64,000 nt of DNA from Nitrosospira sp. Nsp2 (GTDB taxonomy: Bacteria > Pseudomonadota > Gammaproteobacteria > Burkholderiales > Nitrosomonadaceae), in the NCBI RefSeq assembly GCF_003050965.1, contig NZ_QAOU01000006.1, positions 124,001 through 188,000 on the forward strand, written 5' to 3'. Under the pieces are notes generated by a model that saw nothing but the letters and a program-made list of their open reading frames with translations, did not search any database and was not told where the DNA came from. Numbering within the stretch: the stretch's first letter is position 1; every line of letters begins with the position of its first letter. Below are positions 1 through 64,000 of this stretch, piece by piece. The position numbers and the translations under genes were made by a program.

Positions 1-55
1 TAAAGCCGACCATGCCAGCTACGCAAGTAACGTCGCCGTCTTCGCTGGATTTTAA

Positions 56-301
56 ATGATACAGCTCATTGTCAACGGTCAATCTCGATGCTTTCCCGCC
101 GGCGAGGGGGGGGACGCGCAGCACCACGATTCTCGTGGAGGGGTATTGAATATTACCCAGTTGCTGGAACACATGGGATTGCAAGGCAAGCGCATCGCGG
201 TCGAGCGCAACGGTGAAATTATTCCGCGTAGCAAGTTTAGTCAGCCGATGCTTGTTGACGGCGACAGCCTGGAAATTGTCGTAGCGGTCGGTGGCGGATA
301 A
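56..301 (+). CDS. thiS: Sulfur carrier protein ThiS
   Basis: Ubiquitin-like sulfur carrier for thiamine thiazole synthesis; its C-terminal Gly is adenylylated and thiocarboxylated, and the sulfur is handed to ThiG. The 81-residue product ends in the required Gly-Gly(-Gly) tail (VAVGGG) and has the family core [14 protein letters not shown] at about residues 46-59. The usual length is near 66; the excess lies between residues 16 and 31 as a Gly/His-rich insertion ([14 protein letters not shown]). The ATG at 56 is the only reasonable start. The gene overlaps thiG by 11 bp, so the two are translationally coupled. Function is seen from the tail and neighbour; the role of the insertion is unknown. 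Confidence 0.9.
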
Positions 302-1133
302 GGGGGCGGAAACAGTTTTGGACGACCTCATCGTAGCAGGCAAGGCGTATTCTTCCCGGCTCCTGGTAGGAACCGGGAAGTACAAGGATTTCTCCGAGAC
401 TCGCGCGGCGGTTGACGCCAGCGGCGCCGAAATCGTCACCGTGGCTATCCGCAGAACAAATCTGGGCCAAAATCCCGATGAGCCCAATCTCCTGGATGTG
501 CTGCCGCCCTCTCAATACACCTTATTGCCGAATACAGCCGGCTGCTACACGGTGGAGGACGCAGTGCGTACCTTGCGTCTCGCACGCGAGTTGCTGGATG
601 GTCACACGCTTGTGAAGCTGGAAGTTCTGGGGGACCCTAGGACGCTCTATCCAAACATGCTGGAAACCATCAAGGCGGCGGAAATCCTGATCAAGGAAGG
701 CTTCCATGTAATGGTTTATACCTCGGACGATCCTATCGCCGCGAAACAACTGGAAGAAATCGGCTGCGTGGCGATAATGCCTCTCGCGTCCCTGATCGGT
801 TCCGGCATGGGCATTTTGAATCCCTGGAACTTGCGAATCATCATTGAAAACGCTTCCGTCCCTATCATTGTCGATGCCGGTGTCGGCACAGCTTCGGATG
901 CAGCTATCGCAATGGAGCTCGGCTGCGATGGCGTGCTGATGAACACCGCCATTGCTGCGGCGCGAAATCCGGTACTGATGGCTTCGGCCATGAAGAAAGC
1001 GGTAGAGGCAGGCCGCGAAGCCTATCTGGCGGGCCGCATGCCGAAGAAGCTGTACAGCGCGAGCCCCAGTTCGCCAGTAGACGGGACAATCGCCCCCAGT
1101 GGTCCTCACGCAGACAAAGACGAGTCAGTCTAG
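291..1133 (+). CDS. thiG: Thiazole synthase ThiG
   Basis: Forms the thiazole phosphate of thiamine from 1-deoxy-D-xylulose 5-phosphate, dehydroglycine and ThiS thiocarboxylate; cytoplasmic TIM barrel. The 280-residue product has the Schiff-base lysine in LVKLEVLGD (K109) and the phosphate-binding loops [11 protein letters not shown] and [12 protein letters not shown]. It begins with GTG inside the end of thiS, giving an 11-bp overlap that supports co-translation. The C-terminus after LYSASPSSP carries a short polar extension. Full-length and intact; trmB follows 39 bp downstream. Confidence 0.95.
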
Positions 1134-1172
1134 TCGCCCTGTTTCTCCCCCCTATTCCCCGCGCATCCCACG

Positions 1173-1844
1173 ATGACAGAGCATCGCCCCATCCGTAGCT
1201 TTGTCCTTCGCCAGGGCCGCGTCTCCAATGCTCAGCGCAAAGCCTTGGAAACATTGATGCCGGAATACGGCATTTCGTTTGGAACAGGCCTGCTCGATTT
1301 TGAGCATATCTTCGGCAGAAGCGCTCCCACTTTTCTGGAGATCGGTTTCGGAATGGGGGAAACGACCGCCGCTATCGCAAGAGAGCATCCGCAGCATGAC
1401 TACCTTGCCGTTGAAGTCCATTCGCCCGGCGTCGGCAGCCTGCTCAAGCAGACAAAAGAACTCGGGTTAACCAATATTCGCGTCCTTCAGCGTGACGTCG
1501 TCCAGTTGCTGCAGCACGGTCTGCCGCCTGAGTCTCTGGCTGGCGTTCATATTTTTTTCCCCGACCCGTGGCCCAAGGCGCGGCACCACAAACGGCGGCT
1601 GATACAGCCGGCATTCGTTGCTCTGCTATGCCGTCATCTGAAGCCCGGCGGTTATATTCATGCCGCGACCGACTGGCAAGAGTATGCCGAGCAGATACTG
1701 GCGGTCTTCGCAGATGAAACGCAGCTCGTCAACACCGCCATTGATTATGCGCCCCGCCCGGCGTACCGGCCTTTAACCAAATTTGAACAGCGCGGTTTGC
1801 GATTGGGGCACGGCGTATGGGATGTGGTATTTAGGAAAAAGTGA
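1173..1844 (+). CDS. trmB: tRNA (guanine-N7)-methyltransferase TrmB
   Basis: SAM-dependent enzyme that makes m7G46 in the variable loop of tRNAs. The 223-residue protein has the SAM-binding motif [11 protein letters not shown] (about residues 50-60) and the family signature [16 protein letters not shown] (about 129-144), which carries catalytic Asp and RNA-contacting basic residues. Length is normal. It lies 39 bp after thiG on the same strand and ends 24 bp before the convergent hemW stop. Confidence 0.94.
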
Positions 1845-1868
1845 GGAAATGAGTAGGGGAGTGCATCC

Positions 1869-3098
1869 TTATTCCTTTCTTTTTTCCGGCAAGAAGATTT
1901 GCAGCAGGTCGTTCAGGAAACGCCTGCCGAGGAGGGTGGGCACGACGCGTTGGTAATCGCGCGTAATGAGTTCCCGGTTTTCTGCCTCGTCAAGTTGGCG
2001 CTGAATGCTGGTGATGGGAAGCCCGGTGCGCTCCACAAATGTTTCTGTGGTAAAGCCTCCTGTGAGGCGTAGCGCGTTCATCATGAATTCAAATGCCCTG
2101 TCATTGCGCCCGACTTCATGTTGTTCCATGAGAGCCGGACCCGCATCGATGGTACGCGCAAGCGTATTCTCAAGATATTCTTTCGGTTGCCTATAGCGTA
2201 TCTGACGCAGGATCTTGTCGCGGTAGCTTATTTTACTGTGCGCCCCCGCACCTATTCCCAGATAATCACCGAATAGCCAGTAGTTCATATTATGGCGGGC
2301 TTCCTGTCCTGGCTGAGCGAAAGCGGAAGTCTCGTAGTTCCCGTACCCGCCACTCGCCAGCGTTTGCTCGATCATAAGCTGCATTTCAGCCGCGAGATCG
2401 TCATCGGGCAGCGGCGGCGGATAGCGGTGAAATAATGTATTGGGCTCCAGCGTCAAATGATAGGCAGAGATATGTGTAACACCGCTTGCGACGGCAGTCT
2501 CGATGTCCTTGCGCGCGTCCTCCAGCGTCTGATCCGGCAATCCATACATCAGATCCAGATTCACATTGTCAAAATTTCTTTGAGCAATCTCGATCGCTCG
2601 GCGGGCATCGTTATCGTCGTGTATGCGCCCCAGCGATCGAAGATGCGCGCGATTGAAACTCTGGATTCCAACTGATAGGCGATTGATCCCTGCAGCGCGG
2701 AAATCCGCGAACTTCTGCATTTCGAAGGTTCCCGGATTGGCTTCGAGCGTGACCTCCGCGAGAAGCTCAAGCGGAAGCAGCGCCCTTACAGCGGAGAGGA
2801 TGGTTTCGATGGATTGGGCCCTAAACAGGCTAGGCGTGCCGCCGCCAAAGAATACGCTGACTACCTGGCGTCCCCATACTTGGGGCACCGCTGTTTCTAG
2901 ATCGTGGACAAGTGCGGCGACATACTCAGCCTCGGGCATGTCCTTCCCCTCGGGGCGCACTTCATGAGAGTTGAAATCGCAATAGGGGCATTTTTTAACA
3001 CACCAGGGAATATGGATGTAGAGACTCAGCGGTGGTAAAGACCTTAGCCTCGGCGCTTGGGAGCCCATTATGAGCGCGGGGGAAATAGTGGTCGTCAT
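1869..3098 (-). CDS. hemW: Radical SAM haem chaperone HemW (coproporphyrinogen oxidase-like)
   Basis: Member of the HemN/HemW radical-SAM family. HemW members bind haem and deliver it to respiratory enzymes rather than oxidising coproporphyrinogen. The [4Fe-4S] motif CVKKCPYC lies near the N-terminus, preceded by LSLYIHIPW, and the SAM-binding GGGTPS follows. The C-terminal HemN domain has NRAFEFMMNALRLTGGF. There are several possible starts; an upstream TTG at 3119 adds seven residues, and I chose the ATG at 3098, giving 409 residues, slightly longer than usual. First codons are uncertain. It lies 80 bp downstream of rdgB in the rph-rdgB-hemW run. A true oxygen-dependent coproporphyrinogen oxidase, hemF, is also present at 58268, which supports the HemW reading. 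Confidence 0.88.
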   Translation of the reverse strand: MTTTISPALIMGSQAPRLRSLPPLSLYIHIPWCVKKCPYCDFNSHEVRPEGKDMPEAEYVAALVHDLETAVPQVWGRQVVSVFFGGGTPSLFRAQSIETILSAVRALLPLELLAEVTLEANPGTFEMQKFADFRAAGINRLSVGIQSFNRAHLRSLGRIHDDNDARRAIEIAQRNFDNVNLDLMYGLPDQTLEDARKDIETAVASGVTHISAYHLTLEPNTLFHRYPPPLPDDDLAAEMQLMIEQTLASGGYGNYETSAFAQPGQEARHNMNYWLFGDYLGIGAGAHSKISYRDKILRQIRYRQPKEYLENTLARTIDAGPALMEQHEVGRNDRAFEFMMNALRLTGGFTTETFVERTGLPITSIQRQLDEAENRELITRDYQRVVPTLLGRRFLNDLLQIFLPEKRKE

Positions 3099-3180
3099 GA
3101 TCCAACCCGGAGATAACAAGAAGACATAAAAGGAGCAGTGGTTTCAACCAGCAATAAGTATCGGCTCCTTATTCTTTTAC

Positions 3181-3789
3181 TCAAAAAGCGTTTTCCGCGA
3201 GTCGCGCCAGGAGTCGTGCCAGCGCTTGCCCTCGATGACTGATTCGATTTTTCTGATCCATCGGAAGTTCCGCTGCGGTCTTCCCCAGATCGGGAAGAAA
3301 AAAATAAGGATCGTAACCGAATCCGCCTTCGCCACGCCTATCCGAAACGATTTGGCCGTGCCAGATGCCGTCCGCGATGACCGGTTGAGGGTCATCCGCG
3401 TTGCGCAGCAACACAATGACGCAATAATAGTGCGCCCTGCGGTCAGCTAGATTTGCAAGTGCGTCGATGAGTTTGCGGTTGTTGCGCTCGTCCGATTTTG
3501 GTTCGCCTGCATACCGCGCCGACAGGACCCCTGGCTCACCATTCAGAGCATTCACGCAGATGCCGGAATCGTCGGCCAAAGAAGGTAGGCCGGTCCGTTC
3601 ACACGCGTGACGGGCCTTGACGATGGCATTTTCGATAAAAGTGCGATGGGGTTCGTCGACGTCAGGGACCTTGAAGTCTGATTGCGGCAACACCTCGAAC
3701 CCCAGCGGTCCCAGCAAGTGGCTGATTTCACGAATTTTGCCAGTATTATTACTGGCGATGACAAGTTTCTGCAAATCGGGTGCTCTCAT
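3181..3789 (-). CDS. rdgB: Non-canonical purine NTP pyrophosphatase RdgB
   Basis: Ham1/RdgB family house-cleaning enzyme that hydrolyses dITP and XTP to monophosphates, keeping deaminated purines out of DNA and RNA. The 202-residue protein begins with the substrate-binding motif [11 protein letters not shown] and has the metal/catalytic segment [14 protein letters not shown]. The C-terminal [10 protein letters not shown] is typical. The start ATG overlaps the rph stop by 4 bp (ATGA), so it is translated with rph. Confidence 0.95.
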
Positions 3790-4502
3790 CCGGCTAGTGC
3801 CGCTTTCTGAATCCGAATCAGTTCCCGTATTCCCTGCTGCGCCAGGTCCACCATGTCGTCCAATTCCTCCCGGCTGAACGCAGTGCCTTCTGCAGTACCC
3901 TGCATTTCCACGAGGCCGAGGTCACCATTCATCACCACATTCATGTCTGTATCGCAGCGTGAGTCCTCAAGGTAATCGAGGTCGAGCACCGGCACGCCCT
4001 CATATACGCCTACCGATACAGCGGCAACATGAGCGCGTATGGGGGTCGCTTCAAGCACTTGCCGACGCAACAGCGTTTCAACTGCATCATGCACCGCAAC
4101 AAACGCACCGGTAATGCTGGCTGTGCGGGTACCTCCATCGGCCTGGATCACATCGCAGTCGACCTGGATCGTGCGCTCTCCCAGTTTACTGAGATCCATT
4201 ACCGAACGCAGCGCTCGTCCGATCAGGCGTTGAATCTCCATGGTGCGGCCAGACTGCTTGCCCTTGGCCGCCTCGCGCTGCATCCGTTCGCCGGTGGAAC
4301 GAGGCAGCATGCCGTACTCCGCAGTAAGCCAGCCCTGTCTCTTGTCGCGGAGAAATGGAGGCACTTTTTCATCAATGCTGGCCGTGCAGAGTATCCTGGT
4401 GTCGCCGCACTCTATGAGCACGGAGCCTTCCGCATGCTTGGTGTAGTGCCGCGTGACTTTGACTGGGCGAAGTTCCGCTGGGGCACGATTGCTTGGGCGC
4501 AT
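3786..4502 (-). CDS. rph: Ribonuclease PH
   Basis: Phosphorolytic 3'-5' exoribonuclease that trims tRNA 3' ends; works as a hexamer. The start ATG at 4502 gives a 238-residue protein beginning [14 protein letters not shown], the family's normal N-terminus; a longer reading from TTG at 4553 lacks a ribosome-binding site and is not adopted. Motifs: the phosphate-binding [16 protein letters not shown] and the conserved [16 protein letters not shown] and LDLDYLEDS segments. First gene of the rph-rdgB-hemW set, transcribed divergently from yicC with about 200 bp between them. Confidence 0.95.
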
Positions 4503-4702
4503 GATATTTGATCGATCTTGGAGGATAAAAACGCGGCGTATCTCGCCGTGCAAGGAGGCTGAAAACTCGCCATCGCCATCGCCGACGCCGCTGAGCGCCA
4601 GCGTTGTGCAACGTCAAGATAAGAATCCGTTTTGGCAAACCCAGGGCATTCGATATGCGATAATCCCCCTGGATATTATTTTACCGCATTAAGGACCTGC
4701 CA

Positions 4703-5584
4703 GTGAATGAGTTAGCCGCGATCTACAGCATGACCGGCTATGCCGTAGTCACCAGGGAGTTGCCTCAGGGTTCCCTGAATCTGGAGCTGCGTTCCCTCAA
4801 CAACCGCTATCTCGACATCCAGTTCCGCCTGCCGGACGAACTCCGGATGTTGGAAGGCTCAATGCGTGAGTTGCTGGTAGCCCGGTTGAATCGAGGAAAG
4901 ATCGAGTGCCGTGTAAACTTTTTACCATCTGTCAGCACCGAAAATCTCCAGCATATCAACAGCGATTTATTGCATAAGCTTTTGAAGTTGAACCAGGTCG
5001 TTCGGGCAACCCTGCCTGATGCCGGTAGCCTCGATGTGGCGGATGTTCTCCGCTGGCCCGGAATGCTGGGCTCGGCAGCGCTGCCTGTGGCAGACCTGTC
5101 CGGTCCGTGCATGGAGTTGCTGGGCACTGGTTTGGACGAGCTGGCGGCAGCGCGGGCGCGAGAGGGTGAGAAACTCAAGCTCATACTGCTTGAACGATTG
5201 GCGCGGATACGCCGTCTGGCGGCCGAAGCAGTTCCGCGTATTCCCGTCTTGATCGCGGCGTTTCAGGAAAAGCTCAAGGCTCGGCTGTGCGAAGCCATGA
5301 TTAGTTGCGATGACGACCGCATTCGCCAGGAATTGACATTATTTGCCAGCAAAATTGACGTAGACGAGGAATTGTCGCGCCTTCAGACTCACCTGGACGA
5401 AGTAGAACGGGTATTAAGCAAAGGGGGCGCAATCGGCAAGCGGCTTGATTTCCTGATGCAAGAGCTTAATCGCGAAGCTAACACGATCGGGTCAAAATCG
5501 GTGGACGCAGAAGTGTCGAAAATGTGCGTTGAGCTAAAAGTCCTGATTGAGCAGATGCGGGAGCAGGTGCAGAATCTTGAGTGA
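4703..5584 (+). CDS. yicC: YicC family endoribonuclease
   Basis: YicC/YloC family protein, linked in E. coli to RNA turnover. The 293-residue product has the N-terminal signature YSMTGYAVV and the C-terminal DUF1732 segment with EELSRLQTHLDEV, GKRLDFLMQELNREANTIGSKS and a coiled-coil tail. The start is GTG at 4703. In many proteobacteria yicC is followed by gmk; here gmk is 23.6 kb away because mobile DNA has entered at the yicC 3' end. The last codons and stop (5582-5584) lie inside the 26-bp attachment repeat, so insertion has kept the gene intact. Confidence 0.92.
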   Translation: MNELAAIYSMTGYAVVTRELPQGSLNLELRSLNNRYLDIQFRLPDELRMLEGSMRELLVARLNRGKIECRVNFLPSVSTENLQHINSDLLHKLLKLNQVVRATLPDAGSLDVADVLRWPGMLGSAALPVADLSGPCMELLGTGLDELAAARAREGEKLKLILLERLARIRRLAAEAVPRIPVLIAAFQEKLKARLCEAMISCDDDRIRQELTLFASKIDVDEELSRLQTHLDEVERVLSKGGAIGKRLDFLMQELNREANTIGSKSVDAEVSKMCVELKVLIEQMREQVQNLE

Positions 5585-5590
5585 CATTTC
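5565..5590. repeat. attL: left copy of 26-bp direct repeat
   Basis: Runs from the final yicC codons through the stop codon (5582-5584) into 6 bp of flanking DNA. It is identical over 26 bp to 22217-22242, and partial identity continues for several more bases on the right. A tyrosine integrase starts 171 bp away, so this is taken as the recombination core. Confidence 0.88.
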
Positions 5591-5693
5591 TCACAGAATC
5601 ACATATTCTCTTAACCTCACTATATCCCAGTAGTAACGCGGATTTATCGTCTCACCCTGTTGCATTCCATTGCAAGCAAGCTCATAATCAGCC

Positions 5694-5744
5694 TGTACCA
5701 CTAGCACGTACCATCTTCACATGATGGTGCAATTATGGTGGTAC
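5694..5744. promoter_or_regulatory. Candidate integrase arm-type sites (left)
   Basis: Three GTACCA hexamers lie between attL and the integrase gene: 5695-5700, 5708-5713, and inverted (TGGTAC) at 5739-5744. Two more lie inside the right end at 22135-22140 and 22148-22153. The same word at both ends of the element fits arm-type binding sites of the integrase N-terminal domain. This is inference from pattern and position only. Confidence 0.45.
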
Positions 5745-5760
5745 ATGGAAAAAGGGCGAT

Positions 5761-7017
5761 ATGGGCAAGTTAAACGATATGCAAATTCGCAACTGGATCA
5801 AGGCCGGGGAGCGCTTTGACATGCGAAGCGATGGGGATGGGCTTTACCTATCCTATCGCGAAAACTTTGCTATTCCGGTATGGCGTCTTCGCTATAGTTT
5901 TGTCGGCAAACCCCGCATCATGAATATGGGGAGCTACCGGGACTTATCGATTGCCGACGCCCGAAAAAAAGCTAAAGAACTCAGAGCGCGCGTTGCGTTG
6001 GGATACGACGTAGCAGGGGAGAAACAGCAACGCAAGGTCGAGAGCCTGGCGAAGATTGAGTCTGACAAGAACGCGTATACAGTCGCGCAACTAGCCGACG
6101 AGTATTTCGAGCGAATGATTTTAGGACGCTGGAAGCATCCGAATATTGTGCGGGCTCGAATCGAAAGAGACATTAAGCCAGCTATCGGAAACCTAAGGGT
6201 TGAAGATGTAAAGCCGCGGCATATTGACGACATTCTCAAAGCAGTCATAAAGCGCGGCGCCCCCTCTATCGCCAATGACGTATTGCGCTGGCTGAAGCGC
6301 ATGTTCAATTACGCTGTGAAGCGCCATGTTATCGAATATAACCCGGCTGCCGCGTTTGATCCCGGCGACGCTGGCGGCAAGGAAAAAAGCCGAGACCGCT
6401 GGTTAAATGGCGCCGAGCTGGAAAAGTTTTTCGCAGCCATGCGGGACGCGAAAGGCTTCAGCGTTGAGAATTACTTAACCATCAAATTATTGTTGCTGCT
6501 GGCGGTCCGTAAAAGCGAGCTTATAACCGCGCGATGGGATGAGTTTGATTTAGACAAGGGCGTCTGGTACCTGCCGGCTGAACGCACGAAGACCGGAGTC
6601 GCGATGGACATACCGCTGCCTTCTGTTGCTGTGGATTGGTTGCGCGAGCTGGAACGGTTTGCTTGTGGCAGCGAATGGATATTACCGGCGCGCAAGGCGC
6701 AAGACCGCATGCTTCCTCACATTTCTGATAGCACCCTAAGCGTCGCGCTTGCTAAGGTTAAACACGGATTGGCCCCTTTCACTATTCACGATTTACGCCG
6801 CACAGCCCGCACTCATCTAGAGGCTTTGGGCGTTCCTCCACACATTGCCGAGCGCTGCCTGAACCATAAGATTAAGGGAGTGGAAGGGATTTATAACCGG
6901 CACGACTATTTTAAGGAACGCGAGGCGGCGCTGAACGCCTGGGCCGCCCTACTGTTACAGTTTGAGAAAGGCGGCGCCAAAGTGGTGCCGATAAAAAGGA
7001 GTAAGACCGTGGCCTGA
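5761..7017 (+). CDS. int: Tyrosine-type site-specific integrase (DUF4102/P4 type)
   Basis: Catalyses integration and excision of the element at the yicC attachment site. The 418-residue protein has an N-terminal DUF4102-type arm-binding domain (about residues 1-90, with WRLRYSFVGKPRIMNMG), a SAM-like core-binding domain, and a catalytic domain with R250 (AVRKSE), H343 and R346 (HDLRR), H369 (LNHK) and the nucleophile Y378 (GIYNRH). All catalytic residues are present, so the enzyme should be active. It is the first gene of the element, transcribed inward. No obvious excisionase follows directly; an AlpA protein at 9017 may fill that role. Confidence 0.93.
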   Translation: MGKLNDMQIRNWIKAGERFDMRSDGDGLYLSYRENFAIPVWRLRYSFVGKPRIMNMGSYRDLSIADARKKAKELRARVALGYDVAGEKQQRKVESLAKIESDKNAYTVAQLADEYFERMILGRWKHPNIVRARIERDIKPAIGNLRVEDVKPRHIDDILKAVIKRGAPSIANDVLRWLKRMFNYAVKRHVIEYNPAAAFDPGDAGGKEKSRDRWLNGAELEKFFAAMRDAKGFSVENYLTIKLLLLLAVRKSELITARWDEFDLDKGVWYLPAERTKTGVAMDIPLPSVAVDWLRELERFACGSEWILPARKAQDRMLPHISDSTLSVALAKVKHGLAPFTIHDLRRTARTHLEALGVPPHIAERCLNHKIKGVEGIYNRHDYFKEREAALNAWAALLLQFEKGGAKVVPIKRSKTVA

Positions 7018-7103
7018 CGGACTTCAGGCAATAAAGCGGGGTGAAAGGTGCGGACACACCAGACACCCCTGACCACAACGCAACCTACTCGGAGGTACGC
7101 ATC

Positions 7104-7352
7104 ATGGCTAAGGCCAATTCTACACGTTTTCCAAAACAACTCATGGAAGTACAGGACTTGCTTATGGAGTCCGGACACGTCGCGCAGTTCGTTAAAGACA
7201 TGTCTCTAAACACAGATGTAAATCTGGAAGCCGGCGAGTTGTCTGGGTTTTTCTTCGTAATGCAGGATTTAATCCACCGCATCAAAAAGGCCGAGAGGCT
7301 GCTAACAGAGTATAGGGACGGCATCGCCACAACAGAAAACGAGGTGGCGTGA
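7104..7352 (+). CDS. Hypothetical protein, first of a three-gene overlap set
   Basis: Unrecognised 82-residue protein, MAKANSTRFPKQLME at the N-terminus, mixed helical and hydrophilic, no signal peptide or membrane segment. A GGAGG ribosome-binding site at 7091-7095, 8 nt before the ATG, decides this start over a GTG at 7041. Its TGA overlaps the start of the next gene, indicating coupled translation. It lies 86 bp after the integrase. Confidence 0.65.
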   Translation: MAKANSTRFPKQLMEVQDLLMESGHVAQFVKDMSLNTDVNLEAGELSGFFFVMQDLIHRIKKAERLLTEYRDGIATTENEVA

Positions 7353-7741
7353 TGGCTAACCCTGCTGAGTTCATGCGCGGCGCTGCCGCATTTATGTCCG
7401 CCGTCCAAGCGGCGGAGAATATTAACGATGTGCCCACGACAGACGCGGAGCGGGCGGATGACGGCGAGCGTTATTACGGGGATCGAGATCAAATAAAGGC
7501 CCTGTTTGTGAAGTCTATGGGCGACTTGACAGAGTTCCAGTGCGGTTTTGTTGCCACCGTGGCTGAATATTTCCATATGGTAATCTCGAGCGGACACCCG
7601 AATTTCTCTGTATGGGTGCCGGATACCATGATGAATGCTAGCGAAATCAAGTCTTACCGCGGCGAAATGCTGCGCACAATGCGGGAAGACGAGGCCGAGG
7701 TCATGGGTTGGAATGCCGAAAATTGCGGCGAGGTGGCATGA
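7352..7741 (+). CDS. Hypothetical protein
   Basis: Unrecognised 129-residue protein, Met-rich and acidic (MANPAEFMRGAAAFMSAVQ at the start). Start taken at the ATG at 7352; a GTG three bases earlier also overlaps the upstream stop. It ends overlapping the next gene (ATGA), so 7104-7980 reads as one translational unit. Confidence 0.65.
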   Translation: MANPAEFMRGAAAFMSAVQAAENINDVPTTDAERADDGERYYGDRDQIKALFVKSMGDLTEFQCGFVATVAEYFHMVISSGHPNFSVWVPDTMMNASEIKSYRGEMLRTMREDEAEVMGWNAENCGEVA

Positions 7742-7980
7742 TGGAGCAAGTAAAAAAGACCCATATGCTAGATGACGAGCGCGGCTTGATCGTTTTGGAG
7801 GCGACCTGGGGGATTGACGCATTAGCGATATTAACGATCAAGGCACTCGAGGACGAGGACTCAGAGGAGGTGCTGTGGGCAACAAAAGAGGTATTGAAGC
7901 GAGTCAGGCAACTCAACAGCGTGATTATGAGCGCGGTAGGGGATAACGAAGACAACGACGCATTACGTAAAAGGACATAA
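7738..7980 (+). CDS. Hypothetical acidic protein
   Basis: Unrecognised 80-residue acidic protein (segment DDERGLIVLEATWGIDAL near residues 10-27, and a Glu/Asp-rich middle EDEDSEEV). Two adjacent ATG codons (7738, 7741) overlap the stop of the preceding gene. Last gene of the three-gene set. Confidence 0.6.
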   Translation: MMEQVKKTHMLDDERGLIVLEATWGIDALAILTIKALEDEDSEEVLWATKEVLKRVRQLNSVIMSAVGDNEDNDALRKRT

Positions 7981-8050
7981 CCCAGAAATAACCGCTTCGG
8001 GTTCGGGGCGGTTATAAACGGAATAGCAAATTCATTTGAAGGGGATGCAA

Positions 8051-8914
8051 TTGAGAAAGCTCTACCAGCTTAAGCAGTGGCTAACTATAGAAGAAAGCGC
8101 TCGTCACTTTTCGACTTTGTTTTCAGAGCCGGTGAGTGAGGCAGATATTCTTAGGCTAGGGCTGGATAGGCGTCTCACTCTCTCAGTAAATTTCGTGAAT
8201 GGTGCGTATGGGCGGCGAGGAAACATTGTTAGCGTAGACCCCGGTCCATTCGAAAAGCGTTACACCCACCCCTTTTCCGGCGCGGACTGGATGAGCTATC
8301 CACTCTGGTCCATTTACTGCGGGGCGCATGGAATAGAAACGCCAGAAGATTCTGAGCTTAAGCTTAAGCCCTCGATAGAGATACTGCACGGAGTCTACGA
8401 CCTATTTATGCTGGGGGCGGAAGCTATCGACATTGAGAACAGATGGCAGCTTCTGGCGGGTGGCCCAGCCATAAGTAAAAAAAATCGGGTCGGTGTGCTT
8501 GTCGGATCGATACCCGGTGAATTTTGCGAGGTTCAGGCTTTTACCCCAGCCGCGGGTTTCGAGGAGAAACCCCGCGGTTATCTCCTAAAGCGGGGTAATT
8601 TTTCGCCTGCGGAAAAACTTCCCGAGGATGCGATGCTAGTAGTCCGAACTAGCGCTATCGCTGAGTTCGAGGCAGAACTCCGGGAGCACAGTTCTCCTAA
8701 GGAAAAACCGCTTAGCACAACCGAGAGAACCTCACTCTTGACGATCATCGCAGCGCTGGCGGCAGCGAAAGGGATAGACATTTCAAAACCCTCGAAAGCT
8801 GCCCTTTCTATTGAAAGCCTGACAGATCAAATCAAGGCTCCAGTAGCGAAACGAACAATCGAAGAACATTTAAAACGCATCCCCGACGCACTGGAAAGGC
8901 GCACCAAATCTTGA
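8051..8914 (+). CDS. Conserved hypothetical protein of integrative elements, possible regulator
   Basis: 287 residues from a TTG at 8051, which is 6 nt after an AAGGGG ribosome-binding site; an ATG at 8045 is too close to that site. The N-terminus KLYQLKQWLTIEESARHFS resembles the helix-turn-helix-like opening of a family I associate with proteobacterial integrative elements, followed by ILRLGLDRRLTLSVNFVNG. The C-terminus (about 225-287) is polar and helical. No enzyme motif is visible. It lies just upstream of twin palindromes and alpA, so a regulatory role is possible but unproved. Confidence 0.6.
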   Translation: MRKLYQLKQWLTIEESARHFSTLFSEPVSEADILRLGLDRRLTLSVNFVNGAYGRRGNIVSVDPGPFEKRYTHPFSGADWMSYPLWSIYCGAHGIETPEDSELKLKPSIEILHGVYDLFMLGAEAIDIENRWQLLAGGPAISKKNRVGVLVGSIPGEFCEVQAFTPAAGFEEKPRGYLLKRGNFSPAEKLPEDAMLVVRTSAIAEFEAELREHSSPKEKPLSTTERTSLLTIIAALAAAKGIDISKPSKAALSIESLTDQIKAPVAKRTIEEHLKRIPDALERRTKS

Positions 8915-8921
8915 TTGTTTT

Positions 8922-8951
8922 GGCAATTGCCTAAAAATTTTGGCAGCTGCC
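8922..8951. promoter_or_regulatory. Twin 10-bp palindromes upstream of alpA (candidate operator)
   Basis: GGCAATTGCC at 8922-8931 and GGCAGCTGCC at 8942-8951, both perfect palindromes, centres exactly 20 bp apart, each preceded by TTTT. They lie 65-95 bp before the alpA start. Same-face spacing fits cooperative binding of a dimeric regulator. The binder is not known. Confidence 0.6.
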
Positions 8952-9016
8952 TGAAACTCAGCGTTAGATCGTTATCCTTATCACAGCATCACAAATAACT
9001 TTATAGGAAAACAGAT

Positions 9017-9235
9017 ATGAAAAATAAACCTGGGGGCTTCAAGTTGCCGCAGTCGCAATATATCCGGCAATCACAGTTAATCCCGTTCATTGTTCCATTC
9101 TCGTCCGCAACGCTTTGGAGAAAGGTAAAAACGAAGGAATTCCCAGCTCCAATCAAACTCTCTGAACGCATCACGGCTTGGAAAGTTGCAGACGTTAAGG
9201 AGTGGCTTGAATCGAAAGCAGGGGTAACGGAATGA
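9017..9235 (+). CDS. alpA: AlpA-family transcriptional regulator
   Basis: 72-residue MerR-like winged-helix protein of the AlpA (CP4-57 type) family, which in P4-like elements controls integrase or excision. Seen: YIRQSQLIPF, then SSATLWRKVKTKEFPAPIKL and AWKVADVKEWLESK, the family's usual order. The ATG at 9017 follows an AGGAAA about 9 nt upstream. Twin palindromes upstream may regulate it. The stop overlaps the next small ORF. A second AlpA protein with related sequence is at 61817. Confidence 0.9.
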   Translation: MKNKPGGFKLPQSQYIRQSQLIPFIVPFSSATLWRKVKTKEFPAPIKLSERITAWKVADVKEWLESKAGVTE

Positions 9236-9387
9236 CGGACCCCTCAAAAGAAATCGCCCGGGCGGCAACCCAGGCGATTCTCGAAACCAAAACCACTACA
9301 CACTCCGAACGCAATTCTAAACGACTGCCTCCATATGGCAAGCAGTTTATGGGTATCCGGGAGGGGCGCCATGAGCCAAAACCGTGA
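9232..9387 (+). CDS. Small hypothetical protein following alpA
   Basis: 51 residues, starting with an ATG that overlaps the alpA stop (ATGA) and ending 17 bp inside the next gene. Contains KRLPPYGKQFMGIRE near the C-terminus, a pattern I recall from short proteins encoded next to alpA in other elements. No function proposed. Confidence 0.5.
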   Translation: MTDPSKEIARAATQAILETKTTTHSERNSKRLPPYGKQFMGIREGRHEPKP

Positions 9388-9952
9388 TGACCTTCCATAT
9401 TTTCCTTACTACGCCAGCAATATCCTAGCCGACAAACGATTCCGCCTTATGTCGCTCCAGGAGTGCGGTCTATGGATCAAGATCTATACCGAATGCTGGC
9501 CTAACAGATCCGTTCCTGCGGCCCCTGTAGAGCTTGCCAGATACCTTGGTTACCCTGTTGAGGAGATAAAGGCCGCTCTCACCGAGAGAGTGTTGTCATT
9601 CTTTGAAGAGGTCAATGGCGAGCTTATATCACCGCAGTTAGAGGAATATTGGAAGAAGCAAACGAAACGGCGAGCGGGTCTTTCCGAAGGGGGCAAGAGA
9701 GGAGCAACTCGCAGATGGGGAAAAACTGAGGATGGCCAATCTGTAAATCCGCCAATTAATGACCTAAATATGGCTACCCCATTAGCCAGCCCATTAGCTA
9801 CCCCATTAGCCAGCTGTATGGCCTCTTTAAATACTCTTAAATCAAATACTCTTAAATCAAATCAAGTTCAGTCTTTAAAGAAGGAAGTAACTTCTGATGA
9901 GTGGTTAGATGGATATGACTCAGCAAGCAACCAAGTGAAGGTGACGGTATGA
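9371..9952 (+). CDS. DUF1376-like/phage replication-associated protein
   Basis: 193 residues from the ATG at 9371, which has a GGGAGGGG ribosome-binding site just upstream. The N-terminal half (DLPYFPYYASNILADKRF, then QECGLWIKIYTECW) resembles the winged-helix DUF1376/DnaD-like proteins that phages and islands use near their replication genes. After a basic segment (KKQTKRRAGLSEGGKRGATRR) comes a low-complexity part with tandem repeats of TPLASPLA and NTLKS, encoded by DNA repeats at about 9772-9870. The end overlaps the next gene by 4 bp. Confidence 0.55.
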   Translation: MSQNRDDLPYFPYYASNILADKRFRLMSLQECGLWIKIYTECWPNRSVPAAPVELARYLGYPVEEIKAALTERVLSFFEEVNGELISPQLEEYWKKQTKRRAGLSEGGKRGATRRWGKTEDGQSVNPPINDLNMATPLASPLATPLASCMASLNTLKSNTLKSNQVQSLKKEVTSDEWLDGYDSASNQVKVTV

Positions 9953-10356
9953 GCACATCGATACTTGAACGTCTTGCTGAAGATGGAATAGAGCTATCAG
10001 TTTCGGAAGATGGCAACCTTGATATTGTTGGAGACACAAACGCAGTCAACTCCTGGCTTCCAGCGATCAAGGAAAATAAATCGACCATTCTTTCCGAACT
10101 GAAAACAACGCGCGCTCAACACCCGTTGAACAGCGATGCGAATGTGCTGCATGTTGCGTTCCCGGTGAATGGAAAGAGAGATGCGGCTCATCCTGAGCTG
10201 ACCTCATTAGTCCGTTTCTGTGGCGAGGCGTATGGCTTCACTGAAGAGGAGCATGCCGAGGCATTAACGCGCGCGCTTGCTGATCATGACAGTGCTCTGA
10301 CCTGCTTCCGAGCGATCAAGGCTCAGATACTTGCAGAAGCAAGGGAGGCACAATGA
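9949..10356 (+). CDS. TubC_N docking-domain-like protein
   Basis: 135 residues. The N-terminal 50 residues (ILERLAEDGIELSV, then LPAIKENKSTILSEL) match the beta-helix pattern of the TubC N-terminal docking domain, which also occurs in small proteins of mobile elements. The rest is helical and unrecognised. ATGA overlaps on both sides tie it to its neighbours. The function is probably protein-protein contact in the element's replication module; that is inference. Confidence 0.55.
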   Translation: MSTSILERLAEDGIELSVSEDGNLDIVGDTNAVNSWLPAIKENKSTILSELKTTRAQHPLNSDANVLHVAFPVNGKRDAAHPELTSLVRFCGEAYGFTEEEHAEALTRALADHDSALTCFRAIKAQILAEAREAQ

Positions 10357-10577
10357 CCGACGACGAAGCTATCAACGTCCTTGTTCAGCACTTCCTGCTA
10401 GACAACGAACACTCATTGCGAGAGGTAACGGACGCGATGTTTCAGTTCAACGAAACGAAGCCTTATGACGCCCTAGGCCGGTCCATGTTTGCCGCAATGA
10501 CCAAGACACACATTGCGCAACTGCAAGCGGCCAAAGCTACCCTTACTGCCAAACAACCGAAAAGGAAACCGCAATGA
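10353..10577 (+). CDS. Hypothetical protein
   Basis: Unrecognised 74-residue protein with basic C-terminus (TAKQPKRKPQ). It overlaps both neighbours by ATGA, the same pattern as the genes before it, which is the main evidence that it is coding. Confidence 0.55.
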   Translation: MTDDEAINVLVQHFLLDNEHSLREVTDAMFQFNETKPYDALGRSMFAAMTKTHIAQLQAAKATLTAKQPKRKPQ

Positions 10578-10825
10578 TCAGCGTAACAGGCCGGGGGTGG
10601 CAAAAAGTTACCCTCTTTACATCGGAAACCGCGCTGATAGTCATTTATTCACACGTGCAGTTGAGAAAAACAGGTTTTTCAGGAACACATTATTCGCAGT
10701 CAAACAGACCTAAAAGCCATATCCAGAGCCAATCTACAGGTAATAGGCAACATATCAAAACACTTATTTTTTGCTCAAAAACACACCCTTTTCATTTCGC
10801 AGCTATCAAAAAGGTAAAAAAATGA
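10574..10825 (+). CDS. Doubtful small ORF in the overlap chain
   Basis: 83 codons starting at an ATGA overlap with the preceding gene and ending just inside the next gene. The product is rich in Ser, Thr, His and Lys with no recognisable domain (MISVTGRGWQKVTLF at the start). Only the overlap favours translation; composition is unlike its neighbours. It may be a decayed gene or non-coding spacer. Confidence 0.28.
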   Translation: MISVTGRGWQKVTLFTSETALIVIYSHVQLRKTGFSGTHYSQSNRPKSHIQSQSTGNRQHIKTLIFCSKTHPFHFAAIKKVKK

Positions 10826-11094
10826 ATCAAGAAATAGACGAATCAATACTCGACACATTGGAAAACGGCGTCAAAACATCGTTACAGATTATCGAGCTGA
10901 TGATTGTAGCGATCCGCCGGCACAACCAGCAGGCGGCCGACGACATCGACGCGCTTGTTAACGCTGGCAAAGCCCGCCTTGTATTACAAGCAGACGTGAA
11001 CGGGCTCGAATTGTTCGCGGTGGGAACCGACAATAAGGTGATCGGCGGCCCCTTGCTGGCGTACCACAGAGGGGACAACGAAGTATGCCATTAA
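10822..11094 (+). CDS. Small hypothetical protein, paralogue of 13120-13398
   Basis: 90 residues from ATG 10822, preceded by an AAAGG-type site. The second half (VLQADVNGLELFAVG, NKVIGGPLLAYHRGD) aligns with the protein at 13120-13398 (MLQVRAGGIDLVALD, NRIFGEPLFSYVKEE), so the element carries two diverged copies of this fold. The N-terminal half is helical. Function unknown. Confidence 0.6.
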   Translation: MNQEIDESILDTLENGVKTSLQIIELMIVAIRRHNQQAADDIDALVNAGKARLVLQADVNGLELFAVGTDNKVIGGPLLAYHRGDNEVCH

Positions 11095-11251
11095 CAGCGA
11101 ATCGGAATATTTACGCGCAAGCCATGAGAAAGGGGGGGGCCGGGCTGAGGTGCTGAGAAAACGACGGATAGAAAAAGAGCCTACGGAGCAGTTGGGATAC
11201 TCGCGCTCCAAGGCAAAAACGATTGTTTCAGAGGTGGATAACGGTAAGTGA
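11042..11251 (+). other. Open frame with G8 tract, probably a small gene with altered start
   Basis: The frame is open from 11042 to a TGA at 11249-11251 that overlaps the GTG of the next gene (GTGA), as expected for a real coupled gene. It reads INSESEYLRASHEKGGG then RAEVLRKRRIEKEPTEQ. No ATG, GTG or TTG lies before a GTG at 11150, whereas an ATG at 11085 is in another frame that runs into the same eight-G tract (11132-11139) and then stops. A one-base slip in the tract would join them. Either a frameshifted gene or a short GTG-started one. Confidence 0.35.
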
Positions 11252-11619
11252 ATTTAACCAGCTATCTAGAGAACGTATTACCACCTAGCCCCGAGCGTGA
11301 AGAGATCCTGACATTGGTTAGACTGGGACTCTCATTCCAGCAACAGCAAAGAATTGGGAAGAGGCCCGGTTTTCTCAAAGACTATCTTCAGGAGTTGCTT
11401 CCTAAAATAGAAGGCTGCATAACCTTCGACCGGCTCCTGCAGGAACTGGAACTGGAATCGGCCCGCCGGGACATATATGGCGAGGAAGAAAGCCCGATAG
11501 AGAAGGTCGACAGGGTCTGGGAAATCATTATCTACCATCACCCGCGTACAGGGCGCCAGCAACTCACATTCAAGAGCCTTAGGAACAAGCTCTCCTGGTG
11601 CAAGGCAAATCTCCGGTAA
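11248..11619 (+). CDS. Hypothetical protein
   Basis: Unrecognised 123-residue helical protein (MNLTSYLENVLPPSPEREE; C-terminal RQQLTFKSLRNKLSW). Start is GTG at 11248, overlapping the upstream stop. A strong hairpin terminator follows 17 bp after the stop, so this closes the transcription unit that begins near alpA. Confidence 0.6.
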   Translation: MNLTSYLENVLPPSPEREEILTLVRLGLSFQQQQRIGKRPGFLKDYLQELLPKIEGCITFDRLLQELELESARRDIYGEEESPIEKVDRVWEIIIYHHPRTGRQQLTFKSLRNKLSWCKANLR

Positions 11620-11635
11620 TCCCCCCTCACAGATA

Positions 11636-11659
11636 ACGGTGCAGCTTCCGCACCGTTTT
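11636..11659 (+). terminator. Rho-independent terminator
   Basis: Perfect 7-bp stem ACGGTGC/GCACCGT (11636-11642 and 11650-11656), 7-nt loop, then a T run. Placed just after the 11248-11619 gene. Confidence 0.8.
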
Positions 11660-11784
11660 ATCTCCCTAAAGTTTTTTCAATATTCTTTTTCCCTGATACC
11701 GCTAAACCGGGAATCCCGTTTTATATCATATCCATATACTCAGTTCATGATTAATACGTTGACATCATTTAAGGAATTTAGCAT

Positions 11785-11961
11785 ATGGATAACGAAGAAA
11801 TAAAGAATATGCTTCTGAATCAAGGCAGGGCATTTACCGAGTTTAAAAAAGCAAACGATGAGCGTCTTAAAACCCTGGAAACAAATTTACACGCGTTTGC
11901 AAAGCAGGCGCGGAAGCGGGGAGTAGGCGCGTCCAAACGAGTACCGATCAATAACCATTAA
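11785..11961 (+). CDS. Small protein resembling the N-terminal helix of HK97-type capsid proteins
   Basis: 58 residues (MDNEEIKNMLLNQGRAFTEF at the start, then KKANDERLKTLE). The pattern of a Gln-Gly-x-Ala-Phe-x-Glu-Phe-Lys helix resembles the scaffolding (delta) segment at the start of HK97-fold major capsid proteins, but the capsid body is absent. AAGGAA lies 8 nt before the ATG. It could be a capsid remnant, a small scaffold-like protein or a chance helical match. Confidence 0.45.
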   Translation: MDNEEIKNMLLNQGRAFTEFKKANDERLKTLETNLHAFAKQARKRGVGASKRVPINNH

Positions 11962-11971
11962 GGAATAAGCA

Positions 11972-12256
11972 ATGAACCCGCACGACAACTGGATGATGAA
12001 TTTCTACACAAACAGGATCATGAACGACAAGAGCGGCAGGCCGATCTCCGACGCGCACTTATTGATGGCAAGGGGAAAGCTAATCCTTGCTCTTGAACAG
12101 GAAGGTAGGCAAAGAAGAAGTGAAAGGTCGGCCCTTAAACAGGGAAGCAGACGAAAAACAAACGAAAGGAAGCTCGCCCTTGCCCTTAAATCGGGGAGCG
12201 GGAGCAGCCAAAGAACAAGAAATGAAAGAAGGCTCGCCCTTGCCCTTGCTTCATGA
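11972..12256 (+). CDS. Hypothetical basic protein with C-terminal repeat
   Basis: 94 residues, AAGGAA site ahead of the ATG. The second half repeats the pattern NERKLALALKS / NERRLALALAS, encoded by two near-identical DNA stretches around 12165-12190 and 12225-12252. Arg/Ser-rich linker between. No known family. It starts 10 bp after the previous small gene. Confidence 0.5.
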   Translation: MNPHDNWMMNFYTNRIMNDKSGRPISDAHLLMARGKLILALEQEGRQRRSERSALKQGSRRKTNERKLALALKSGSGSSQRTRNERRLALALAS

Positions 12257-12299
12257 GTATCAAGGCCAAAAAACATTCTAACCATAAGGAAACATCGAA

Positions 12300-12977
12300 A
12301 TGAAGAATCAAGCTTTTGCCCTACCTAAGCTTTCCGACAACAAGGAATACGCTGCTGCAACCAACAAATTAGCTGATTTACGGCTTCAACTGGCTGAGGC
12401 GGAAGGAAAGAGAGATGCAATTCTGAGCGAGATTCATAAAGGACGTCCGCAGCGTAACCCCATCCAGGAAGCGGCAGAGAAGATGCTGGAAGGTGGGTCA
12501 AGTCCTGAAATTACCAATGAAGAGAAACTGCGGGAGAGTTACCAAGAGCTGATCACGCGTATTTCAGTCATCAAGGCTGCTATTCGACTACAGGAACAGA
12601 AAGTCATGGATAAGTTGTCTGCGGTATCTGTTGAAGTCATGGAGCGGTTCCAGCCAGCACACCGTGAAAACGCCCGTAAGGTTGTGTCAAAGCTCAAGGA
12701 ACTGGATGAGGCGTTAACCGCTGAAGCAGAGTTACGGGAAGGATTGTACTACGCAGGTTTCGCTACAGGCCGACTTACCTACATGGGCATCCGGGAATTA
12801 GGAGATCTGAGGGACCCCAATTCACGTGTTTATCGCTACCTCATGGAGGCGTTCCAGGAAGGTTTTATTGACCAGAGCGAGCTCCCCGAGAATTTTCCGA
12901 AAATGACTCAGGAACCGAAGAATCTCGCAAGCGAGGCGCTGAAGTCCAGGCTTAACACCTTGATAGAGGCCGCATAA
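12300..12977 (+). CDS. Hypothetical helical protein of phage-like region
   Basis: 225 residues, mostly helical and charged; residues about 20-130 look like coiled coil (LADLRLQLAEAEGKRDAI). The C-terminal part (YYAGFATGRLTYMGIRELGD, then RVYRYLMEAFQEGF) has more order. AAGGAAA precedes the ATG. It lies upstream of the tape-measure gene, where tail-assembly or head-tail genes would lie in a phage, but it has no recognised family. Confidence 0.55.
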   Translation: MKNQAFALPKLSDNKEYAAATNKLADLRLQLAEAEGKRDAILSEIHKGRPQRNPIQEAAEKMLEGGSSPEITNEEKLRESYQELITRISVIKAAIRLQEQKVMDKLSAVSVEVMERFQPAHRENARKVVSKLKELDEALTAEAELREGLYYAGFATGRLTYMGIRELGDLRDPNSRVYRYLMEAFQEGFIDQSELPENFPKMTQEPKNLASEALKSRLNTLIEAA

Positions 12978-13069
12978 GGGATGCGTATCAATCCGCGAGT
13001 CGCGCAGCTCAAAAGAAACCCGGATGGCCGGCAGCAACCCTACCTTTTGTTGCGCGGCTGGCAAAAGAA

Positions 13070-13097
13070 CCCTCAGCCAAAAGCTGGGGGTTTTTTT
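13070..13097 (+). terminator. Rho-independent terminator
   Basis: 8-bp stem with one U-G pair, CCCTCAGC/GCTGGGGG (13070-13077 and 13083-13090), loop CAAAA, seven Ts. It separates the 12300-12977 gene from the next small gene. An open frame from 12981 to 13130 runs through it and is not annotated. Confidence 0.8.
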
Positions 13098-13119
13098 ATG
13101 GATAACGATGAGAGAGAAA

Positions 13120-13398
13120 ATGACAAATAAAGATGACGAGCAAATGAAGTTTGCGTTTAACAACATGATCGATGCGGCTTCACAGGTTGCTGACATCATG
13201 TTTCTTGCGCTCTTCAAAGAGGATCCAAAGAAGGCTGAGGAAATCGCCGTAGCGATCAACTCGAATCGGCCGAGATACATGCTGCAGGTTCGCGCCGGCG
13301 GTATTGATCTAGTTGCCTTGGACGAACAAAACAGGATATTTGGAGAGCCGTTATTCTCGTATGTAAAAGAAGAGGAAAAGCCGGTATGTATAAATTAA
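13120..13398 (+). CDS. Small hypothetical protein, paralogue of 10822-11094
   Basis: 92 residues from ATG 13120 (an ATG at 13108 is also possible). The C-terminal half (MLQVRAGGIDLVALD, GEPLFSYVKEE) matches the product of 10822-11094. The N-terminal half is helical (MTNKDDEQMKFAFNNMIDA). It lies 12 bp before the tape-measure gene. It may be a tail chaperone-like partner by position, which is a guess. Confidence 0.55.
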   Translation: MTNKDDEQMKFAFNNMIDAASQVADIMFLALFKEDPKKAEEIAVAINSNRPRYMLQVRAGGIDLVALDEQNRIFGEPLFSYVKEEEKPVCIN

Positions 13399-13410
13399 TA
13401 GGGGTTAAAA

Positions 13411-15408
13411 ATGTCAGGTAGAGGGATAACTGTCGATTTCAATGCGAATGTCGCGCGCTTTACCAGCGCGATCGATAAAGCGACGAATGATCTGGGTAAG
13501 TTCCAGACAAATACCGATCGCATTAGCAAGAATATCAATAACGCTCTAAGCAATATCGGCGTAGGCCTCTCTGCTGCTGGCGTTGTCGCTTTCGGCAAGT
13601 CTGTTATCGATGGTTTAGACAAACTAAATGACCTGAGCAAAACAACCGGATTAGCGGTTAATCAACTAGCTGGCCTCGGCGTCGCCGCGGAAAAATCCGG
13701 CGCCGATCTGGATAGCGTTGCGGCTGCCGTATCAAAACTGTCCGTCAACATGGGCAAGGATGCGGAGAAGTTCCGCGCACTCGGCATAACTGCTAAGGAT
13801 CCGCTCGAAGCGTTCAAGCAGTTAGCGGATGTTACGAACGCTATACAAGACCCATTCCAGCGCGCTGCTGTGCTGTCTACTGCGCTTGGTAAGTCATGGC
13901 AGGATGTTACGCCCTTGCTTGCTGAAGGTGGGGCGGCTATCGGCCGCATGGTATCAGAAGGGGATAAGGCTTCCGGCGTCACAAAGGAGATGGCAGAACA
14001 GGCCGACAAGTTTAATGATGAACTTAAGAACCTGCAGGCTAATATCGGCGGCGTGGCAATCGGTTTAACAGGCAAGTTGGTACCGGCCCTGAACGACGCA
14101 ATCAAGAATATGAAGAACCTCTTCGCGCCAGAAGAGGATATGAAAATCACGGTGCGCTTGAATTATCTGCGCGACTCGATGGATTCGATTCTCAGCAGAA
14201 GACAGATGATAGGCAAGCTCGGGTTTGATTCATCGGGCCTATGGGCGGCTGATCTTCAAAAGCTGAACGCTGAAGCCCTATCCCTTCAACAGACCCTTGC
14301 CAAGTTACAGAATACCGGGCCTGCCAAGATAGCGCTACCAATCACCCCCAGCAAGTCATCAATATTCGCATTCCTGGGGAGCGACACATCAAGCAAACGG
14401 ACGAACGACTCGGCCAAGAAAGCGGCTGATGATCGCTTGAAGATTGCTCAGCATGAAATGGATGTCGAGCTGGAAGCATTCAATAGATTCCACAAAGACC
14501 GCGAGAAGGCGGCTAGGGACTCACAGCAATCCCTTAACGATCTGATGAAATCGGGGCAGGATTTAAAACTATCCGTTGACCCAATGGCGCGGATGAATGC
14601 CGAGGTTGCCAAGTACAGCGAGCTCCTAAAGGCTGGCGCTATCGAGCAGAAAACGTTTGATCTTGCCGTGGCAAAAAGCGCGGCAGACATGGAGCGCGCA
14701 ACGAAGGTAAGTTTTGATGGCCTGAAATCCAACGCTGACGCATCTTCCGAAAGGCTTAATGCTGTGCTGATCGGTTTCCAAACGAACGTCCAACGGAACA
14801 TGGGCGACACGGTATTCAGAACGTTGAGCGGAGACTTTGACAGTATCGGAAACGCGTGGAAAACAATGCTGCTGAGAATGGCTTCCGATGCGATTGCTGC
14901 GGACCTAGCGAATACTATCTTCGGCGCTGGCGGCAAAAAAGGCGGCTTTTTGAAAATGGGGTTGTCGATACTAGGCGACGTGATGGGCCTCTTTGGTGGA
15001 GGTGGCAAAGGGATAGGTAGCGCGCTCAAGGTAACAAGCGGCGGCCTGTTCGGCGTTGCTGCCAATGGCGCTTACTTCGACGGTAAGGGCATGGCGAATT
15101 TCTCCAAGTTCGCAAACGGCGGCATTGTAAACAGTCCCACCATGTTCAAGTTTGAGTCTGGCGGAGCGCTTCAGAATGGTCTGATGGGTGAGGCTGGCCC
15201 TGAGGCAATCATGCCTTTAAAGCGTGATTCGAGAGGCAGGCTCGGCGTATCGGGTGGAGGTGGCGGAGGTTTGGTAATCCACGATAACCGAACCATCAAT
15301 ATCGATAGCAGATCAGACAGAGCGGCGATAAATCAAGATGTGCAAAAGCTGATTAAGCACGGCAATGCTGAGCTCGTCGACAAGCTCTCGAGGCAAGGCT
15401 TGATCTAA
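13411..15408 (+). CDS. Phage tail tape-measure protein
   Basis: Tape-measure proteins set tail length and line the tail tube of siphophages and myophages. The 665-residue product has the typical opening (ARFTSAIDKATNDLGKFQ, then a hydrophobic stretch LSNIGVGLSAAGVVAFGK), the LNDLSKTTGLAVNQLAGLG and KSWQDVTPLL segments, a charged coiled-coil middle (about 340-460) and a Gly-rich end with MGEAGPEAIMPLKRDSRGRL, a signature seen at the C-terminus of lambda-H-like proteins. It is short compared with many. No tail tube, tail completion or baseplate genes flank it, which is unusual. Confidence 0.85.
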   Translation: MSGRGITVDFNANVARFTSAIDKATNDLGKFQTNTDRISKNINNALSNIGVGLSAAGVVAFGKSVIDGLDKLNDLSKTTGLAVNQLAGLGVAAEKSGADLDSVAAAVSKLSVNMGKDAEKFRALGITAKDPLEAFKQLADVTNAIQDPFQRAAVLSTALGKSWQDVTPLLAEGGAAIGRMVSEGDKASGVTKEMAEQADKFNDELKNLQANIGGVAIGLTGKLVPALNDAIKNMKNLFAPEEDMKITVRLNYLRDSMDSILSRRQMIGKLGFDSSGLWAADLQKLNAEALSLQQTLAKLQNTGPAKIALPITPSKSSIFAFLGSDTSSKRTNDSAKKAADDRLKIAQHEMDVELEAFNRFHKDREKAARDSQQSLNDLMKSGQDLKLSVDPMARMNAEVAKYSELLKAGAIEQKTFDLAVAKSAADMERATKVSFDGLKSNADASSERLNAVLIGFQTNVQRNMGDTVFRTLSGDFDSIGNAWKTMLLRMASDAIAADLANTIFGAGGKKGGFLKMGLSILGDVMGLFGGGGKGIGSALKVTSGGLFGVAANGAYFDGKGMANFSKFANGGIVNSPTMFKFESGGALQNGLMGEAGPEAIMPLKRDSRGRLGVSGGGGGGLVIHDNRTINIDSRSDRAAINQDVQKLIKHGNAELVDKLSRQGLI

Positions 15409-15499
15409 TGGGAGGGGGGAGTCAAAAGTCTAGTGAAAAGCACTGGAAACCGCGCTCTCTCCTTTCCTTTCATAAATCATTACAATTTGGGCTAATTTT

Positions 15500-15919
15500 A
15501 TGGCTAAGAAATCGTCTGCTAGTCTTTCCGTTGTTCCTCCAAGTGTCGCTACAGTCCTGGCGCCGTCAAAATCCCTTACTGCCAGACAGAAAGAACTCTG
15601 GAAGGAAATAACGCTATCAAAGCCCGCAAGCTGGTTCGACCACTCGAATGCTCCGCTGCTTTCCGGTTACGTCAAAGCAATCGCCTCTCATGAAACCCTG
15701 GCGTCACGTTCCGATGCGATCGAGGCAACACTGGCCGATGGAGACGGCGATTTGAAGACGCTCAACCGGATCCACGCCATGATCGAGCGTCAGGCGCGCC
15801 TTATTCAGACCTTTGCCACGAAACTGAGACTTACTCAGCAATCACGCTATACAGCGGCTACCGCTGCTGTAATTGCTGGCAAAGCATCGGGAGCTAGGCC
15901 ATGGGATGAAGGCAAGTGA
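15500..15919 (+). CDS. Phage terminase small subunit (P27-like)
   Basis: 139 residues. Small terminase subunits recognise viral DNA for packaging and dock the large subunit. Seen: RQKELWKEITLSKPASWFD, then APLLSGYVKAIASHE, the helical pattern of the P27-type family, and a C-terminal helical region. Weak ribosome-binding site. Its partner large terminase and the portal are absent from the element. A small terminase without a large one is a feature of phage satellites that redirect a helper's packaging, but also of decayed prophages. Confidence 0.75.
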   Translation: MAKKSSASLSVVPPSVATVLAPSKSLTARQKELWKEITLSKPASWFDHSNAPLLSGYVKAIASHETLASRSDAIEATLADGDGDLKTLNRIHAMIERQARLIQTFATKLRLTQQSRYTAATAAVIAGKASGARPWDEGK

Positions 15920-15940
15920 CACGGGCTTTACCAGAAGCCG

Positions 15941-16174
15941 TTAGGCGAGCGCAAGTTCGTGCACCGCGAGTTCTCGCACCATTGACTCGCATCGTCGCCG
16001 AGCGATTTCCAGATCTCCCGAAACCTCTTTTGGCTCTCCTTTCGGGAAGGGTTGCCAAATTCTTCTTCCGTTAATTTCTCCCGAAAGCTTTCCACGAAAA
16101 AATAAGCTTCGGTCGCCTTTGACGCACAACAAGTGTGTGTCGTTTACTTCGTCCAGGAGCCATTCGAACTTCAT
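15941..16174 (-). CDS. Hypothetical protein
   Basis: 77 residues from the ATG at 16174 (MKFEWLLDEVNDTHLLCVKG); a TTG at 16192 would add six residues. Beta-rich, with RRIWQPFPKGEPKEVSG in the middle and a helical end. It converges with the terminase gene with 21 bp between stops. Not recognised. Confidence 0.5.
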   Translation of the reverse strand: MKFEWLLDEVNDTHLLCVKGDRSLFFRGKLSGEINGRRIWQPFPKGEPKEVSGDLEIARRRCESMVRELAVHELALA

Positions 16175-16320
16175 TGTCGAACCCTTTCCCAAAACGTTAA
16201 AGATGAGCGCTACCGCAGATTATATTGAATGACCTTGTGTTGCTCAAGGGTATTTGCCCAAACTTTTTTGCCGGGTCGCTTTGCCGGTATACCTATATAC
16301 CCGTACCTATACTTGGCTCA

Positions 16321-16380
16321 ACCAGAAGCCCTGCAGTCGATTTAAATTGATGAATGGCTACGTCGGTATAGCTGGACACT
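16321..16380 (+). repeat. Degenerate copy of an island repeat (QKP-FK-GY motif)
   Basis: In one frame reads QKPCSRFKLMNGYVGIAGH before a stop. Related to 21570-21640 (QKPYSGFKWRGGYLRIAEV) and, inverted, to about 18582-18635 (FK, stop, GGGYLHIAEVENN). Looks like remnants of one small gene dispersed in the element. Confidence 0.45.
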
Positions 16381-16403
16381 AAAAACCCGGCGAAGCCGGT
16401 TTT
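16381..16403 (-). terminator. Terminator for the minus-strand gene at 16425
   Basis: Hairpin CCGGC-GAA-GCCGG (16387-16391, 16395-16399) flanked by A4/T4 arms; read on the minus strand it ends in a T run. The 16193-16424 interval otherwise holds a degenerate repeat copy at about 16321-16375. Confidence 0.6.
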
Positions 16404-16424
16404 ATAAAGACGCGTTGGAACGCT

Positions 16425-16892
16425 TTAATTGTGCATCGCTAAATATTTCTGGAATTTCTCCCGAGCAGGGTCAAATTGTTTAGCAAACCAAAGCAACTCC
16501 TCATTCATTCCGTTTGTGACGTCTTCAATACTTCGGTTTCCGGGCGTTTGATTTGAGTCGTTGTACGCGCGCAAAAGGCTGTTCCAGTAATGCAACCTGA
16601 CTCCATGTTTATGTATCTCATCAATATACTCGGGTATTTCAGGACCAAACAAAAAATCAGCCTGGGAAGCAGAGGTCCAAAAAATGGAGAGGTCCGAAGG
16701 GCTTACGTTTGACTCTTTGAGAACCAACTGCAGCGTATTCTTTACCACTTCGTAGATTCTTACTCTTCTATCGTACAGGTCCAGTTTCAATTTCAATTTG
16801 TTTGTTTTCCATTGCTGCCAACTAATGTACGTAGCAGCAATGCCTACTATCAACGTCGAAACAAGACCCAGAAGGCTGCTACCGCTGCTCAT
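16425..16892 (-). CDS. Hypothetical membrane-anchored protein
   Basis: 155 residues with one N-terminal membrane helix (LLGLVSTLIVGIAATYISW, about residues 7-25) followed by a soluble domain of unknown fold. Start ATG at 16892, overlapping the end of the SRAP gene by 14 bp, so it is the last gene of the 16425-18306 minus-strand operon. Confidence 0.55.
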   Translation of the reverse strand: MSSGSSLLGLVSTLIVGIAATYISWQQWKTNKLKLKLDLYDRRVRIYEVVKNTLQLVLKESNVSPSDLSIFWTSASQADFLFGPEIPEYIDEIHKHGVRLHYWNSLLRAYNDSNQTPGNRSIEDVTNGMNEELLWFAKQFDPAREKFQKYLAMHN

Positions 16893-17580
16893 ATTCTGCG
16901 GGCTCTAATAAATGCTGGTCATTGGTAGCTGGATCCGGTCGGTTCACCCTGCGCGTTACGCGCCACCATTGGAACTGGCTAGAAGGGACGGAGCGGCTCT
17001 GGGCGATATGCGCGGCTTCCTCTACTGGAGTATCCAAGTCCATCCAGCGTAGTGCGTCTTGTGGTTCTAATACAACTGGCCGGCGGTCGTGGATGTCGAC
17101 CATGCCGCCTTCTGCATCCTCGGTTACGATCACAAATCCGACCTCGACCTCTTGCTGAGCGTACGGCTGGAAATTCGTCAGGCCGGCCATAAAGATCGGC
17201 TCATTTGTTTTACGGGAAATGTACCAAGGCTGTTTCTTGCCGTCCTCGACCGTCCATTCAAACCAGCCCCCACCAGGCACAATCATTCGGCCTTGCCTGA
17301 ACATATGCCGGAAGTAACGCCCGGTCAGCGCCTTCTCTACGCGCGCATTGATCCAGGGTTTACGCTTCGCCGCGGCTTCGTTCGGAGTTCTGTAGCCCCA
17401 TGAAACGTAATCCGACGCGAGCTTTCCGTTCAGCATGTGTAGCAACAGGGCCGTCCGGCCCGGGCTCAGGTTGAATTGCGGTGCGGTGTCGCCGCCTATC
17501 CATTCCCTTGGCAATAGATCTGGATCGAGGAATTTGGCGTAATACCGCCTTGTCTCAGATTGTGCAATGCGTCCACACAT
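16879..17580 (-). CDS. SRAP (HMCES/YedK) family abasic-site DNA-protein cross-linker
   Basis: SOS-response-associated peptidase family. The enzyme uses Cys2 to form a thiazolidine cross-link with abasic sites in single-stranded DNA, shielding them. The 233-residue protein has the needed residues: C2 (MCGRIAQ), N78 (INAR), E108 (GGWFEW) and H164 (IHDRRP). Start-Met removal exposing Cys2 is expected. SRAP genes are common in prophages and islands. Two bases separate its start from the stop of the next gene upstream, so it belongs to the operon that starts with the SNase-like gene. Confidence 0.93.
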   Translation of the reverse strand: MCGRIAQSETRRYYAKFLDPDLLPREWIGGDTAPQFNLSPGRTALLLHMLNGKLASDYVSWGYRTPNEAAAKRKPWINARVEKALTGRYFRHMFRQGRMIVPGGGWFEWTVEDGKKQPWYISRKTNEPIFMAGLTNFQPYAQQEVEVGFVIVTEDAEGGMVDIHDRRPVVLEPQDALRWMDLDTPVEEAAHIAQSRSVPSSQFQWWRVTRRVNRPDPATNDQHLLEPAEYEQR

Positions 17581-17582
17581 TA

Positions 17583-17864
17583 TTAATGCTCAGTCTTCTC
17601 GTCCAGTCCCTGAATAACACTTCCCAACACGCCGACAAGCGTTTCCATGCCCCGCACGACAAGCTCATCCTGCTGATCATTAAGTTTGTCCCAATCGGCA
17701 GCTACCAGCCCGTCGTCTAGCGGCAATTCTCCATACTTAATTTGATAGTGAGCCAGATTTATCGCCAGTATCCTTGAGCATTCCGCCAACTCTTCCTTGT
17801 CGGCGAACTGGACTAGCTTATCGACTAGCGCCATATACTGCTCAAGCTTGGTCAGGTCAGGCAT
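17583..17864 (-). CDS. Conserved hypothetical protein, often beside SRAP genes
   Basis: 93 residues, helical (YMALVDKLVQFADKEEL, then AINLAHYQIKYGELPLDDG). I recall this family from mobile elements but know no function. It overlaps the upstream nuclease gene by 8 bp and abuts the SRAP gene. Confidence 0.6.
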   Translation of the reverse strand: MPDLTKLEQYMALVDKLVQFADKEELAECSRILAINLAHYQIKYGELPLDDGLVAADWDKLNDQQDELVVRGMETLVGVLGSVIQGLDEKTEH

Positions 17865-18306
17865 AGAGGAGCAATTGAATGGCTATGTGCCGTGTCGACT
17901 TCCTCCATTCCCAAGGTGGCGTAGGAGAAGGATCGCTCCATAGGCCCCGTTTTTCTACCTTGGCATCATGCTGCAGGACATAGAGAGCGTGGTCCTTGGC
18001 GTACTTCCGGTAGACCCAGGCCATGCCTCGGTTCACCTGTTCGGCGTTCGCGTCAATCCCTTCGCAGCTCACCCGGGCGACCGTGCGCCCGTATCGATCC
18101 TTGACTTGGGGTTTTATCTGAGCCTGCTTCCCAAAGCACAATTCTGAGAGCGATTGCTTTGACTTGCTGCCGAAGGGTTGTCGAGCTTCGGGCGCGTCGA
18201 TTTCAGCAAGCCGGATCTTTACTTGCTGCTTATTTTCATTCAGGACGGTCAGCGTGTCGCCGTCACTGATACCGATGACCGTTGCGAGGAAGATAGCGGG
18301 TAACAT
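17857..18306 (-). CDS. Thermonuclease-like (SNase) protein
   Basis: 149 residues with a short hydrophobic N-terminus (MLPAIFLATVIGI) that may act as a signal peptide. Staphylococcal-nuclease fold: the metal-binding GDTLTV, catalytic IRLAEIDAPE, and DRYGRTVARVSC with the second conserved Arg. Such enzymes cut DNA or RNA with Ca2+. First intact gene of the minus-strand operon nuclease / unknown / SRAP / membrane protein. The island context suggests DNA handling, or a secreted scavenging nuclease. Confidence 0.85.
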   Translation of the reverse strand: MLPAIFLATVIGISDGDTLTVLNENKQQVKIRLAEIDAPEARQPFGSKSKQSLSELCFGKQAQIKPQVKDRYGRTVARVSCEGIDANAEQVNRGMAWVYRKYAKDHALYVLQHDAKVEKRGLWSDPSPTPPWEWRKSTRHIAIQLLLYA

Positions 18307-18319
18307 TAACTTTGCATCA

Positions 18320-18553
18320 TTACTTTTTCAAGGCAATGACCTGATCAACTCGACTTTCCTCATCATATCGCACTTCATAGGCCATTTCATCGCCGCTAAA
18401 TGTTCCTTTCGCCTCGCAGGGGTATTGCTGCAATGGGTAATCTGTCGGAATACCCCGGGGGCCTTCATTTCCCTCAGGCCTAATAGCGGAATCCGTGCTT
18501 GCCCCTTTCTTGCTATAAATTCCACCGAAAAAAGGTAAAAAAAGACCTTTCGC
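18320..18553 (-). pseudogene. 5'-truncated small ORF upstream of the SNase gene
   Basis: The frame is open from 18553 to the stop at 18320-18322. It reads GGIYSKKGASTDSAIRPEG, then GIPTDYPLQQYPCEAKG, then YEVRYDEESRVDQVIALKK, which looks like the C-terminal two-thirds of a secreted protein. There is no ATG, GTG or early TTG, and a TAG closes the frame upstream. The end is 14 bp before the nuclease start. Probably a remnant. Confidence 0.4.
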
Positions 18554-18671
18554 CTAGCTCATCCGTTCCTAGGCTGATTGTTTTCCACCTCGGCAATATG
18601 AAGGTAGCCACCACCTTATTTAAATCGATCCTAGGGCGTTTAAATCAGTCTCTTGTACTCACGAATGGTGC

Positions 18672-18830
18672 GCAACAAACGGGATGTATAAAAATGGTGG
18701 TTGTTGCGTGCTGTTTTCTGCGCTGCTTGATAAGTGATAGCCTCTGTCGACGCGGGTTCCAGCTCTTAAATTATTCATTTTGGAAGTGCTTGTTGCGTTG
18801 TTGCTTTCCTAGTAAACGCAACATGCAACA
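18672..18830. repeat. Cluster of GCAACA/TGTTGC hexamers
   Basis: Six copies in 159 bp: GCAACA at 18672, 18818 and 18825; TGTTGC at 18702, 18791 and 18799. The tandem pair at 18791-18804 and the pair at 18818-18830 are mutually inverted and can form a hairpin. The 18560-19160 interval has no convincing gene, so this may be a control region for the leftward operon. Confidence 0.4.
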
Positions 18831-19159
18831 GCCTCGCTTTCGAGGGCGAATCAAGCCCCCTTTTTGGCATCCGAAAAGCCGCCGACATTTACCTAAAATT
18901 GATTACTTTTATGAAAGGAAGGGTGGGGAGACGGGTTCCGGGATTTTATCTGAAAGAATAATGGCCCCTCCTGCTATTAGTTGATGTTTCAATGTTTCTG
19001 GAACATCATGGGGCTCAACCACAACAAAAGGTCGCCATGTCAACACATCAATGCATTGCTATGCCCATGAAGCTTATGCAGCATGACAGAGCCGCATATG
19101 ACGGGGCATTCGACTATCAATGTGATGCCGCTTCAAATGCAGAAGCGTTGATGATCTTC

Positions 19160-19588
19160 TCAGCTAGATACTTGAAAGAGAACCCTCATCGAGTATCGAT
19201 TGCAAAGGATTGCTGTTTCAGCATTAAGGCGCTCTAAGCCTTTCGCCAGTGATGCTGGATCGCTCGGGAAACCATTCACATCGCATCCGCTTCTCATCCG
19301 TGGCTTGGTCGTGATCCCTCTGGCCCGGTTCGATTCCTGCTGGGTTTTTTCCTTGTGACATGGATTACATAACCCGACCGTATTACTCGGGTCGTCTGTT
19401 CCGCCTTCAAACAACGGGACAACATGGTCCCTTTCCGTGGCAAGCCTGGTTATCCCTTTCTTCTGGCAGCGAACGCATAGAGGGTTACATTTGAACAGCT
19501 CAGCCCTTGCCTGTCGGAGGGCTCGACCTCTTAGCCTGGTTTCACTTGAGCCAGGTCTGTTTGACCATGATTTACGTTGCAGCAGTTT
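19160..19588 (-). CDS. HNH endonuclease (start codon unclear)
   Basis: The frame is open for 143 codons. It carries the HNH core: CVRCQ, then ATERDHVVPLFEGGTDDPSN and GLCNPCHKEKT, with two CxxC zinc pairs, and a C-terminal part with GCDVNGFPSDP. Phage HNH proteins of this type usually sit beside the terminase genes and assist packaging cleavage. No ATG, GTG or TTG lies before the motif; the frame opens KLLQRKSWS after a TAG at 19589-19591, so initiation at CTG or a lost start is possible. It lies 3.2 kb from the small terminase gene, separated by the leftward operon. Confidence 0.55.
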   Translation of the reverse strand, partial: KLLQRKSWSNRPGSSETRLRGRALRQARAELFKCNPLCVRCQKKGITRLATERDHVVPLFEGGTDDPSNTVGLCNPCHKEKTQQESNRARGITTKPRMRSGCDVNGFPSDPASLAKGLERLNAETAILCNRYSMRVLFQVSS

Positions 19589-19740
19589 CTAAAAATCTTT
19601 CCTCAAGTTCCTGAAACCACACTTATTTTAACCTAAGGACGAGCTTGTTGCGGTGAACCTCTGCTCCGGTAGCTATCTATTATTCCAATTCATACCGATA
19701 CCCGCCGGTATTTTTTCGCCTAGTTCGCAGATCCTTGCTA

Positions 19741-19884
19741 CTCAGAGACGGCAGCTGGAACGACAGCAGGGACTTGCTCACCCGTTTTGAAGTGGTGCTG
19801 GGCAAGCTGGGAATGAGCCCTGCAGCGCATCAACGCTATAGGTTTTTCCTGTCCATTGGTACATGGCGAAAAGACTTACATTAG
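19741..19884 (+). pseudogene. Coding remnant of unknown protein
   Basis: The frame ending at TAG 19882-19884 reads DLLTRFEVVLGKLGMSPAA in its centre, a well-formed helix resembling C-termini of phage packaging or small terminase proteins. No start lies in range and the upstream frame runs through a terminator-like hairpin. Treated as a gene tail. Confidence 0.28.
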
Positions 19885-20067
19885 TTCTTTAGTGCCAATA
19901 TGAGTTAATAAAATATCCAAGGAATCAAAGTGTTGAATTATGGCTCGGTTTTTGCTTATCACAGTACATCAGTCTATATCCCGTAGTGCCGTTCTTGCAC
20001 CTGTACTCTATCTTGCTCTGTCTGCACATAAATAGGGTGTTTTCCCGTCATCTTAGGGGAAACCGTA

Positions 20068-20967
20068 ATGGTGAATAAGGAATATCGATTAGGAATGTAT
20101 TTGATGAAAATGTCGCAATGCTTATCAGTAATGTCACTGGCGCTATTAGGAACCTTTTACAGCGTCCCGCCTGCATTGGCGACGCCATTTCTGGGTTCAG
20201 CGGAAAGTTACGCTGTACTGGGTGCGTCGACGGTGACTAATACCGGCTCGACCACAGTCTGGGGAGACCTTGGTGTTTATTCAGGCACCTCGATCACCGG
20301 CTTGGGGAGCATCTCGCATACAGGAACGATACACCAAACTGATGCGGTCGCGCAGCAAGCTCAGGTTGATGCCCTGTCTACATATAATATTCTTGCGGCT
20401 CAGGCGGTTACCGCCGACCTAACTGGTCAGGATCTGGGAGGGCTCACGCTCACTCCCGGCGTCTATTTCTTTTTGTCGTCCGCTCAATTGACGGGAACGC
20501 TTACTCTTAACGCCCAAAACGATCCCAATGCACTCTTCGTTTTCCAGATAGGGAGCACGCTCACGACCGCAAGCAACTCCGTTGTCGACGTGCTCAATGG
20601 CGATACAAATAGCGGCGTATTTTGGCAGGTCGGGAGCTCGGCGACGCTGGGTACCAGCACGTTGTTCGCAGGAAATATTCTCGCGGATCAGAGTATCACC
20701 CTGAACACCACGGCAAACATCTTGTGCGGCAGGGCCATCGCGCTAAATGGGGCGGTGACAATGGATACAAACAGCATCTCCAACAATTGCATGGGCGCCG
20801 GCGATATTGAGAGCGGGCGCAGCGACTACGGCAGCGTCGGCTTCAGCGGTTTGGGAAACAGCGACGGTGGTAGTCAGACCGTTCCCGAGCCAGCCACGCT
20901 TGCATTGCTCGGACTAGGATTCTTGGGGCTTGGGTTTATTCGCCGTCGGCACGGGGAAAATATATAG
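20068..20967 (+). CDS. DUF3494 ice-binding-type protein with PEP-CTERM anchor
   Basis: 299 residues. N-terminal signal (hydrophobic stretch [20 protein letters not shown], about residues 18-37), then a DUF3494 ice-binding-type beta-helix ([38 protein letters not shown]), and a PEP-CTERM sorting signal ([19 protein letters not shown] followed by RRRH). The sorting signal directs proteins to the exosortase system and the cell surface or matrix. The ATG at 20068 has AGGGGA upstream. Many DUF3494 proteins act as adhesins or unknown surface proteins, so ice binding is not assured. It is cargo at the right side of the element. Confidence 0.88.
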
Positions 20968-21162
20968 CCGAATAAAGCTATCAACCAAATTGATAGGAAA
21001 CGCGGCCGAGCTACAAAACAATATTGCAAGTATTAGGGGTATGCTTTCTCTCTTGATGTGGGGGGCGAGGTAGTCAAACAATTGAAAGTAGTTTTACGAT
21101 GCCTAGAGAAGAAATTAACTCGCTTTTGAACTCGCTTAATTGCGGAAAATAGCCCTGCGCCC

Positions 21163-21185
21163 AAACCCGCTCCGGCGGGTTTTTT
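21163..21185 (+). terminator. Terminator, first of three in series
   Basis: Stem AAACCCGC/GCGGGTTT (21163-21170, 21175-21182), 4-nt loop, T run. Confidence 0.75.
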
Positions 21186-21339
21186 GTTGGTAGCTTGCAG
21201 GCCGCTCTCTACCTGAATCTGCAATGCGCTAAATAGCCGCCTAAACCCGTTTCATTTCGTCTCAAGGAATTTCATAATTGTTGCTATTGTGGTATCGCAA
21301 GCGGATGAGCCCGCTCTGCACCTCCGTACCTTGACACTT

Positions 21340-21367
21340 ATACCCGGCCTCCCCGGGTATTTTTTTG
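21340..21367 (+). terminator. Terminator, second of three in series
   Basis: Stem ATACCCGG/CCGGGTAT (21340-21347, 21353-21360), loop CCTCC, seven Ts. Nearly the same stem as the next terminator. No gene precedes it closely. Confidence 0.75.
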
Positions 21368-21493
21368 CCTGCCTTCTGAAGCAACTTTCAAAAAACAAGC
21401 TATATTGAAATCGCAGGGTGGTGAGCAGTTTAAATCATCTTTCTTCCCAGTTCGATGACTGACACTTCCCTGCATCTCTCCATTATCCAATTT

Positions 21494-21525
21494 ATACCCG
21501 GCTAGCCATGGGCCGGGTATTTTTT
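21494..21525 (+). terminator. Terminator, third of three in series
   Basis: Stem ATACCCGGC/GCCGGGTAT (21494-21502, 21512-21520), 9-nt loop, T run. Shares stem and upstream bases (ATTATCCAATTTATACC) with the second terminator and with a weaker hairpin at about 19676-19717. Confidence 0.75.
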
Positions 21526-21712
21526 GTTACAGCGGCCCACAAGCCTAGAAGATTTCTCGTCGAAACTCTACCAGAAGCCCTACAGTGGATTTAAGTGGAG
21601 GGGTGGCTACCTTCGTATTGCCGAGGTGGGGAATAATTCCTTCCTTGCCGTCCTAGCTCGCTCCGCGGAAGCGGCTGAGGCAGTCAGAAAAAGCTTTGTG
21701 TTCCTTAGATAA
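21524..21712 (+). CDS. Small ORF, best-preserved copy of the QKP-FK-GY repeat family
   Basis: 62 codons from a TTG directly after the third terminator; reads KLYQKPYSGFKWRGGYLRI then AEVGNNSFLAVLARSAEAAE. Composition looks protein-like, but the start is poor and the 3' end overlaps the convergent lipoprotein gene by 60 bp. Two degraded relatives lie at about 16321 and, inverted, at about 18582. Either a small gene or the tail of a lost larger one. Confidence 0.35.
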   Translation: MLQRPTSLEDFSSKLYQKPYSGFKWRGGYLRIAEVGNNSFLAVLARSAEAAEAVRKSFVFLR

Positions 21713-22036
21713 GTTAACCAGAGCTGCAGCCGAACTTTCATGAAGTTCGACGCGACCATTGTCAAAGACATCTGCGCTAAGCAGAACTGATGACTGAGTT
21801 AATACTTCCACACGATAGCGTTCAGTACGACGCTGCTGCCTAACTGCAACATTCGCCAGCATTATGCTACTTGCGTCGAACCCATCCATTAAGCAATCCG
21901 TGAAAAGTTGGGTGCTGGAGGTTGGTATTTCACCGTGTTGAGTGAGCTTGAAAGCTCCACTATCAGAGCGAGTGGGGGCTGAGACGCACGCCCCCAGTAG
22001 GCTAGCGAGAAGCGTGATATACAGAAGCCTTAACAT
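21653..22036 (-). CDS. Putative lipoprotein
   Basis: 127 residues with a lipoprotein signal: MLRLLYITLLASLLGAC, lipobox LLGAC, lipidation Cys at 17. The mature part is beta-rich with no known family (FTDCLMDGFDASSIMLANV, then RTERYRVEVLTQSSVLLSA). Last gene before the right attachment site, so probable element cargo; outer or inner membrane location not predictable with certainty. Confidence 0.75.
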   Translation of the reverse strand: MLRLLYITLLASLLGACVSAPTRSDSGAFKLTQHGEIPTSSTQLFTDCLMDGFDASSIMLANVAVRQQRRTERYRVEVLTQSSVLLSADVFDNGRVELHESSAAALVNLSKEHKAFSDCLSRFRGAS

Positions 22037-22134
22037 GGTCGAGCCTGCAAAGTCTGAGAAGAGTTCAAACTTTTGTCTTTATACTCCTAATGGATGAGCA
22101 TGGCCATGAGTTAATAAGGTCCATGCCGAGTGAT

Positions 22135-22153
22135 GTACCACCTAGGTGTACCA
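22135..22153. promoter_or_regulatory. Candidate integrase arm-type sites (right)
   Basis: Two GTACCA words (22135-22140, 22148-22153) spaced 13 bp, about 65-80 bp inside attR, matching those near attL. Confidence 0.42.
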
Positions 22154-22216
22154 CCGCAAAATCATTGAGTACTAGAATGGCGTGGGTAAACAGTTTCAGC
22201 CGGATAGTACGGGTAT

Positions 22217-22242
22217 AGGTGCAGAATCTTGAGTGACATTTC
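22217..22242. repeat. attR: right copy of 26-bp direct repeat
   Basis: Identical to 5565-5590 and therefore a duplicate of the yicC 3' end, with the terminal codons and stop but no upstream gene. Marks the right boundary of the element. Confidence 0.88.
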
Positions 22243-22291
22243 ACTCAGAACCATGCGTCCTCGGGTTCCAGCACGACCCTCTACTGAACAT

Positions 22292-23119
22292 CTAGGGGCT
22301 CGGAGACGATTCCTCAATGGACGATGGGGAGGCGTGCTCCTCGGATTCCGGAGCCCCCTTTCCTCTCCGCCCAATCCGTTTACTATGCCGCTGCAAATTG
22401 CTATTTAACTGGGAAATGATGTCTGACGCCACATTAATTATCTGGCTTGAGCCGAAGCCCGTGCGTGTCATTTCCTTATAGAAGGATTTGGCCACGATTT
22501 TTGCTATTTGATCGGGGTTATGCAAAACGCTTGTCAATGGGCTGCCGATGTTTTGTTGCGCCTCCTGTATGAGCGCCATCTGTGCGAAACGGGAATTCAG
22601 AATACTCTGAAGTTGCAATGTCTGAATCGATTTACCAATAAACATGGCGACGACATCCAGCAAATTCAGGTCACCCGGCCTGAATGATTTTCCGTTTTCG
22701 CAATCCGTCACGTTGACCACGCCCACAATCCCGGCATCGATTCTTATTGGTGAGCACAACAGGCTCTTAGGTGAATCGTTGGCGCGGCGTGCCCCGCCGG
22801 CGAACCGCGATTCGTGTATGTTCTCGATAAAAAGGGATTTTCCCGTGGCAACTACATGCCCGGCAATACCCTCTCCCTTACGCACCGATTCCTTGTATGC
22901 AGCTGCTGCCAGCGGGCCATAACTGCCACAAACTCTCATGCGCGGATTTTCAGGGTCGCCTTCATTCAAAAGCATGATCGAACAATGTTGAGCTTGCAGG
23001 ATTTTAGCCGTCTTTTCCGCGAGCTGTAAAAGACTGTCGTCGAGACTGTCCGCTACCAGAAAACCGGATATATCCTGAAGCCTGATGAGCTGATTTTCGA
23101 CACCGTCGGTAACGTCCAT
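22292..23119 (-). CDS. GAF domain protein
   Basis: 275 residues with one GAF domain at about residues 25-170 (CSIMLLNEGDPENPRMRVCG, RKGEGIAGHVVATGKSLFI, LLCSPIRIDAGIVGVVNVT), a sensor fold for small ligands or redox state. After it come helices and a charged tail (SKRIGRRGKGAPESEEHAS). No kinase, cyclase or GGDEF output domain is attached, so it probably signals through a partner. It lies just outside attR, 50 bp away, on the accessory side between yicC and gmk. Confidence 0.85.
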   Translation of the reverse strand: MDVTDGVENQLIRLQDISGFLVADSLDDSLLQLAEKTAKILQAQHCSIMLLNEGDPENPRMRVCGSYGPLAAAAYKESVRKGEGIAGHVVATGKSLFIENIHESRFAGGARRANDSPKSLLCSPIRIDAGIVGVVNVTDCENGKSFRPGDLNLLDVVAMFIGKSIQTLQLQSILNSRFAQMALIQEAQQNIGSPLTSVLHNPDQIAKIVAKSFYKEMTRTGFGSSQIINVASDIISQLNSNLQRHSKRIGRRGKGAPESEEHASPSSIEESSPSP

Positions 23120-23185
23120 TTCTTACCTCATCGGGCTCTGTTGCAAAAAAAGACAAACTAGAACTGTGGTCCTTGATCTGATTTA

Positions 23186-23403
23186 TTATGCCGTGTAGAT
23201 ACCCAATTGCCTTTCAATGGATTTCCCATCGGTACCCCGGTGTGTGCTGATGGCAGGGAGTTCGGTCAGGTAGCCGCGGAAATCCGGGCCTAATTCGAGA
23301 AGGTAAAGCGCATTACCGTACGAAAGGGGTCCCCGTCGACGAAAAATAGATATTTAGTACAGCCCTCTGAGCCGGAGTCTCGATGGCAGGCCCAGTTGTT
23401 CAT
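23186..23403 (-). pseudogene. Frameshifted small gene of unknown function
   Basis: From ATG at 23403 the frame reads MNNWACHRDSGSEG and KYLFFVDGDPFRTV, then ends soon. An overlapping second frame continues with YGNALYLLELGPDFRGYL and TELPAISTHRGTDGKSIERQ to a stop at 23186-23188. Both halves look coding and join with a single shift near 23310-23330. Family not recognised. The adjacent 23404-23689 holds no convincing gene. Confidence 0.42.
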
Positions 23404-23689
23404 GGATAATTAACGGCCAAACTCGACACAGCTGGAGAATTTATTCGCGCGGGATATGAACGATCAAAGATGATTAGAACGTATGCTCGCCGATCCGTCG
23501 CTGAGCAATGCGGATGCTAGTGGGGTAAATAGCAACGTCAGCGTCCGGAAAGGAGTCCGGTAAGGCTCGGTTTGCCGAACCTGGCAGAGCACCCGCTCGC
23601 TGGCGCATCAATAATAATGCTCATATTTTACTACTGGGGAGACTTGTTCAGGGGTCCCTAGGATCAGTTGTGACAGGAGGCTGGTCAGC

Positions 23690-24196
23690 CTACGCCATCG
23701 TCACCTTTGCGGCTAGCGCCTGGAGCTTCGCATCAAGTTCCCTGGCGGCCGCGAGCACTGGTTCATTTGTCTCGACGGCCATTAGCGATGAGGGCCTTAC
23801 ATATGTCAGGCTGCTTTGATCCTGGTCCTCTTCAATCACGATGAGTTCCACCGGCGCGAAAAGACCCGCCGTCAAATCATGCCGCAACATAGTGATGGCT
23901 AGCACTGGGTTTCCGATTATGAAGCGCACTACCTTCTTTTGAATGCCGACTTCCTTTATCCAGGCACCATGATTCATCACGGCGAATAGGATAAAGCCAC
24001 TGGGGCCCGCATGAGACTCCACTTCCGCCTTGTACGACTCCCAGCTTTCAAACTTTGCAGGAAGGTCGTCGATCATCAGTGGTTTTTCTCCGACGTCGGC
24101 CAGCAATGCCCGCACGACTTCGTCAAAACATTTCTTGCTGTCGAATCTGATGCGGGCGCCCTGGAAGGGGATTTCTTGCGGGCTGTCAGTTGTCAT
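23690..24196 (-). CDS. DUF302 family protein
   Basis: 168 residues from ATG 24196. Resembles DUF302 ([49 protein letters not shown]), a small alpha-beta fold of unknown biochemical role that can occur as free-standing cytoplasmic proteins. The start overlaps the nitrilase stop by 4 bp, so the two are co-translated. Confidence 0.8.
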
Positions 24197-25188
24197 CGTC
24201 GTTCTCCCGCGGTTACGGCGCAATGATCATCGCCTTCCTCGGCAACAGCAATACGGTGAGCGTTGCGCTCTTCGATATGAGCAACGGGCGTGCGATCAAT
24301 CAACAGGCTGAGGAGTTCCGGGCGACTATAGTGGCCGCGCGAATCCATTTTTCCCTTGCGCTTATCGATCAAGGAGAAATCAAGATCGGCGATCACCACG
24401 CCTTCACCGGAGCGCAGGGGCTCACCCATCAATTCGCCTTGCGGGGAGACAATCGCCGTAAAGCAGCCACTAGAGATCGGGCCGATGGGGCACCCCGTGT
24501 CCTGCATAATTTGAGCCTGTTGATCGGCATTCAACCAAGCGGTGGCGTTGACAACGAAGCAGCCGGACTCAAGTGCGTGTTGGCGGATGTTCACCTGGGT
24601 CTGTTCGGAGAAGATGTCGCCCCCGAACGATCCGGGATACATCGCGGAATGAATTTGCTCGCTATCAGCCATCAATGCGTAGCGGGCGAGCGGGTTGTAA
24701 TGTTCCCAGCAAGCCAGTTGACCGATGCGACCGACTGCGCTGTCGACAACCCGCAGTCCGGAACCATCGCCCTGCCCCCAGATCATGCGTTCATGGTAGG
24801 TCGGGGAAATCTTGCGGCGGCGCTGAATCAAGGATCCGTCAGCATTGAACAGCAACTGTGCGTTATAGAGGGTGCCACCATCGCGCTCATTTACGCCAAT
24901 GGATACCACCATCCCGGCTTGCCTACAAGCTTCACCGATGGCGCGAGTAGCGGTCGAGGGTACGGTCACTGCTTGGTCGAGTAATCGGAGGTATTCCGTC
25001 TCCATCTCGAATGGCCGCTGTAAAAAGGAGAAATAGGGGTAGTACGGTACCACCGCCTCTGGGAAGGTGGCGAACTGGACGCTTTGGCGGCCAAGCTCGA
25101 TAATCTTCTGTACGACTTTGCCCACCGTGCCTTCGCGGCTGTAAAGCACAGGGCTGATTTGTACCGCAGCGCCTTTTATGATGTTCAT
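24193..25188 (-). CDS. Nitrilase superfamily hydrolase
   Basis: 331 residues from ATG 25188 (AAGG site upstream). Carries the catalytic triad of the family: E44 ([12 protein letters not shown]), K126 ([20 protein letters not shown]) and C160 ([11 protein letters not shown]). The WEHYNPL motif and the [14 protein letters not shown] loop are those of true nitrilases that convert nitriles to carboxylic acids. The substrate cannot be told from sequence. Forms an operon with the DUF302 gene. Possibly acquired; no other nitrile or cyanide genes nearby. Confidence 0.9.
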
Positions 25189-25439
25189 CGCAGAACCTTT
25201 TACGGTCAATTATGGAAAGCTGAGGGTGCCGTGCGTGGAGTCGACCAGGCCGTCTGTTCTCGGGAGCATCCGGCCAAGTTAAAACTCTCTCAACGCAGCC
25301 CGATCCAGCCCCGCAAGCCTTGAGAATCGTGTGCATTCTGTCGGACGTACTACACGAAGAACTTCTGACGCCCCGTATGAAATTTTTTCTGACCACAGGT
25401 CGTCCGCTCTAACCCATCGGTGCAACTCAAAGCGGGCCT

Positions 25440-25841
25440 TTACTTTTCTAGTACTAGAGATGGAGCACCTTTTTCCTTAATTAGGAAAACAAGGAATTTT
25501 GCTGGCTTTGTTCTACTTGCGTTCCGGGAAACGGTGTGAATATCGTTGGGATCTTCATAATAGCTCTGGCCTGGCACCAGCGTGATTTCTTTTCCGCCTT
25601 TCACCTGCGTCACGATGGAACCTTCCAGTACGTAAAGAAACACCTGGGCATTGTGGCGGTGGACAGGGCTCGAATAGCCCGGCGGAAAGTCCACGGTGTA
25701 CATCTCAACTTCCTTGCCGGAAACTCCTGCCAGATCCTTCGATATGAGCGGCGTGACAGTCTCCTGCGCCATCACGGGACGGGTTATGATCAGAGCGCCG
25801 GTTATGAGGAATGCCAGCAACAACATTGGCTTTGCAGACAT
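25440..25841 (-). CDS. Secreted cupin protein
   Basis: 133 residues from ATG 25841, with AAGGAG at a good distance; an ATG two codons earlier is too close. Signal peptide (LLLAFLITGALIITRPVMAQ). Single cupin domain: PVHRHNAQVFLYVLEGSI with metal-binding His, and QSYYEDPNDIHTVSRN. About half identical to the cupin at 26459-26860, with the same ending TKPAKFLVFL. Probably periplasmic and metal-binding; activity unknown. Confidence 0.85.
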   Translation of the reverse strand: MSAKPMLLLAFLITGALIITRPVMAQETVTPLISKDLAGVSGKEVEMYTVDFPPGYSSPVHRHNAQVFLYVLEGSIVTQVKGGKEITLVPGQSYYEDPNDIHTVSRNASRTKPAKFLVFLIKEKGAPSLVLEK

Positions 25842-25989
25842 ATGCATTGCTCCTTCTAAGCGTATAGTGGTTTAGAATTGTGTGTGAGAAGACAAATCAA
25901 TGGAGCTGGTCCTACTCGTTTGAACAGGGGCCCACGTTTGTAGGTGGAATATTCGCTGATTCTCGGGCTGCCAGTTCAACCGCCCGGCA

Positions 25990-26316
25990 GCACCCGGCAT
26001 AGGTCTCATCAGATGTTTCCCTGCCTAAGCTCGAATGAGGGCCTAGATCCGGCTGTACCAATCCAAGTATTGCATGATTGATGCTCTAGCTTCAGCGGCT
26101 GAGTCACAGGCACGCAAATACACCTGCTCTTACTTCACCGACTTCCACAGGCGCTCGACGAACACTTTGTTCCTCCATACCCCTGCCATGCGGAGCTTGC
26201 CCCCCTGTTCCTGAAGGCCTGCACAACCTCATGCGCGTGAACTGGCTGCCCTGATCGCTATTCACAACCTCCGGTTTCCTGCCAGGCAGGTTAAATAGTT
26301 GCATGTTTATATACAA
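25990..26316 (-). pseudogene. IS3-family transposase remnant
   Basis: Minus-strand fragments of the integrase core of an IS3-type transposase: VVNSDQGSQFT near 26270-26230, then after frame changes VFVERLW and RASIMQYLDWYSRI, and a C-terminal piece ending near 25990. Stops and frameshifts make it inactive. It separates the two paralogous cupin genes and marks old transposition in this accessory stretch. Confidence 0.75.
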
Positions 26317-26458
26317 GGCCCAATTTGACTGTAGTACAGAAAGAATGTTTTGCTAAATAAGGATTACGGTGGCTGGAATTAGAGCCAGCAAGGCCAAGGG
26401 TTTACGCACACGCTGTCATGGATAGTCGTAGCGGTGGTCGTCTGAAGCCGTGTGGGCG

Positions 26459-26860
26459 TCAGTGCGTCGGCGTAAGAACAGGCTCGTCGCTGTTCTTTAA
26501 CAGAAAGACCAGAAACTTTGCGGGCTTGGTGAGGCTGGCGTTGCGACCGATGGTGTGCACATCGTTCGGGCCTTCGTAGAAGGTCTGGCCGGCTGTCAGC
26601 GTCACCGGCTCTCCGCCCTGCACGCTCATCACAATCGAACCCTCCAGCACGTAGATGAAACCATGCGCATTGTGGCGATGCACGGGGTCGACGGCGCCAG
26701 GCGGATATGCGACGGTGAGCATCAGGGTTTCCTTGCCCGGATAATCGCCCAGCGCCTTGGTCATCAACGGCGTCACGCGCGCCGATATTGGCGCCTGCTC
26801 TGCGCCAGCAGTACCGGCTGCCAACAACAGCAGCACGGCGAGAGTTCTGAAAATAGTCAT
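26459..26860 (-). CDS. Secreted cupin protein
   Basis: 133 residues from ATG 26860 (AGGAAC site). Signal peptide (LAVLLLLAAGTAGAE). Cupin motifs PVHRHNAHGFIYVLEGSI and QTFYEGPNDVHTIGRN. Paralogue of 25440-25841; the pair differs mainly at the N-terminus. It lies 92 bp downstream of the AhpD-like gene and probably shares its transcript. Confidence 0.85.
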   Translation of the reverse strand: MTIFRTLAVLLLLAAGTAGAEQAPISARVTPLMTKALGDYPGKETLMLTVAYPPGAVDPVHRHNAHGFIYVLEGSIVMSVQGGEPVTLTAGQTFYEGPNDVHTIGRNASLTKPAKFLVFLLKNSDEPVLTPTH

Positions 26861-26952
26861 GGCTTGTTCCTCGTTGCTGGCCTGAGCGGCCGATGGGCCG
26901 TGGGTGAGTTCGGCGCGACGACATACCCTCCCGCAGTCGCGCCGATGCATGA

Positions 26953-27431
26953 TCAGCACAGACGGGATTTGTCCAAGCCCAATTCCTTGTCGTACGTGCC
27001 GGGACCGCCTGGAAGCCCACATTGACGCGATTCCAGGCGTTGATCGACATCACCAGGAAGGTCAGGTCGGACAATTCCTTCTCGGACAGCTGTGTCCGAA
27101 CATGCTCGTAGACGTCATCCGGTATGCCGTGGGCGGGGAGCTGGGTCAGGATTTCAGTCCATGCCAACGCGGCGCGCTCGCGCGGAACGAACAGTGTGGA
27201 CTCGCGCCAGATCGCGATATGGTGCAGACGGAGCGGTCGTTCACCATGGGTCGTGGCTTCCTTGACGTGCATGTCCAAGCAGAACGCGCAGCCGTTGATT
27301 TGCGATGCCCTGATATTCACCAGATCATGAATCGACTCCTCGATCGCGGAGTGCCTTAGGGCCGTGCTGAACTCGACGAATTTATTGAACAGCTCGGGTG
27401 ATTGCTTCTGATACTCGATGCGCTGGGTCAT
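26953..27431 (-). pseudogene. AhpD-like carboxymuconolactone decarboxylase family gene, frameshifted near the 3' end
   Basis: Begins MTQRIEYQKQSPELFNKF. It has the AhpD-type redox motif CAFCLDMH (C48, C51, H55) and the conserved LSDLTFLVMSINAWNRVNV. After VGFQAVP the frame shifts: observed bases at about 26999-27003 (CCGGG) lack one C compared with the reading that continues GTYDKELGLDKSRLC and stops at 26953. Without correction the frame runs on into the cupin gene in the wrong frame for about 200 codons. The catalytic core is intact, so a nearly full-length enzyme may still be made. Possible sequencing error. Confidence 0.75.
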
Positions 27432-27930
27432 GATGAATCCTCGATGGTGGACAAAGCCCTATCAAGGTGACTGGGTGTCGTCAGTCACCCGGGCCGGGAC
27501 GGACGCGCCGCGGGACGCAGTCAAGATGTGAGTCGCTGCTGGCGACTGGCTGCATGAAGGCGGATGACAGACAAACCACGTCGATCTCCATGCTTTCTCT
27601 CCTATAGGTTTAAACAAATATTTCTATAGTTCCAATTCTCTTTGAAGGACTACTACAGCCACTTCCCAGCCACTTCCTGATCTATCTATAGCACAAAACT
27701 CCAGATTTTCTTTCTGGTGGCATTCCAAAGCTGGGTGTCAAGGCTTCGACATCGTGAGGCGCTTAGACGGGCGAGTGCAGACGTCTGCAATTTCAGTCGT
27801 TGCCGTTACGGGACGTTCGCGTCGTGACTTTATAAGGTATCCGGATGAGGGATAACGCCTTTATTAAATCTGTCGTGGCAGAGTTCGAAGTCGCTCGATA
27901 AACATTAGTAGCGATAGATTCAATACCAGA
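27432..27930. other. Intergenic region without recognised features
   Basis: Divergent spacer between the AhpD-like gene and a pseudogene. AT-rich patches at 27600-27660 could hold promoters for either side. No convincing ORF or RNA gene seen. Confidence 0.4.
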
Positions 27931-28389
27931 ATGCAGAAGATGAGGAATCGTGAACTCGCCGACGCGCAGAAAGAGTTGCTGGCGCATTCCTTTGGCCATG
28001 CCCAGGCATACACAAGTGTCGTGTTGCTCGCTGGATATGCTGGGTTTTTCGCGATCTGAGCATTCTTAAAAAAACGACCTATGTAAAGTGCAAGTATTCA
28101 GCTCCGGGTTGTTAATCGCACTGTCGCTAAGGACTGATATCGTCTGGGAAGTCGATCAATCGTTCCATCGCTCTCCCTCCTTGCTGGGGGCTTGCCAGGG
28201 CAATAGAGCACCCCGCGAACCTGGAAGAATTATTGGTAGAACACAGTAGACTGGAACGTGAGCGTGTCATTTTGCTAGGGTGAGTCTGGATTGTCGTCTT
28301 TGGTTTTACTATTCTTACTGGGGTTCTCAGCTGCAGGAATACTCATCTGGGCGTTTACAGCGACCCTCTGCATGTTTTATATGGCATAG
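27931..28389 (+). pseudogene. Decayed small membrane-protein gene
   Basis: Pieces in order: MQKMRNRELADAQKELLAHS and FGHAQAYTSVVLLAGYAGFF followed by a TGA where Trp is expected (28059-28061), then a poorly readable stretch, then AIEHPANLEELLVEHSRLE, RERVILLG, another TGA, and VWIVVFGFTILTGVLS with a shift into AAGILIWAFTATLCMFYMA and a stop. This matches a small protein with about four membrane helices and a charged loop. At least two in-frame stops and one shift. The parent family is not named. Confidence 0.6.
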
Positions 28390-28659
28390 CCAGCGATCAA
28401 GGCAATTGGATGTGTACCCAAGTGTGTACCCATAGAGAATAATTGATGTGGAAACGCCAGCGTTCATGCGCTTTGTAGCCCTATAGTTCGGATTCAGATG
28501 CAAGCTTGAGTAGCCCTCGGTTGAATTCAAAGCGAAGGGTCGAAACAGGGTTTTAGGAGATGGTGTTGGCCTAGTGGACTTGCTACAGCATGATAAAGCT
28601 TGAAGAGGCGTATCCTCGTCCCCATCTGCTTGTTAATTACATCCAGATAAGGAACACTC
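28390..28659. other. Spacer upstream of trxC
   Basis: No gene. Contains the doubled word TGTGTACCCA at about 28411-28431. The trxC promoter presumably lies within the last 100 bp. Confidence 0.35.
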
Positions 28660-29091
28660 ATGACCGATTCCCTTCACCTTGTCTGCCCGCACTGCCACGC
28701 GGTTAACCGCGTGCCCGCCAGCAGACTCGACCAGCGCCCGAACTGCGGCCACTGTCATCAGCCGTTATTCACCGGCCACCCAGTGGAATTGACCGCAAGC
28801 AATTTTACGAAATACCTTGATCGCCACGATATACCCGTCCTGGTCGATTTCTGGGCTCCGTGGTGCGGACCGTGCAAAATGATGGCTCCAGCCTATGTGC
28901 GAGCCGCGGCCATGCTGGAGCCGCGCGTTCGCTTGGCCAAAGTGAACACAGAAAACGAGCAAGCGCTGGGGGCGCAATATAACGTTCGCAGTATCCCGAC
29001 CCTGATCCTGTTTAAAGGCGGGCAAGAAATAGCGCGACAGGCAGGAGCAATGACCGCTCAGGATATTGTCCATTGGGTAAACTCTCATTAG
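28660..29091 (+). CDS. trxC: Thioredoxin TrxC (thioredoxin 2)
   Basis: Cytoplasmic disulfide reductase with an N-terminal zinc finger. The 143-residue protein has the zinc ligands CPHC (9-12) and CGHC (29-32) and the active site WCGPC (C69, C72), with the cis-Pro in SIPTLILF. In E. coli TrxC is induced by OxyR; no OxyR site was looked for in detail here. AAGGAA precedes the ATG. It sits between the accessory stretch and gmk. Confidence 0.95.
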   Translation: MTDSLHLVCPHCHAVNRVPASRLDQRPNCGHCHQPLFTGHPVELTASNFTKYLDRHDIPVLVDFWAPWCGPCKMMAPAYVRAAAMLEPRVRLAKVNTENEQALGAQYNVRSIPTLILFKGGQEIARQAGAMTAQDIVHWVNSH

Positions 29092-29222
29092 TTGAGGTTC
29101 GTCGAGTGCGCCCGAAGCTGTTACACTTCAGTCCTCCCAGCCTGCGTGCGCCCTAACCGGCCTAAGCCCGAAAGAGAAAGACGTAAGCCGGCGCTGTGCG
29201 GGGATTTTGGGCGAATTTCATT

Positions 29223-29840
29223 ATGACCGCGACGCCGGGTAGTTTATATATCATCAGCGCCCCATCAGGGGCGGGAAAAACCAGTCTGGTTCGAGCACTG
29301 CTTCAAAGCGCGGTGGATCTCAGCCTGTCGGTTTCATACACCACGCGGCCGCCACGCCCCGAAGAAGTCGACGGACGTGATTACCACTTTGTCAGTCGTG
29401 AAGCTTTCGAGCAGAGGCTGAAGCAGGGGGAGTTCCTGGAAAGCGCTCAGGTTTACGGAAACTTATACGGCACCTCGAAAACATGGATCAATGACGCCTT
29501 AAGCGTGGGACGTGACATCCTGTTGGAAATTGACAGCCAGGGCGCCCGGCAAGTACGGCGGGTTTTTCCAGCATCAGTGGCGATCTTTGTCCTGCCGCCA
29601 TCGCTCGAGGTATTGGAAGAGCGTTTGAGAAACCGGGCTCAGGATAGCCCTGAAGTGATCAGTCAGCGCCTGGCTTCGGCTCGTGACGAGATCAGTCATG
29701 TGGGAGAGTACGATTATGTTATTCTCAATGACATGCTCGACCATGCGTTGCATGATTTGAAATGCATCGTGCAGGCCGAACGCCTGAGTGTGGTGAAGCA
29801 GCTGGCCCGGCATCATTCCCTTCTTACCCAGCTAGGCTGA
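29223..29840 (+). CDS. gmk: Guanylate kinase
   Basis: Phosphorylates GMP to GDP. The ATG at 29223 gives 205 residues starting MTATPGSLYIISAPS; an in-frame earlier start at 29196 adds nine residues without support. P-loop SGAGKTS (about 14-20), GMP-binding YTTRPPRPEEVDGRDYHF and the lid region. Normally sits directly after yicC and before rpoZ and spoT; the right half of that order is kept. Confidence 0.95.
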   Translation: MTATPGSLYIISAPSGAGKTSLVRALLQSAVDLSLSVSYTTRPPRPEEVDGRDYHFVSREAFEQRLKQGEFLESAQVYGNLYGTSKTWINDALSVGRDILLEIDSQGARQVRRVFPASVAIFVLPPSLEVLEERLRNRAQDSPEVISQRLASARDEISHVGEYDYVILNDMLDHALHDLKCIVQAERLSVVKQLARHHSLLTQLG

Positions 29841-29974
29841 TCACCGGGTTTATGATGTGAGAGCCCGGGAATACATCAGGTCATCTTGTTGCTCGGTACA
29901 TATGTACCGATAAAGGTTGCCGTTATTCACATACGCATTCTATACTTCCATTTTCTATAAGTAGGGGCAAGACC

Positions 29975-30181
29975 ATGGCTCGTATTACCGTTGACGATTG
30001 TTTAAAAAGAATTCCCAACCGTTTTGACATGACGCTGGTGGCAACCATTCGAGCGCGGCAGCTTTCGATTGGAGGAACACCAATGGTGGAGCCTGCGCGC
30101 GACAAGCCTACGGTTATAGCGTTGCGTGAGGTTGCCCAGGGAAGAATCGGGGTGGAAATCCTTTCAACAGGACCGCTTTGA
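29975..30181 (+). CDS. rpoZ: RNA polymerase omega subunit
   Basis: 68-residue omega subunit that helps assemble beta' and forms part of the ppGpp site 1. Seen: [19 protein letters not shown] and [21 protein letters not shown] site upstream. Precedes spoT, the ppGpp synthetase/hydrolase, as in most proteobacteria. Confidence 0.96.
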
Positions 30182-30309
30182 TCCAGGTCGGGCAAGCTTT
30201 GATGTCTGCTTGATTAGCTGTACATGATCAGCAGTATTGGTTTATCTCGACTCATGAGGACAACTGCGTTCTAGGAACTATACCCGGGTAAGACTTGAAG
30301 GAAATCACG

Positions 30310-32457
30310 ATGCGAACACCAGGTTTGCCGAGTTCCTCCGATACTTTGCCCGAGGCAAGTTTCCTTTTTAGCGAACTGTCCAGCTATCTCAAGCGCGAGG
30401 ACGTTTCCGAGCTTCAGAACGCCTATCTCTTCAGTCAAAGCGCCCATTCCGGGCAATTTCGCAAATCCGGCGAACCCTACATCTCTCACCCGCTGGCCGT
30501 CGCCAGCATACTCGGCAAGTTACGCCTTGATACCCAGACATTAGCCGCAGCGCTGCTTCATGACGTCATGGAGGATACTCACGTCTCTAAGGCCGAGATC
30601 AGTGATCGATTTGGCAAACCAGTCGCGGAACTGGTTGACGGCGTATCGAAGCTTGACAAGATCGAGTTTCAGACCCATGCGGATGCCCAGGCGGAAAACT
30701 TCCGCAAGATGCTTCTTGCGATGGCGCGCGATGTTCGGGTCATCCTCATCAAACTCGCCGATCGGCTGCATAACATGCGGACACTTGAGGCAATGCGTCC
30801 CGAAAAACGCCGCCGCATCGCGCGCGAGACCATGGAAATCTATGCTCCAATAGCGAATCGCCTCGGGCTCAACAATATCTATCACGAACTGCAGGATCTC
30901 AGCTTCCGCTATCTTTTTCCCACACGCTACAGGGTTCTGGCCAACGCAACCAAGGCGGCACGCGGGAATCGCCGCGAAATGGTCACGAAGATTCTTGACG
31001 CGATCAAGCAGCGCTTGAAAACATCCGGCCTTGACGCGGAGGTAAGCGGGCGCGAAAAACAGCTTTACAGTATCTACAAGAAGATGGCGGAGAAGCACCT
31101 CACGTTCTCCGAAGTTCTCGATATCTATGGCTTTCGAGTGATCGTCAAAGACGTGCCCTCTTGTTACATCGCGTTGGGCGCGTTACACAGTCTTTACAAT
31201 CCGATTCCCGGGAAATTCAAAGACTACATTGCCATTCCCAAGGCAAATGGCTACCAGTCATTGCACAGCACGCTGTGGGGGCCCTATGGCACGCCCATCG
31301 AAGTGCAGATTCGCACGCCGGAGATGCATAGGATCGCTGAGGCGGGGGTTGCCTCGCACTGGCTGTATAAGAGTACCGACGCAGATCTGAACGATTTGCA
31401 TATGAAGACCCATCAGTGGCTGCAAAGCCTGCTGGAAACGCTCAGCGACTCGACTGATTCCCTGGAGTTCCTGGAACACCTTAAAGTTGATCTGTTTCCT
31501 GGGGAGGTTTACGTATTTACGCCCCAAGGCAAGATATTGGCGTTGCCTAAAGATTCCACGGCCGTTGACTTCGCCTATGCGGTCCATACCGATATCGGGG
31601 ACTGCTGTGTGGCCGCAAAAATAAATGGCGAGAGCGCGCCTTTGCGCACCGTTCTCAGGAGCGGCGACCGGGTGGAGATCGTAACCGCGTCCCATGCGAA
31701 ACCCAATCCCGCTTGGCTGAATTACGTGGTTACCGGGAAGGCCCGGTCGCATATCCGCCGTTTTCTTAAAACTATGCAATATGAAGAATCCGCCAGGCTG
31801 GGAGAACGTTTGCTCAACCAGGCACTAGGTTCGCTAAAGATAGATCTGCAAACCATCACTGCAGCGCAATGGGAGAAACTGGCCCGCGACAGCGGGGCAA
31901 AATCGAAGAAAGACTTGCTGGCCGACATGGGGTTGGGCAAGCACCTGCCCGCGGTTGTCGCGAGACGACTGATCATGCCCGGGGAATCAGCTGCTGGCGC
32001 GAGCGGGTCTGCCGACGTCATCACCATACTTGGCACCGAAGGTATGGCAGTGCAATTCGCCAAGTGTTGCCGGCCGATTCCGGAAGATCCCGTTGTCGGC
32101 TTCATCAAGAAGGATCAGGGGCTTGTGATACACACCCATGATTGTCCAGCAGTTTTAAAAAACAGGGGTAATTCCGATAACTGGCTGGACGTAGCCTGGG
32201 GCAAGGATATAAACAGGCAGTTCGAGGTAAGCATCAAGCTGATGGTCGCCAATCAGCGCGGCGTATTGGCAAGGGTCGCTGCCGCAATCGCCGAGGCTGG
32301 CTCCAATATCGACAACGTCGGCATGGAAGGTGATGGCGCGTACACAACCATGACTTTTATGTTACAGGTTCGTAATCGTCATCATCTGGCTCAAGTGATG
32401 CGAAACTTGAGGCGTACTTCCGAAGTCGCGAAAATTAGCCGGGTCAAAGGTAATTGA
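30310..32457 (+). CDS. spoT: Bifunctional (p)ppGpp synthetase/hydrolase SpoT
   Basis: 715 residues from ATG 30310; a TTG five codons earlier is in frame but overlaps the GAAGGA ribosome-binding site. Domains: HD hydrolase (about 40-190; HSGQFRKSGEPYISHP, LLHDVMEDT), synthetase (about 235-350; YSIYKKMAEK, DIYGFRVIV), TGS (about 395-455; VYVFTPQGKILALPKDST), and C-terminal ACT (about 640-710; VANQRGVLARVAAAIAEAG). All key residues for both reactions appear present. Mediates the stringent response to carbon, lipid or iron starvation. Confidence 0.95.
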   Translation: MRTPGLPSSSDTLPEASFLFSELSSYLKREDVSELQNAYLFSQSAHSGQFRKSGEPYISHPLAVASILGKLRLDTQTLAAALLHDVMEDTHVSKAEISDRFGKPVAELVDGVSKLDKIEFQTHADAQAENFRKMLLAMARDVRVILIKLADRLHNMRTLEAMRPEKRRRIARETMEIYAPIANRLGLNNIYHELQDLSFRYLFPTRYRVLANATKAARGNRREMVTKILDAIKQRLKTSGLDAEVSGREKQLYSIYKKMAEKHLTFSEVLDIYGFRVIVKDVPSCYIALGALHSLYNPIPGKFKDYIAIPKANGYQSLHSTLWGPYGTPIEVQIRTPEMHRIAEAGVASHWLYKSTDADLNDLHMKTHQWLQSLLETLSDSTDSLEFLEHLKVDLFPGEVYVFTPQGKILALPKDSTAVDFAYAVHTDIGDCCVAAKINGESAPLRTVLRSGDRVEIVTASHAKPNPAWLNYVVTGKARSHIRRFLKTMQYEESARLGERLLNQALGSLKIDLQTITAAQWEKLARDSGAKSKKDLLADMGLGKHLPAVVARRLIMPGESAAGASGSADVITILGTEGMAVQFAKCCRPIPEDPVVGFIKKDQGLVIHTHDCPAVLKNRGNSDNWLDVAWGKDINRQFEVSIKLMVANQRGVLARVAAAIAEAGSNIDNVGMEGDGAYTTMTFMLQVRNRHHLAQVMRNLRRTSEVAKISRVKGN

Positions 32458-32541
32458 GGCTGACTGAGGCTGACTCGCTTGATCCCGACTGCTTGCTGCA
32501 GGGGAGGCAGGCTCTGACTATGTTTCCGATAACCTCTGCTA

Positions 32542-35500
32542 TCAGCTCCGTTCATAAGCCAGGACCGGCGCCAGCCATTTTTCCGTTTCTTCCACCGTCC
32601 AACTCTTCCGCCGGGCGTAGTCTTCCACCTGGTCCTTGCCTATTTTCCCGATCGCGAAGTAGTCCGCTTCGGGGTGAGCAAAATAAAAGCCCGATACCGC
32701 CGCGGTCGGCACCATGGCGTAGGATTCGGTTATGATAATTCCGGCGTTTTCCGGCGCCTTCAGCAGTTCGAATAATGGCCCCTTCTCGGTGTGGTCCGGG
32801 CAGGCGGGATAACCGGGAGCAGGGCGGATGCCGCGATACTCTTCCGCGACGAGCTGTTCGGTGCTCAGGTCTTCATCTTTGGCAAAACCCCAAAACTCGC
32901 GCCGTATCCGCCAGTGCATGTGCTCGGCGAAAGCCTCAGCCAGGCGATCGGCCAGCGCTTTCAGGATAATCGCGCTGTAATCGTCATGTGCCTCCTCAAA
33001 CGCTTTTATCCGCGCGTCGATGCCGAGCCCGGCAGTAACGGCAAACGCCCCGATCGTATCCCGGATACCCGTTTCCTTGGGCGCGACGAAATCTGCCAGG
33101 CACAGATTAGGGCGTCCGGGAGGCTTCGTGGTCTGCTGCCGCAAGTTGTGAAATGTCATTGCCAACCGCGTACGCGCCTTATCCGCATAGATTTCTATAT
33201 CGTCGCCATCGACCATGTTTGCCGGGAAAATGCCGAACACGGCATTGGCGGAAAGCCACTTTTGTTCGACGATCTTCTTCAGCATGGCCTGCGCATCGCG
33301 GTAGAGCGTAGTGGCCGCCTCGCCGACGACCTCGTCTTGCAGAATCGCGGGAAAGCGCCCCGACAATTCCCAAGCCTGAAAGAATGGCGTCCAGTCTATG
33401 AACGGGACGATCTTTTCCAGGGGATAATTTTTCAAGGACCTCACGCCGATAAAATCGGGCTCGGGCGGCGTGTACGAGGTCCAATCCGTCTTGAACGCGT
33501 TTGCACGTGCCTGCGCGATGGATAGCATCGGCGCCGGTCCTTTCTTGTTTTTATGCTGGATGCGAACTCTCTCGTACTCAACCTGAATTTCCCGGACGTA
33601 CTCCGTCCGTAAATCGTCTGACAGCAGGTTGCTGCATACGCTCACGGCCCGGCTTGCATCCGGCACCCACACCGTCACGCCGCTATAATGCGGTGCCACT
33701 TTCACTGCGGTATGTACGCGAGAAGTGGTGGCGCCACCGATCAGCAGCGGAATCGTGAAGCCCTCGCGCTCCATTTCCTTCGCTACGTGCGCCATTTCTT
33801 CCAGCGAAGGCGTGATCAGGCCGGAAAGTCCGATCATATTCGCGTTCTCGCGCCTGGCCATATCCAGTATCTGGGCGGAAGGCACCATCACGCCCATATT
33901 GACGACCTCATAATTGTTGCACTGGAGCACCACGGTAACGATATTCTTGCCGATATCGTGCACATCGCCCTTGACCGTCGCGATCACGATTTTGCCCTTG
34001 GCCCTTGAGTCGCCCGACAATTGCTTTTCCGCCTCGATGTAGGGCAGCAGGTGTGCCACGGCCTGTTTCATTACCCGGGCGGACTTGACTACCTGAGGCA
34101 GAAACATCTTGCCCGAGCCGAACAGGTCGCCGACCACGTTCATCCCGTTCATGAGCGGGCCCTCGATCACCTGAATCGGCCGTCCGCCTTGCTCGGCTAT
34201 TTCCAGCCTCGCCGCCTCGGTATCCTCCACAATATAGGTAGTGATGCCCCTTACCAGCGCATGCGTCAGGCGCTGCTGTACCGGCTCATTCCGCCACGAG
34301 AGATCTTCCGTGTTCTCCTTGCTTTTTCCCTTGAAACTTTCGGCGAATTCGACCAGACGCTCGGTAGGTGTTGCATCTCCGCCTTCCTTGGGCGAGCGGT
34401 TGAGCAGCACGTCCTCCACCCGCTCCAGCAAATCTTTGGGAATATCGGAGTAGACGCCCAGTTGCCCCGCGTTAACGATGCCCATGGTCATGCCCGCGCG
34501 CACCGCGTGGTAGAGAAACGCGCTATGGATCGCTTCCCGCACCGGTTCATTGCCACGGAACGAGAATGATACATTGGATACCCCGCCGCTTACCTTGGCG
34601 TAGGGAAGCGTTTGCTTGATCAAGCGGGTGGCTTCGATGAAATCCACGCCATAATTGTTGTGTTCCTCGATGCCTGTGGCGACCGCGAAAATGTTCGGAT
34701 CAAAAATGATGTCCTCAGGAGGGAAACCGACCTGATCGACCAGAAAGCGGTAGCAACGCGTACAAATGTCCACCTTGCGTTGCAGCGTGTCGGCTTGGCC
34801 GGATTCGTCGAATGCCATCACAATGACTGCCGCGCCGTAGCGACGGGCGAGTTTGGCATGCTCCAGGAACTCCGCTTCGCCTTCTTTCAAGCTGATCGAG
34901 TTGATGATCGCCTTGCCCTGCACGCATTTCAGTCCCGCGTCGATTACGGACCACTTGCTTGAATCGATCATCACGGGTACGCGGCTGATATCCGGTTCGG
35001 CGGCCAGCAGGTTCAGGAAGGTGACCATCGCCTTCTGCGAATCGAGCATCGCCTCGTCCATATTGATATCGATGATCTGCGCGCCGTTTTCCACTTGGTT
35101 GCGGGCGACGCTCAGCGCTTCCGCGTAATTATTGTTCAGGATCAATCGGGAAAACGCTTTCGACCCCGTGACGTTGGTTCGCTCGCCGACGTTTACGAAC
35201 AGCGAATCATCTCCGATGTTGAGAGGCTCAAGGCCGGAAAGGCGCAACTTTTTTGGAATATCAGGCAGGGGCCGAGGTGCAATACCGTTTACCGCATCTG
35301 CGATGGCCTTAATGTGCGCGGGCGTAGTGCCGCAGCAACCGCCCACGATATTCACAAAGCCGGATTGCGCAAATTCCTTGATCAGGCTGGCGGTATATTC
35401 CGGCGATTCATCATAGCCTGTCTCGGCCAGGGGGTTAGGCAGCCCGGCGTTAGGATGGGCGCTTACGTATATACCCGAGACACGCGAGATTTCTTCGATG

Positions 35501-36276
35501 TAGGGACGCATCAGTTCAGCCCCAAGCGCACAATTGAGCCCCACCGACAACGGGCGGGCATGGCTCACGGAGTTCCAGAAGGCTTCCGGTGTTTGTCCGG
35601 ACAGCGTACGCCCGGACGCGTCGGTGATGGTTGCAGAAATCATCACGGGAACACGCACGCCGTGATCCACGAAAAACTGGTCTATGGCAAACAGCGCAGC
35701 CTTGGCATTTAGCGTATCAAATATGGTTTCGACAAGGAGGATATCCGCTCCACCGTCGATCAGGCCGCGAATACTTTCCGTATAGTCGGTCACCAGTTGA
35801 TCGAAGGTGATGCCGCGAAACCCAGGGTCGTTAACATCCGGAGAGATCGAAGCGGTTTTGGTGGTGGGCCCCAAAACGCCAGCCACAAAACGTGGCTTCT
35901 CCGGCATGCGTGCTTCGATGGCAACGGCCGCTTCCTTCGCTAGTTTTACCCCGGCAAAATTAAGCTCGTACACCAGATCCTGCATGTGGTAATCCGCCAT
36001 CGACGCAGCGTTGGAATTAAACGTATTGGTCTCGACGATGTCCGCTCCAGCCTCGAGATAAGCCTCGTGGATGGAACGGATGACCTGTGGCTGGGTAAGC
36101 GTAAGAAGGTCGTTATTTCCCCTGAGATCGTGCGGAAACTCGGCAAAGCGTGCGCCACGGTAGTCCGCTTCGTTGAGCTTGTGGCTCTGGATCATGGTTC
36201 CCATGGCTCCATCGAGCAGCACGATGCGGCTTGCAAGAAGGCTTTTCAGCAATTCGGTACGGGGATTTTCATTCAT
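32542..36276 (-). CDS. metH: Cobalamin-dependent methionine synthase
   Basis: 1244 residues in the standard domain order: homocysteine-binding barrel (about 1-330; zinc ligands in LNCALG and [12 protein letters not shown]), pterin/methyltetrahydrofolate-binding barrel (about 360-620; [15 protein letters not shown]), B12-binding (about 650-880; [12 protein letters not shown] with the axial His), and the SAM-dependent activation domain (about 900-1244; [15 protein letters not shown]). Transfers methyl from methyltetrahydrofolate to homocysteine. No cobalamin riboswitch was recognised in its leader. Transcribed divergently from the ATPase-metK pair. Confidence 0.97.
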
Positions 36277-36608
36277 CGCAAACGATAGGTTTCAGGTGGA
36301 GCCTGATTCTACCATGGCCCTATCCGTATTTTCCCCTGGGTGCAAGGACATAGAGCAGTGTATGGGAATGCAGGGCTCCGGGCGCTACGCCCAGCTGAAG
36401 TGGGAAAGAGGCCATCGTAAAATCCTTCAGCAACCAGGCGTTTCCAGTCCGCGCCAGACTTAACTCCGGAAACGGGCAGAAAATAACAGGAAAATGCCTT
36501 GATTCGGGCCTGATCTTGACCTACAAAGTAGATGCAGGCTTCCATGGGCTTGAACAGCCGGCTTCGTCGCATCTTTGAATAGTCGCTCGCTGCCAGGACA
36601 ACGAGAGG
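36277..36608. other. Divergent intergenic region between metH and the P-type ATPase
   Basis: 332 bp that must hold both promoters. A minus-strand frame at 36309-36572 (MEACIYFVGQDQARIK in part) is open but lacks support and is not called. No riboswitch consensus was seen. Confidence 0.35.
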
Positions 36609-39600
36609 ATGGTTGGTCTAGCATCCGCGCTCAAACTGTCACATAACGTTGATGATCCTCCTGCTAAGAAAATGACCATCCTCTCCTATCCTTTGAAGCG
36701 TGGCGAAGCTTTGAGGCTGCCGGTGGCGGAAGCTGAGCCTCCCGTTCGAGTGCGTATTGTTCACGCGGAGGTAAAGGGTCGCGCCAGGCTTAAAGTCAAA
36801 GGCTTGTATCGCTGCGAGCCAGTCAGGCTCAGGATTGAGTCTGCGTTGGTACGCGACGCCGGGGTTAGACAGGTGAGCGCAAACGTTCTCACCGGCCGCG
36901 TATTGGTTGTTTTCGATCCCACGCGGACTGTTGAAGAAATCACTGTCCTGGTAGAAGCGCTGCTAGCCGCGGGACCTGCTGCAGCCGAGCAAAATACGGC
37001 TGCGAATATTCACCCGCTGCGTCCTTCGCAATTGGCGGTCTCTGCTAACGCCGGTCCGGCTTCTGTGCAAGACCGGGTGTCCTGGCACGCATTATCTCGC
37101 GGCGCGGTGCTAACAGCATTGGAAACTTCAAAGGATCGTGGGCTTAGCCAGGCCGCGGCGCAACGGAAACTGCGGCGCTTCGGACCCAACAGCTTGCCAG
37201 AGAGCCGACCTCGCTCGGGGTTGAGTATTTTTCTGGGGCAGTTCAAAAGCCTTCCGGTTGTTTTACTGGGAGCGTCGGCGGTGCTTTCCGCGGCGACGGG
37301 GGGGCTTGCCGATGCGGCGGTGATCCTTGGGGTCGTGATGATCAACGCGGGCACTGGCTATGTCACCGAAGCGCAGGCAGAGCGAACGATTAATGCGCTG
37401 GGACACATCCACCAACAGAACGCCAGCGTGATCCGTGACGGCCGTTTGGTCAAAGTGGAGGTTGAAGCCTTGGTGCCCGGCGATGTCCTGGTTCTGGTAC
37501 CGGGGACCCGAGTAGCTGCCGACGGGAGAGTGCTGGAGTCGCGCAGCCTGATGGTGGACGAGTCTGCGCTTACCGGAGAAAGCTTGCCGGTTATCAAGCG
37601 GGTGGAGACCCTGGACCAGACCGATGTGCCGCTGGGGGATCGGTTCAACATGGTGTACAAGGGCACGGCCGTCACGGGGGGCAGTGGTCTGGCAGTGGTG
37701 GTGGGGACTGGCCGGTACACCGAAATCGGCGCCGTCCAGTTGCTCGTTGGCGAAACCCGGTCGCCGGAAACCCCGATGCAGACGCAGCTTGACGCGCTTG
37801 GCAATCAAATGGTGCTGCTATCCGCTGGCATCTGCGGAGTCGTGTTTTTGATCGGGCTCACGCGTGGATACGGCTGGCTACAAATGCTGAAGACATCGGT
37901 ATCCCTTGCAGTTGCGGCAGTGCCGGAAGGCCTGCCCACCGTGGCGACGACCACTCTGGCGCTGGGCATCCGCAACATGCGCCGGCATCATGTGCTGGTG
38001 CGGCATCTGGACGCTGTGGAGACTTTAGGCGCCATGCAGGTGATCTGCCTGGACAAGACCGGTACGCTTACCCTCAACCGAATGACCGTGCTGGCAGTGC
38101 ACTGTGGCGGACGTCACATCACGCTCGCAAACGATATATTTTGCGACGGGGGCGTGAGAATGGACCCCGCCCAGAGTGATGAATTGCTGCGCCTGGCGCA
38201 TGTGGCAGTCCTGTGCAACGAAACGGAGGTGAATGGCTCGGAAGGCGGGTATGAGCTCAAGGGCTCGGCCACTGAAAGTGCGCTGGTGCATCTCGCCATT
38301 GCCGCTGGCGTTCCAGTGGACGAGCTCCGACGGCAGTATCCACGATTGCGCGTGGAATACCGTACCGAGAATCAGAACTACATGCGCACCGTGCATGCGG
38401 TGAAAGGAGACGGAATGTTGATCGCCGTCAAGGGCAGTCCAATCGAAGTGCTGGAGATGTGTAACTGGTGGATCAAGGATGGAGTCCGCCTCCCGCTTAC
38501 GGAAACAGATCGCGCCGCTATACGCATCGAAAATGATCGCATGGCTGCGGAAGCTCTGCGCGTGTTGGGATTTGCCTATGCGGAACTGGCGCAAGCCGAT
38601 CAACCGGCCGCAGAAGAGCTCGTCTGGCTTGGATTGACCGGTATGGCGGACCCTTTGCGGGAGGGCGTCAGGGAGCTTATCGCTTTATTTCATCAAGCGG
38701 GGATCGATACGGTAATGATCACGGGCGATCAGAGCGCAACCGCCTACGCCATCGGTAAGGAGCTTGGACTGTCCCGCAGCGGGGAACTGGATATTCTCGA
38801 TTCCACCAGACTTGAGCAACTGGATCAGGAGGTTCTCACCGGCCTCGCGCAGAAGGTTAATATCTTCTCCCGGGTCAGTCCCGCGAACAAACTCCAGATA
38901 ATACAGGCGTTGCAACGAGGCGGCAAAGTCGCCGCCATGACGGGGGACGGAATAAACGACGGGCCGGCGCTCAGAGCCGCCGACATCGGCGTGGCGATGG
39001 GTGAAACCGGCACGGATGTCGCCCGGAGTGTTTCTGACGTAGTACTGGAGGACGATAATCTGCACACGATGATCGTCGCGATCTCGGAAGGTCGCACGAT
39101 CTACAACAATATTCGCAAGTCAGTCCATTTTCTCACCGCTACCAATCTCTCCGAGATCATGGTGATGCTCGGTTCCATCGGAAGCGGGCTCGGCACTCCG
39201 CTTACCACCATGCAGTTGTTGTGGATTAATCTGGTGACCGACATTTTTCCGGCCCTGGCGCTTGCCGTCGAGCCGCCCGAGCCAGACATTTTATGCCGGC
39301 CGCCAAGAGATCCGCGGGAACCTATCATAGGACCCGCCGACTTCAAGCGCTACGGGTTCGAATCGCTCACTATAACCGCAGGGTCGATGGCCAGTTACGG
39401 CTATGCGATTGCACGTTATGGGGTCGGGCCGCAGGCTGGCTCAGCTGCCTTCATGACCCTGACCTTGGCGCAACTGTTGCATGCCTATAGTTGCCGTTCC
39501 GACCGCAACAGCATTTACGGCCGTGAAACGCTACAGTCCAATTCCTACCTTAATATGGCGGTTGGCGCAACCGCGGCATTGCAATTGGCGGCCGTGGCTG

Positions 39601-39788
39601 TACCGGGACTTAGAAGCCTGCTGGGGACCGCCATGCCGCGCCCCATGGATGTGGCAGTGATAACCGCGGGGTCAGGATTGCCCTTTCTACTGAACGAAGC
39701 GACCAAAGGGCGCCCTTCCAACCCCGCCAACCCTAGGGGACGGTTGCAGGCGCTTTCGCCTTCCTCCGGCGACACTGCAGGGGTCTAG
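36609..39788 (+). CDS. Cation-transporting P-type ATPase with HMA-like N-terminus
   Basis: 1059 residues. N-terminal HMA2-like domain without CxxC (about 45-125; RIVHAEVKGRARLKVKGLYR), then a cation-ATPase N-terminal segment (RGLSQAAAQRKLRRFGPNSL), the actuator domain (VDESALTGESLP), the PEGLPT motif in a membrane helix (P439), the phosphorylation site DKTGTLT (D482), the hinge MTGDGINDGPALRAADIG (about D780), and C-terminal helices. PEGLP is characteristic of P2-type (Ca2+-like) rather than metal P1B pumps. The transported ion cannot be named. metK starts 3 bp after the stop, so the two are co-transcribed. Confidence 0.9.
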   Translation: MVGLASALKLSHNVDDPPAKKMTILSYPLKRGEALRLPVAEAEPPVRVRIVHAEVKGRARLKVKGLYRCEPVRLRIESALVRDAGVRQVSANVLTGRVLVVFDPTRTVEEITVLVEALLAAGPAAAEQNTAANIHPLRPSQLAVSANAGPASVQDRVSWHALSRGAVLTALETSKDRGLSQAAAQRKLRRFGPNSLPESRPRSGLSIFLGQFKSLPVVLLGASAVLSAATGGLADAAVILGVVMINAGTGYVTEAQAERTINALGHIHQQNASVIRDGRLVKVEVEALVPGDVLVLVPGTRVAADGRVLESRSLMVDESALTGESLPVIKRVETLDQTDVPLGDRFNMVYKGTAVTGGSGLAVVVGTGRYTEIGAVQLLVGETRSPETPMQTQLDALGNQMVLLSAGICGVVFLIGLTRGYGWLQMLKTSVSLAVAAVPEGLPTVATTTLALGIRNMRRHHVLVRHLDAVETLGAMQVICLDKTGTLTLNRMTVLAVHCGGRHITLANDIFCDGGVRMDPAQSDELLRLAHVAVLCNETEVNGSEGGYELKGSATESALVHLAIAAGVPVDELRRQYPRLRVEYRTENQNYMRTVHAVKGDGMLIAVKGSPIEVLEMCNWWIKDGVRLPLTETDRAAIRIENDRMAAEALRVLGFAYAELAQADQPAAEELVWLGLTGMADPLREGVRELIALFHQAGIDTVMITGDQSATAYAIGKELGLSRSGELDILDSTRLEQLDQEVLTGLAQKVNIFSRVSPANKLQIIQALQRGGKVAAMTGDGINDGPALRAADIGVAMGETGTDVARSVSDVVLEDDNLHTMIVAISEGRTIYNNIRKSVHFLTATNLSEIMVMLGSIGSGLGTPLTTMQLLWINLVTDIFPALALAVEPPEPDILCRPPRDPREPIIGPADFKRYGFESLTITAGSMASYGYAIARYGVGPQAGSAAFMTLTLAQLLHAYSCRSDRNSIYGRETLQSNSYLNMAVGATAALQLAAVAVPGLRSLLGTAMPRPMDVAVITAGSGLPFLLNEATKGRPSNPANPRGRLQALSPSSGDTAGV

Positions 39789-39791
39789 GTC

Positions 39792-40979
39792 ATGAAGCAG
39801 GATTTCATGTTCAGCTCTGAATCCGTGACTGATGGCCACCCGGATAAGCTCTGCGATCAAGTGAGTGATGCGCTTATCGATCGCTTTCTCCAGCAGGATC
39901 CCTTTTCGAAGGTCGTGGTGGAGTGCGCAGTGTCCAAGGGAATATTATTTATCGCTGCACGCTTCGCTTCCCTGGCCTCGGTTGACATTCCAGACGTGGC
40001 TCGACAGGTCATCGGTCAGATCGGCTACGAGCATGAGGATTTCAACGCGAAGGACTGCACTGTCATGACGAGTTTGATGGAACTACCGGTAACGCCCTAC
40101 CCGAAACTGGATGAGCGCAAGATGAATGAGGAAGAGGTGGAAGCCGTAACCGCCAAGAACCAGGGCAATGTATTCGGTTTTGCTTGCAACCAGACCGCAG
40201 CCCTGATGCCGCTGCCCATCTGGCTCTCGCATAAACTTGCACGCCGGCTTGCAGCGGCACGTTTGCAGAAGCAGTTGGCCTATCTCGCTCCCGACGGAAA
40301 GACACAGGTGGGCGTGGAATACCGTGATGGCCAGCCTTACCGCATTCACTCGGTGACCCTGGTGTCGAGTCAGCGGAGCGACACTCCGAGGGGAGTTCGG
40401 TCGTTGCGCGACGACCTCTACGAAAATGTGATCGAACCGGCATTCCTGGGCGAGAAAGTGCGCCCCGACGCACATACTCATGTTTTCATCAATCCGGACG
40501 GACCCATTATCGACGGAGGGCCGGCGCTGCACTCTGGGTTAACGGGGCGCAAGAATGCCATTGATACTTATGGCGAATACTCCCGTCAGTCCGAGTCGGC
40601 ACTATCAGGTAAGGACCCGTCCCGGATCGACCGGGGCGGCGCCTATGCAGCCCGTTACGCCGCAAAGAACGTGGTCGCGGCTGGCCTCGCGCAAGCTTGC
40701 GAGGTACATCTCGCGTATTCGATAGGGATTGCCAGGCCAGTCAGCGTGCAAGTCGACTGCTTCGGTACCGGTCGCATTCCCGACGAGGAAATCGCGGCCC
40801 GCGTTCAGGCCCATTTCGATTTCCGCCCGGCCGGAATCATCCGCGCATTCAACTTGCGCTATCAACCCCAGGTGGTTCGCGGAGGCTTCTACCGCCGACT
40901 AGCGGTATACGGTCATGTGGGACGAATGGATGTTGGGCTGCCGTGGGAGCGGACCGATAAGACGGCGTTACTGATTTAG
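39792..40979 (+). CDS. metK: Divergent S-adenosylmethionine synthetase
   Basis: 395 residues. Converts methionine and ATP to SAM. Typical motifs are kept in part: SSESVTDGHPDKLCDQVSDA, LTGRKNAIDTYGE, and SGKDPSRIDRGGAYAARYAA. The usual GAGDQG loop is replaced by TAKNQGNVFGFA, the segment before it differs, and the insertion EERKMNEEEVE-like stretch (about 103-115) is unusual. It therefore belongs to a divergent MetK type; a housekeeping metK probably lies elsewhere. It is coupled to the P-type ATPase upstream, not to a methionine operon, though metH is the divergent neighbour. Confidence 0.88.
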   Translation: MKQDFMFSSESVTDGHPDKLCDQVSDALIDRFLQQDPFSKVVVECAVSKGILFIAARFASLASVDIPDVARQVIGQIGYEHEDFNAKDCTVMTSLMELPVTPYPKLDERKMNEEEVEAVTAKNQGNVFGFACNQTAALMPLPIWLSHKLARRLAAARLQKQLAYLAPDGKTQVGVEYRDGQPYRIHSVTLVSSQRSDTPRGVRSLRDDLYENVIEPAFLGEKVRPDAHTHVFINPDGPIIDGGPALHSGLTGRKNAIDTYGEYSRQSESALSGKDPSRIDRGGAYAARYAAKNVVAAGLAQACEVHLAYSIGIARPVSVQVDCFGTGRIPDEEIAARVQAHFDFRPAGIIRAFNLRYQPQVVRGGFYRRLAVYGHVGRMDVGLPWERTDKTALLI

Positions 40980-41064
40980 AGGGTCTAATGGGTTGGACCC
41001 TGTGCGCTACCATGTCATGTTCGCGCACTCATGCTTCGGACCGACCCCGTTAAAATCCTGATTA

Positions 41065-41427
41065 TTAGATCAGCGCTGCGACAAGAGCTGTGGCCGACCG
41101 TTCCAGGGCGGCCTCGACCAGTTTTTGCACGAAGGTGTCTGTCACCTTTTGCATGGGGTGGACTTCATAAGAGACATTGTGAGCGATATGCTCCACATTC
41201 CGAATATACCCTTGGTCGTGCAGGTTGTTCAGGATTGCGGTAGAGCTTACCACGCCCGCATCGTACTTGATCACAATGCTGCCCGTGATTATGCTGACGT
41301 CAGTCTCCAGAACGCCATGCATTCCCTCCAGGCAGAGCTTCAATTGCCGGGCCCGGGATGAGTTCTTCTTTAGCGCCGCAGTCTTTATGCGCAACCGGCC
41401 GGGTACGTGGTGAACATAAAAAGCCAT
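41065..41427 (-). CDS. HMA2-type domain protein
   Basis: 120 residues from ATG 41427, with GGAGG 8 nt upstream. An HMA2-like ferredoxin fold (YVHHVPGRLRIKTAALKKNS, ETDVSIITGSIVIKYDAG) without the metal-binding CxxC, then a His-containing linker and a helical end. It resembles the N-terminal domain of the nearby ATPase (both have HVPGRLR / VKGRARLK-type starts), so it may be a partner of that pump. Metal binding is not supported by Cys residues. Confidence 0.7.
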   Translation of the reverse strand: MAFYVHHVPGRLRIKTAALKKNSSRARQLKLCLEGMHGVLETDVSIITGSIVIKYDAGVVSSTAILNNLHDQGYIRNVEHIAHNVSYEVHPMQKVTDTFVQKLVEAALERSATALVAALI

Positions 41428-41509
41428 GTATTTGCCCTCCATTAGGATATCGTGTCCTTACGATGGCATTTAACCAGCTCTTTGTTACAGCTTGATTAAA
41501 TATGGGGGG

Positions 41510-42499
41510 TTATAAAACGATCAGGCTGACGGTGAAATAGTAGACAACGAGGGTGAGAACGTTCTGAAAGATGGTGGCAAGCGGACCGCTGCCGAAGGCG
41601 GGGTCTTTGCCCAAACGGAAGAATGTCCACGGAAACAGAAAGCCAATGCTTGTGGCGACGGACCCGGCCGCGAGCAACGCCAGTGAAACCGCCAATGCCA
41701 GGCGGACATCGCCGAATATGAGCCAGACGACCGGGAAGGTTAGCGCGCCGAGGGTAAGGCCGATGATTAATCCAGTTCGCAGTTCTCCGGCTATCATCGT
41801 ACCCACGGGCGCATCGCTCAGGGAAAGACCGCGCACGGCGATCGCCTCGGTTTGGGTTCCGACTGCGTCCGCCAGGTAAACAAGGCCCGGCACAAAGAAC
41901 GCGATCATCACCTGCGACTGCAGCGCGTGTTCGAATCGCGTCATCACGTAGGTCGCCAGCATACTGCCCATCAGCCCCACCAACAGCCATGGCAGCCTGT
42001 CCCTCGCGCGGCGTATCGGGGACGATTCCATTGCCGTGCGGGCTTGCAGATTGTAATGGCGAATGCCGGTGAAGCGGTTCAGATCTTCTATGTGTTCGTG
42101 GCGCAGAATTTCCAGCAATGCTTGTGGCGGCACCACGCCTAGCAGGCGTTGCTGCTCGTCTACCACTGGTACAGCGGCAAGCCCATTGACGATGGCACGG
42201 GATGCAACCGTTTCCTGATCCGTCTCGGCGTACGCGGTTGGGAAAGGTCTGCGCAAAATATCGCGTAAACAGTGGTGGGGTGCCGCCGCGAGCAGCCGGG
42301 GTAGAGGCACCATTCCTATCAACGTGTTTGTCCTGTCAATTACATAAATCGTGTCGGCGTAGTCAAAGTTATTGCCCGGCAATCTGGCCAGAACCGAAGT
42401 GACAGTTTCGTCCGGACTACCCGTTGGCACCTGCCTGACCAAGTGGATGGCGGCGGTTTCGCGTGTGGCTATCGGCAGATCCGAGTGAGGGGTTTCCAT
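41510..42499 (-). CDS. MgtE-like divalent cation transporter
   Basis: 329 residues. Two CBS domains (about 30-140; IYVIDRTNTLIGMVPLPRL, VPVVDEQQRLLGVVPPQAL) followed by the MgtE membrane domain with about five helices (GLMGSMLATYVMTRFEHAL, FFVPGLVYLADAVGTQTEAI, DPAFGSGPLATIFQNVLTL). The MgtE N-terminal superhelical domain is missing or very short. Likely moves Mg2+ or a related ion with gating by CBS. It sits in the HMA2/ATPase cluster, which suggests a shared role in cation balance. Confidence 0.88.
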   Translation of the reverse strand: METPHSDLPIATRETAAIHLVRQVPTGSPDETVTSVLARLPGNNFDYADTIYVIDRTNTLIGMVPLPRLLAAAPHHCLRDILRRPFPTAYAETDQETVASRAIVNGLAAVPVVDEQQRLLGVVPPQALLEILRHEHIEDLNRFTGIRHYNLQARTAMESSPIRRARDRLPWLLVGLMGSMLATYVMTRFEHALQSQVMIAFFVPGLVYLADAVGTQTEAIAVRGLSLSDAPVGTMIAGELRTGLIIGLTLGALTFPVVWLIFGDVRLALAVSLALLAAGSVATSIGFLFPWTFFRLGKDPAFGSGPLATIFQNVLTLVVYYFTVSLIVL

Positions 42500-42644
42500 T
42501 ACCGCTGGTAGCCGTCGTCATGGGCTCACTGTAACAATCCGAGGCAGCCTTTTACCCAGCCATACGATCGGGCATAATCCCCGGCCATCAATGCCGCGCG
42601 CAGGGAATACCGGGGCGAGCCTGTGCGCCGCCCCGGGCAACATA

Positions 42645-43529
42645 TTACATCGGAGGAGGAGGCGTACGGTCGGCTTCTAAGGGCTTGCGATCCGGCGGGG
42701 CGACACGATCTTCGTATTCCGAAGACCTGGGCAGCGCCGCGTTTGCAACATCTTTAACGCCGGTTACAACACTAAGAAGAATGTCGCGCACGTTGGCCAC
42801 TGCCGTGGTCCCGATCCCTCCGACCGCGTCCGCTGCTCCGCCGGCCACCGCCCTAACGGTTTCAATTACGTTACCACCCGTCTCGCTAGTTGCCTCGGCT
42901 ACGCCGTCCACAGTTCGCTTCGCCACCATCAATGTGTCGCCCCCTACCGCAGCCGTGCCATTCACTGCGGCCCTGGCAGTCTCTGTGGCCGCCGCGATGA
43001 CGTCTCCACCCACATCGGAAACGCCCAATACGACACCCTTCGCGACGCTCTTGGTGGTAACCACCAACCCCGTCCCGACATCATCGGTCGCTGCCAGCGC
43101 GCCTTTGACCACATCCCTGGTAATGTTGACCGCTTCCGCACCGACTGCACCGGTCGCTCTTATCGAGTTTGACACGGTGTTGCGTACCAGGCTGACGATT
43201 TCAGTTTCCATTTCATCGATGCCGCGCAGACTGGCAGCAATCCCCGTTTTCACGGTAGTGCCTGCCGCCCCCATATCCCGTGCGGCGGGAGACTCGGCCG
43301 TCGAACCGATGCGCTCTTCCTCTGGTTCGCGGGCCCGAGCTTCTCTGTCGCGGTGTTCTCTGTCGCGGGCTTCTCTCTCTCGGGCTTCTTTATCGAGGTA
43401 TTCTTTATCGCGATTCTCTTCGCTCCGGGCGCGTATTTCACCCTGTTCGGCGGCGCGAATTTCTTCGTTGCTCGGCGTTTCGTCCCCCGTGGTTGGTCCG
43501 CTGGGTTTTCCTGTTTGAGATTTCGCCAT
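42645..43529 (-). CDS. Protein with six 22-residue amphipathic repeats
   Basis: 294 residues. AGGAGG site before the ATG. The N-terminal third is very charged (EARERE, RDREHRDREARARE, about 47-67). Residues 129-260 consist of six repeats of exactly 22 residues, each opening with VG or a variant and carrying a conserved small-hydrophobic pattern (VGTGLVVTTKSVAKGVVLGV, VGGDVIAAATETARAAVNG). Such 11/22-residue periodic helices occur in apolipoprotein-like and lipid- or granule-surface proteins. The C-terminus is Pro-rich. No known family is recognised. Likely a peripheral membrane or polymer-surface protein. Confidence 0.75.
   Translation of the reverse strand: MAKSQTGKPSGPTTGDETPSNEEIRAAEQGEIRARSEENRDKEYLDKEAREREARDREHRDREARAREPEEERIGSTAESPAARDMGAAGTTVKTGIAASLRGIDEMETEIVSLVRNTVSNSIRATGAVGAEAVNITRDVVKGALAATDDVGTGLVVTTKSVAKGVVLGVSDVGGDVIAAATETARAAVNGTAAVGGDTLMVAKRTVDGVAEATSETGGNVIETVRAVAGGAADAVGGIGTTAVANVRDILLSVVTGVKDVANAALPRSSEYEDRVAPPDRKPLEADRTPPPPM
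42750..43145 (-). repeat. Six tandem 66-bp coding repeats
   Basis: Encodes residues 129-260 of the 42645-43529 protein as six units of 22 codons without any length change. Units have drifted in sequence but kept period and the VG opening. Confidence 0.75.
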
Positions 43530-43812
43530 TTCGAGTACCTCCTGTTGTCATTGCGGCAAATTACGTTCGAGTGCATCTACCTTGAAGAGGACGCGTTGGC
43601 CGCGTTTCTTTTATACGATTGTCGGTTTTATATCACCTTTCCCATTGGCATAAGAGCGTCGGGGCTAGAGGAGCTTGAAGCAAGTTGCCCTCCTGATGTT
43701 TATGCTGAGCAGGGTTTACTTAGACCGATGAACCATCGGTATGCTTCGGCTTTAACCGGCTTTAACCGGCGTTGCCCAGTGTTTCCAGCTGCCGGGCCGC
43801 TCTCGTTTCACC

Positions 43813-44316
43813 TCAACCCAGTTCCGGGTTGCTAACACCATTTTCCTGAGTCACGAGATATGCATACCAGAACGCGGCTATTGCCGGGACTGCGATATTG
43901 CCTTCTATGGCTTGAGCAATACCGAGCCCCACCCAGCCCATAATAATCAGCGGACGTAAACTCGCGCGGTTGTTCCGAGTTGCTTTCGGCTTAGGTCTGG
44001 AGGCTTTGCGGGTCGGAGTTGCGTTTGCAGCAACCGATGGAACCGCGAAAGCCGCGGTGCCCGCTTCGGGCGCTTCTGTGGCGAGCTGAAACAGCCCCTG
44101 CTCCGCAGCGTGTTGCAAAGCAGAGGGCTCGTCTGGGCGGTGGTGAACCACCACGCTGCCTGTCCGGCAGTTTGTCTCCACCGCCACAACGCCGGGACTT
44201 TCGCTCAACGCTTTTTCCACCGCGTCGAAATACCCCTCGTCCCGCCGCCTTTCTTCTATCTTGAGGCGTTTTCTGCCCGGCAGGGCATGCGCCACTCGTG
44301 CCAGCGGAGCCATCAC
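43813..44316 (-). CDS. HMA2-type domain protein with membrane segment
   Basis: 167 residues. N-terminal HMA2-like domain (VAHALPGRKRLKIEERRRDE, GVVAVETNCRTGSVVVHHR), a basic linker (KASRPKPKATRNNRASLR) and one or two C-terminal membrane helices (LIIMGWVGLGIAQAIEGNI, AIAAFWYAYLV). It overlaps the upstream DUF5132-like gene by 4 bp. It probably localises a metal-domain-like module at the membrane. Confidence 0.72.
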   Translation of the reverse strand: MMAPLARVAHALPGRKRLKIEERRRDEGYFDAVEKALSESPGVVAVETNCRTGSVVVHHRPDEPSALQHAAEQGLFQLATEAPEAGTAAFAVPSVAANATPTRKASRPKPKATRNNRASLRPLIIMGWVGLGIAQAIEGNIAVPAIAAFWYAYLVTQENGVSNPELG

Positions 44317-44750
44317 GCAGCCGGAGTTCCAGACCCACCTTCTTGGCCGGCATTACCGGCTTGGCCAGGCTGCGCCCCGGGGGCAACGGCCGGGGTTGCC
44401 CGGTCCGGTTCGCTAGACTGGGCAGAGGCGGCTCCACTAGCCGGGCGGTGTCCTGTATTACTGTCCTTACCCGTCTGGGTGCCGCTGGTTGTCACAGCTG
44501 CAGCGCCACCCGCCCCCGTCTCAGCGTCCAGTTCTACCTTTGCCTCCGCGACCAGGTCATCAACCGTCTCGCTCAATTCTGCAAACGATTCGCGTCCTCT
44601 CTCATAAGCGGTGATGCTGGTCTTTATGATCGACTTGGTAAGGGGCTTTACAATGCGTGCGAGCATGGGCAGCAGGATGGGTGCCAGCAGCGTTGCACCA
44701 ACCCCGGCCGCGAGTCCGGTCACAATATTGCTTTTGAATTCTGAAGCCAT
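44313..44750 (-). CDS. DUF5132-like protein
   Basis: 145 residues, strong AGGAGG site. N-terminal hydrophobic segment (IVTGLAAGVGATLLAPILL) followed by a helical, KP-containing part (RIVKPLTKSIIKTSITAYE) typical of DUF5132, and a low-complexity Ala/Gly-rich end. First gene of the DUF5132-HMA2 pair. Both families occur next to HMA2-type P-type ATPases in other bacteria, which links this pair to the pump at 36609. Confidence 0.7.
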   Translation of the reverse strand: MASEFKSNIVTGLAAGVGATLLAPILLPMLARIVKPLTKSIIKTSITAYERGRESFAELSETVDDLVAEAKVELDAETGAGGAAAVTTSGTQTGKDSNTGHRPASGAASAQSSEPDRATPAVAPGAQPGQAGNAGQEGGSGTPAA

Positions 44751-45262
44751 GGCTCACCCTCCTTTCTTTGCTTGCCAAATAATATTTATAGGGGAAATGC
44801 GTCGGAATACAAGTTTTGTAATAAAAAATTCATATTCAAGGGCTTGGAACAGTTAGAGCTCCAGCAAATATTGACGAGGCATAACTTTTAGTCTTTGGCG
44901 GTCAGCGGTTTCTGTCCCTTTTGTCAGCTAGTCGGTCATCAAACGGACAGCATTGGCATGCTATATGTTGTTATGGTTGAACATCAGAGCCCGACCTGTA
45001 TCAGGAGCTTTGTTCGCCAATTTACGCCCACGCCCTCCTACGTCGGCATTGAAAAGTACAATATTTCGAATACTGCCGCCTATACTGCAACAAAACTGCA
45101 ACATTACAGTACGGCACAAAGGTCTTGACGATGCGGATTGCTACCGTGTACTTTCGAATCGGATAGAGAAAAAGCCCATACGCAGCAAGTTGGTTTTGAA
45201 ACTTTTTTGCCTTCAACCGGACATAGCTCCTCGGTTCGACTAACTTCAAGCGACCCAAGCCC
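44751..45262. other. Intergenic region between divergent units
   Basis: 512 bp upstream of both the DUF5132 operon and the DUF445 gene. Two overlapping short frames at 44895-45243 are open but show no protein-like composition. No RNA gene recognised. Confidence 0.35.
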
Positions 45263-46495
45263 ATGGAGTCATCCCCCGCGGGAAACCGGATGCAGCGCCT
45301 CGCGACCGGCATGCTCATCACGATGCTCGTCATTCTGGTTCTCACCAACGTGTTTCTCTCACTCCACCCGTCGGTTGGATATCTGCGCGCTTTCGCCGAG
45401 GCGGCCGTCGTGGGTGCCATGGCCGACTGGTTCGCGGTGACCGCCTTATTCCGCGAGCCGCTCGGCCTGCCGATTCCCCACACGGCGATTGTTCCCCGCA
45501 ATAAGGAACGCATCGGTGAGGCATTAGGCCGCTTTGTCGAGCATAATTTCGCTTCCCCGGAAGTGGTCTCGTCCAAATTGGCGGGCGTGGACATGTGCGG
45601 CAGGCTGGCCCGCTGGCTGTCCGACCCCGAGCGCACCGAGGCAATCGCAAGTCACGTAACCCGTCTAATTCCGCAACTGCTGGATTCGGTTGATGACCAT
45701 GACGTGAAGCGCTTCGTCTCGGGTGGCTTGGCGCATGGGGCCCAGCGAATCGATCTTGGGCCACTGCTCGGGGAAGTGGTGGCAATGCTTACCGCCGAAA
45801 AGCGGCACCAGGTATTGCTCGACAAGTTGTTACGTGAAGCTGACGAGTACATTACCGCGAACGAACCCCGCATTCGCGGGCGCGTACGCGAGAATACCGC
45901 CTGGCTGTGGCAACGGCTTGCGATGGATGAGAAAGTAGCGGACGGTGTCATGGCCGTGCTGCGGGAAGCTTTCGCGGAGATTGGGCGGGATTCCTCGCAT
46001 CCGCTTCGTGTCAGACTCGACCAGGCCATCGAGAAGCTGGCATCTGAACTGGCTACTTCGCCAGAGTATCGCGAGGAGATTGTCCTGCACACGCGCAGGC
46101 TCTTGGATCATCCGGCACTGCGCGACTATGCTGCAGGCGTGTGGCGCGATATCCGCCGCACCCTGCGAGAGGATGCCTTAAGCGCAGATTCGGTGCTGAA
46201 ATCCTGGCTGCGGGAGATGATCGAAGCCGGTACCCAGGCGTTGCTTCGCAAAGACGAACTGCGCGGTCGAGTTAATGGATGGATGCATGAAGTAGTGGTG
46301 GAGGTAGTGCAGTCTCATCAACATGACGTAGGCGTGCTTATCGCGGATACCGTACGCGGTTGGGACACCGAAACGGTAACCACGCGGATCGAGCGGCAGG
46401 TGGGTGAAGATCTTCAATATATCCGTATTAACGGGACCTTGATCGGCGGGTTGGTGGGGCTCGCTATCTATAGCGTGTCACGCGCCTTCGGCTAA
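45263..46495 (+). CDS. DUF445 family membrane protein
   Basis: 410 residues with membrane helices at about 14-34 and at the C-terminus (GTLIGGLVGLAIYSVSRAFG). Diagnostic DUF445 sequence: EAAVVGAMADWFAVTALFR, LPIPHTAIVPRNKERIGEAL. The middle is soluble and helical. YjiN of E. coli is a relative. Function unknown; localises to the inner membrane by prediction. The 3' end converges with comM. Confidence 0.9.
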   Translation: MESSPAGNRMQRLATGMLITMLVILVLTNVFLSLHPSVGYLRAFAEAAVVGAMADWFAVTALFREPLGLPIPHTAIVPRNKERIGEALGRFVEHNFASPEVVSSKLAGVDMCGRLARWLSDPERTEAIASHVTRLIPQLLDSVDDHDVKRFVSGGLAHGAQRIDLGPLLGEVVAMLTAEKRHQVLLDKLLREADEYITANEPRIRGRVRENTAWLWQRLAMDEKVADGVMAVLREAFAEIGRDSSHPLRVRLDQAIEKLASELATSPEYREEIVLHTRRLLDHPALRDYAAGVWRDIRRTLREDALSADSVLKSWLREMIEAGTQALLRKDELRGRVNGWMHEVVVEVVQSHQHDVGVLIADTVRGWDTETVTTRIERQVGEDLQYIRINGTLIGGLVGLAIYSVSRAFG

Positions 46496-46571
46496 GCTTG
46501 CAATAACGAGATGACTTAAAGTCATGAAGCCGATGGTCCTGGGCATGCTGCGAGCAACCTGTGCGTCTCAG

Positions 46572-48092
46572 CTAGTTTTTATCCAGCTTGCGGTATTGCA
46601 CCGCTTCCGCGATGTGCAAACTCCTGATGCCATCGCTTTCCGCCAGATCCGCAATGGTTCTCGCCACTTTAAGGACGCGATGATAGGCTCGGGCGGAGAG
46701 ATTCAGCCGGCTGATGGCTTGCCTGAGCAGGCTTTCCCCCGCGTTATCCGTCACGCAGTATTTATCGATGTCCGTCACCGTCAGCCCGGCGTTGGTTTTG
46801 CCTTGTCGTGCCAGTTGCCGCTGGTGTGCTCTCTCGACCCGTTCCCTGATCGTGTCGCTTGAGTCGCCGTGAGCCTGGCGCATTAAATCATCCTCGGACG
46901 CGGCGGGAACTTCGATCTGGATGTCGATGCGATCGAGCAGCGGGCCCGAGATCCTGCCCCGGTAACGCGCTACCTGATCGGGGTTGCAACGGCACTTTCC
47001 GCTGTAATGCCCGAGATAACCGCAAGGGCACGGATTCATGGCGGCAATCAACTGGAACCGGGCGGGAAAGTCGGCCTGACGGGCCGCGCGTGATATGGTG
47101 ATGCGCCCCGATTCGAGGGGTTCGCATAATACTTCCAGTACTTTTCGGTCAAATTCCGGTAGCTCATCCAGGAACAATACACCGTTCATTGCCAGGGAAA
47201 TTTCGCCGGGACGCGGATTGCTCCCGCCGCCCACCAGGGCAACGCCCGAAGCGGTATGGTGCGGCGCCCGGTAAGGGCGGCGTTTCCAGTTAGTCGCATT
47301 GAAACCCCCGCTCCCCAGGGATTGCATGGCCGCCGATTCGAGCGCTTCATCTTCGGTCATGGATGGCAGGATGCCGGGAAAACGCGCGGCAAGCATGGAT
47401 TTGCCGGTGCCCGGCGGCCCCATCATTAACAGGCTATGACCGCCCGCCGCTGCGATCTCAAGGGCACGTTTTGCATGATTCTGTCCTTTGACCTCTTCCA
47501 TGCCGGGGTAGGGTGATATCCCCGTCTCTGTATTGCTATTTCTTTCCGTCCCATCCTGGCTGAGATAGCGCTGCATCGGCTCACGCCCGGCGAGGTGGGC
47601 GCAAATCTCGAGCAATGATGTCGCCGCATAAACCACGGCTTCCTTGACGAGCGCCGCCTCGGCGGCGTTTTGCCGCGGGAGCACGAAACTGCGCCCGGAG
47701 CGGGCTGCGCGGTACGTCATCGCCAACGCTCCGCGTATCGCGCGCAGTTCTCCCGTCAGGGCGAGTTCGCCAGCCCATTCGTATTGGTCGAGCTTGTCAG
47801 AAGGGATTTGCCCGGTTGCTGCCAGAATGCCTAACGCGATGGGCAGGTCGAAGCGCCCGCTCTCCTTGGGCAAGTCGGCGGGGGCAAGGTTGACCGTAAT
47901 GCGGCGCGCGGGGAATTCAAACTGCGCATTCTGCAGCGCCGCACGCACCCGGTCCTTGCTTTCCTTCACTTCCGCTTCAGGCAGGCCCACGATGGTAAAG
48001 CTGGGCAGGCCATTGGCAATATGCGCTTCCACTGTGACCAGTGGAGCTTCCATGCCGGAAATAGCACGGCTATACAGAATCGCTAGCGGCAC
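46572..48092 (-). CDS. comM: YifB/ComM family magnesium chelatase-like AAA+ ATPase
   Basis: 506 residues. ComM in naturally competent bacteria is a DNA helicase promoting branch migration during transformation. Seen: N-terminal YSRAISGMEAPLVTVEAHI, VGLPEAEVKESKDRVRAAL, Walker A GPPGTGKSML, Walker B LFLDELPEF, NPCPCGYLG with a Cys cluster, and a C-terminal helical domain. The start codon is GTG. Full length. Converges with DUF445. Confidence 0.94.
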   Translation of the reverse strand: MPLAILYSRAISGMEAPLVTVEAHIANGLPSFTIVGLPEAEVKESKDRVRAALQNAQFEFPARRITVNLAPADLPKESGRFDLPIALGILAATGQIPSDKLDQYEWAGELALTGELRAIRGALAMTYRAARSGRSFVLPRQNAAEAALVKEAVVYAATSLLEICAHLAGREPMQRYLSQDGTERNSNTETGISPYPGMEEVKGQNHAKRALEIAAAGGHSLLMMGPPGTGKSMLAARFPGILPSMTEDEALESAAMQSLGSGGFNATNWKRRPYRAPHHTASGVALVGGGSNPRPGEISLAMNGVLFLDELPEFDRKVLEVLCEPLESGRITISRAARQADFPARFQLIAAMNPCPCGYLGHYSGKCRCNPDQVARYRGRISGPLLDRIDIQIEVPAASEDDLMRQAHGDSSDTIRERVERAHQRQLARQGKTNAGLTVTDIDKYCVTDNAGESLLRQAISRLNLSARAYHRVLKVARTIADLAESDGIRSLHIAEAVQYRKLDKN

Positions 48093-48209
48093 CGGAAATT
48101 CTCAGCCATCCAACTCCACACCAACAAAATGTGGAACACATGCGCGGGGAACACTATTTGCCGCACAAGGCACGCAACAGCTGCGTCGAGTTATTTCCGG
48201 AGATCAAAC

Positions 48210-48512
48210 TTATTCCGTTTCCGACAGATCATCCAGCGTCTCAGGCGGAACATCCAGCGTGTCGCCCAAGCTATCAGATTTCGAAGCGGCTTCCAGGGCA
48301 GCAACTCGTGTTTCTAATGCCGTCAGTAACTCGCGCGTGCGCTTCAGCACCTCCTGCTGCACTTCAAACTCTTCCCGCGTCACCAGATCCAGGCGAGTGA
48401 ATATTCCCCCGAGCATAACCCGAAGGTTTTTCTCCACATCCTTCACCGGGCTCTGCGCCAGCAGTTCGTTTACCTTGGTTACAACTTCATCCACCATTTT
48501 TTGGTTGAGCAT
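48210..48512 (-). CDS. ubiK: Ubiquinone biosynthesis accessory factor UbiK
   Basis: 100 residues from ATG 48512, with GGAGG upstream; a longer frame to 48602 lacks support. BMFP domain: MVDEVVTKVNELLAQSPVKD, MLGGIFTRLDLVTREEFEVQ, then a coiled coil (RTRELLTALETRVAALEAA) and an acidic end. UbiK helps the Ubi complex make ubiquinone under air. ubiH lies 3.7 kb away. Confidence 0.9.
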   Translation of the reverse strand: MLNQKMVDEVVTKVNELLAQSPVKDVEKNLRVMLGGIFTRLDLVTREEFEVQQEVLKRTRELLTALETRVAALEAASKSDSLGDTLDVPPETLDDLSETE

Positions 48513-48616
48513 GATGTCCTCCGATGATTTCTGCTCCGTCATCCGGTCGGATGAGGAGTGATGCATGCATGTTAAAATCTCATACTTCGGCCAAATAGGC
48601 AATCAGCGGAATTATT

Positions 48617-50405
<1,789 letters not shown>

Positions 50406-50514
50406 CACAGCGCTCGCCTGCCCGAGATGTGTCTGCTCACGAACACTCATTCAATCGCTTCCTCGCACAACATTTGTTTTGCGTTATACCGCAAATACTG
50501 TAAAAATCTTTCCC

Positions 50515-51834
50515 ATGATCCCCATCAAGTCCTTCCGGGAACGGCGCCATTCTCTGGCATCCCAAATGCAGGCAGGTGTTGCAATAGTTCCTACGGCACC
50601 TGAGCAGGTCCGGAACCGGGATGCGCATTTTCCATATCGCTTCGACAGCTATTTTTATTATCTGACGGGTTTTCGCGAGCCGGAGGCGGTGCTTGTGATC
50701 GTGGCGGACGCAGAGAAGGGTCTGTCAAAACACATTCTGTTCTGCCGTGAAAAGGATACCGAGCGGGAAATCTGGGATGGTTTCCGCTATGGCCCCGAAG
50801 CGGCGCGGGAAGCATTCGAATTCGACGAGGCGTACCCCATCGCCAAGCTGGACGAGATGTTGCCCCGACTGCTGGTGGACCAGCCTGCCGTGTACTGCGC
50901 ATTAGGCAATGATGGGGCGTGGGACGGGCGCTTGATCGGTTGGGTCAACCGGGTGCGGCAGCAATCCCGCGGGGGTGTGGCCGCGCCCGCGGTCATTCGC
51001 GATATCCGCCTTTTGCTGGACGAAATGCGGCTCTTTAAAAGCCAGGAAGAGTTGCAAGTGATGCGCCACGCAGCCCGAATTTCTGCTGACGCTCATAGGC
51101 GTGCAATGTGTAGCGTCCAGCCGGGCATGAGGGAGTATGAGGTGGAGGCCGAACTGTTGCACGAGTTCCGGCGCCATGGCGCAGAGGCCCCGGCCTACAC
51201 GCCGATCGTCGCCGGTGGCGCTAACGCGTGCATACTCCACTACGTGGAGAACAATGCCAGGCTCGCGCCAGGTGATCTGCTGCTGATAGATGCGGGCTGC
51301 GAACTGAACGGTTACGCCGCGGACATCACGCGCACATTTCCAGTGGATGGTAAATTCAGCCCGGCCCAAAAGGATCTCTATCAGCTGGTGCTGGCGGCGC
51401 AAGCGGCCGCGATCAGCGAAGTGCTCCCGGGAAATTCCTGGGACGCGCCTCATATCGCGGCGGTGCGGGTGTTGGCGCAAGGTTTCGTGGATTTAGGGCT
51501 TTGTGCCGGCAGCGTGGATGAGGTCATGGAGTCCGAAGACTACAAGCGGTTTTACATGCACCGCACCGGGCACTGGTTGGGGCTGGATGTGCATGATGCG
51601 GGGGAATACAAGCAGGACGGCGCATGGCGGCCATTGCAGCCGGGCATGACGTTGACGGTGGAGCCTGGGTGTTATGTCCGCCCGGCGGAAAACGTTCCCC
51701 AGCATTTCTGGAACATCGGCGTGCGCATCGAAGATGATGTGGCTGTCACCGGGACCGGATGCGAAGTGCTGACGTCAACTGCTCCAAAAACCGTCGCGGA
51801 GATCGAGGGCCTGATGCAGCACCGGGAGGCATGA
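50515..51834 (+). CDS. pepP: Xaa-Pro aminopeptidase
   Basis: 439 residues from ATG 50515; an in-frame frame to 50479 has no ribosome-binding site. Creatinase-type N-domain and pita-bread catalytic domain with metal ligands in LIDAGCELNGYAADITRTF, HRTGHWLGLDVHDAG, TVEPGCYV and IGVRIEDDVAV. Removes N-terminal residues preceding proline. The stop overlaps the next gene's ATG. Confidence 0.95.
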   Translation: MIPIKSFRERRHSLASQMQAGVAIVPTAPEQVRNRDAHFPYRFDSYFYYLTGFREPEAVLVIVADAEKGLSKHILFCREKDTEREIWDGFRYGPEAAREAFEFDEAYPIAKLDEMLPRLLVDQPAVYCALGNDGAWDGRLIGWVNRVRQQSRGGVAAPAVIRDIRLLLDEMRLFKSQEELQVMRHAARISADAHRRAMCSVQPGMREYEVEAELLHEFRRHGAEAPAYTPIVAGGANACILHYVENNARLAPGDLLLIDAGCELNGYAADITRTFPVDGKFSPAQKDLYQLVLAAQAAAISEVLPGNSWDAPHIAAVRVLAQGFVDLGLCAGSVDEVMESEDYKRFYMHRTGHWLGLDVHDAGEYKQDGAWRPLQPGMTLTVEPGCYVRPAENVPQHFWNIGVRIEDDVAVTGTGCEVLTSTAPKTVAEIEGLMQHREA

Positions 51835-52217
51835 TGGGCGACCACGATAACCACGACAACCGGATAATCGTAAGACGAGTCATCCGAAACGGGGAGACGG
51901 GCGCCACGGAGGAAGAGATTTTTCGCGCTTCCCAGCCTGGTCCGGCAGCGCGCTGGCTCACGTACCTGCTCATTGTTCCGGTGTTGATCATCATGGTGGT
52001 GTTGGGTATTTTCTTTTTTACCGCATTTCTTGCCTTGTTCGCGGTTGCCGCCGTTGGTTTTGGCTTCCGGTTGTGGTGGTTGCGCCGCAAGTTACGAGAA
52101 TCCATGCAAGCGTCTGAGGCGGAATACCACGTAATCGAAGATGCGGAAATAGTCGAGGAAACAAAAAGCAAGCCAAACAACAAGGGGGGCGAAGCGAATA
52201 CACATGGGCGGCAATAA
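51831..52217 (+). CDS. Small membrane protein between pepP and ubiH
   Basis: 128 residues, GGGAGG site, ATG overlapping the pepP stop (ATGA). One or two membrane helices (LTYLLIVPVLIIMVVLGIFF, then FLALFAVAAVGFGF) and a charged soluble tail with AEYHVIEDAEIVEE. No known domain. Overlaps ubiH by 14 bp, so it is translated within the pepP-ubiH operon. Confidence 0.75.
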   Translation: MMGDHDNHDNRIIVRRVIRNGETGATEEEIFRASQPGPAARWLTYLLIVPVLIIMVVLGIFFFTAFLALFAVAAVGFGFRLWWLRRKLRESMQASEAEYHVIEDAEIVEETKSKPNNKGGEANTHGRQ

Positions 52218-53553
52218 GATGACCACCAGGCGTGATCGGAAGCGAGGCAGCAGGCATGCTGAATCTCGTATGACGAACGACCATCATTCCAATTTCGACG
52301 TTATCATCATCGGCGGCGGGCCGGTGGGCATGGCGTTGGCCCTGGCTTTACGCGACAGCGATACCTCTGTGCTCCTGCTGGAGGCGAGGGGACTGCCGGC
52401 TAAAACGGAAGATTCGCGTCCATTGGCGTTGTCCCACGGCAGTCGTCTCATTCTGCAACGTTTGGGTGTATGGCAGGCATTGCCCGACGTCACGCCTATT
52501 ACGACCATTCATATTTCCAACCGGGGCGGTTTTGGCCGAACCGTATTGACTGCGGCCGAGATTGGCGTGCCGGCATTGGGCTACGTGATGAACCATCATG
52601 ATGTGTTTCGCGCGATGCATGAGGCACTGGACGAGTGCAATGTCGACTACGTGACGGGCGCGCAAGTTACGCGGCTGGAAACCGGCCCCGCGATGGGCCA
52701 GGTTGAGTTTGAGCACGACGGTGCCGAAAAAAAAGCGACAGCGCGGCTCCTTGTACTGGCCGATGGCGGTCGGCTTACTGCGCAAATTGAAGGTGTGACG
52801 CAACACGTGCACGACTACGAGCAATGGGCGGTCGTGGCGCGGGTCAGAACCGAGCGTTTTGCCTACTCTGCGGTAACCCCTTCGGGGCCGTCATTATTGA
52901 CGGCTGTTCGCGGCATGACAACACGCTTGCCGCGCAAAATGAGCTCTGGTAGCAAACGCTCCGCACGGACTCAGCCTGGCGTGGCTTATGAGCGCTTCAC
53001 TCCGGACGGTCCCGTGGCATTGTTGCCTTCCGGTAAATATTTTGCCCTGGTATGGACTGTTTCTCCTGCAGCCGCCGAGGAAATCCTTGCGTTGGATGAC
53101 AGCGCCTTTCTCGCCCGTTTGCATAGCCACTTCGGCGACCGTCTGGGCAGATTTATCGAAACGGGAAAACGGTCCAGTTTTCCTCTGTCGCTAAAATACG
53201 CTACCCCCGTTACATCCCGGCGCGCGGTATTGGTAGGCAACGCGGCCCAAACCCTGCACCCTGTCGCGGGACAGGGATTCAACCTTGGTCTGAGGGACGC
53301 GTGGGAACTCGCGGAAGAAATCATCGATTCCCCCCCTGATATCGGTAGCCTCGCCATGCTCGCGCGATATCGCGATAAGCGCCGCCTCGATAGTGGCGGA
53401 GGGAGAATGTTCACCGATTCTCTGGTAAAACTTTTTTCCAATGACGACCTTGTGCTGGGCAGCGTGCGCAGCCTGGGATTAGGCGCGCTCGACTGTCTCC
53501 CGCCCGTCAAGCGTTTTGTCGCACGTCGCATGATGTTCGGCGCGAGAGGCTGA
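52204..53553 (+). CDS. ubiH: FAD-dependent ubiquinone hydroxylase UbiH-type
   Basis: 449 residues. FAD-binding Rossmann motif VIIIGGGPVGMALALAL, DSRPLALSHGSRLILQRLGV, and the second FAD motif VLVGNAAQTLHPVAGQGFNL. Belongs to the UbiH/UbiF/UbiI/Coq6 family that hydroxylates the ubiquinone ring; the exact carbon is not determinable here. Start taken at 52204; starts at 52219 or 52270 are also possible, the last matching usual family length. Middle region (residues 235-260) carries a small insertion rich in Arg and Lys. Confidence 0.88.
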   Translation: MGGNKMTTRRDRKRGSRHAESRMTNDHHSNFDVIIIGGGPVGMALALALRDSDTSVLLLEARGLPAKTEDSRPLALSHGSRLILQRLGVWQALPDVTPITTIHISNRGGFGRTVLTAAEIGVPALGYVMNHHDVFRAMHEALDECNVDYVTGAQVTRLETGPAMGQVEFEHDGAEKKATARLLVLADGGRLTAQIEGVTQHVHDYEQWAVVARVRTERFAYSAVTPSGPSLLTAVRGMTTRLPRKMSSGSKRSARTQPGVAYERFTPDGPVALLPSGKYFALVWTVSPAAAEEILALDDSAFLARLHSHFGDRLGRFIETGKRSSFPLSLKYATPVTSRRAVLVGNAAQTLHPVAGQGFNLGLRDAWELAEEIIDSPPDIGSLAMLARYRDKRRLDSGGGRMFTDSLVKLFSNDDLVLGSVRSLGLGALDCLPPVKRFVARRMMFGARG

Positions 53554-53918
53554 ACCGCCAGGGCGGTAGCGGCGTCCAACATGTCTTGCCTGAGCTGGAC
53601 GCCTTGGCTTTGAGTCCGAAAAGCTTCTTGCTTGGGGAGTATTGCTTAAAGTAAACGTCAGTTATTGTCGAGCTGTAAAATGTTACATCTATCCTTCGAT
53701 GTGTCGTAGATATACGCTACCCGCAGGCTTTTTTTTACGCAACGAACGCCGCCTTCAACGGCCGGAGTTACCTGTTTCAGGGTAAGGTTGTACGCTAGTT
53801 GCTGCTATTAGGCCTCCGCCGGAGGCCTGTTTCAGAAGCCTTTGCGGTTTCCTGTTAAAATGGTGTTGTTTTATCCCCGCCCAGCTTGCCGCGGCTGGCG
53901 TTTCCGTTAAACTAGATT
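53554..53918. other. Intergenic region between ubiH and dusB, with hairpin
   Basis: 365 bp without a gene. A hairpin AGGCCTCC-GCC-GGAGGCCT lies at 53810-53828 without a T run; it could slow or end transcription or be a leader element for dusB-fis. The fis promoter is expected in the right half. Confidence 0.5.
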
Positions 53919-54932
53919 ATGCAGATCGGTTCCCACATTCTCAAAAACAATCTTATCGTTGCCCCCATGGCAGGGGTGACCGATCGTCCTTTCCGGCAGT
54001 TGTGCAAGAGCATGGGCGCCGGCATGGCTGTGTCTGAAATGGTATCGAGCAACTCGCTGCTGTGGGGATCGGAGAAGACGCGTCGCCGCGCAAATCACGA
54101 AGGCGAAGTGGATCCGATCTCAGTGCAGATCGCGGGCGCGGACCCGGCGATGATGGCTGAAGCGGCTCGCTACAACGTTGCGCAGGGCGCGCAGATCATC
54201 GATATCAATATGGGTTGTCCCGCCAAGAAAATTTGCAACGTGATGGCCGGTTCCGCATTATTGCAGGATCAGCCGCTGGTTGGCCGGATCCTCGATGCTG
54301 TAGTCGGGGCGGTAGACGTGCCTGTCACCCTGAAGATACGTACCGGGTGGGACACGCAGCATAGAAACGCGCTTGCCGTGGCGCGCATCGCCGAGAGCGC
54401 GGGAATCCAGGTGCTGGCGATTCATGGCCGTACTCGTGCTTGCGCTTATGCGGGACACGCGGAGTACGACACCATCGCCGCGGTAAAAGCCGCGGTGAAA
54501 ATCCCCGTCATCGCCAATGGCGATATCACTACGCCCGAGAAAGCCAAGCACGTGCTCGAATACACCAGGGCCGATGCGATCATGATCGGCCGCGCCGCCC
54601 AGGGGCGACCGTGGATATTCCGGGAGATCAGCCATTATCTGGCAACCGGCGAGCATCTTCCGCTGCCGGAAGTGGCCGAGATTCACCGCGTGCTCATCAA
54701 CCATTTGCAGGACCTCTACTCTTTTTACGGCGAGTATTCCGGCGTGCGCATCGCCCGCAAGCACATCTCCTGGTACACCAAGGGGCTGGTCGGTTCCGCC
54801 TCGTTCCGCCACGCCATGAACCAGTTGCAAAGCACGGACCAGCAATTGGCGGCCGTAAACGAATTTTTCAGCCAGCTCGCCGGTTATGGGCGGCAGTTGA
54901 CTTATGTTGAGGCTGAGGAGCTGGCAGCATGA
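53919..54932 (+). CDS. dusB: tRNA-dihydrouridine synthase B
   Basis: 337 residues. FMN-dependent reduction of uridine in tRNA. NLIVAPMAGVTDRPFRQLCK, catalytic Cys in DINMGCPAKKI, HGRTRACAYAG, and the flavin phosphate loop NGDITTPEKA, IMIGRAAQGRPWIF. Its stop overlaps the fis start (ATGA), the common dusB-fis operon. Confidence 0.95.
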   Translation: MQIGSHILKNNLIVAPMAGVTDRPFRQLCKSMGAGMAVSEMVSSNSLLWGSEKTRRRANHEGEVDPISVQIAGADPAMMAEAARYNVAQGAQIIDINMGCPAKKICNVMAGSALLQDQPLVGRILDAVVGAVDVPVTLKIRTGWDTQHRNALAVARIAESAGIQVLAIHGRTRACAYAGHAEYDTIAAVKAAVKIPVIANGDITTPEKAKHVLEYTRADAIMIGRAAQGRPWIFREISHYLATGEHLPLPEVAEIHRVLINHLQDLYSFYGEYSGVRIARKHISWYTKGLVGSASFRHAMNQLQSTDQQLAAVNEFFSQLAGYGRQLTYVEAEELAA

Positions 54933-55171
54933 GTATAATTAACGAAAACGATATCGCCCGTTGCGTGCGTAAGGCGGTGGAAGATTATTTCAATGATTTG
55001 GACGGCGAAAAGCCTCATGCCATTCACGATATGGTCATACGCAGCGTGGAAAAGCCGCTCATCGAGCTGGTGATGAATTATGCCGGGGGCAATCAGACCC
55101 GCGCAGCCGAATTGCTCGGCATCAACCGCAACACGCTCCGCAATAAAATGAAGCAGTATCAGATCAAATAG
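54929..55171 (+). CDS. fis: DNA-binding protein Fis
   Basis: 80 residues, shorter than enterobacterial Fis (98). The C-terminal helix-turn-helix GGNQTRAAELLGINRNTL is intact. Nucleoid protein that activates rRNA operons and shapes DNA. Follows dusB with a 4-bp overlap, as in gammaproteobacteria and betaproteobacteria. Confidence 0.94.
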   Translation: MSIINENDIARCVRKAVEDYFNDLDGEKPHAIHDMVIRSVEKPLIELVMNYAGGNQTRAAELLGINRNTLRNKMKQYQIK

Positions 55172-55279
55172 GCCAATAGCCTCTGCGCGATTGAATCGCG
55201 CGGCGTATGAATCCGAGCTAATCAGCCATGCCAGCCATTTCCGCCATTCCGGTCCGCCAGCCCTGCCAGCCAATTCTTG

Positions 55280-56839
55280 ATGTCCATTAAAAAAGCCCTC
55301 ATCAGTGTTTCCGACAAAACCGGCATTGTCGAATTTGCGCGCGAGCTAAGCCATCTCGGCGTAGCGATTCTCTCCACCGGCGGCACTGCCAAGCTCTTAA
55401 AGGATGCCGGCCTGGAGGTGACCGAAGTCGGCGACTACACCGGTTTTCCGGAAATGCTCGATGGACGGGTCAAAACCCTGCATCCGAAAATACACGCCGG
55501 GATTCTGGCGCGAAAAGACCTCCCCGAGCACATGGCGGCCATCGAAAAGGCTGCCATCCCAACCATCGAGTTGGTGGTGGTGAATCTTTATCCCTTTACG
55601 CAAACCGTGGCTCGCCTCGATTTCACGTTCGACGAAGCCATCGAGAATATCGATATTGGCGGCCCGGCCATGGTTCGCGCCGCGGCAAAGAACTACAGGA
55701 GCGTCGGTGTCGTCACCGATCCGGCAGACTATGCCCCGGTATTGACCGAGATCAAATCATCCGGCGCGGTTTCCCCGGAGTACCGCTTCCGCCTGGCCTG
55801 CAAGGCATTCTCGCATACCGCCGCTTACGACAGCGCCATCAGCAATTACCTCACTTCGCTGGAAGGCGAAGGCGGAGAGCGCCAGGCATTTCCCGAGCGG
55901 CTTAATCTCAATTTCAATATTGCCCAGGATTTGCGGTACGGCGAAAACCCCCATCAGCAGGCTGCCTTCTACCGCGAGCGGGAACCCGCGGCGGGAAGCC
56001 TTGCGAGCTATACGCAGTTGCAGGGCAAGGAACTCTCATACAACAATATCGCCGATGCGGATGCCGCGTGGGAATGCGTCAAAACCTTTGAGTTGCCCGC
56101 CTGCGTCATCATCAAGCATGCCAACCCCTGTGGCGTGGCTGTATCCGATACGCCGCTGGCCGCATACAAGCTCGCTTTTGCCACCGATCCCACCTCCGCT
56201 TTCGGCGGCATCATCGCTTTCAACCGTGTGCTGGACGGCCCGGCAGCGGAGGCAGTGAGCAAGCAATTCGTCGAAGTGATCATCGCCCCGCAACTCACCA
56301 GCGAGGCCCAGCAGATACTCGCCCGCAAAACCAACGTACGTGTGCTGACCGTGCCTTTCCAGACCGGTAGCAACGCCTTTGACTTCAAGCGCGTGGGCGG
56401 GGGGCTGCTGGTACAGACACCGGATACGCTTAATGTCACAGCCGCGCAACTGAAAGTTGTGACCAAGGCGCAGCCGACGCCGCAGCAACTTCAGGATTTG
56501 CTGTTTGCGTGGCGCGTGGCAAAATTCGTGAAATCCAATGCCATCGTGTTTTGCGCTAACGGTCAGACGCTCGGCGTGGGGGCGGGGCAGATGAGCCGGG
56601 TGGATAGCGCCCGCATCGCCTCCATTAAAGCGCAGAATGCCGGACTTAGTCTCGCCGGTTCAGCGGTCGCCTCGGACGCGTTCTTCCCTTTTCGCGATGG
56701 GCTGGATATCGTCGTTCAGGCGGGAGCCGCCTCGGTCATCCAGCCTGGTGGCAGCGTGCGCGACGAAGAAGTTATAGCTGCCGCGGATGAGCAGGGAGTG
56801 GCGATTGTGTTCACCGGCGTACGCCATTTCAGGCACTGA
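55280..56839 (+). CDS. purH: AICAR transformylase/IMP cyclohydrolase
   Basis: 519 residues from ATG 55280 (a TTG is just before it). N-terminal IMP cyclohydrolase ([38 protein letters not shown]) and C-terminal AICAR transformylase ([36 protein letters not shown]). Last two steps of IMP synthesis. Ends with HFRH, the normal C-terminus. purD follows 52 bp downstream. Confidence 0.97.
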
Positions 56840-56891
56840 ATTTAGATATTGAATCAGTTGATTTAGGCCCATCCGTAAATAACAAAAAATA

Positions 56892-58211
56892 ATGAAACTA
56901 CTTGTAATCGGCGGCGGCGGCAGGGAGCATGCTTTGGCCTGGAAGCTGCTCAAGTCGCACCGTACCGCCCGCCCCATGACTGTTTATGTCGCTCCTGGAA
57001 ACGCGGGCACAGCGCTGGAGGAGGGCCTGGAAAATCTTCCCATCACGGCTATCCCCGAGCTGGTCGAATTCGCAAAAAAAGAATCGATCGGGTTCACCGT
57101 AGTCGGGCCCGAGGCGCCTCTGGCCGAGGGCATCGTCGATGCGTTCCGCGCGGCTGGCCTGAAGATTTTTGGACCCACGAGGCAAGCTGCGCGCTTGGAA
57201 ACCTCCAAGGATTACGCCAAGGCATTCATGCAGCGCCACGGCATTCCCACCGCCGCTTACGCAACCTTTACTTCCGCAGCTGAGGCCCATCGCTATCTGG
57301 ATGAGAAGGGCGCGCCTATCGTCATCAAGGCCGACGGACTGGCGGCCGGCAAAGGCGTGGTAGTGGCGGTGACGCTCGAAGAAGCACATGCGGCGGTCGA
57401 TGCCATGTTGGCGGAAGATCATGCACAGGGCGGTAACGCCGCTGCGCGGGTTGTGATCGAGGAGTTTCTGGAAGGCGAGGAAGTCAGCTTTATTGTGATG
57501 TCAGACGGCCATCATGTGCTGCCGCTTGCAACCAGTCAGGATCACAAGCGCCTCAAGGAAGGCGACCAGGGACCCAACACCGGCGGAATGGGCGCCTACT
57601 CGCCCGCCCCCATGATTACGCCGACCCTGCACGCGAGGATCATGCGCGAGGTCATCCAGCCGGCGGTAAACGGCATGGCGCAGGATGGTGAACGCTACAC
57701 CGGCTTTCTCTATGCCGGCCTGATGATTACGCCCAATGGCGGCATCAAGGTGCTCGAGTTCAATTGTCGCATGGGCGACCCGGAAACCGAGGTCATCATG
57801 TTGCGCCTGAAAAGCAATTTCATCACCCTGATCGAGCATGGGATATACGGAAACCTTAACAAAATAGAGGCTGAGTGGGATCGCCGCACCGCCTTGGGCG
57901 TGGTGCTCGCGGCAGAGGGTTATCCCAATTCGCCGCGCAAGGGAGATGCGATTCATGGTTTGAAGGAAGCTCAGGCCATGGAAACGCAGGAAAAAGATTT
58001 TTTCATATTCCACGCCGGCACGGCCTTGGGTGGGGAGAACGGCAAGGAGATCATAACTGCGGGAGGTCGCGTGCTATGCGTTGCCGCGCTTGCCGATAGT
58101 GTCAAGGTGGCGCAACGCCGGGCCTATGAAATCGCCGACCAGATCCATTTCGACGGCTGCCAGCTGCGCCACGACATTGGCTACCGGGCAATCAATCATC
58201 CCCGCAAATAG
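56892..58211 (+). CDS. purD: Phosphoribosylamine-glycine ligase
   Basis: 439 residues, slightly longer than usual (about 425). ATP-grasp enzyme of step two of purine synthesis. Seen: MKLLVIGGGGREHALAWKL, VGPEAPLAEGIVDAF, YAKAFMQRHGIPTA, VVIEEFLEGEEVSFIVM, VLEFNCRMGDPETEVIM. Probably transcribed with purH. Confidence 0.96.
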   Translation: MKLLVIGGGGREHALAWKLLKSHRTARPMTVYVAPGNAGTALEEGLENLPITAIPELVEFAKKESIGFTVVGPEAPLAEGIVDAFRAAGLKIFGPTRQAARLETSKDYAKAFMQRHGIPTAAYATFTSAAEAHRYLDEKGAPIVIKADGLAAGKGVVVAVTLEEAHAAVDAMLAEDHAQGGNAAARVVIEEFLEGEEVSFIVMSDGHHVLPLATSQDHKRLKEGDQGPNTGGMGAYSPAPMITPTLHARIMREVIQPAVNGMAQDGERYTGFLYAGLMITPNGGIKVLEFNCRMGDPETEVIMLRLKSNFITLIEHGIYGNLNKIEAEWDRRTALGVVLAAEGYPNSPRKGDAIHGLKEAQAMETQEKDFFIFHAGTALGGENGKEIITAGGRVLCVAALADSVKVAQRRAYEIADQIHFDGCQLRHDIGYRAINHPRK

Positions 58212-58267
58212 AGTGGTGGCAACTCGATGATGAAAAATAACAAAACTGGCGCTTATCAGGAGACAGC

Positions 58268-59176
58268 ATGAGCAATGCAAGCACCGCACAGCAAGCCAGG
58301 GAGTTTTTTACCGGACTTCAGCAACGCATTGTCGAGCGGATTGAAGAGGTGGACGGTACGCGTTTCCGCCGCGACCAATGGGAACGCGCCGAAGGCGGCG
58401 GCGGCCTGAGCTGCGTGATGGAAGAGGGTAACGTGCTCGAGCGCGGAGGCGTGAATTACTCGCACGTGTTCGGCGGCGGCCTGCCTGCTTCCGCCACGGC
58501 TGCGAGGCCCGAACTATCGGGGCGTGGGTTCGAGGCCATGGGCGTATCGCTCGTGCTGCATCCCCGCAACCCGTATGCGCCTACTGTGCATCTGAATGTG
58601 CGCTATCTCGAAGCGCGCAAGGAAGGCGCCGAGCCGGTCTGGTGGTTCGGCGGCGGCATGGATTTGACGCCCTATTATGGATTCGAGGAAGACGCTGTTC
58701 ATTTCCACCAGACATGCAAAAACGCATTGCAGCCTTTTGGCGGGGACTACTACCCCCGCTTCAAGAAGTGGTGCGACGAGTATTTTTACCTTAAACACCG
58801 CAAGGAGCCGCGCGGCATCGGCGGCATTTTCTTCGATGATTTAGGCAAGCCCGATTTCGAAAGCTGCTTCAACCTCACCCAAAGCGTGGGCGATCATTTT
58901 CTTGAAGCCTACGTACCGATACTGGAGCGCCGCCTGAATACGCCTTACGGCGAACGCGAACGCGATTTCCAGGCATACCGCCGGGGCCGCTATGTTGAGT
59001 TCAACCTCGTGTGGGACAGGGGAACACTATTCGGCCTGCAATCGGGCGGTCGAACGGAATCGATTCTCATGTCGCTACCGCCAATCGTGAAATGGCGCTA
59101 TGACTGGAAACCCGAGGCGGGCAGTGCAGAAGATAGGCTATACAAGGATTTTTTGATTGGGAAGGATTGGGTGTAA
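58268..59176 (+). CDS. hemF: Oxygen-dependent coproporphyrinogen III oxidase
   Basis: 302 residues. Converts coproporphyrinogen III to protoporphyrinogen IX using oxygen. [35 protein letters not shown] with active His, [19 protein letters not shown], and [13 protein letters not shown] are all family signatures. AGGAG site before the ATG. Completes the core block before tRNA-Ala. Confidence 0.96.
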
Positions 59177-59279
59177 GGCTTGGTAGTCTCACTTCGCCAC
59201 AATATGAAACTTGAAACTGTTATTACTCCGCAGCGTCATACTATGGCGCCGCGGTTTGTTATAAAATACGCAACAAAAT

Positions 59280-59355
<76 letters not shown>

Positions 59356-59390
59356 ATACCCTGTCCAAAGTAGTCCAGCTCCATACATAG

Positions 59391-59428
59391 AACCCGCGTA
59401 AATCCAAGTGATTTGCGGGTTTTTTGTT
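59391..59428 (+). terminator. Terminator of the tRNA-Ala transcript
   Basis: Stem AACCCGC/GCGGGTT (59391-59397, 59415-59421) extended by AAAT/ATTT, followed by a long T run. Confidence 0.8.
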
Positions 59429-59469
59429 TTCTGCCGTTCATTCTCATCTATTGCAATCAAGGTAGTAAA

Positions 59470-59520
59470 GGGGGCATAATTTGATCATATATGCCCCCAA
59501 AGCAGAATTGATGCCCCCAA
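59470..59520. promoter_or_regulatory. Candidate integrase arm-type or operator sites
   Basis: Three copies of ATGCCCCC(AA): direct at 59491 and 59511, inverted (GGGGGCAT) at 59470-59477. The first two form an inverted repeat around TTTGATC. Lies between the tRNA and the integrase, like the GTACCA sites of the first element. Confidence 0.45.
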
Positions 59521-59533
59521 TCACCTGTACATC

Positions 59534-60739
59534 ATGAAGCTGAACGATGTGGCGGCACGCAAGGCAAAGCCGGAAGCCAAGCCATATAAGATGGCCGACG
59601 GCGGGGGAATGTACCTTGAAGTGATGCCGAACGGCTCAAAATACTGGCGCTTCAAGTACCGTTTTGGAGGAAAAGAAAAGCGTCTTGCTTTTGGTGTTTA
59701 TCCTGACGTTCCCCTCAGCCTTGCTCGTGAACGCCGCGAAAAAGCCCGTAAGCTGCTCGCTGAGGTAATTGATCCCGGCGAAGTCAAGCATCAATCTAAA
59801 CGAGCGAAGAGGGAGAACGCCGAAAACAGTTTTGAGGCCGTGGCCCGTGAATGGTTTACGAAACATCGGCATACCTGGGCTGCAAGTCATGCGAATAAGA
59901 TCATCAACAGATTGGAGAATGACGTTTTCCCGTGGATTGGGAGCAAGCCGATTGCGGACATTAAGGCCCCTGAATTATTGGGCGTACTCAGACGTACCGA
60001 AAGCAGAGGGGCCTTAGATACGGCGCACCGCGTAAAGCAGAATTGCGGACAAGTCTTTCGCTACGCTGTTGCTACCGGGAGGGCGGAGCGCGATCCGTCG
60101 CAGGATTTGAGAAGCGCTATACCACCAGCCAAGAAAAATCATTTTGCGTCAATTACTGATCCGGTACAGGTTGGAGAACTACTGCGGGCGATTCAGGCTT
60201 TCCGAGGGACATTTGTTGTGCAAACTGCCTTGCGTCTTGCCCCTTTGCTGTTTGTGCGGCCCGGCGAACTCCGTCGGGCTGAATGGAAAGATTTTGATCT
60301 TGATAAAGCTGAGTGGCGTTATTTTGTCACTAAGACGAAGACGGAGCATTCTGTGCCGTTAGCTGATCGAGCTGTCGCGATGTTGCGTGATCTATATGCT
60401 CTAACTGGACATGGGCATTACGTTTTCCCCGGACGTGATCCGAAAAAACCCATGAGCGATGCGGCTGTCAATGCCGCGTTGCGTCGCATGGGGTATGACA
60501 CCAAAACCGAGATCACTGGACACGGGTTTAGAGCAATGGCGCGAACAATTCTTGCGGAAGAGTTGCATCAAAAGCCGGAAGTTATCGAACACCAATTGGC
60601 ACATAAAGTGCCTGATACGCTTGGCACTGCATACAACCGCACAAAGTTTTTAAAAGAGCGTCGCGAGATGATGCAGTTGTGGGCGGATTATCTCGACGAG
60701 CTGGTGTCAGGTGCAGAAGTTGTACAACTTCGAGCATAA
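59534..60739 (+). CDS. int: Tyrosine-type site-specific integrase (P4/DUF4102 type)
   Basis: 401 residues. DUF4102 N-terminal domain (AKPEAKPYKMADGGGMYLEV, KEKRLAFGVYPDVPLSLARE), core-binding domain, and catalytic residues R242 (VRPGELRRAEW), H330 and R333 (HGFRAMARTIL), a His in EHQLAH, and the Tyr in GTAYNRTKFL. Typical of integrases that use tRNA 3' ends. Only weakly similar to the yicC-site integrase. Confidence 0.94.
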   Translation: MKLNDVAARKAKPEAKPYKMADGGGMYLEVMPNGSKYWRFKYRFGGKEKRLAFGVYPDVPLSLARERREKARKLLAEVIDPGEVKHQSKRAKRENAENSFEAVAREWFTKHRHTWAASHANKIINRLENDVFPWIGSKPIADIKAPELLGVLRRTESRGALDTAHRVKQNCGQVFRYAVATGRAERDPSQDLRSAIPPAKKNHFASITDPVQVGELLRAIQAFRGTFVVQTALRLAPLLFVRPGELRRAEWKDFDLDKAEWRYFVTKTKTEHSVPLADRAVAMLRDLYALTGHGHYVFPGRDPKKPMSDAAVNAALRRMGYDTKTEITGHGFRAMARTILAEELHQKPEVIEHQLAHKVPDTLGTAYNRTKFLKERREMMQLWADYLDELVSGAEVVQLRA

Positions 60740-60835
60740 CCAAGTCATTTTCATGTCTGCGCTGATGCAGATAACAGCGGGAGTCTTTACCGGGCCGGAT
60801 GGATCGCCTACAGGATTAACAAGAATGGACTGGCA

Positions 60836-61648
60836 ATGATTTATCCAGAATGGGCGCCTCAGAATCTTGTTGAACTACATAAGAGGCGAATGGATGGAGG
60901 GTCGTTGGAGAGCAAATTTAAAACGGGCGATCCGGAAACTGTTATTGCCGATCTGATGCAGACGTATGAAGGCAACATTACTAAAGAGAACGTCGAGGAT
61001 ATACGCCGTAGCCTTTACCGTAAATCGTTTGGCCTCCCTTATAAAGAAGGCACAGAACTTCTAAAACTTTTGATTACAGACCTTCGAATGAAGGATGTTT
61101 GGAAGTCTCTGATTAAGCGTGCGAAAAGCGACCAAGATTTCCCAAATTTTTTTAGAGCATGCGAGTGGGGAATAACAGGTTGGAGGGGTGATATGAGGCA
61201 AACACCCTCCGAGCGAAGAGCGTTTTATCAAGAAATACGAAACGCGGCTGGGTTACTTCAATCTCTTTTAAACAAAGCCAGCGGGTTTGACTACTATTCA
61301 ATAAATAACCTTGTGGACGACCAGCAAATTGAATGGTTGCTGGAGGTTTTGAATGCTCCGAACGACGTTTCATACGCTCGTTTCTCTCTTTCTGACATTA
61401 CTCCGTCAATTCTTGAAGTATTAAATGACATCGGTAAAAAGGCATCGCAGTACGCGGAGGATGAGTCTTCAGTTAAGAAACCAAATTCACGGAACGCAGA
61501 GCTTCACTATTTTATTCGGTTTCTGTCCGGCCATTGTGAGAGGTGTTACGGGCAGCCACTTCACGACGTCGTTACCGTCACAACATCAGTTATCGTTGAT
61601 CAATGGAATATTGACAATGACTATGTTCGGAAGATCGTAAAAGGGTAA
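60836..61648 (+). CDS. Hypothetical protein of the second element
   Basis: 270 residues with no recognised domain. N-terminus MIYPEWAPQNLVELHKRRM; helical throughout, with a C-terminal SGHCERCYGQPLHDVVTVT segment that has a CxxC pair. Base composition is more AT-rich than the core. It sits between integrase and alpA, where elements often carry variable cargo, including defence genes; nothing in sequence shows that here. Confidence 0.65.
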   Translation: MIYPEWAPQNLVELHKRRMDGGSLESKFKTGDPETVIADLMQTYEGNITKENVEDIRRSLYRKSFGLPYKEGTELLKLLITDLRMKDVWKSLIKRAKSDQDFPNFFRACEWGITGWRGDMRQTPSERRAFYQEIRNAAGLLQSLLNKASGFDYYSINNLVDDQQIEWLLEVLNAPNDVSYARFSLSDITPSILEVLNDIGKKASQYAEDESSVKKPNSRNAELHYFIRFLSGHCERCYGQPLHDVVTVTTSVIVDQWNIDNDYVRKIVKG

Positions 61649-61768
61649 GCCCGGAAGATTTAAGCATTTTTACCGGGAAAATGCTCCGGCGGAACATTCT
61701 TTGCGTTTTTAACGCAATACACTCCTCTATAGCTCATCCTGTTAGTCGCCAAAATGCGCCCATGACGC

Positions 61769-61785
61769 TCTAGCACGGTGCTAGA
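61769..61785. promoter_or_regulatory. Palindrome upstream of the second alpA
   Basis: Perfect 8-bp arms TCTAGCAC/GTGCTAGA around a single G (61769-61776, 61778-61785), 31 bp before the alpA start. Candidate operator. Confidence 0.5.
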
Positions 61786-61816
61786 TGCGCATAAACCTCT
61801 ACGGAGATTTAAGTTC

Positions 61817-62023
61817 ATGGAAAACGCAACGCCACAGGCTCTCCCGCAGTTCTACCGTCTGCCACAACTGAAAGCCCGCCTCAACGTATCAGGTTCGGCA
61901 ATTTGGGCTTGGATAAAAAAAGGTACTTTTCCAAAGCCCATTAAGTTGTCCGAGAACACTACCGCTTGGAATGCGGCAGATGTCGAAGCATGGGCACAAT
62001 CCCGAATAGAAGCCAGCAAATAA
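61817..62023 (+). CDS. alpA: AlpA-family transcriptional regulator
   Basis: 68 residues from ATG 61817; an earlier frame start at 61778 overlaps the palindrome and is not used. FYRLPQLKARLNVSGSAIWA, KKGTFPKPIKLSENTTAW, AADVEAWAQSRIE. Related to the 9017 AlpA (shares FP-PIKLSE-TAW-ADV). Probably controls excision of the second element. Confidence 0.88.
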   Translation: MENATPQALPQFYRLPQLKARLNVSGSAIWAWIKKGTFPKPIKLSENTTAWNAADVEAWAQSRIEASK

Positions 62024-62034
62024 AGGGGCTGATA

Positions 62035-62325
62035 ATGGACAAAAAAATAGGCCACCCAAAGGCAGCCCATACTACGCAATCAAACTATAACGATAATAGC
62101 GCCCATTCGCAACGGATGAGGCTGCTGAAGAAATTACGCGAGTCGAACCTCACTACCATTGAAGCCAGGCGTGATCTGGATATTTTGATGCCTGCCGCGA
62201 GAGTATTCGAGTTACGCGCAATAGGACATGACATAGCAACGGTCTGGACGACTGCGCCAACAGATTGCGGGCGTACCCATCGCATTGCCCGCTATGTGCT
62301 GGCGCCGGAGGTAGGCCGTGAATGA
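62035..62325 (+). CDS. Small winged-helix protein
   Basis: 96 residues from ATG 62035 with AGGGGCT upstream. The C-terminal half (RMRLLKKLRESNLTTIEARR, DLDILMPAARVFELRAIG) has the winged-helix pattern of small phage helix-turn-helix proteins. DNA binding is likely; target unknown. Overlaps the next small ORF by 8 bp. Confidence 0.68.
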   Translation: MDKKIGHPKAAHTTQSNYNDNSAHSQRMRLLKKLRESNLTTIEARRDLDILMPAARVFELRAIGHDIATVWTTAPTDCGRTHRIARYVLAPEVGRE

Positions 62326-62461
62326 CGAAAACTGGCCGGAACGCCTGCAAATGTCCATGGTTCGATTTTCTCACCTTGGGCTAACGGGTGATATGGCTGG
62401 GCTGTCTTTAATCGAGCTGTGGGGCTTGTATCGCTTTCTTTCTCGTCTTGCGAATGGTTAG
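62318..62461 (+). CDS. Small ORF between regulatory and replication-type genes
   Basis: 47 codons from GTG 62318, overlapping the upstream gene by 8 bp and ending 2 bp before the next ATG. Reads MNDENWPERLQMSMVRFSH, then LTGDMAGLSLIELWGLYRF. Tight packing and a plausible amphipathic sequence support it; no family known. Confidence 0.5.
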   Translation: MNDENWPERLQMSMVRFSHLGLTGDMAGLSLIELWGLYRFLSRLANG

Positions 62462-62463
62462 GC

Positions 62464-62910
62464 ATGGGGAAAAACCGATTCAAGGACGCCCAAGCTAGAC
62501 GGGAGGGCGGGGGCTTCGTGCCCCTGCCTTTCGTGGTGATAAGAACCCAAAGTTTTACCCGCCTTTCAGCCCATGCAATCAAGCTTTTGAATGATCTGCT
62601 GGCCCAGTACAAGGGAGACAACAACGGCGATCTATGCGCGGCATGGACTTTGATGCAACCTAGAGGGTGGAAGTCAAAGGACACGCTCAACAAGGCATTG
62701 AAAGAACTGCTGGCGGGAGACTGGCTGGAAGTGACGCGGCAGGGCGGGAGGCACAAGGCAACTCTTTACGCTATAACGTTTTACGCAATAGACGACTGCA
62801 AGGGAAAGCTGGACGTGCGTGCTACTGGTAGCCCCAGAGGTACATGGAGAAAAAACGAGCCACTGCCACCCCTGCCAAAATTGAAAGTGGTGACCCGCCA
62901 GGCGGGTTAA
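62464..62910 (+). CDS. Helix-turn-helix protein, replication-associated family of islands
   Basis: 148 residues from ATG 62464. GFVPLPFVVIRTQSFTRLSA, HAIKLLNDLLAQYKGDNNGD, WKSKDTLNKALKELLAGDWL. This arrangement matches a family of winged-helix proteins common in betaproteobacterial islands, often near replication genes. Its C-terminus runs into a series of DNA repeats starting at 62890. Function is inferred only. Confidence 0.6.
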   Translation: MGKNRFKDAQARREGGGFVPLPFVVIRTQSFTRLSAHAIKLLNDLLAQYKGDNNGDLCAAWTLMQPRGWKSKDTLNKALKELLAGDWLEVTRQGGRHKATLYAITFYAIDDCKGKLDVRATGSPRGTWRKNEPLPPLPKLKVVTRQAG

Positions 62911-63025
62911 TTGCTCGATGATTGCCCCGCCCAGCGTACCAACCTAATTTGGATTGCATGAATTGACCCGCCGGGCGTACCAGTCGAGGCATTATCTCAA
63001 AACCAATTGACCCGCCGAGCGTACA
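62890..63025 (+). repeat. Four imperfect 19-20-bp repeats
   Basis: Copies at 62890-62908, 62922-62940, 62963-62981 and 63006-63025 share TTGACCCGCC-GCGTACC with changes. Spacings are 32, 41 and 43 bp. The first lies inside the end of the preceding gene. They could be iterons of a replication origin or the worn DNA of a coding repeat, since related genes in other islands encode such a repeat. Confidence 0.5.
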
Positions 63026-63194
63026 CCTTTCTAGAACTACCAATCTATCTTATTAACTCTTCCCCTTTTCATCATCATGATGGGGGAGTCAAAAAGCTTG
63101 GTCTCGCACATTCGCTCGTACAACCGCGAAATTGACAGGGGTGGGCGACGTTAAATCTCTTTAGATCAAGAACGGAAACCGGTCGCTCAGCCGT

Positions 63195-64000
63195 TTATTT
63201 GCACGGACAATCGAGAAAAACTATTTTTACCGCGGGCGATGCCCGCACCGCCTTTCCTTGGAAAATTAAAGAAATGACACATATGAGTAACGAGACTTGC
63301 TGCTCGCTGCCTTTTTTGCGCCGTACCATAAATCCGAGCAATCCCAGACCCGCAATCATTAAGGCATACGTTTCAGGTTCGGGGATTAAACCCATCGCAA
63401 TCACTTGCCCGTTGTTATTGATGGCCACGGCGTCTGTTAGAGTTACCCGCGGTGGAAGATTAACTAGGGAATTGAGATCCATCATGCCTTCCCCATTAGG
63501 GCCGGTAATAAAAACAGAACGGCCACCTTCGGCCGTGGCAGAATTACCCACCACCTGGCCCGCGTCGTTGATGTCCAGAGCAGCACTATCATTACCGCCT
63601 AAAGTGCCAAGATCCGTCATACCCATTCCATCCGGACCGGTAATGAAGGCATGGTAAGTGCGTTCAGCCGTGAGAGAAGCTCCCACCGTCTGTCCGGCAT
63701 CGTTAATGCCTGTGGCAACGCTATCATTCCCACCGAGGCTGCCAAGGTTTCTGAACCCCGTCCCGTCGGGGCCGGTGATGAAAGCTTGGCTAGGTAAATC
63801 TGATGCTCCAGAAGACCCAACCACCTGCCCGGCACCGTTGATGCTACGAGGTGTGATGAAAACCGCCCCCTGGCCGAAAGTGCCAAGGTCTCTCATGCCC
63901 ATTCCATCGGGCCCGGTAATGAAGCCTGCCTGATTAGAATATCCCGTCACCTGACCGGCATTGTTGATGCCAACTGCAGTGCTGCCAAAACTGCCTAAAG
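63195..64000 (-). CDS. HAF-repeat PEP-CTERM protein, N-terminus beyond window
   Basis: At least 268 residues, entering from the right edge. Several HAF repeats of about 40-45 residues (LGTLGGNDSAALDINDAGQV, HAFITGPDGMGMTDLGTLGG) and a PEP-CTERM signal (IPEPETYALMIAGLGLLGFM followed by VRRKK). Exported and probably surface-anchored via exosortase. Unlike most PEP-CTERM proteins it continues about 39 residues past the basic cluster, with a second hydrophobic patch (LLICVISLIF), perhaps because the usual stop was lost. Confidence 0.85.
   Translation of the reverse strand, partial: LGSFGSTAVGINNAGQVTGYSNQAGFITGPDGMGMRDLGTFGQGAVFITPRSINGAGQVVGSSGASDLPSQAFITGPDGTGFRNLGSLGGNDSVATGINDAGQTVGASLTAERTYHAFITGPDGMGMTDLGTLGGNDSAALDINDAGQVVGNSATAEGGRSVFITGPNGEGMMDLNSLVNLPPRVTLTDAVAINNNGQVIAMGLIPEPETYALMIAGLGLLGFMVRRKKGSEQQVSLLICVISLIFQGKAVRASPAVKIVFLDCPCK

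Follow-up and report, generated by a model that had tools for sequence, protein, structure and literature searches.

A phage-satellite-like element with a full-length tape measure gene at the 3′ end of yicC in Nitrosospira

What has inserted behind yicC in Nitrosospira sp. Nsp2, and by what means might it travel? The original prediction, made from a 64,000-nucleotide stretch of this genome (the window), delimited an insert by an exact 26-bp repeat, named yicC as its target, noted a tyrosine integrase just inside the left copy, and proposed an MGIVflInd1-type mobilisable island in a probable betaproteobacterium. Everything in that account except the type of island held up on closer analysis. 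The core, AGGTGCAGAATCTTGAGTGACATTTC, occurs twice with 0 mismatches, its copies starting 16,652 bp apart, and no further copy at ≤3 mismatches was found, whether in the window (shuffle mean 0.00) or across the whole genome (21 contigs, 3.46 Mb). With mismatches allowed, the likeness extends over 44 bp (5558–5601 and 22210–22253, 86%). The left copy takes in the final codons of yicC along with its stop, and the integrase ORF begins 176 bp after that stop. In a same-species genome, G105, the yicC site (L063) is unoccupied and holds one 26-bp copy. Window positions 3202–5598 match L063 1–2396 at 99.4% identity and 22217–27991 match 2363–8137 at 99.1%, with both alignments running through that one shared copy; from the core start, the left-type match extends 26 bases and the right-type match 38. 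The right flank of the element is therefore the native sequence downstream of yicC, and the boundaries are confirmed by the empty site with its single copy. Comparison with G105 thereby places a precisely bounded element at the 3′ end of yicC, and integration by its own tyrosine integrase keeps the coding end of the gene intact.

Two patterns had been named in advance as telling against this insertion. One, matching gene content to either side of the right copy, was not seen. The other, relatives with the repeat and no integrase, amounted to one mild case: G094 has a decayed att copy (22/27 bases) roughly 4 kb downstream of yicC, and the intervening ORFs of ≥80 aa include no recognisable integrase. 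We take this copy to be what an older element left behind.

The integrase is yicC-specific, as judged from where its relatives lie. Four close homologues (67–84%) were found in 125 family genomes and, counting the window's own, five of five sit directly behind yicC; integrases adjoining yicC also occur in two E. coli relatives whose regions were read. From 22 IMG/VR integrase loci, eight were checked and three (L156, L157, and L164) have yicC directly upstream; four others hold <75 bases upstream, and L148 has 8 kb upstream with no yicC match. No integrase in 50,697 phage records reached 60% identity to the window's. The right att copy of the other four yicC elements was not found (best 15–16 of 27 bases), and three of these elements differ inside.

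Table 1. The yicC element and its target gene, with positions in the window.
Feature	Position	Strand	Basis or remark
yicC, target gene; 3′ end forms left part of attL	4703–5584	+	99% identical in G105
attL core, 26 bp	5565–5590	+	single attB copy in G105
Tyrosine integrase, 418 aa, yicC-specific clade	5761–7017	+	Pfam Arm-DNA-bind_3, Phage_int_M, Phage_integrase
Small ORF; DNA at probable start (about 7104) conserved in other satellites	7041–7352	+	
o292, distant relative (27%) of other yicC elements' second gene	8036–8914	+	
AlpA-family regulator / probable excisionase	9017–9235	+	Pfam Phage_AlpA 1.6e-07; PHROGs excisionase
Primosomal-type replication protein	9335–9952	+	phrog_9327 9.9e-09
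o135, common to other satellites	9949–10356	+	8/14 loci
o107, common to other satellites; real start probably ~45 bp later	10771–11094	+	9/14 loci
o124, family marker protein	11248–11619	+	no Pfam/PHROGs match; 11/14 loci
o225, coiled-coil-like (low-confidence model)	12300–12977	+	3/14 loci
Small protein upstream of TMP; same placement in L185	13024–13398	+	
Tail tape measure protein (TMP), 665 aa, full length	13411–15408	+	PHROGs, NCBIfam
Terminase small subunit (TerS), satellite clade	15500–15919	+	phrog_12559 7.5e-19; tree
satRep motif, copy 1	16319–16347	+	
Cargo: o155 and SRAP-domain protein	16425–17580	−	both also in G104 element
Cargo: o93 and staphylococcal-type nuclease	17583–18306	−	both also in G104 element
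HNH endonuclease fragment, 84 aa	19160–19414	−	
Ice-binding-like PEP-CTERM protein (cargo)	20068–20967	+	Pfam Ice_binding 2.9e-54
satRep motif, copy 2	21568–21596	+	
Small lipoprotein-like protein	21653–22036	−	87% identical to one in own genome's second satellite
attR core, 26 bp	22217–22242	+	exact repeat of attL core; single attB copy in G105

The gene map (Table 1) is that of a small phage-related element. Its right third looks partly decayed, with sparse ORFs and an HNH fragment whose 90% identical counterpart in the second satellite of the same genome has 120 aa. AlphaFold models of o124 and o225 have a mean pLDDT of 53 and 60, and among 10 element proteins examined for defence genes only the nuclease gave a PADLOC match, a weak one. 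Two roles considered for the satRep motif were rejected: against a terminator, the five copies folded have no common hairpin, and against a helper packaging site, the 16-bp core of satRep was not found in candidate phage regions at ≤2 mismatches. In one E. coli strain, the second gene of the yicC element, which corresponds in place to o292, is annotated DUF6387.

Comparison of gene content places the element in a phage-satellite-like family of Nitrosospira whose members measure ~10–18 kb. Their shared build begins with an integrase, followed in most cases by AlpA and a replication gene. After these come the marker protein o124, which has no known relatives, and variable phage virion genes: TerS, capsid protein, protease/portal, TMP, or a truncated tail-tip protein J, in differing combinations across 14 loci. 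The window member has TerS and a full-length TMP. The marker occurs at eight places in six of the 125 genomes, each time inside an integrase-bearing element, and four or more integrase types accompany the build, which occupies yicC and five kinds of tRNA gene. The core is not constant: AlpA and o124 each occur in 11 of the 14 loci. L115, L185, and L186 are without o124; these three have capsid protein, protease, and portal. Replication-type proteins of relatives are DUF3987, DUF3631, or AAA proteins. The second satellite of the same genome is also missing from G105. Locus ends in this set of 14 are approximate; it omits L178 (a duplicate of L115), the remnants L106, L110, L114, L167, L168, and L197, the fragments L169 and L170, and the yicC elements of G097, G107, and G115. 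Among the papers listed by a Nitrosospira-directed literature search, none concerns such elements by its title or the opening of its abstract.

The virion genes bear marks of selection. TerS, present in six of the 14 loci, forms a satellite clade with 99/98 support in a 19-sequence tree (without L172, L173, L176, L178, L183, L184, the duplicates of the second G099 satellites, and the partial copies in L110, L111, L114, and L116), and its median pN/pS is 0.21. TMP has kin in two metagenomic satellites, L185 (91%) and L186 (82%), with a reading frame open over 665, 665, and 666 aa in the window element, L185, and L186 and pN/pS of 0.12–0.17. Because pS approaches saturation in many of the pairs compared, these ratios are rough; at that precision, the sequences indicate purifying selection on the element's TMP and on the family's TerS. 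The ends of the L185 contig, from metagenome 3300042904, close into an 11,075-bp circle with no space for host genes; their overlap, offset by 8 bases, was revealed by a k-mer check and missed by an exact terminal repeat search. Among the 50,697 phage records, no TMP match reached 60% identity and none covered 80% of the protein. The J-like proteins of the satellites are 344–356 aa long in the eight aligned, versus 1084 aa in the phage protein of L188, and they stop at one alignment column, with pN/pS of 0.13–0.29. The J sets comprised six sequences and eight satellite sequences, and neither includes L108 (438 aa) or L131 (a 73-aa fragment).

A PICI build with AlpA and TerS has precedent (PMC6092414). 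As these sources describe Gram-negative PICIs (PMC6092414, PMC11364771), the likeness lies in an end-placed integrase, AlpA, a replication gene, TerS in some, and a size of ~10–15 kb in most members. The window element has the integrase with a specific att site, the AlpA regulator, and TerS; of the pri-rep trait, it has the primosomal-type protein only. It differs in carrying a TMP, its relatives in carrying capsid, portal, protease, or tail-tip genes; the replication proteins are different, and the host is a betaproteobacterium, as predicted. The capsid protein, protease, and portal of L115, L185, and L186 recall cf-PICIs. Those elements possess their own TerL, whereas the window element lacks a capsid module and the 14 loci gave no homologue of the candidate phages' TerL (L113 TerL as query), major tail protein, or distal tail protein. 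The legend to Extended Data Fig. 10 of PMC12987554 mentions putative tmp genes for some cf-PICIs. A satellite capsid-protein homologue, Ccm of SaPIbov5, is described as redirecting capsid assembly (PMC8569155), a likeness that applies to the capsid-bearing relatives and not to the window member. For the TMP, the parallel is the Vibrio cholerae PLE satellite, whose TMP was shown in 2026 to yield chimeric tails (PMC12987554), the two TMPs being likened by description only. No gene-content relation to PLEs was seen, and no tail assembly chaperone was recognised in the window element in a search without a dedicated model.

We favor, at a probability of roughly 60%, a phage satellite of PICI-like build at yicC that combines TerS redirection with chimeric tails. 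That the element is a satellite is highly probable. On infection by a helper siphophage, AlpA would switch the element on and aid excision, and the primosomal-type protein would initiate replication. For the packaging and tail roles that we infer, satellite TerS would pair with the helper large terminase and steer it to satellite DNA, which we consider probable; satellite TMP might replace that of the helper, so that helper tube and tip proteins assemble around a satellite ruler, to which, by analogy with the PLE, we give even odds. In this region, other family members have a different virion part: a truncated tail-tip protein, a capsid protein, or protease and portal. Compared with 151 ORFs from candidate phage regions, the window element matched at TMP, TerS, and HNH only. 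TerL of the candidate kind occurs in four of 23 genus genomes, two of these just 26–32% identical; it is absent from the window's own genome, and no genome record ties the element to a helper.

Other accounts of the locus have to be set against this one. That MGIVflInd1 and other islands target yicC is indeed known (PMC8409611, PMC8978831); yicC integrases also serve elements mobilised by conjugation (PMC8409611), and GI21 of Shewanella shares both the target and the order integrase, hypothetical protein, AlpA (as given in PMC8978831). The proposal of an integrative element mobilised by conjugation in the manner of MGIVflInd1 nevertheless failed on gene content: a Pfam scan of 23 element proteins turned up no mobilisation gene product and no member of a relaxase or conjugation family, and phage genes stand there instead, TerS and TMP in the window element and capsid, protease, portal, and tail-tip genes in relatives, leaving conjugal movement a very improbable explanation.

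A defective prophage that lost most genes and kept TMP and TerS by chance would suit the presence of just two phage genes, the truncated HNH, and the gene-poor right third. We regard it as quite improbable: the 151 phage-region ORFs disclosed no relics of other phage modules, one build recurs across integrase types and target genes, and TMP is conserved in other small elements. L185 and L186 already refute this account in part. An alternative that keeps the satellite makes TMP and the relatives' J fragment weapons that spoil phage tail assembly, with satellite particles using ordinary helper tails. Tail-assembly blockers are known from PICIs, P4-like satellites, and prophages (PMC11364771, PMC10884400), and a short J-like protein under purifying selection with a fixed end point suits such a role; a poison, however, has no need of a full-length TMP, and the PLE satellite TMP becomes part of virions (PMC12987554). 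We consider this alternative unlikely.

If the satellite reading with chimeric tails is true, it would mean that tail piracy by a satellite TMP operates in bacteria driving nitrification. TMP is carried repeatedly in a family without evident PLE link, and its sequences bear signs of selection; at the corresponding place, related satellites have other virion parts. This makes it testable whether satellites generally rebuild heads, tail length, or tail tips. It is an evenly balanced possibility that this undescribed Nitrosospira family swaps cassettes of virion parts: TerS, TMP, capsid protein, protease with portal, or a J truncated at a constant position and followed by a retropepsin-like protease. 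Members would then differ in which part of the helper particle they rebuild, and chimeric-tail piracy by TMP would have arisen outside PLEs. Ammonia oxidisers gain a defined mobile-element system: its integration site is known to the base, and a sister strain has that site unoccupied.

The original prediction had placed an element between two perfect 26-bp repeats at the 3′ end of yicC, and this was borne out: the repeats are exact, spaced by 16,652 bp, and no third copy occurs in the genome at up to three mismatches. It had also proposed looking for an empty yicC site and comparing yicC–gmk junctions in related strains, and a genome of the same species (G105) is unoccupied there, with one att copy. 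Window positions 3202–5598 (99.4%) and 22217–27991 (99.1%) align to a continuous stretch of that genome (L063) and overlap within its single att copy. G105 also has the DNA that runs from the right att copy to thioredoxin and gmk, so this stretch is native, except for 340 bp at about 27991–28331 that lack a counterpart there. Elsewhere, in G094 (L073), a decayed att copy (22 of 27) lies about 4 kb behind yicC, at oriented position 6433; no integrase was recognized between the two, and the copy is probably the scar of an older element.

From its sequence, we interpret the window element as a phage satellite of PICI-like build. Searches of Pfam, PHROGs, and NCBIfam identified an integrase, AlpA, and a primosomal-type protein, then a tape measure protein (TMP) and the small subunit of terminase (TerS). 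After these come an SRAP-domain protein, a nuclease of staphylococcal type, a fragment of an HNH endonuclease, and a PEP-CTERM protein that is ice-binding-like, the last being satellite cargo. Relatives of TMP and TerS lead to two prophages and to small elements. One prophage (G109 contig 24) encodes the terminase large subunit (TerL), portal, capsid, major tail, distal tail, and tail proteins by PHROGs, while the other (G098 contig 16) was assigned by homology to it. Matches of the window element to 151 ORFs taken from candidate-phage regions are confined to TMP, TerS, and HNH. A small protein ahead of TMP is distantly related (24%) to an L108 homologue of the small protein o107, and the sequences suggest that it and o107 stem from an old duplication.

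Coordinates and extents of features (window positions unless a locus is named)
Feature	Location or extent	Remark
att repeat, left	5565–5590	26 bp
att repeat, right	22217–22242	26 bp
Segment resembling yicC element of G100	5638–7131	
Segments resembling L129	10809–11613; 21652–22070	
Segments resembling L130	11281–12117; 12258–13006	
Segment resembling L185	13117–15387	
o107	10771–11094	
o124	11248–11619	123 aa; family marker
Small protein ahead of TMP	13024–13398	
Ice-binding-like PEP-CTERM protein	20068–20967	
satRep copies	16319–16347; 21568–21596	
tRNA-Ala(cgc) relic	59280–64000	
Integrase of relic	59534–60739	85% to tRNA-Ala satellites
AlpA of relic	61778–62023	
L108 element	10.1 kb	bounded by 48-bp repeat
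L107 element	10.3 kb	bounded by 14-bp repeat
G104 element	17.7 kb	bounded by 15-bp repeat
Second satellite of window's genome	about 12.6 kb, tRNA-Ser	bounded by absence from G105, flanks meeting over 14 bp
Leader before o107	L108 10045; L131 13081; L140 9552	
Leader before prophage TerS	L112 18227	G098
Satellite TMP, G098	L130 (contig 7) 11073–14624	
Prophage TMP, G098	L112 3680–6016	778 aa
Protein with retropepsin-like domain	L129 9208–9660	PF13650, 9.2e-09
TerL beside satRep	L204 533–2050	G107 contig 32

The marker o124, which has no Pfam or PHROGs match, was located at eight places among 125 genomes. The 6 genomes that carry it belong to a single genus, which the named records give as Nitrosospira. 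All eight places are integrase-bearing elements, sited behind yicC (two) or beside tRNA-Ser (one), tRNA-Cys (two), tRNA-Met (one), and tRNA-Ala (two). No att pair was established for L130, L131, or L115. Gene content was tabulated for 14 loci (nine genomic, five metagenomic), counting matches that cover 40% or more of the query. AlpA, o124, and a capsid protein of either type are each present in 11, the capsid protein being absent from the window element, G104, and L130. A truncated tail-tip (J-like) protein occurs in seven, TerS in six, and prohead protease, portal, and the window-type TMP in three each; L130 has a different TMP of 1183 aa. TerL, major tail protein, and distal tail protein were each found in 0 of the 14. 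The relic of a third satellite lies in the window at tRNA-Ala(cgc), with satRep and fragments past the window end (L167) and a copy in G105 (L168).

The metagenomic locus L185 (11,200 bp) holds capsid, protease, portal, TMP (91% identical to the window's), HNH, satRep, and then integrase. An overlap of 117 bp (offset 8) between the two ends of L185 gives an 11,075-bp circle or concatemer; this closure is the best hint that such elements may leave the chromosome, with an assembly artifact as the alternative.

Apart from the window integrase, the 125 family genomes hold four proteins closely homologous to it (67, 78, 79, and 84%), the next-best score falling to 34% identity, and yicC lies 176–252 bp ahead of the integrase in all five. 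Distant relatives (53–66%) occur in 22 IMG/VR loci; of eight checked, three have yicC directly upstream, four offer less than 75 bases of upstream sequence, and in L148 the 8 kb upstream do not include yicC. Relatives of the integrase from one such locus are carried by 541 of 5,426 E. coli genomes, and two E. coli regions read yicC, integrase, AlpA or a helix-turn-helix regulator, and primase. The strain D72 integrase is 61% identical to the window's. These yicC-linked relatives in family genomes, IMG/VR, and E. coli argue that integrases of this type form a yicC module serving islands of several kinds.

By DNA, the window element is a mosaic of segments resembling four other elements or loci (see table), which argues that modules pass between satellites. 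In the TerS tree, seven sequences including the window's form one clade (99/98) and L115 pairs with a phage (99/97), which requires that the carrier changed two or more times. L139 attaches to the clade by a long, weakly supported branch (83/80), and no integrase was seen in the stretch of L106, one of the seven. Median pN/pS, behind which pS is high in many pairs, is 0.16 for the integrase (10 pairs), 0.18 for capsid (28), 0.21 for TerS (15; largest 0.49), 0.24 for o124 (55), 0.26 for J-like proteins (15), and 0.36 for the small protein o225 (3).

TMPs of the window, L185, and L186 measure 665, 665, and 666 aa, with pN/pS of 0.12–0.17 among themselves versus 0.27–0.42 against phages L187 and L188. 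Compared with L187, the window TMP is 78–93% identical per 60-residue block over residues 1–240 and only 30–36% over residues 541–660. The satellite and prophage TMPs of G098 are a natural pair for tail-length comparison. J-like proteins are 344–356 aa long in eight aligned satellites, all stop at one common alignment column, and share 65–79% identity with the portion of the phage L188 protein (1084 aa) to which they align; the exceptions are a 438-aa ORF in L108 and a 73-aa fragment in L131. A retropepsin-like aspartyl protease domain, unusual for a phage-like operon, lies behind the truncated J of L129.

The 29-bp motif satRep, dispersed and non-coding, was located at 18 sites when up to three mismatches were allowed, spread over 12 of the 23 genus genomes; the reversed control gave none. 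It lies directly behind TerS in L107, L108, and L110 and behind later genes in others. At up to six mismatches it occurs in 9 of the 14 loci, missing from L064, L130, L131, L140, and L141, of which L140 keeps the core only. Four of six further sites examined adjoin family-like genes; L199 and L206 do not. The motif is possibly a packaging or recombination site. Outside the 14 loci, it adjoins a TerL that shares 32% identity with the candidate phage's (L204), perhaps marking a related satellite that encodes TerL itself; this tempers the absence of TerL from the 14. A common leader directly precedes the start codons of TerS in the G098 prophage and of o107 in three satellites; L129 has two more copies, neither ahead of TerS or o107.

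Already known are phage satellites, yicC islands, and the carriage of TerS and of capsid protein, and a satellite TMP has been published for PLEs, with putative ones noted for cf-PICIs. Neither the family nor its variable cassette of virion parts turned up in the literature searched, most subscription papers lying outside its reach.

Several observations count against the satellite reading. Other yicC elements differ inside, with S49 peptidase and DUF3987 in G097 (L066), Terminase_2 and DUF3631 in G107 (L068), and type I restriction genes in G115 (L069), and a search for the right att copy came up empty for these and for the G100 element. Several core genes are absent from some family members; a phage of the candidate type is absent from the window's genome, and TerL occurs in 4 of 23 genus genomes. 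As a rival to chimeric tails, TMP and J fragments may block tails, by analogy with systems described in PMC11364771 and PMC10884400. Exact insertion, target, family, and selection are established at the sequence level, and for a satellite published precedents suggest the remaining steps: AlpA would serve as activator or excisionase (PMC6092414, PMC8978831), TerS would redirect packaging (PMC6092414), the capsid-protein homologue would redirect capsids (PMC8569155), and the satellite TMP would yield chimeric tails (PMC12987554).
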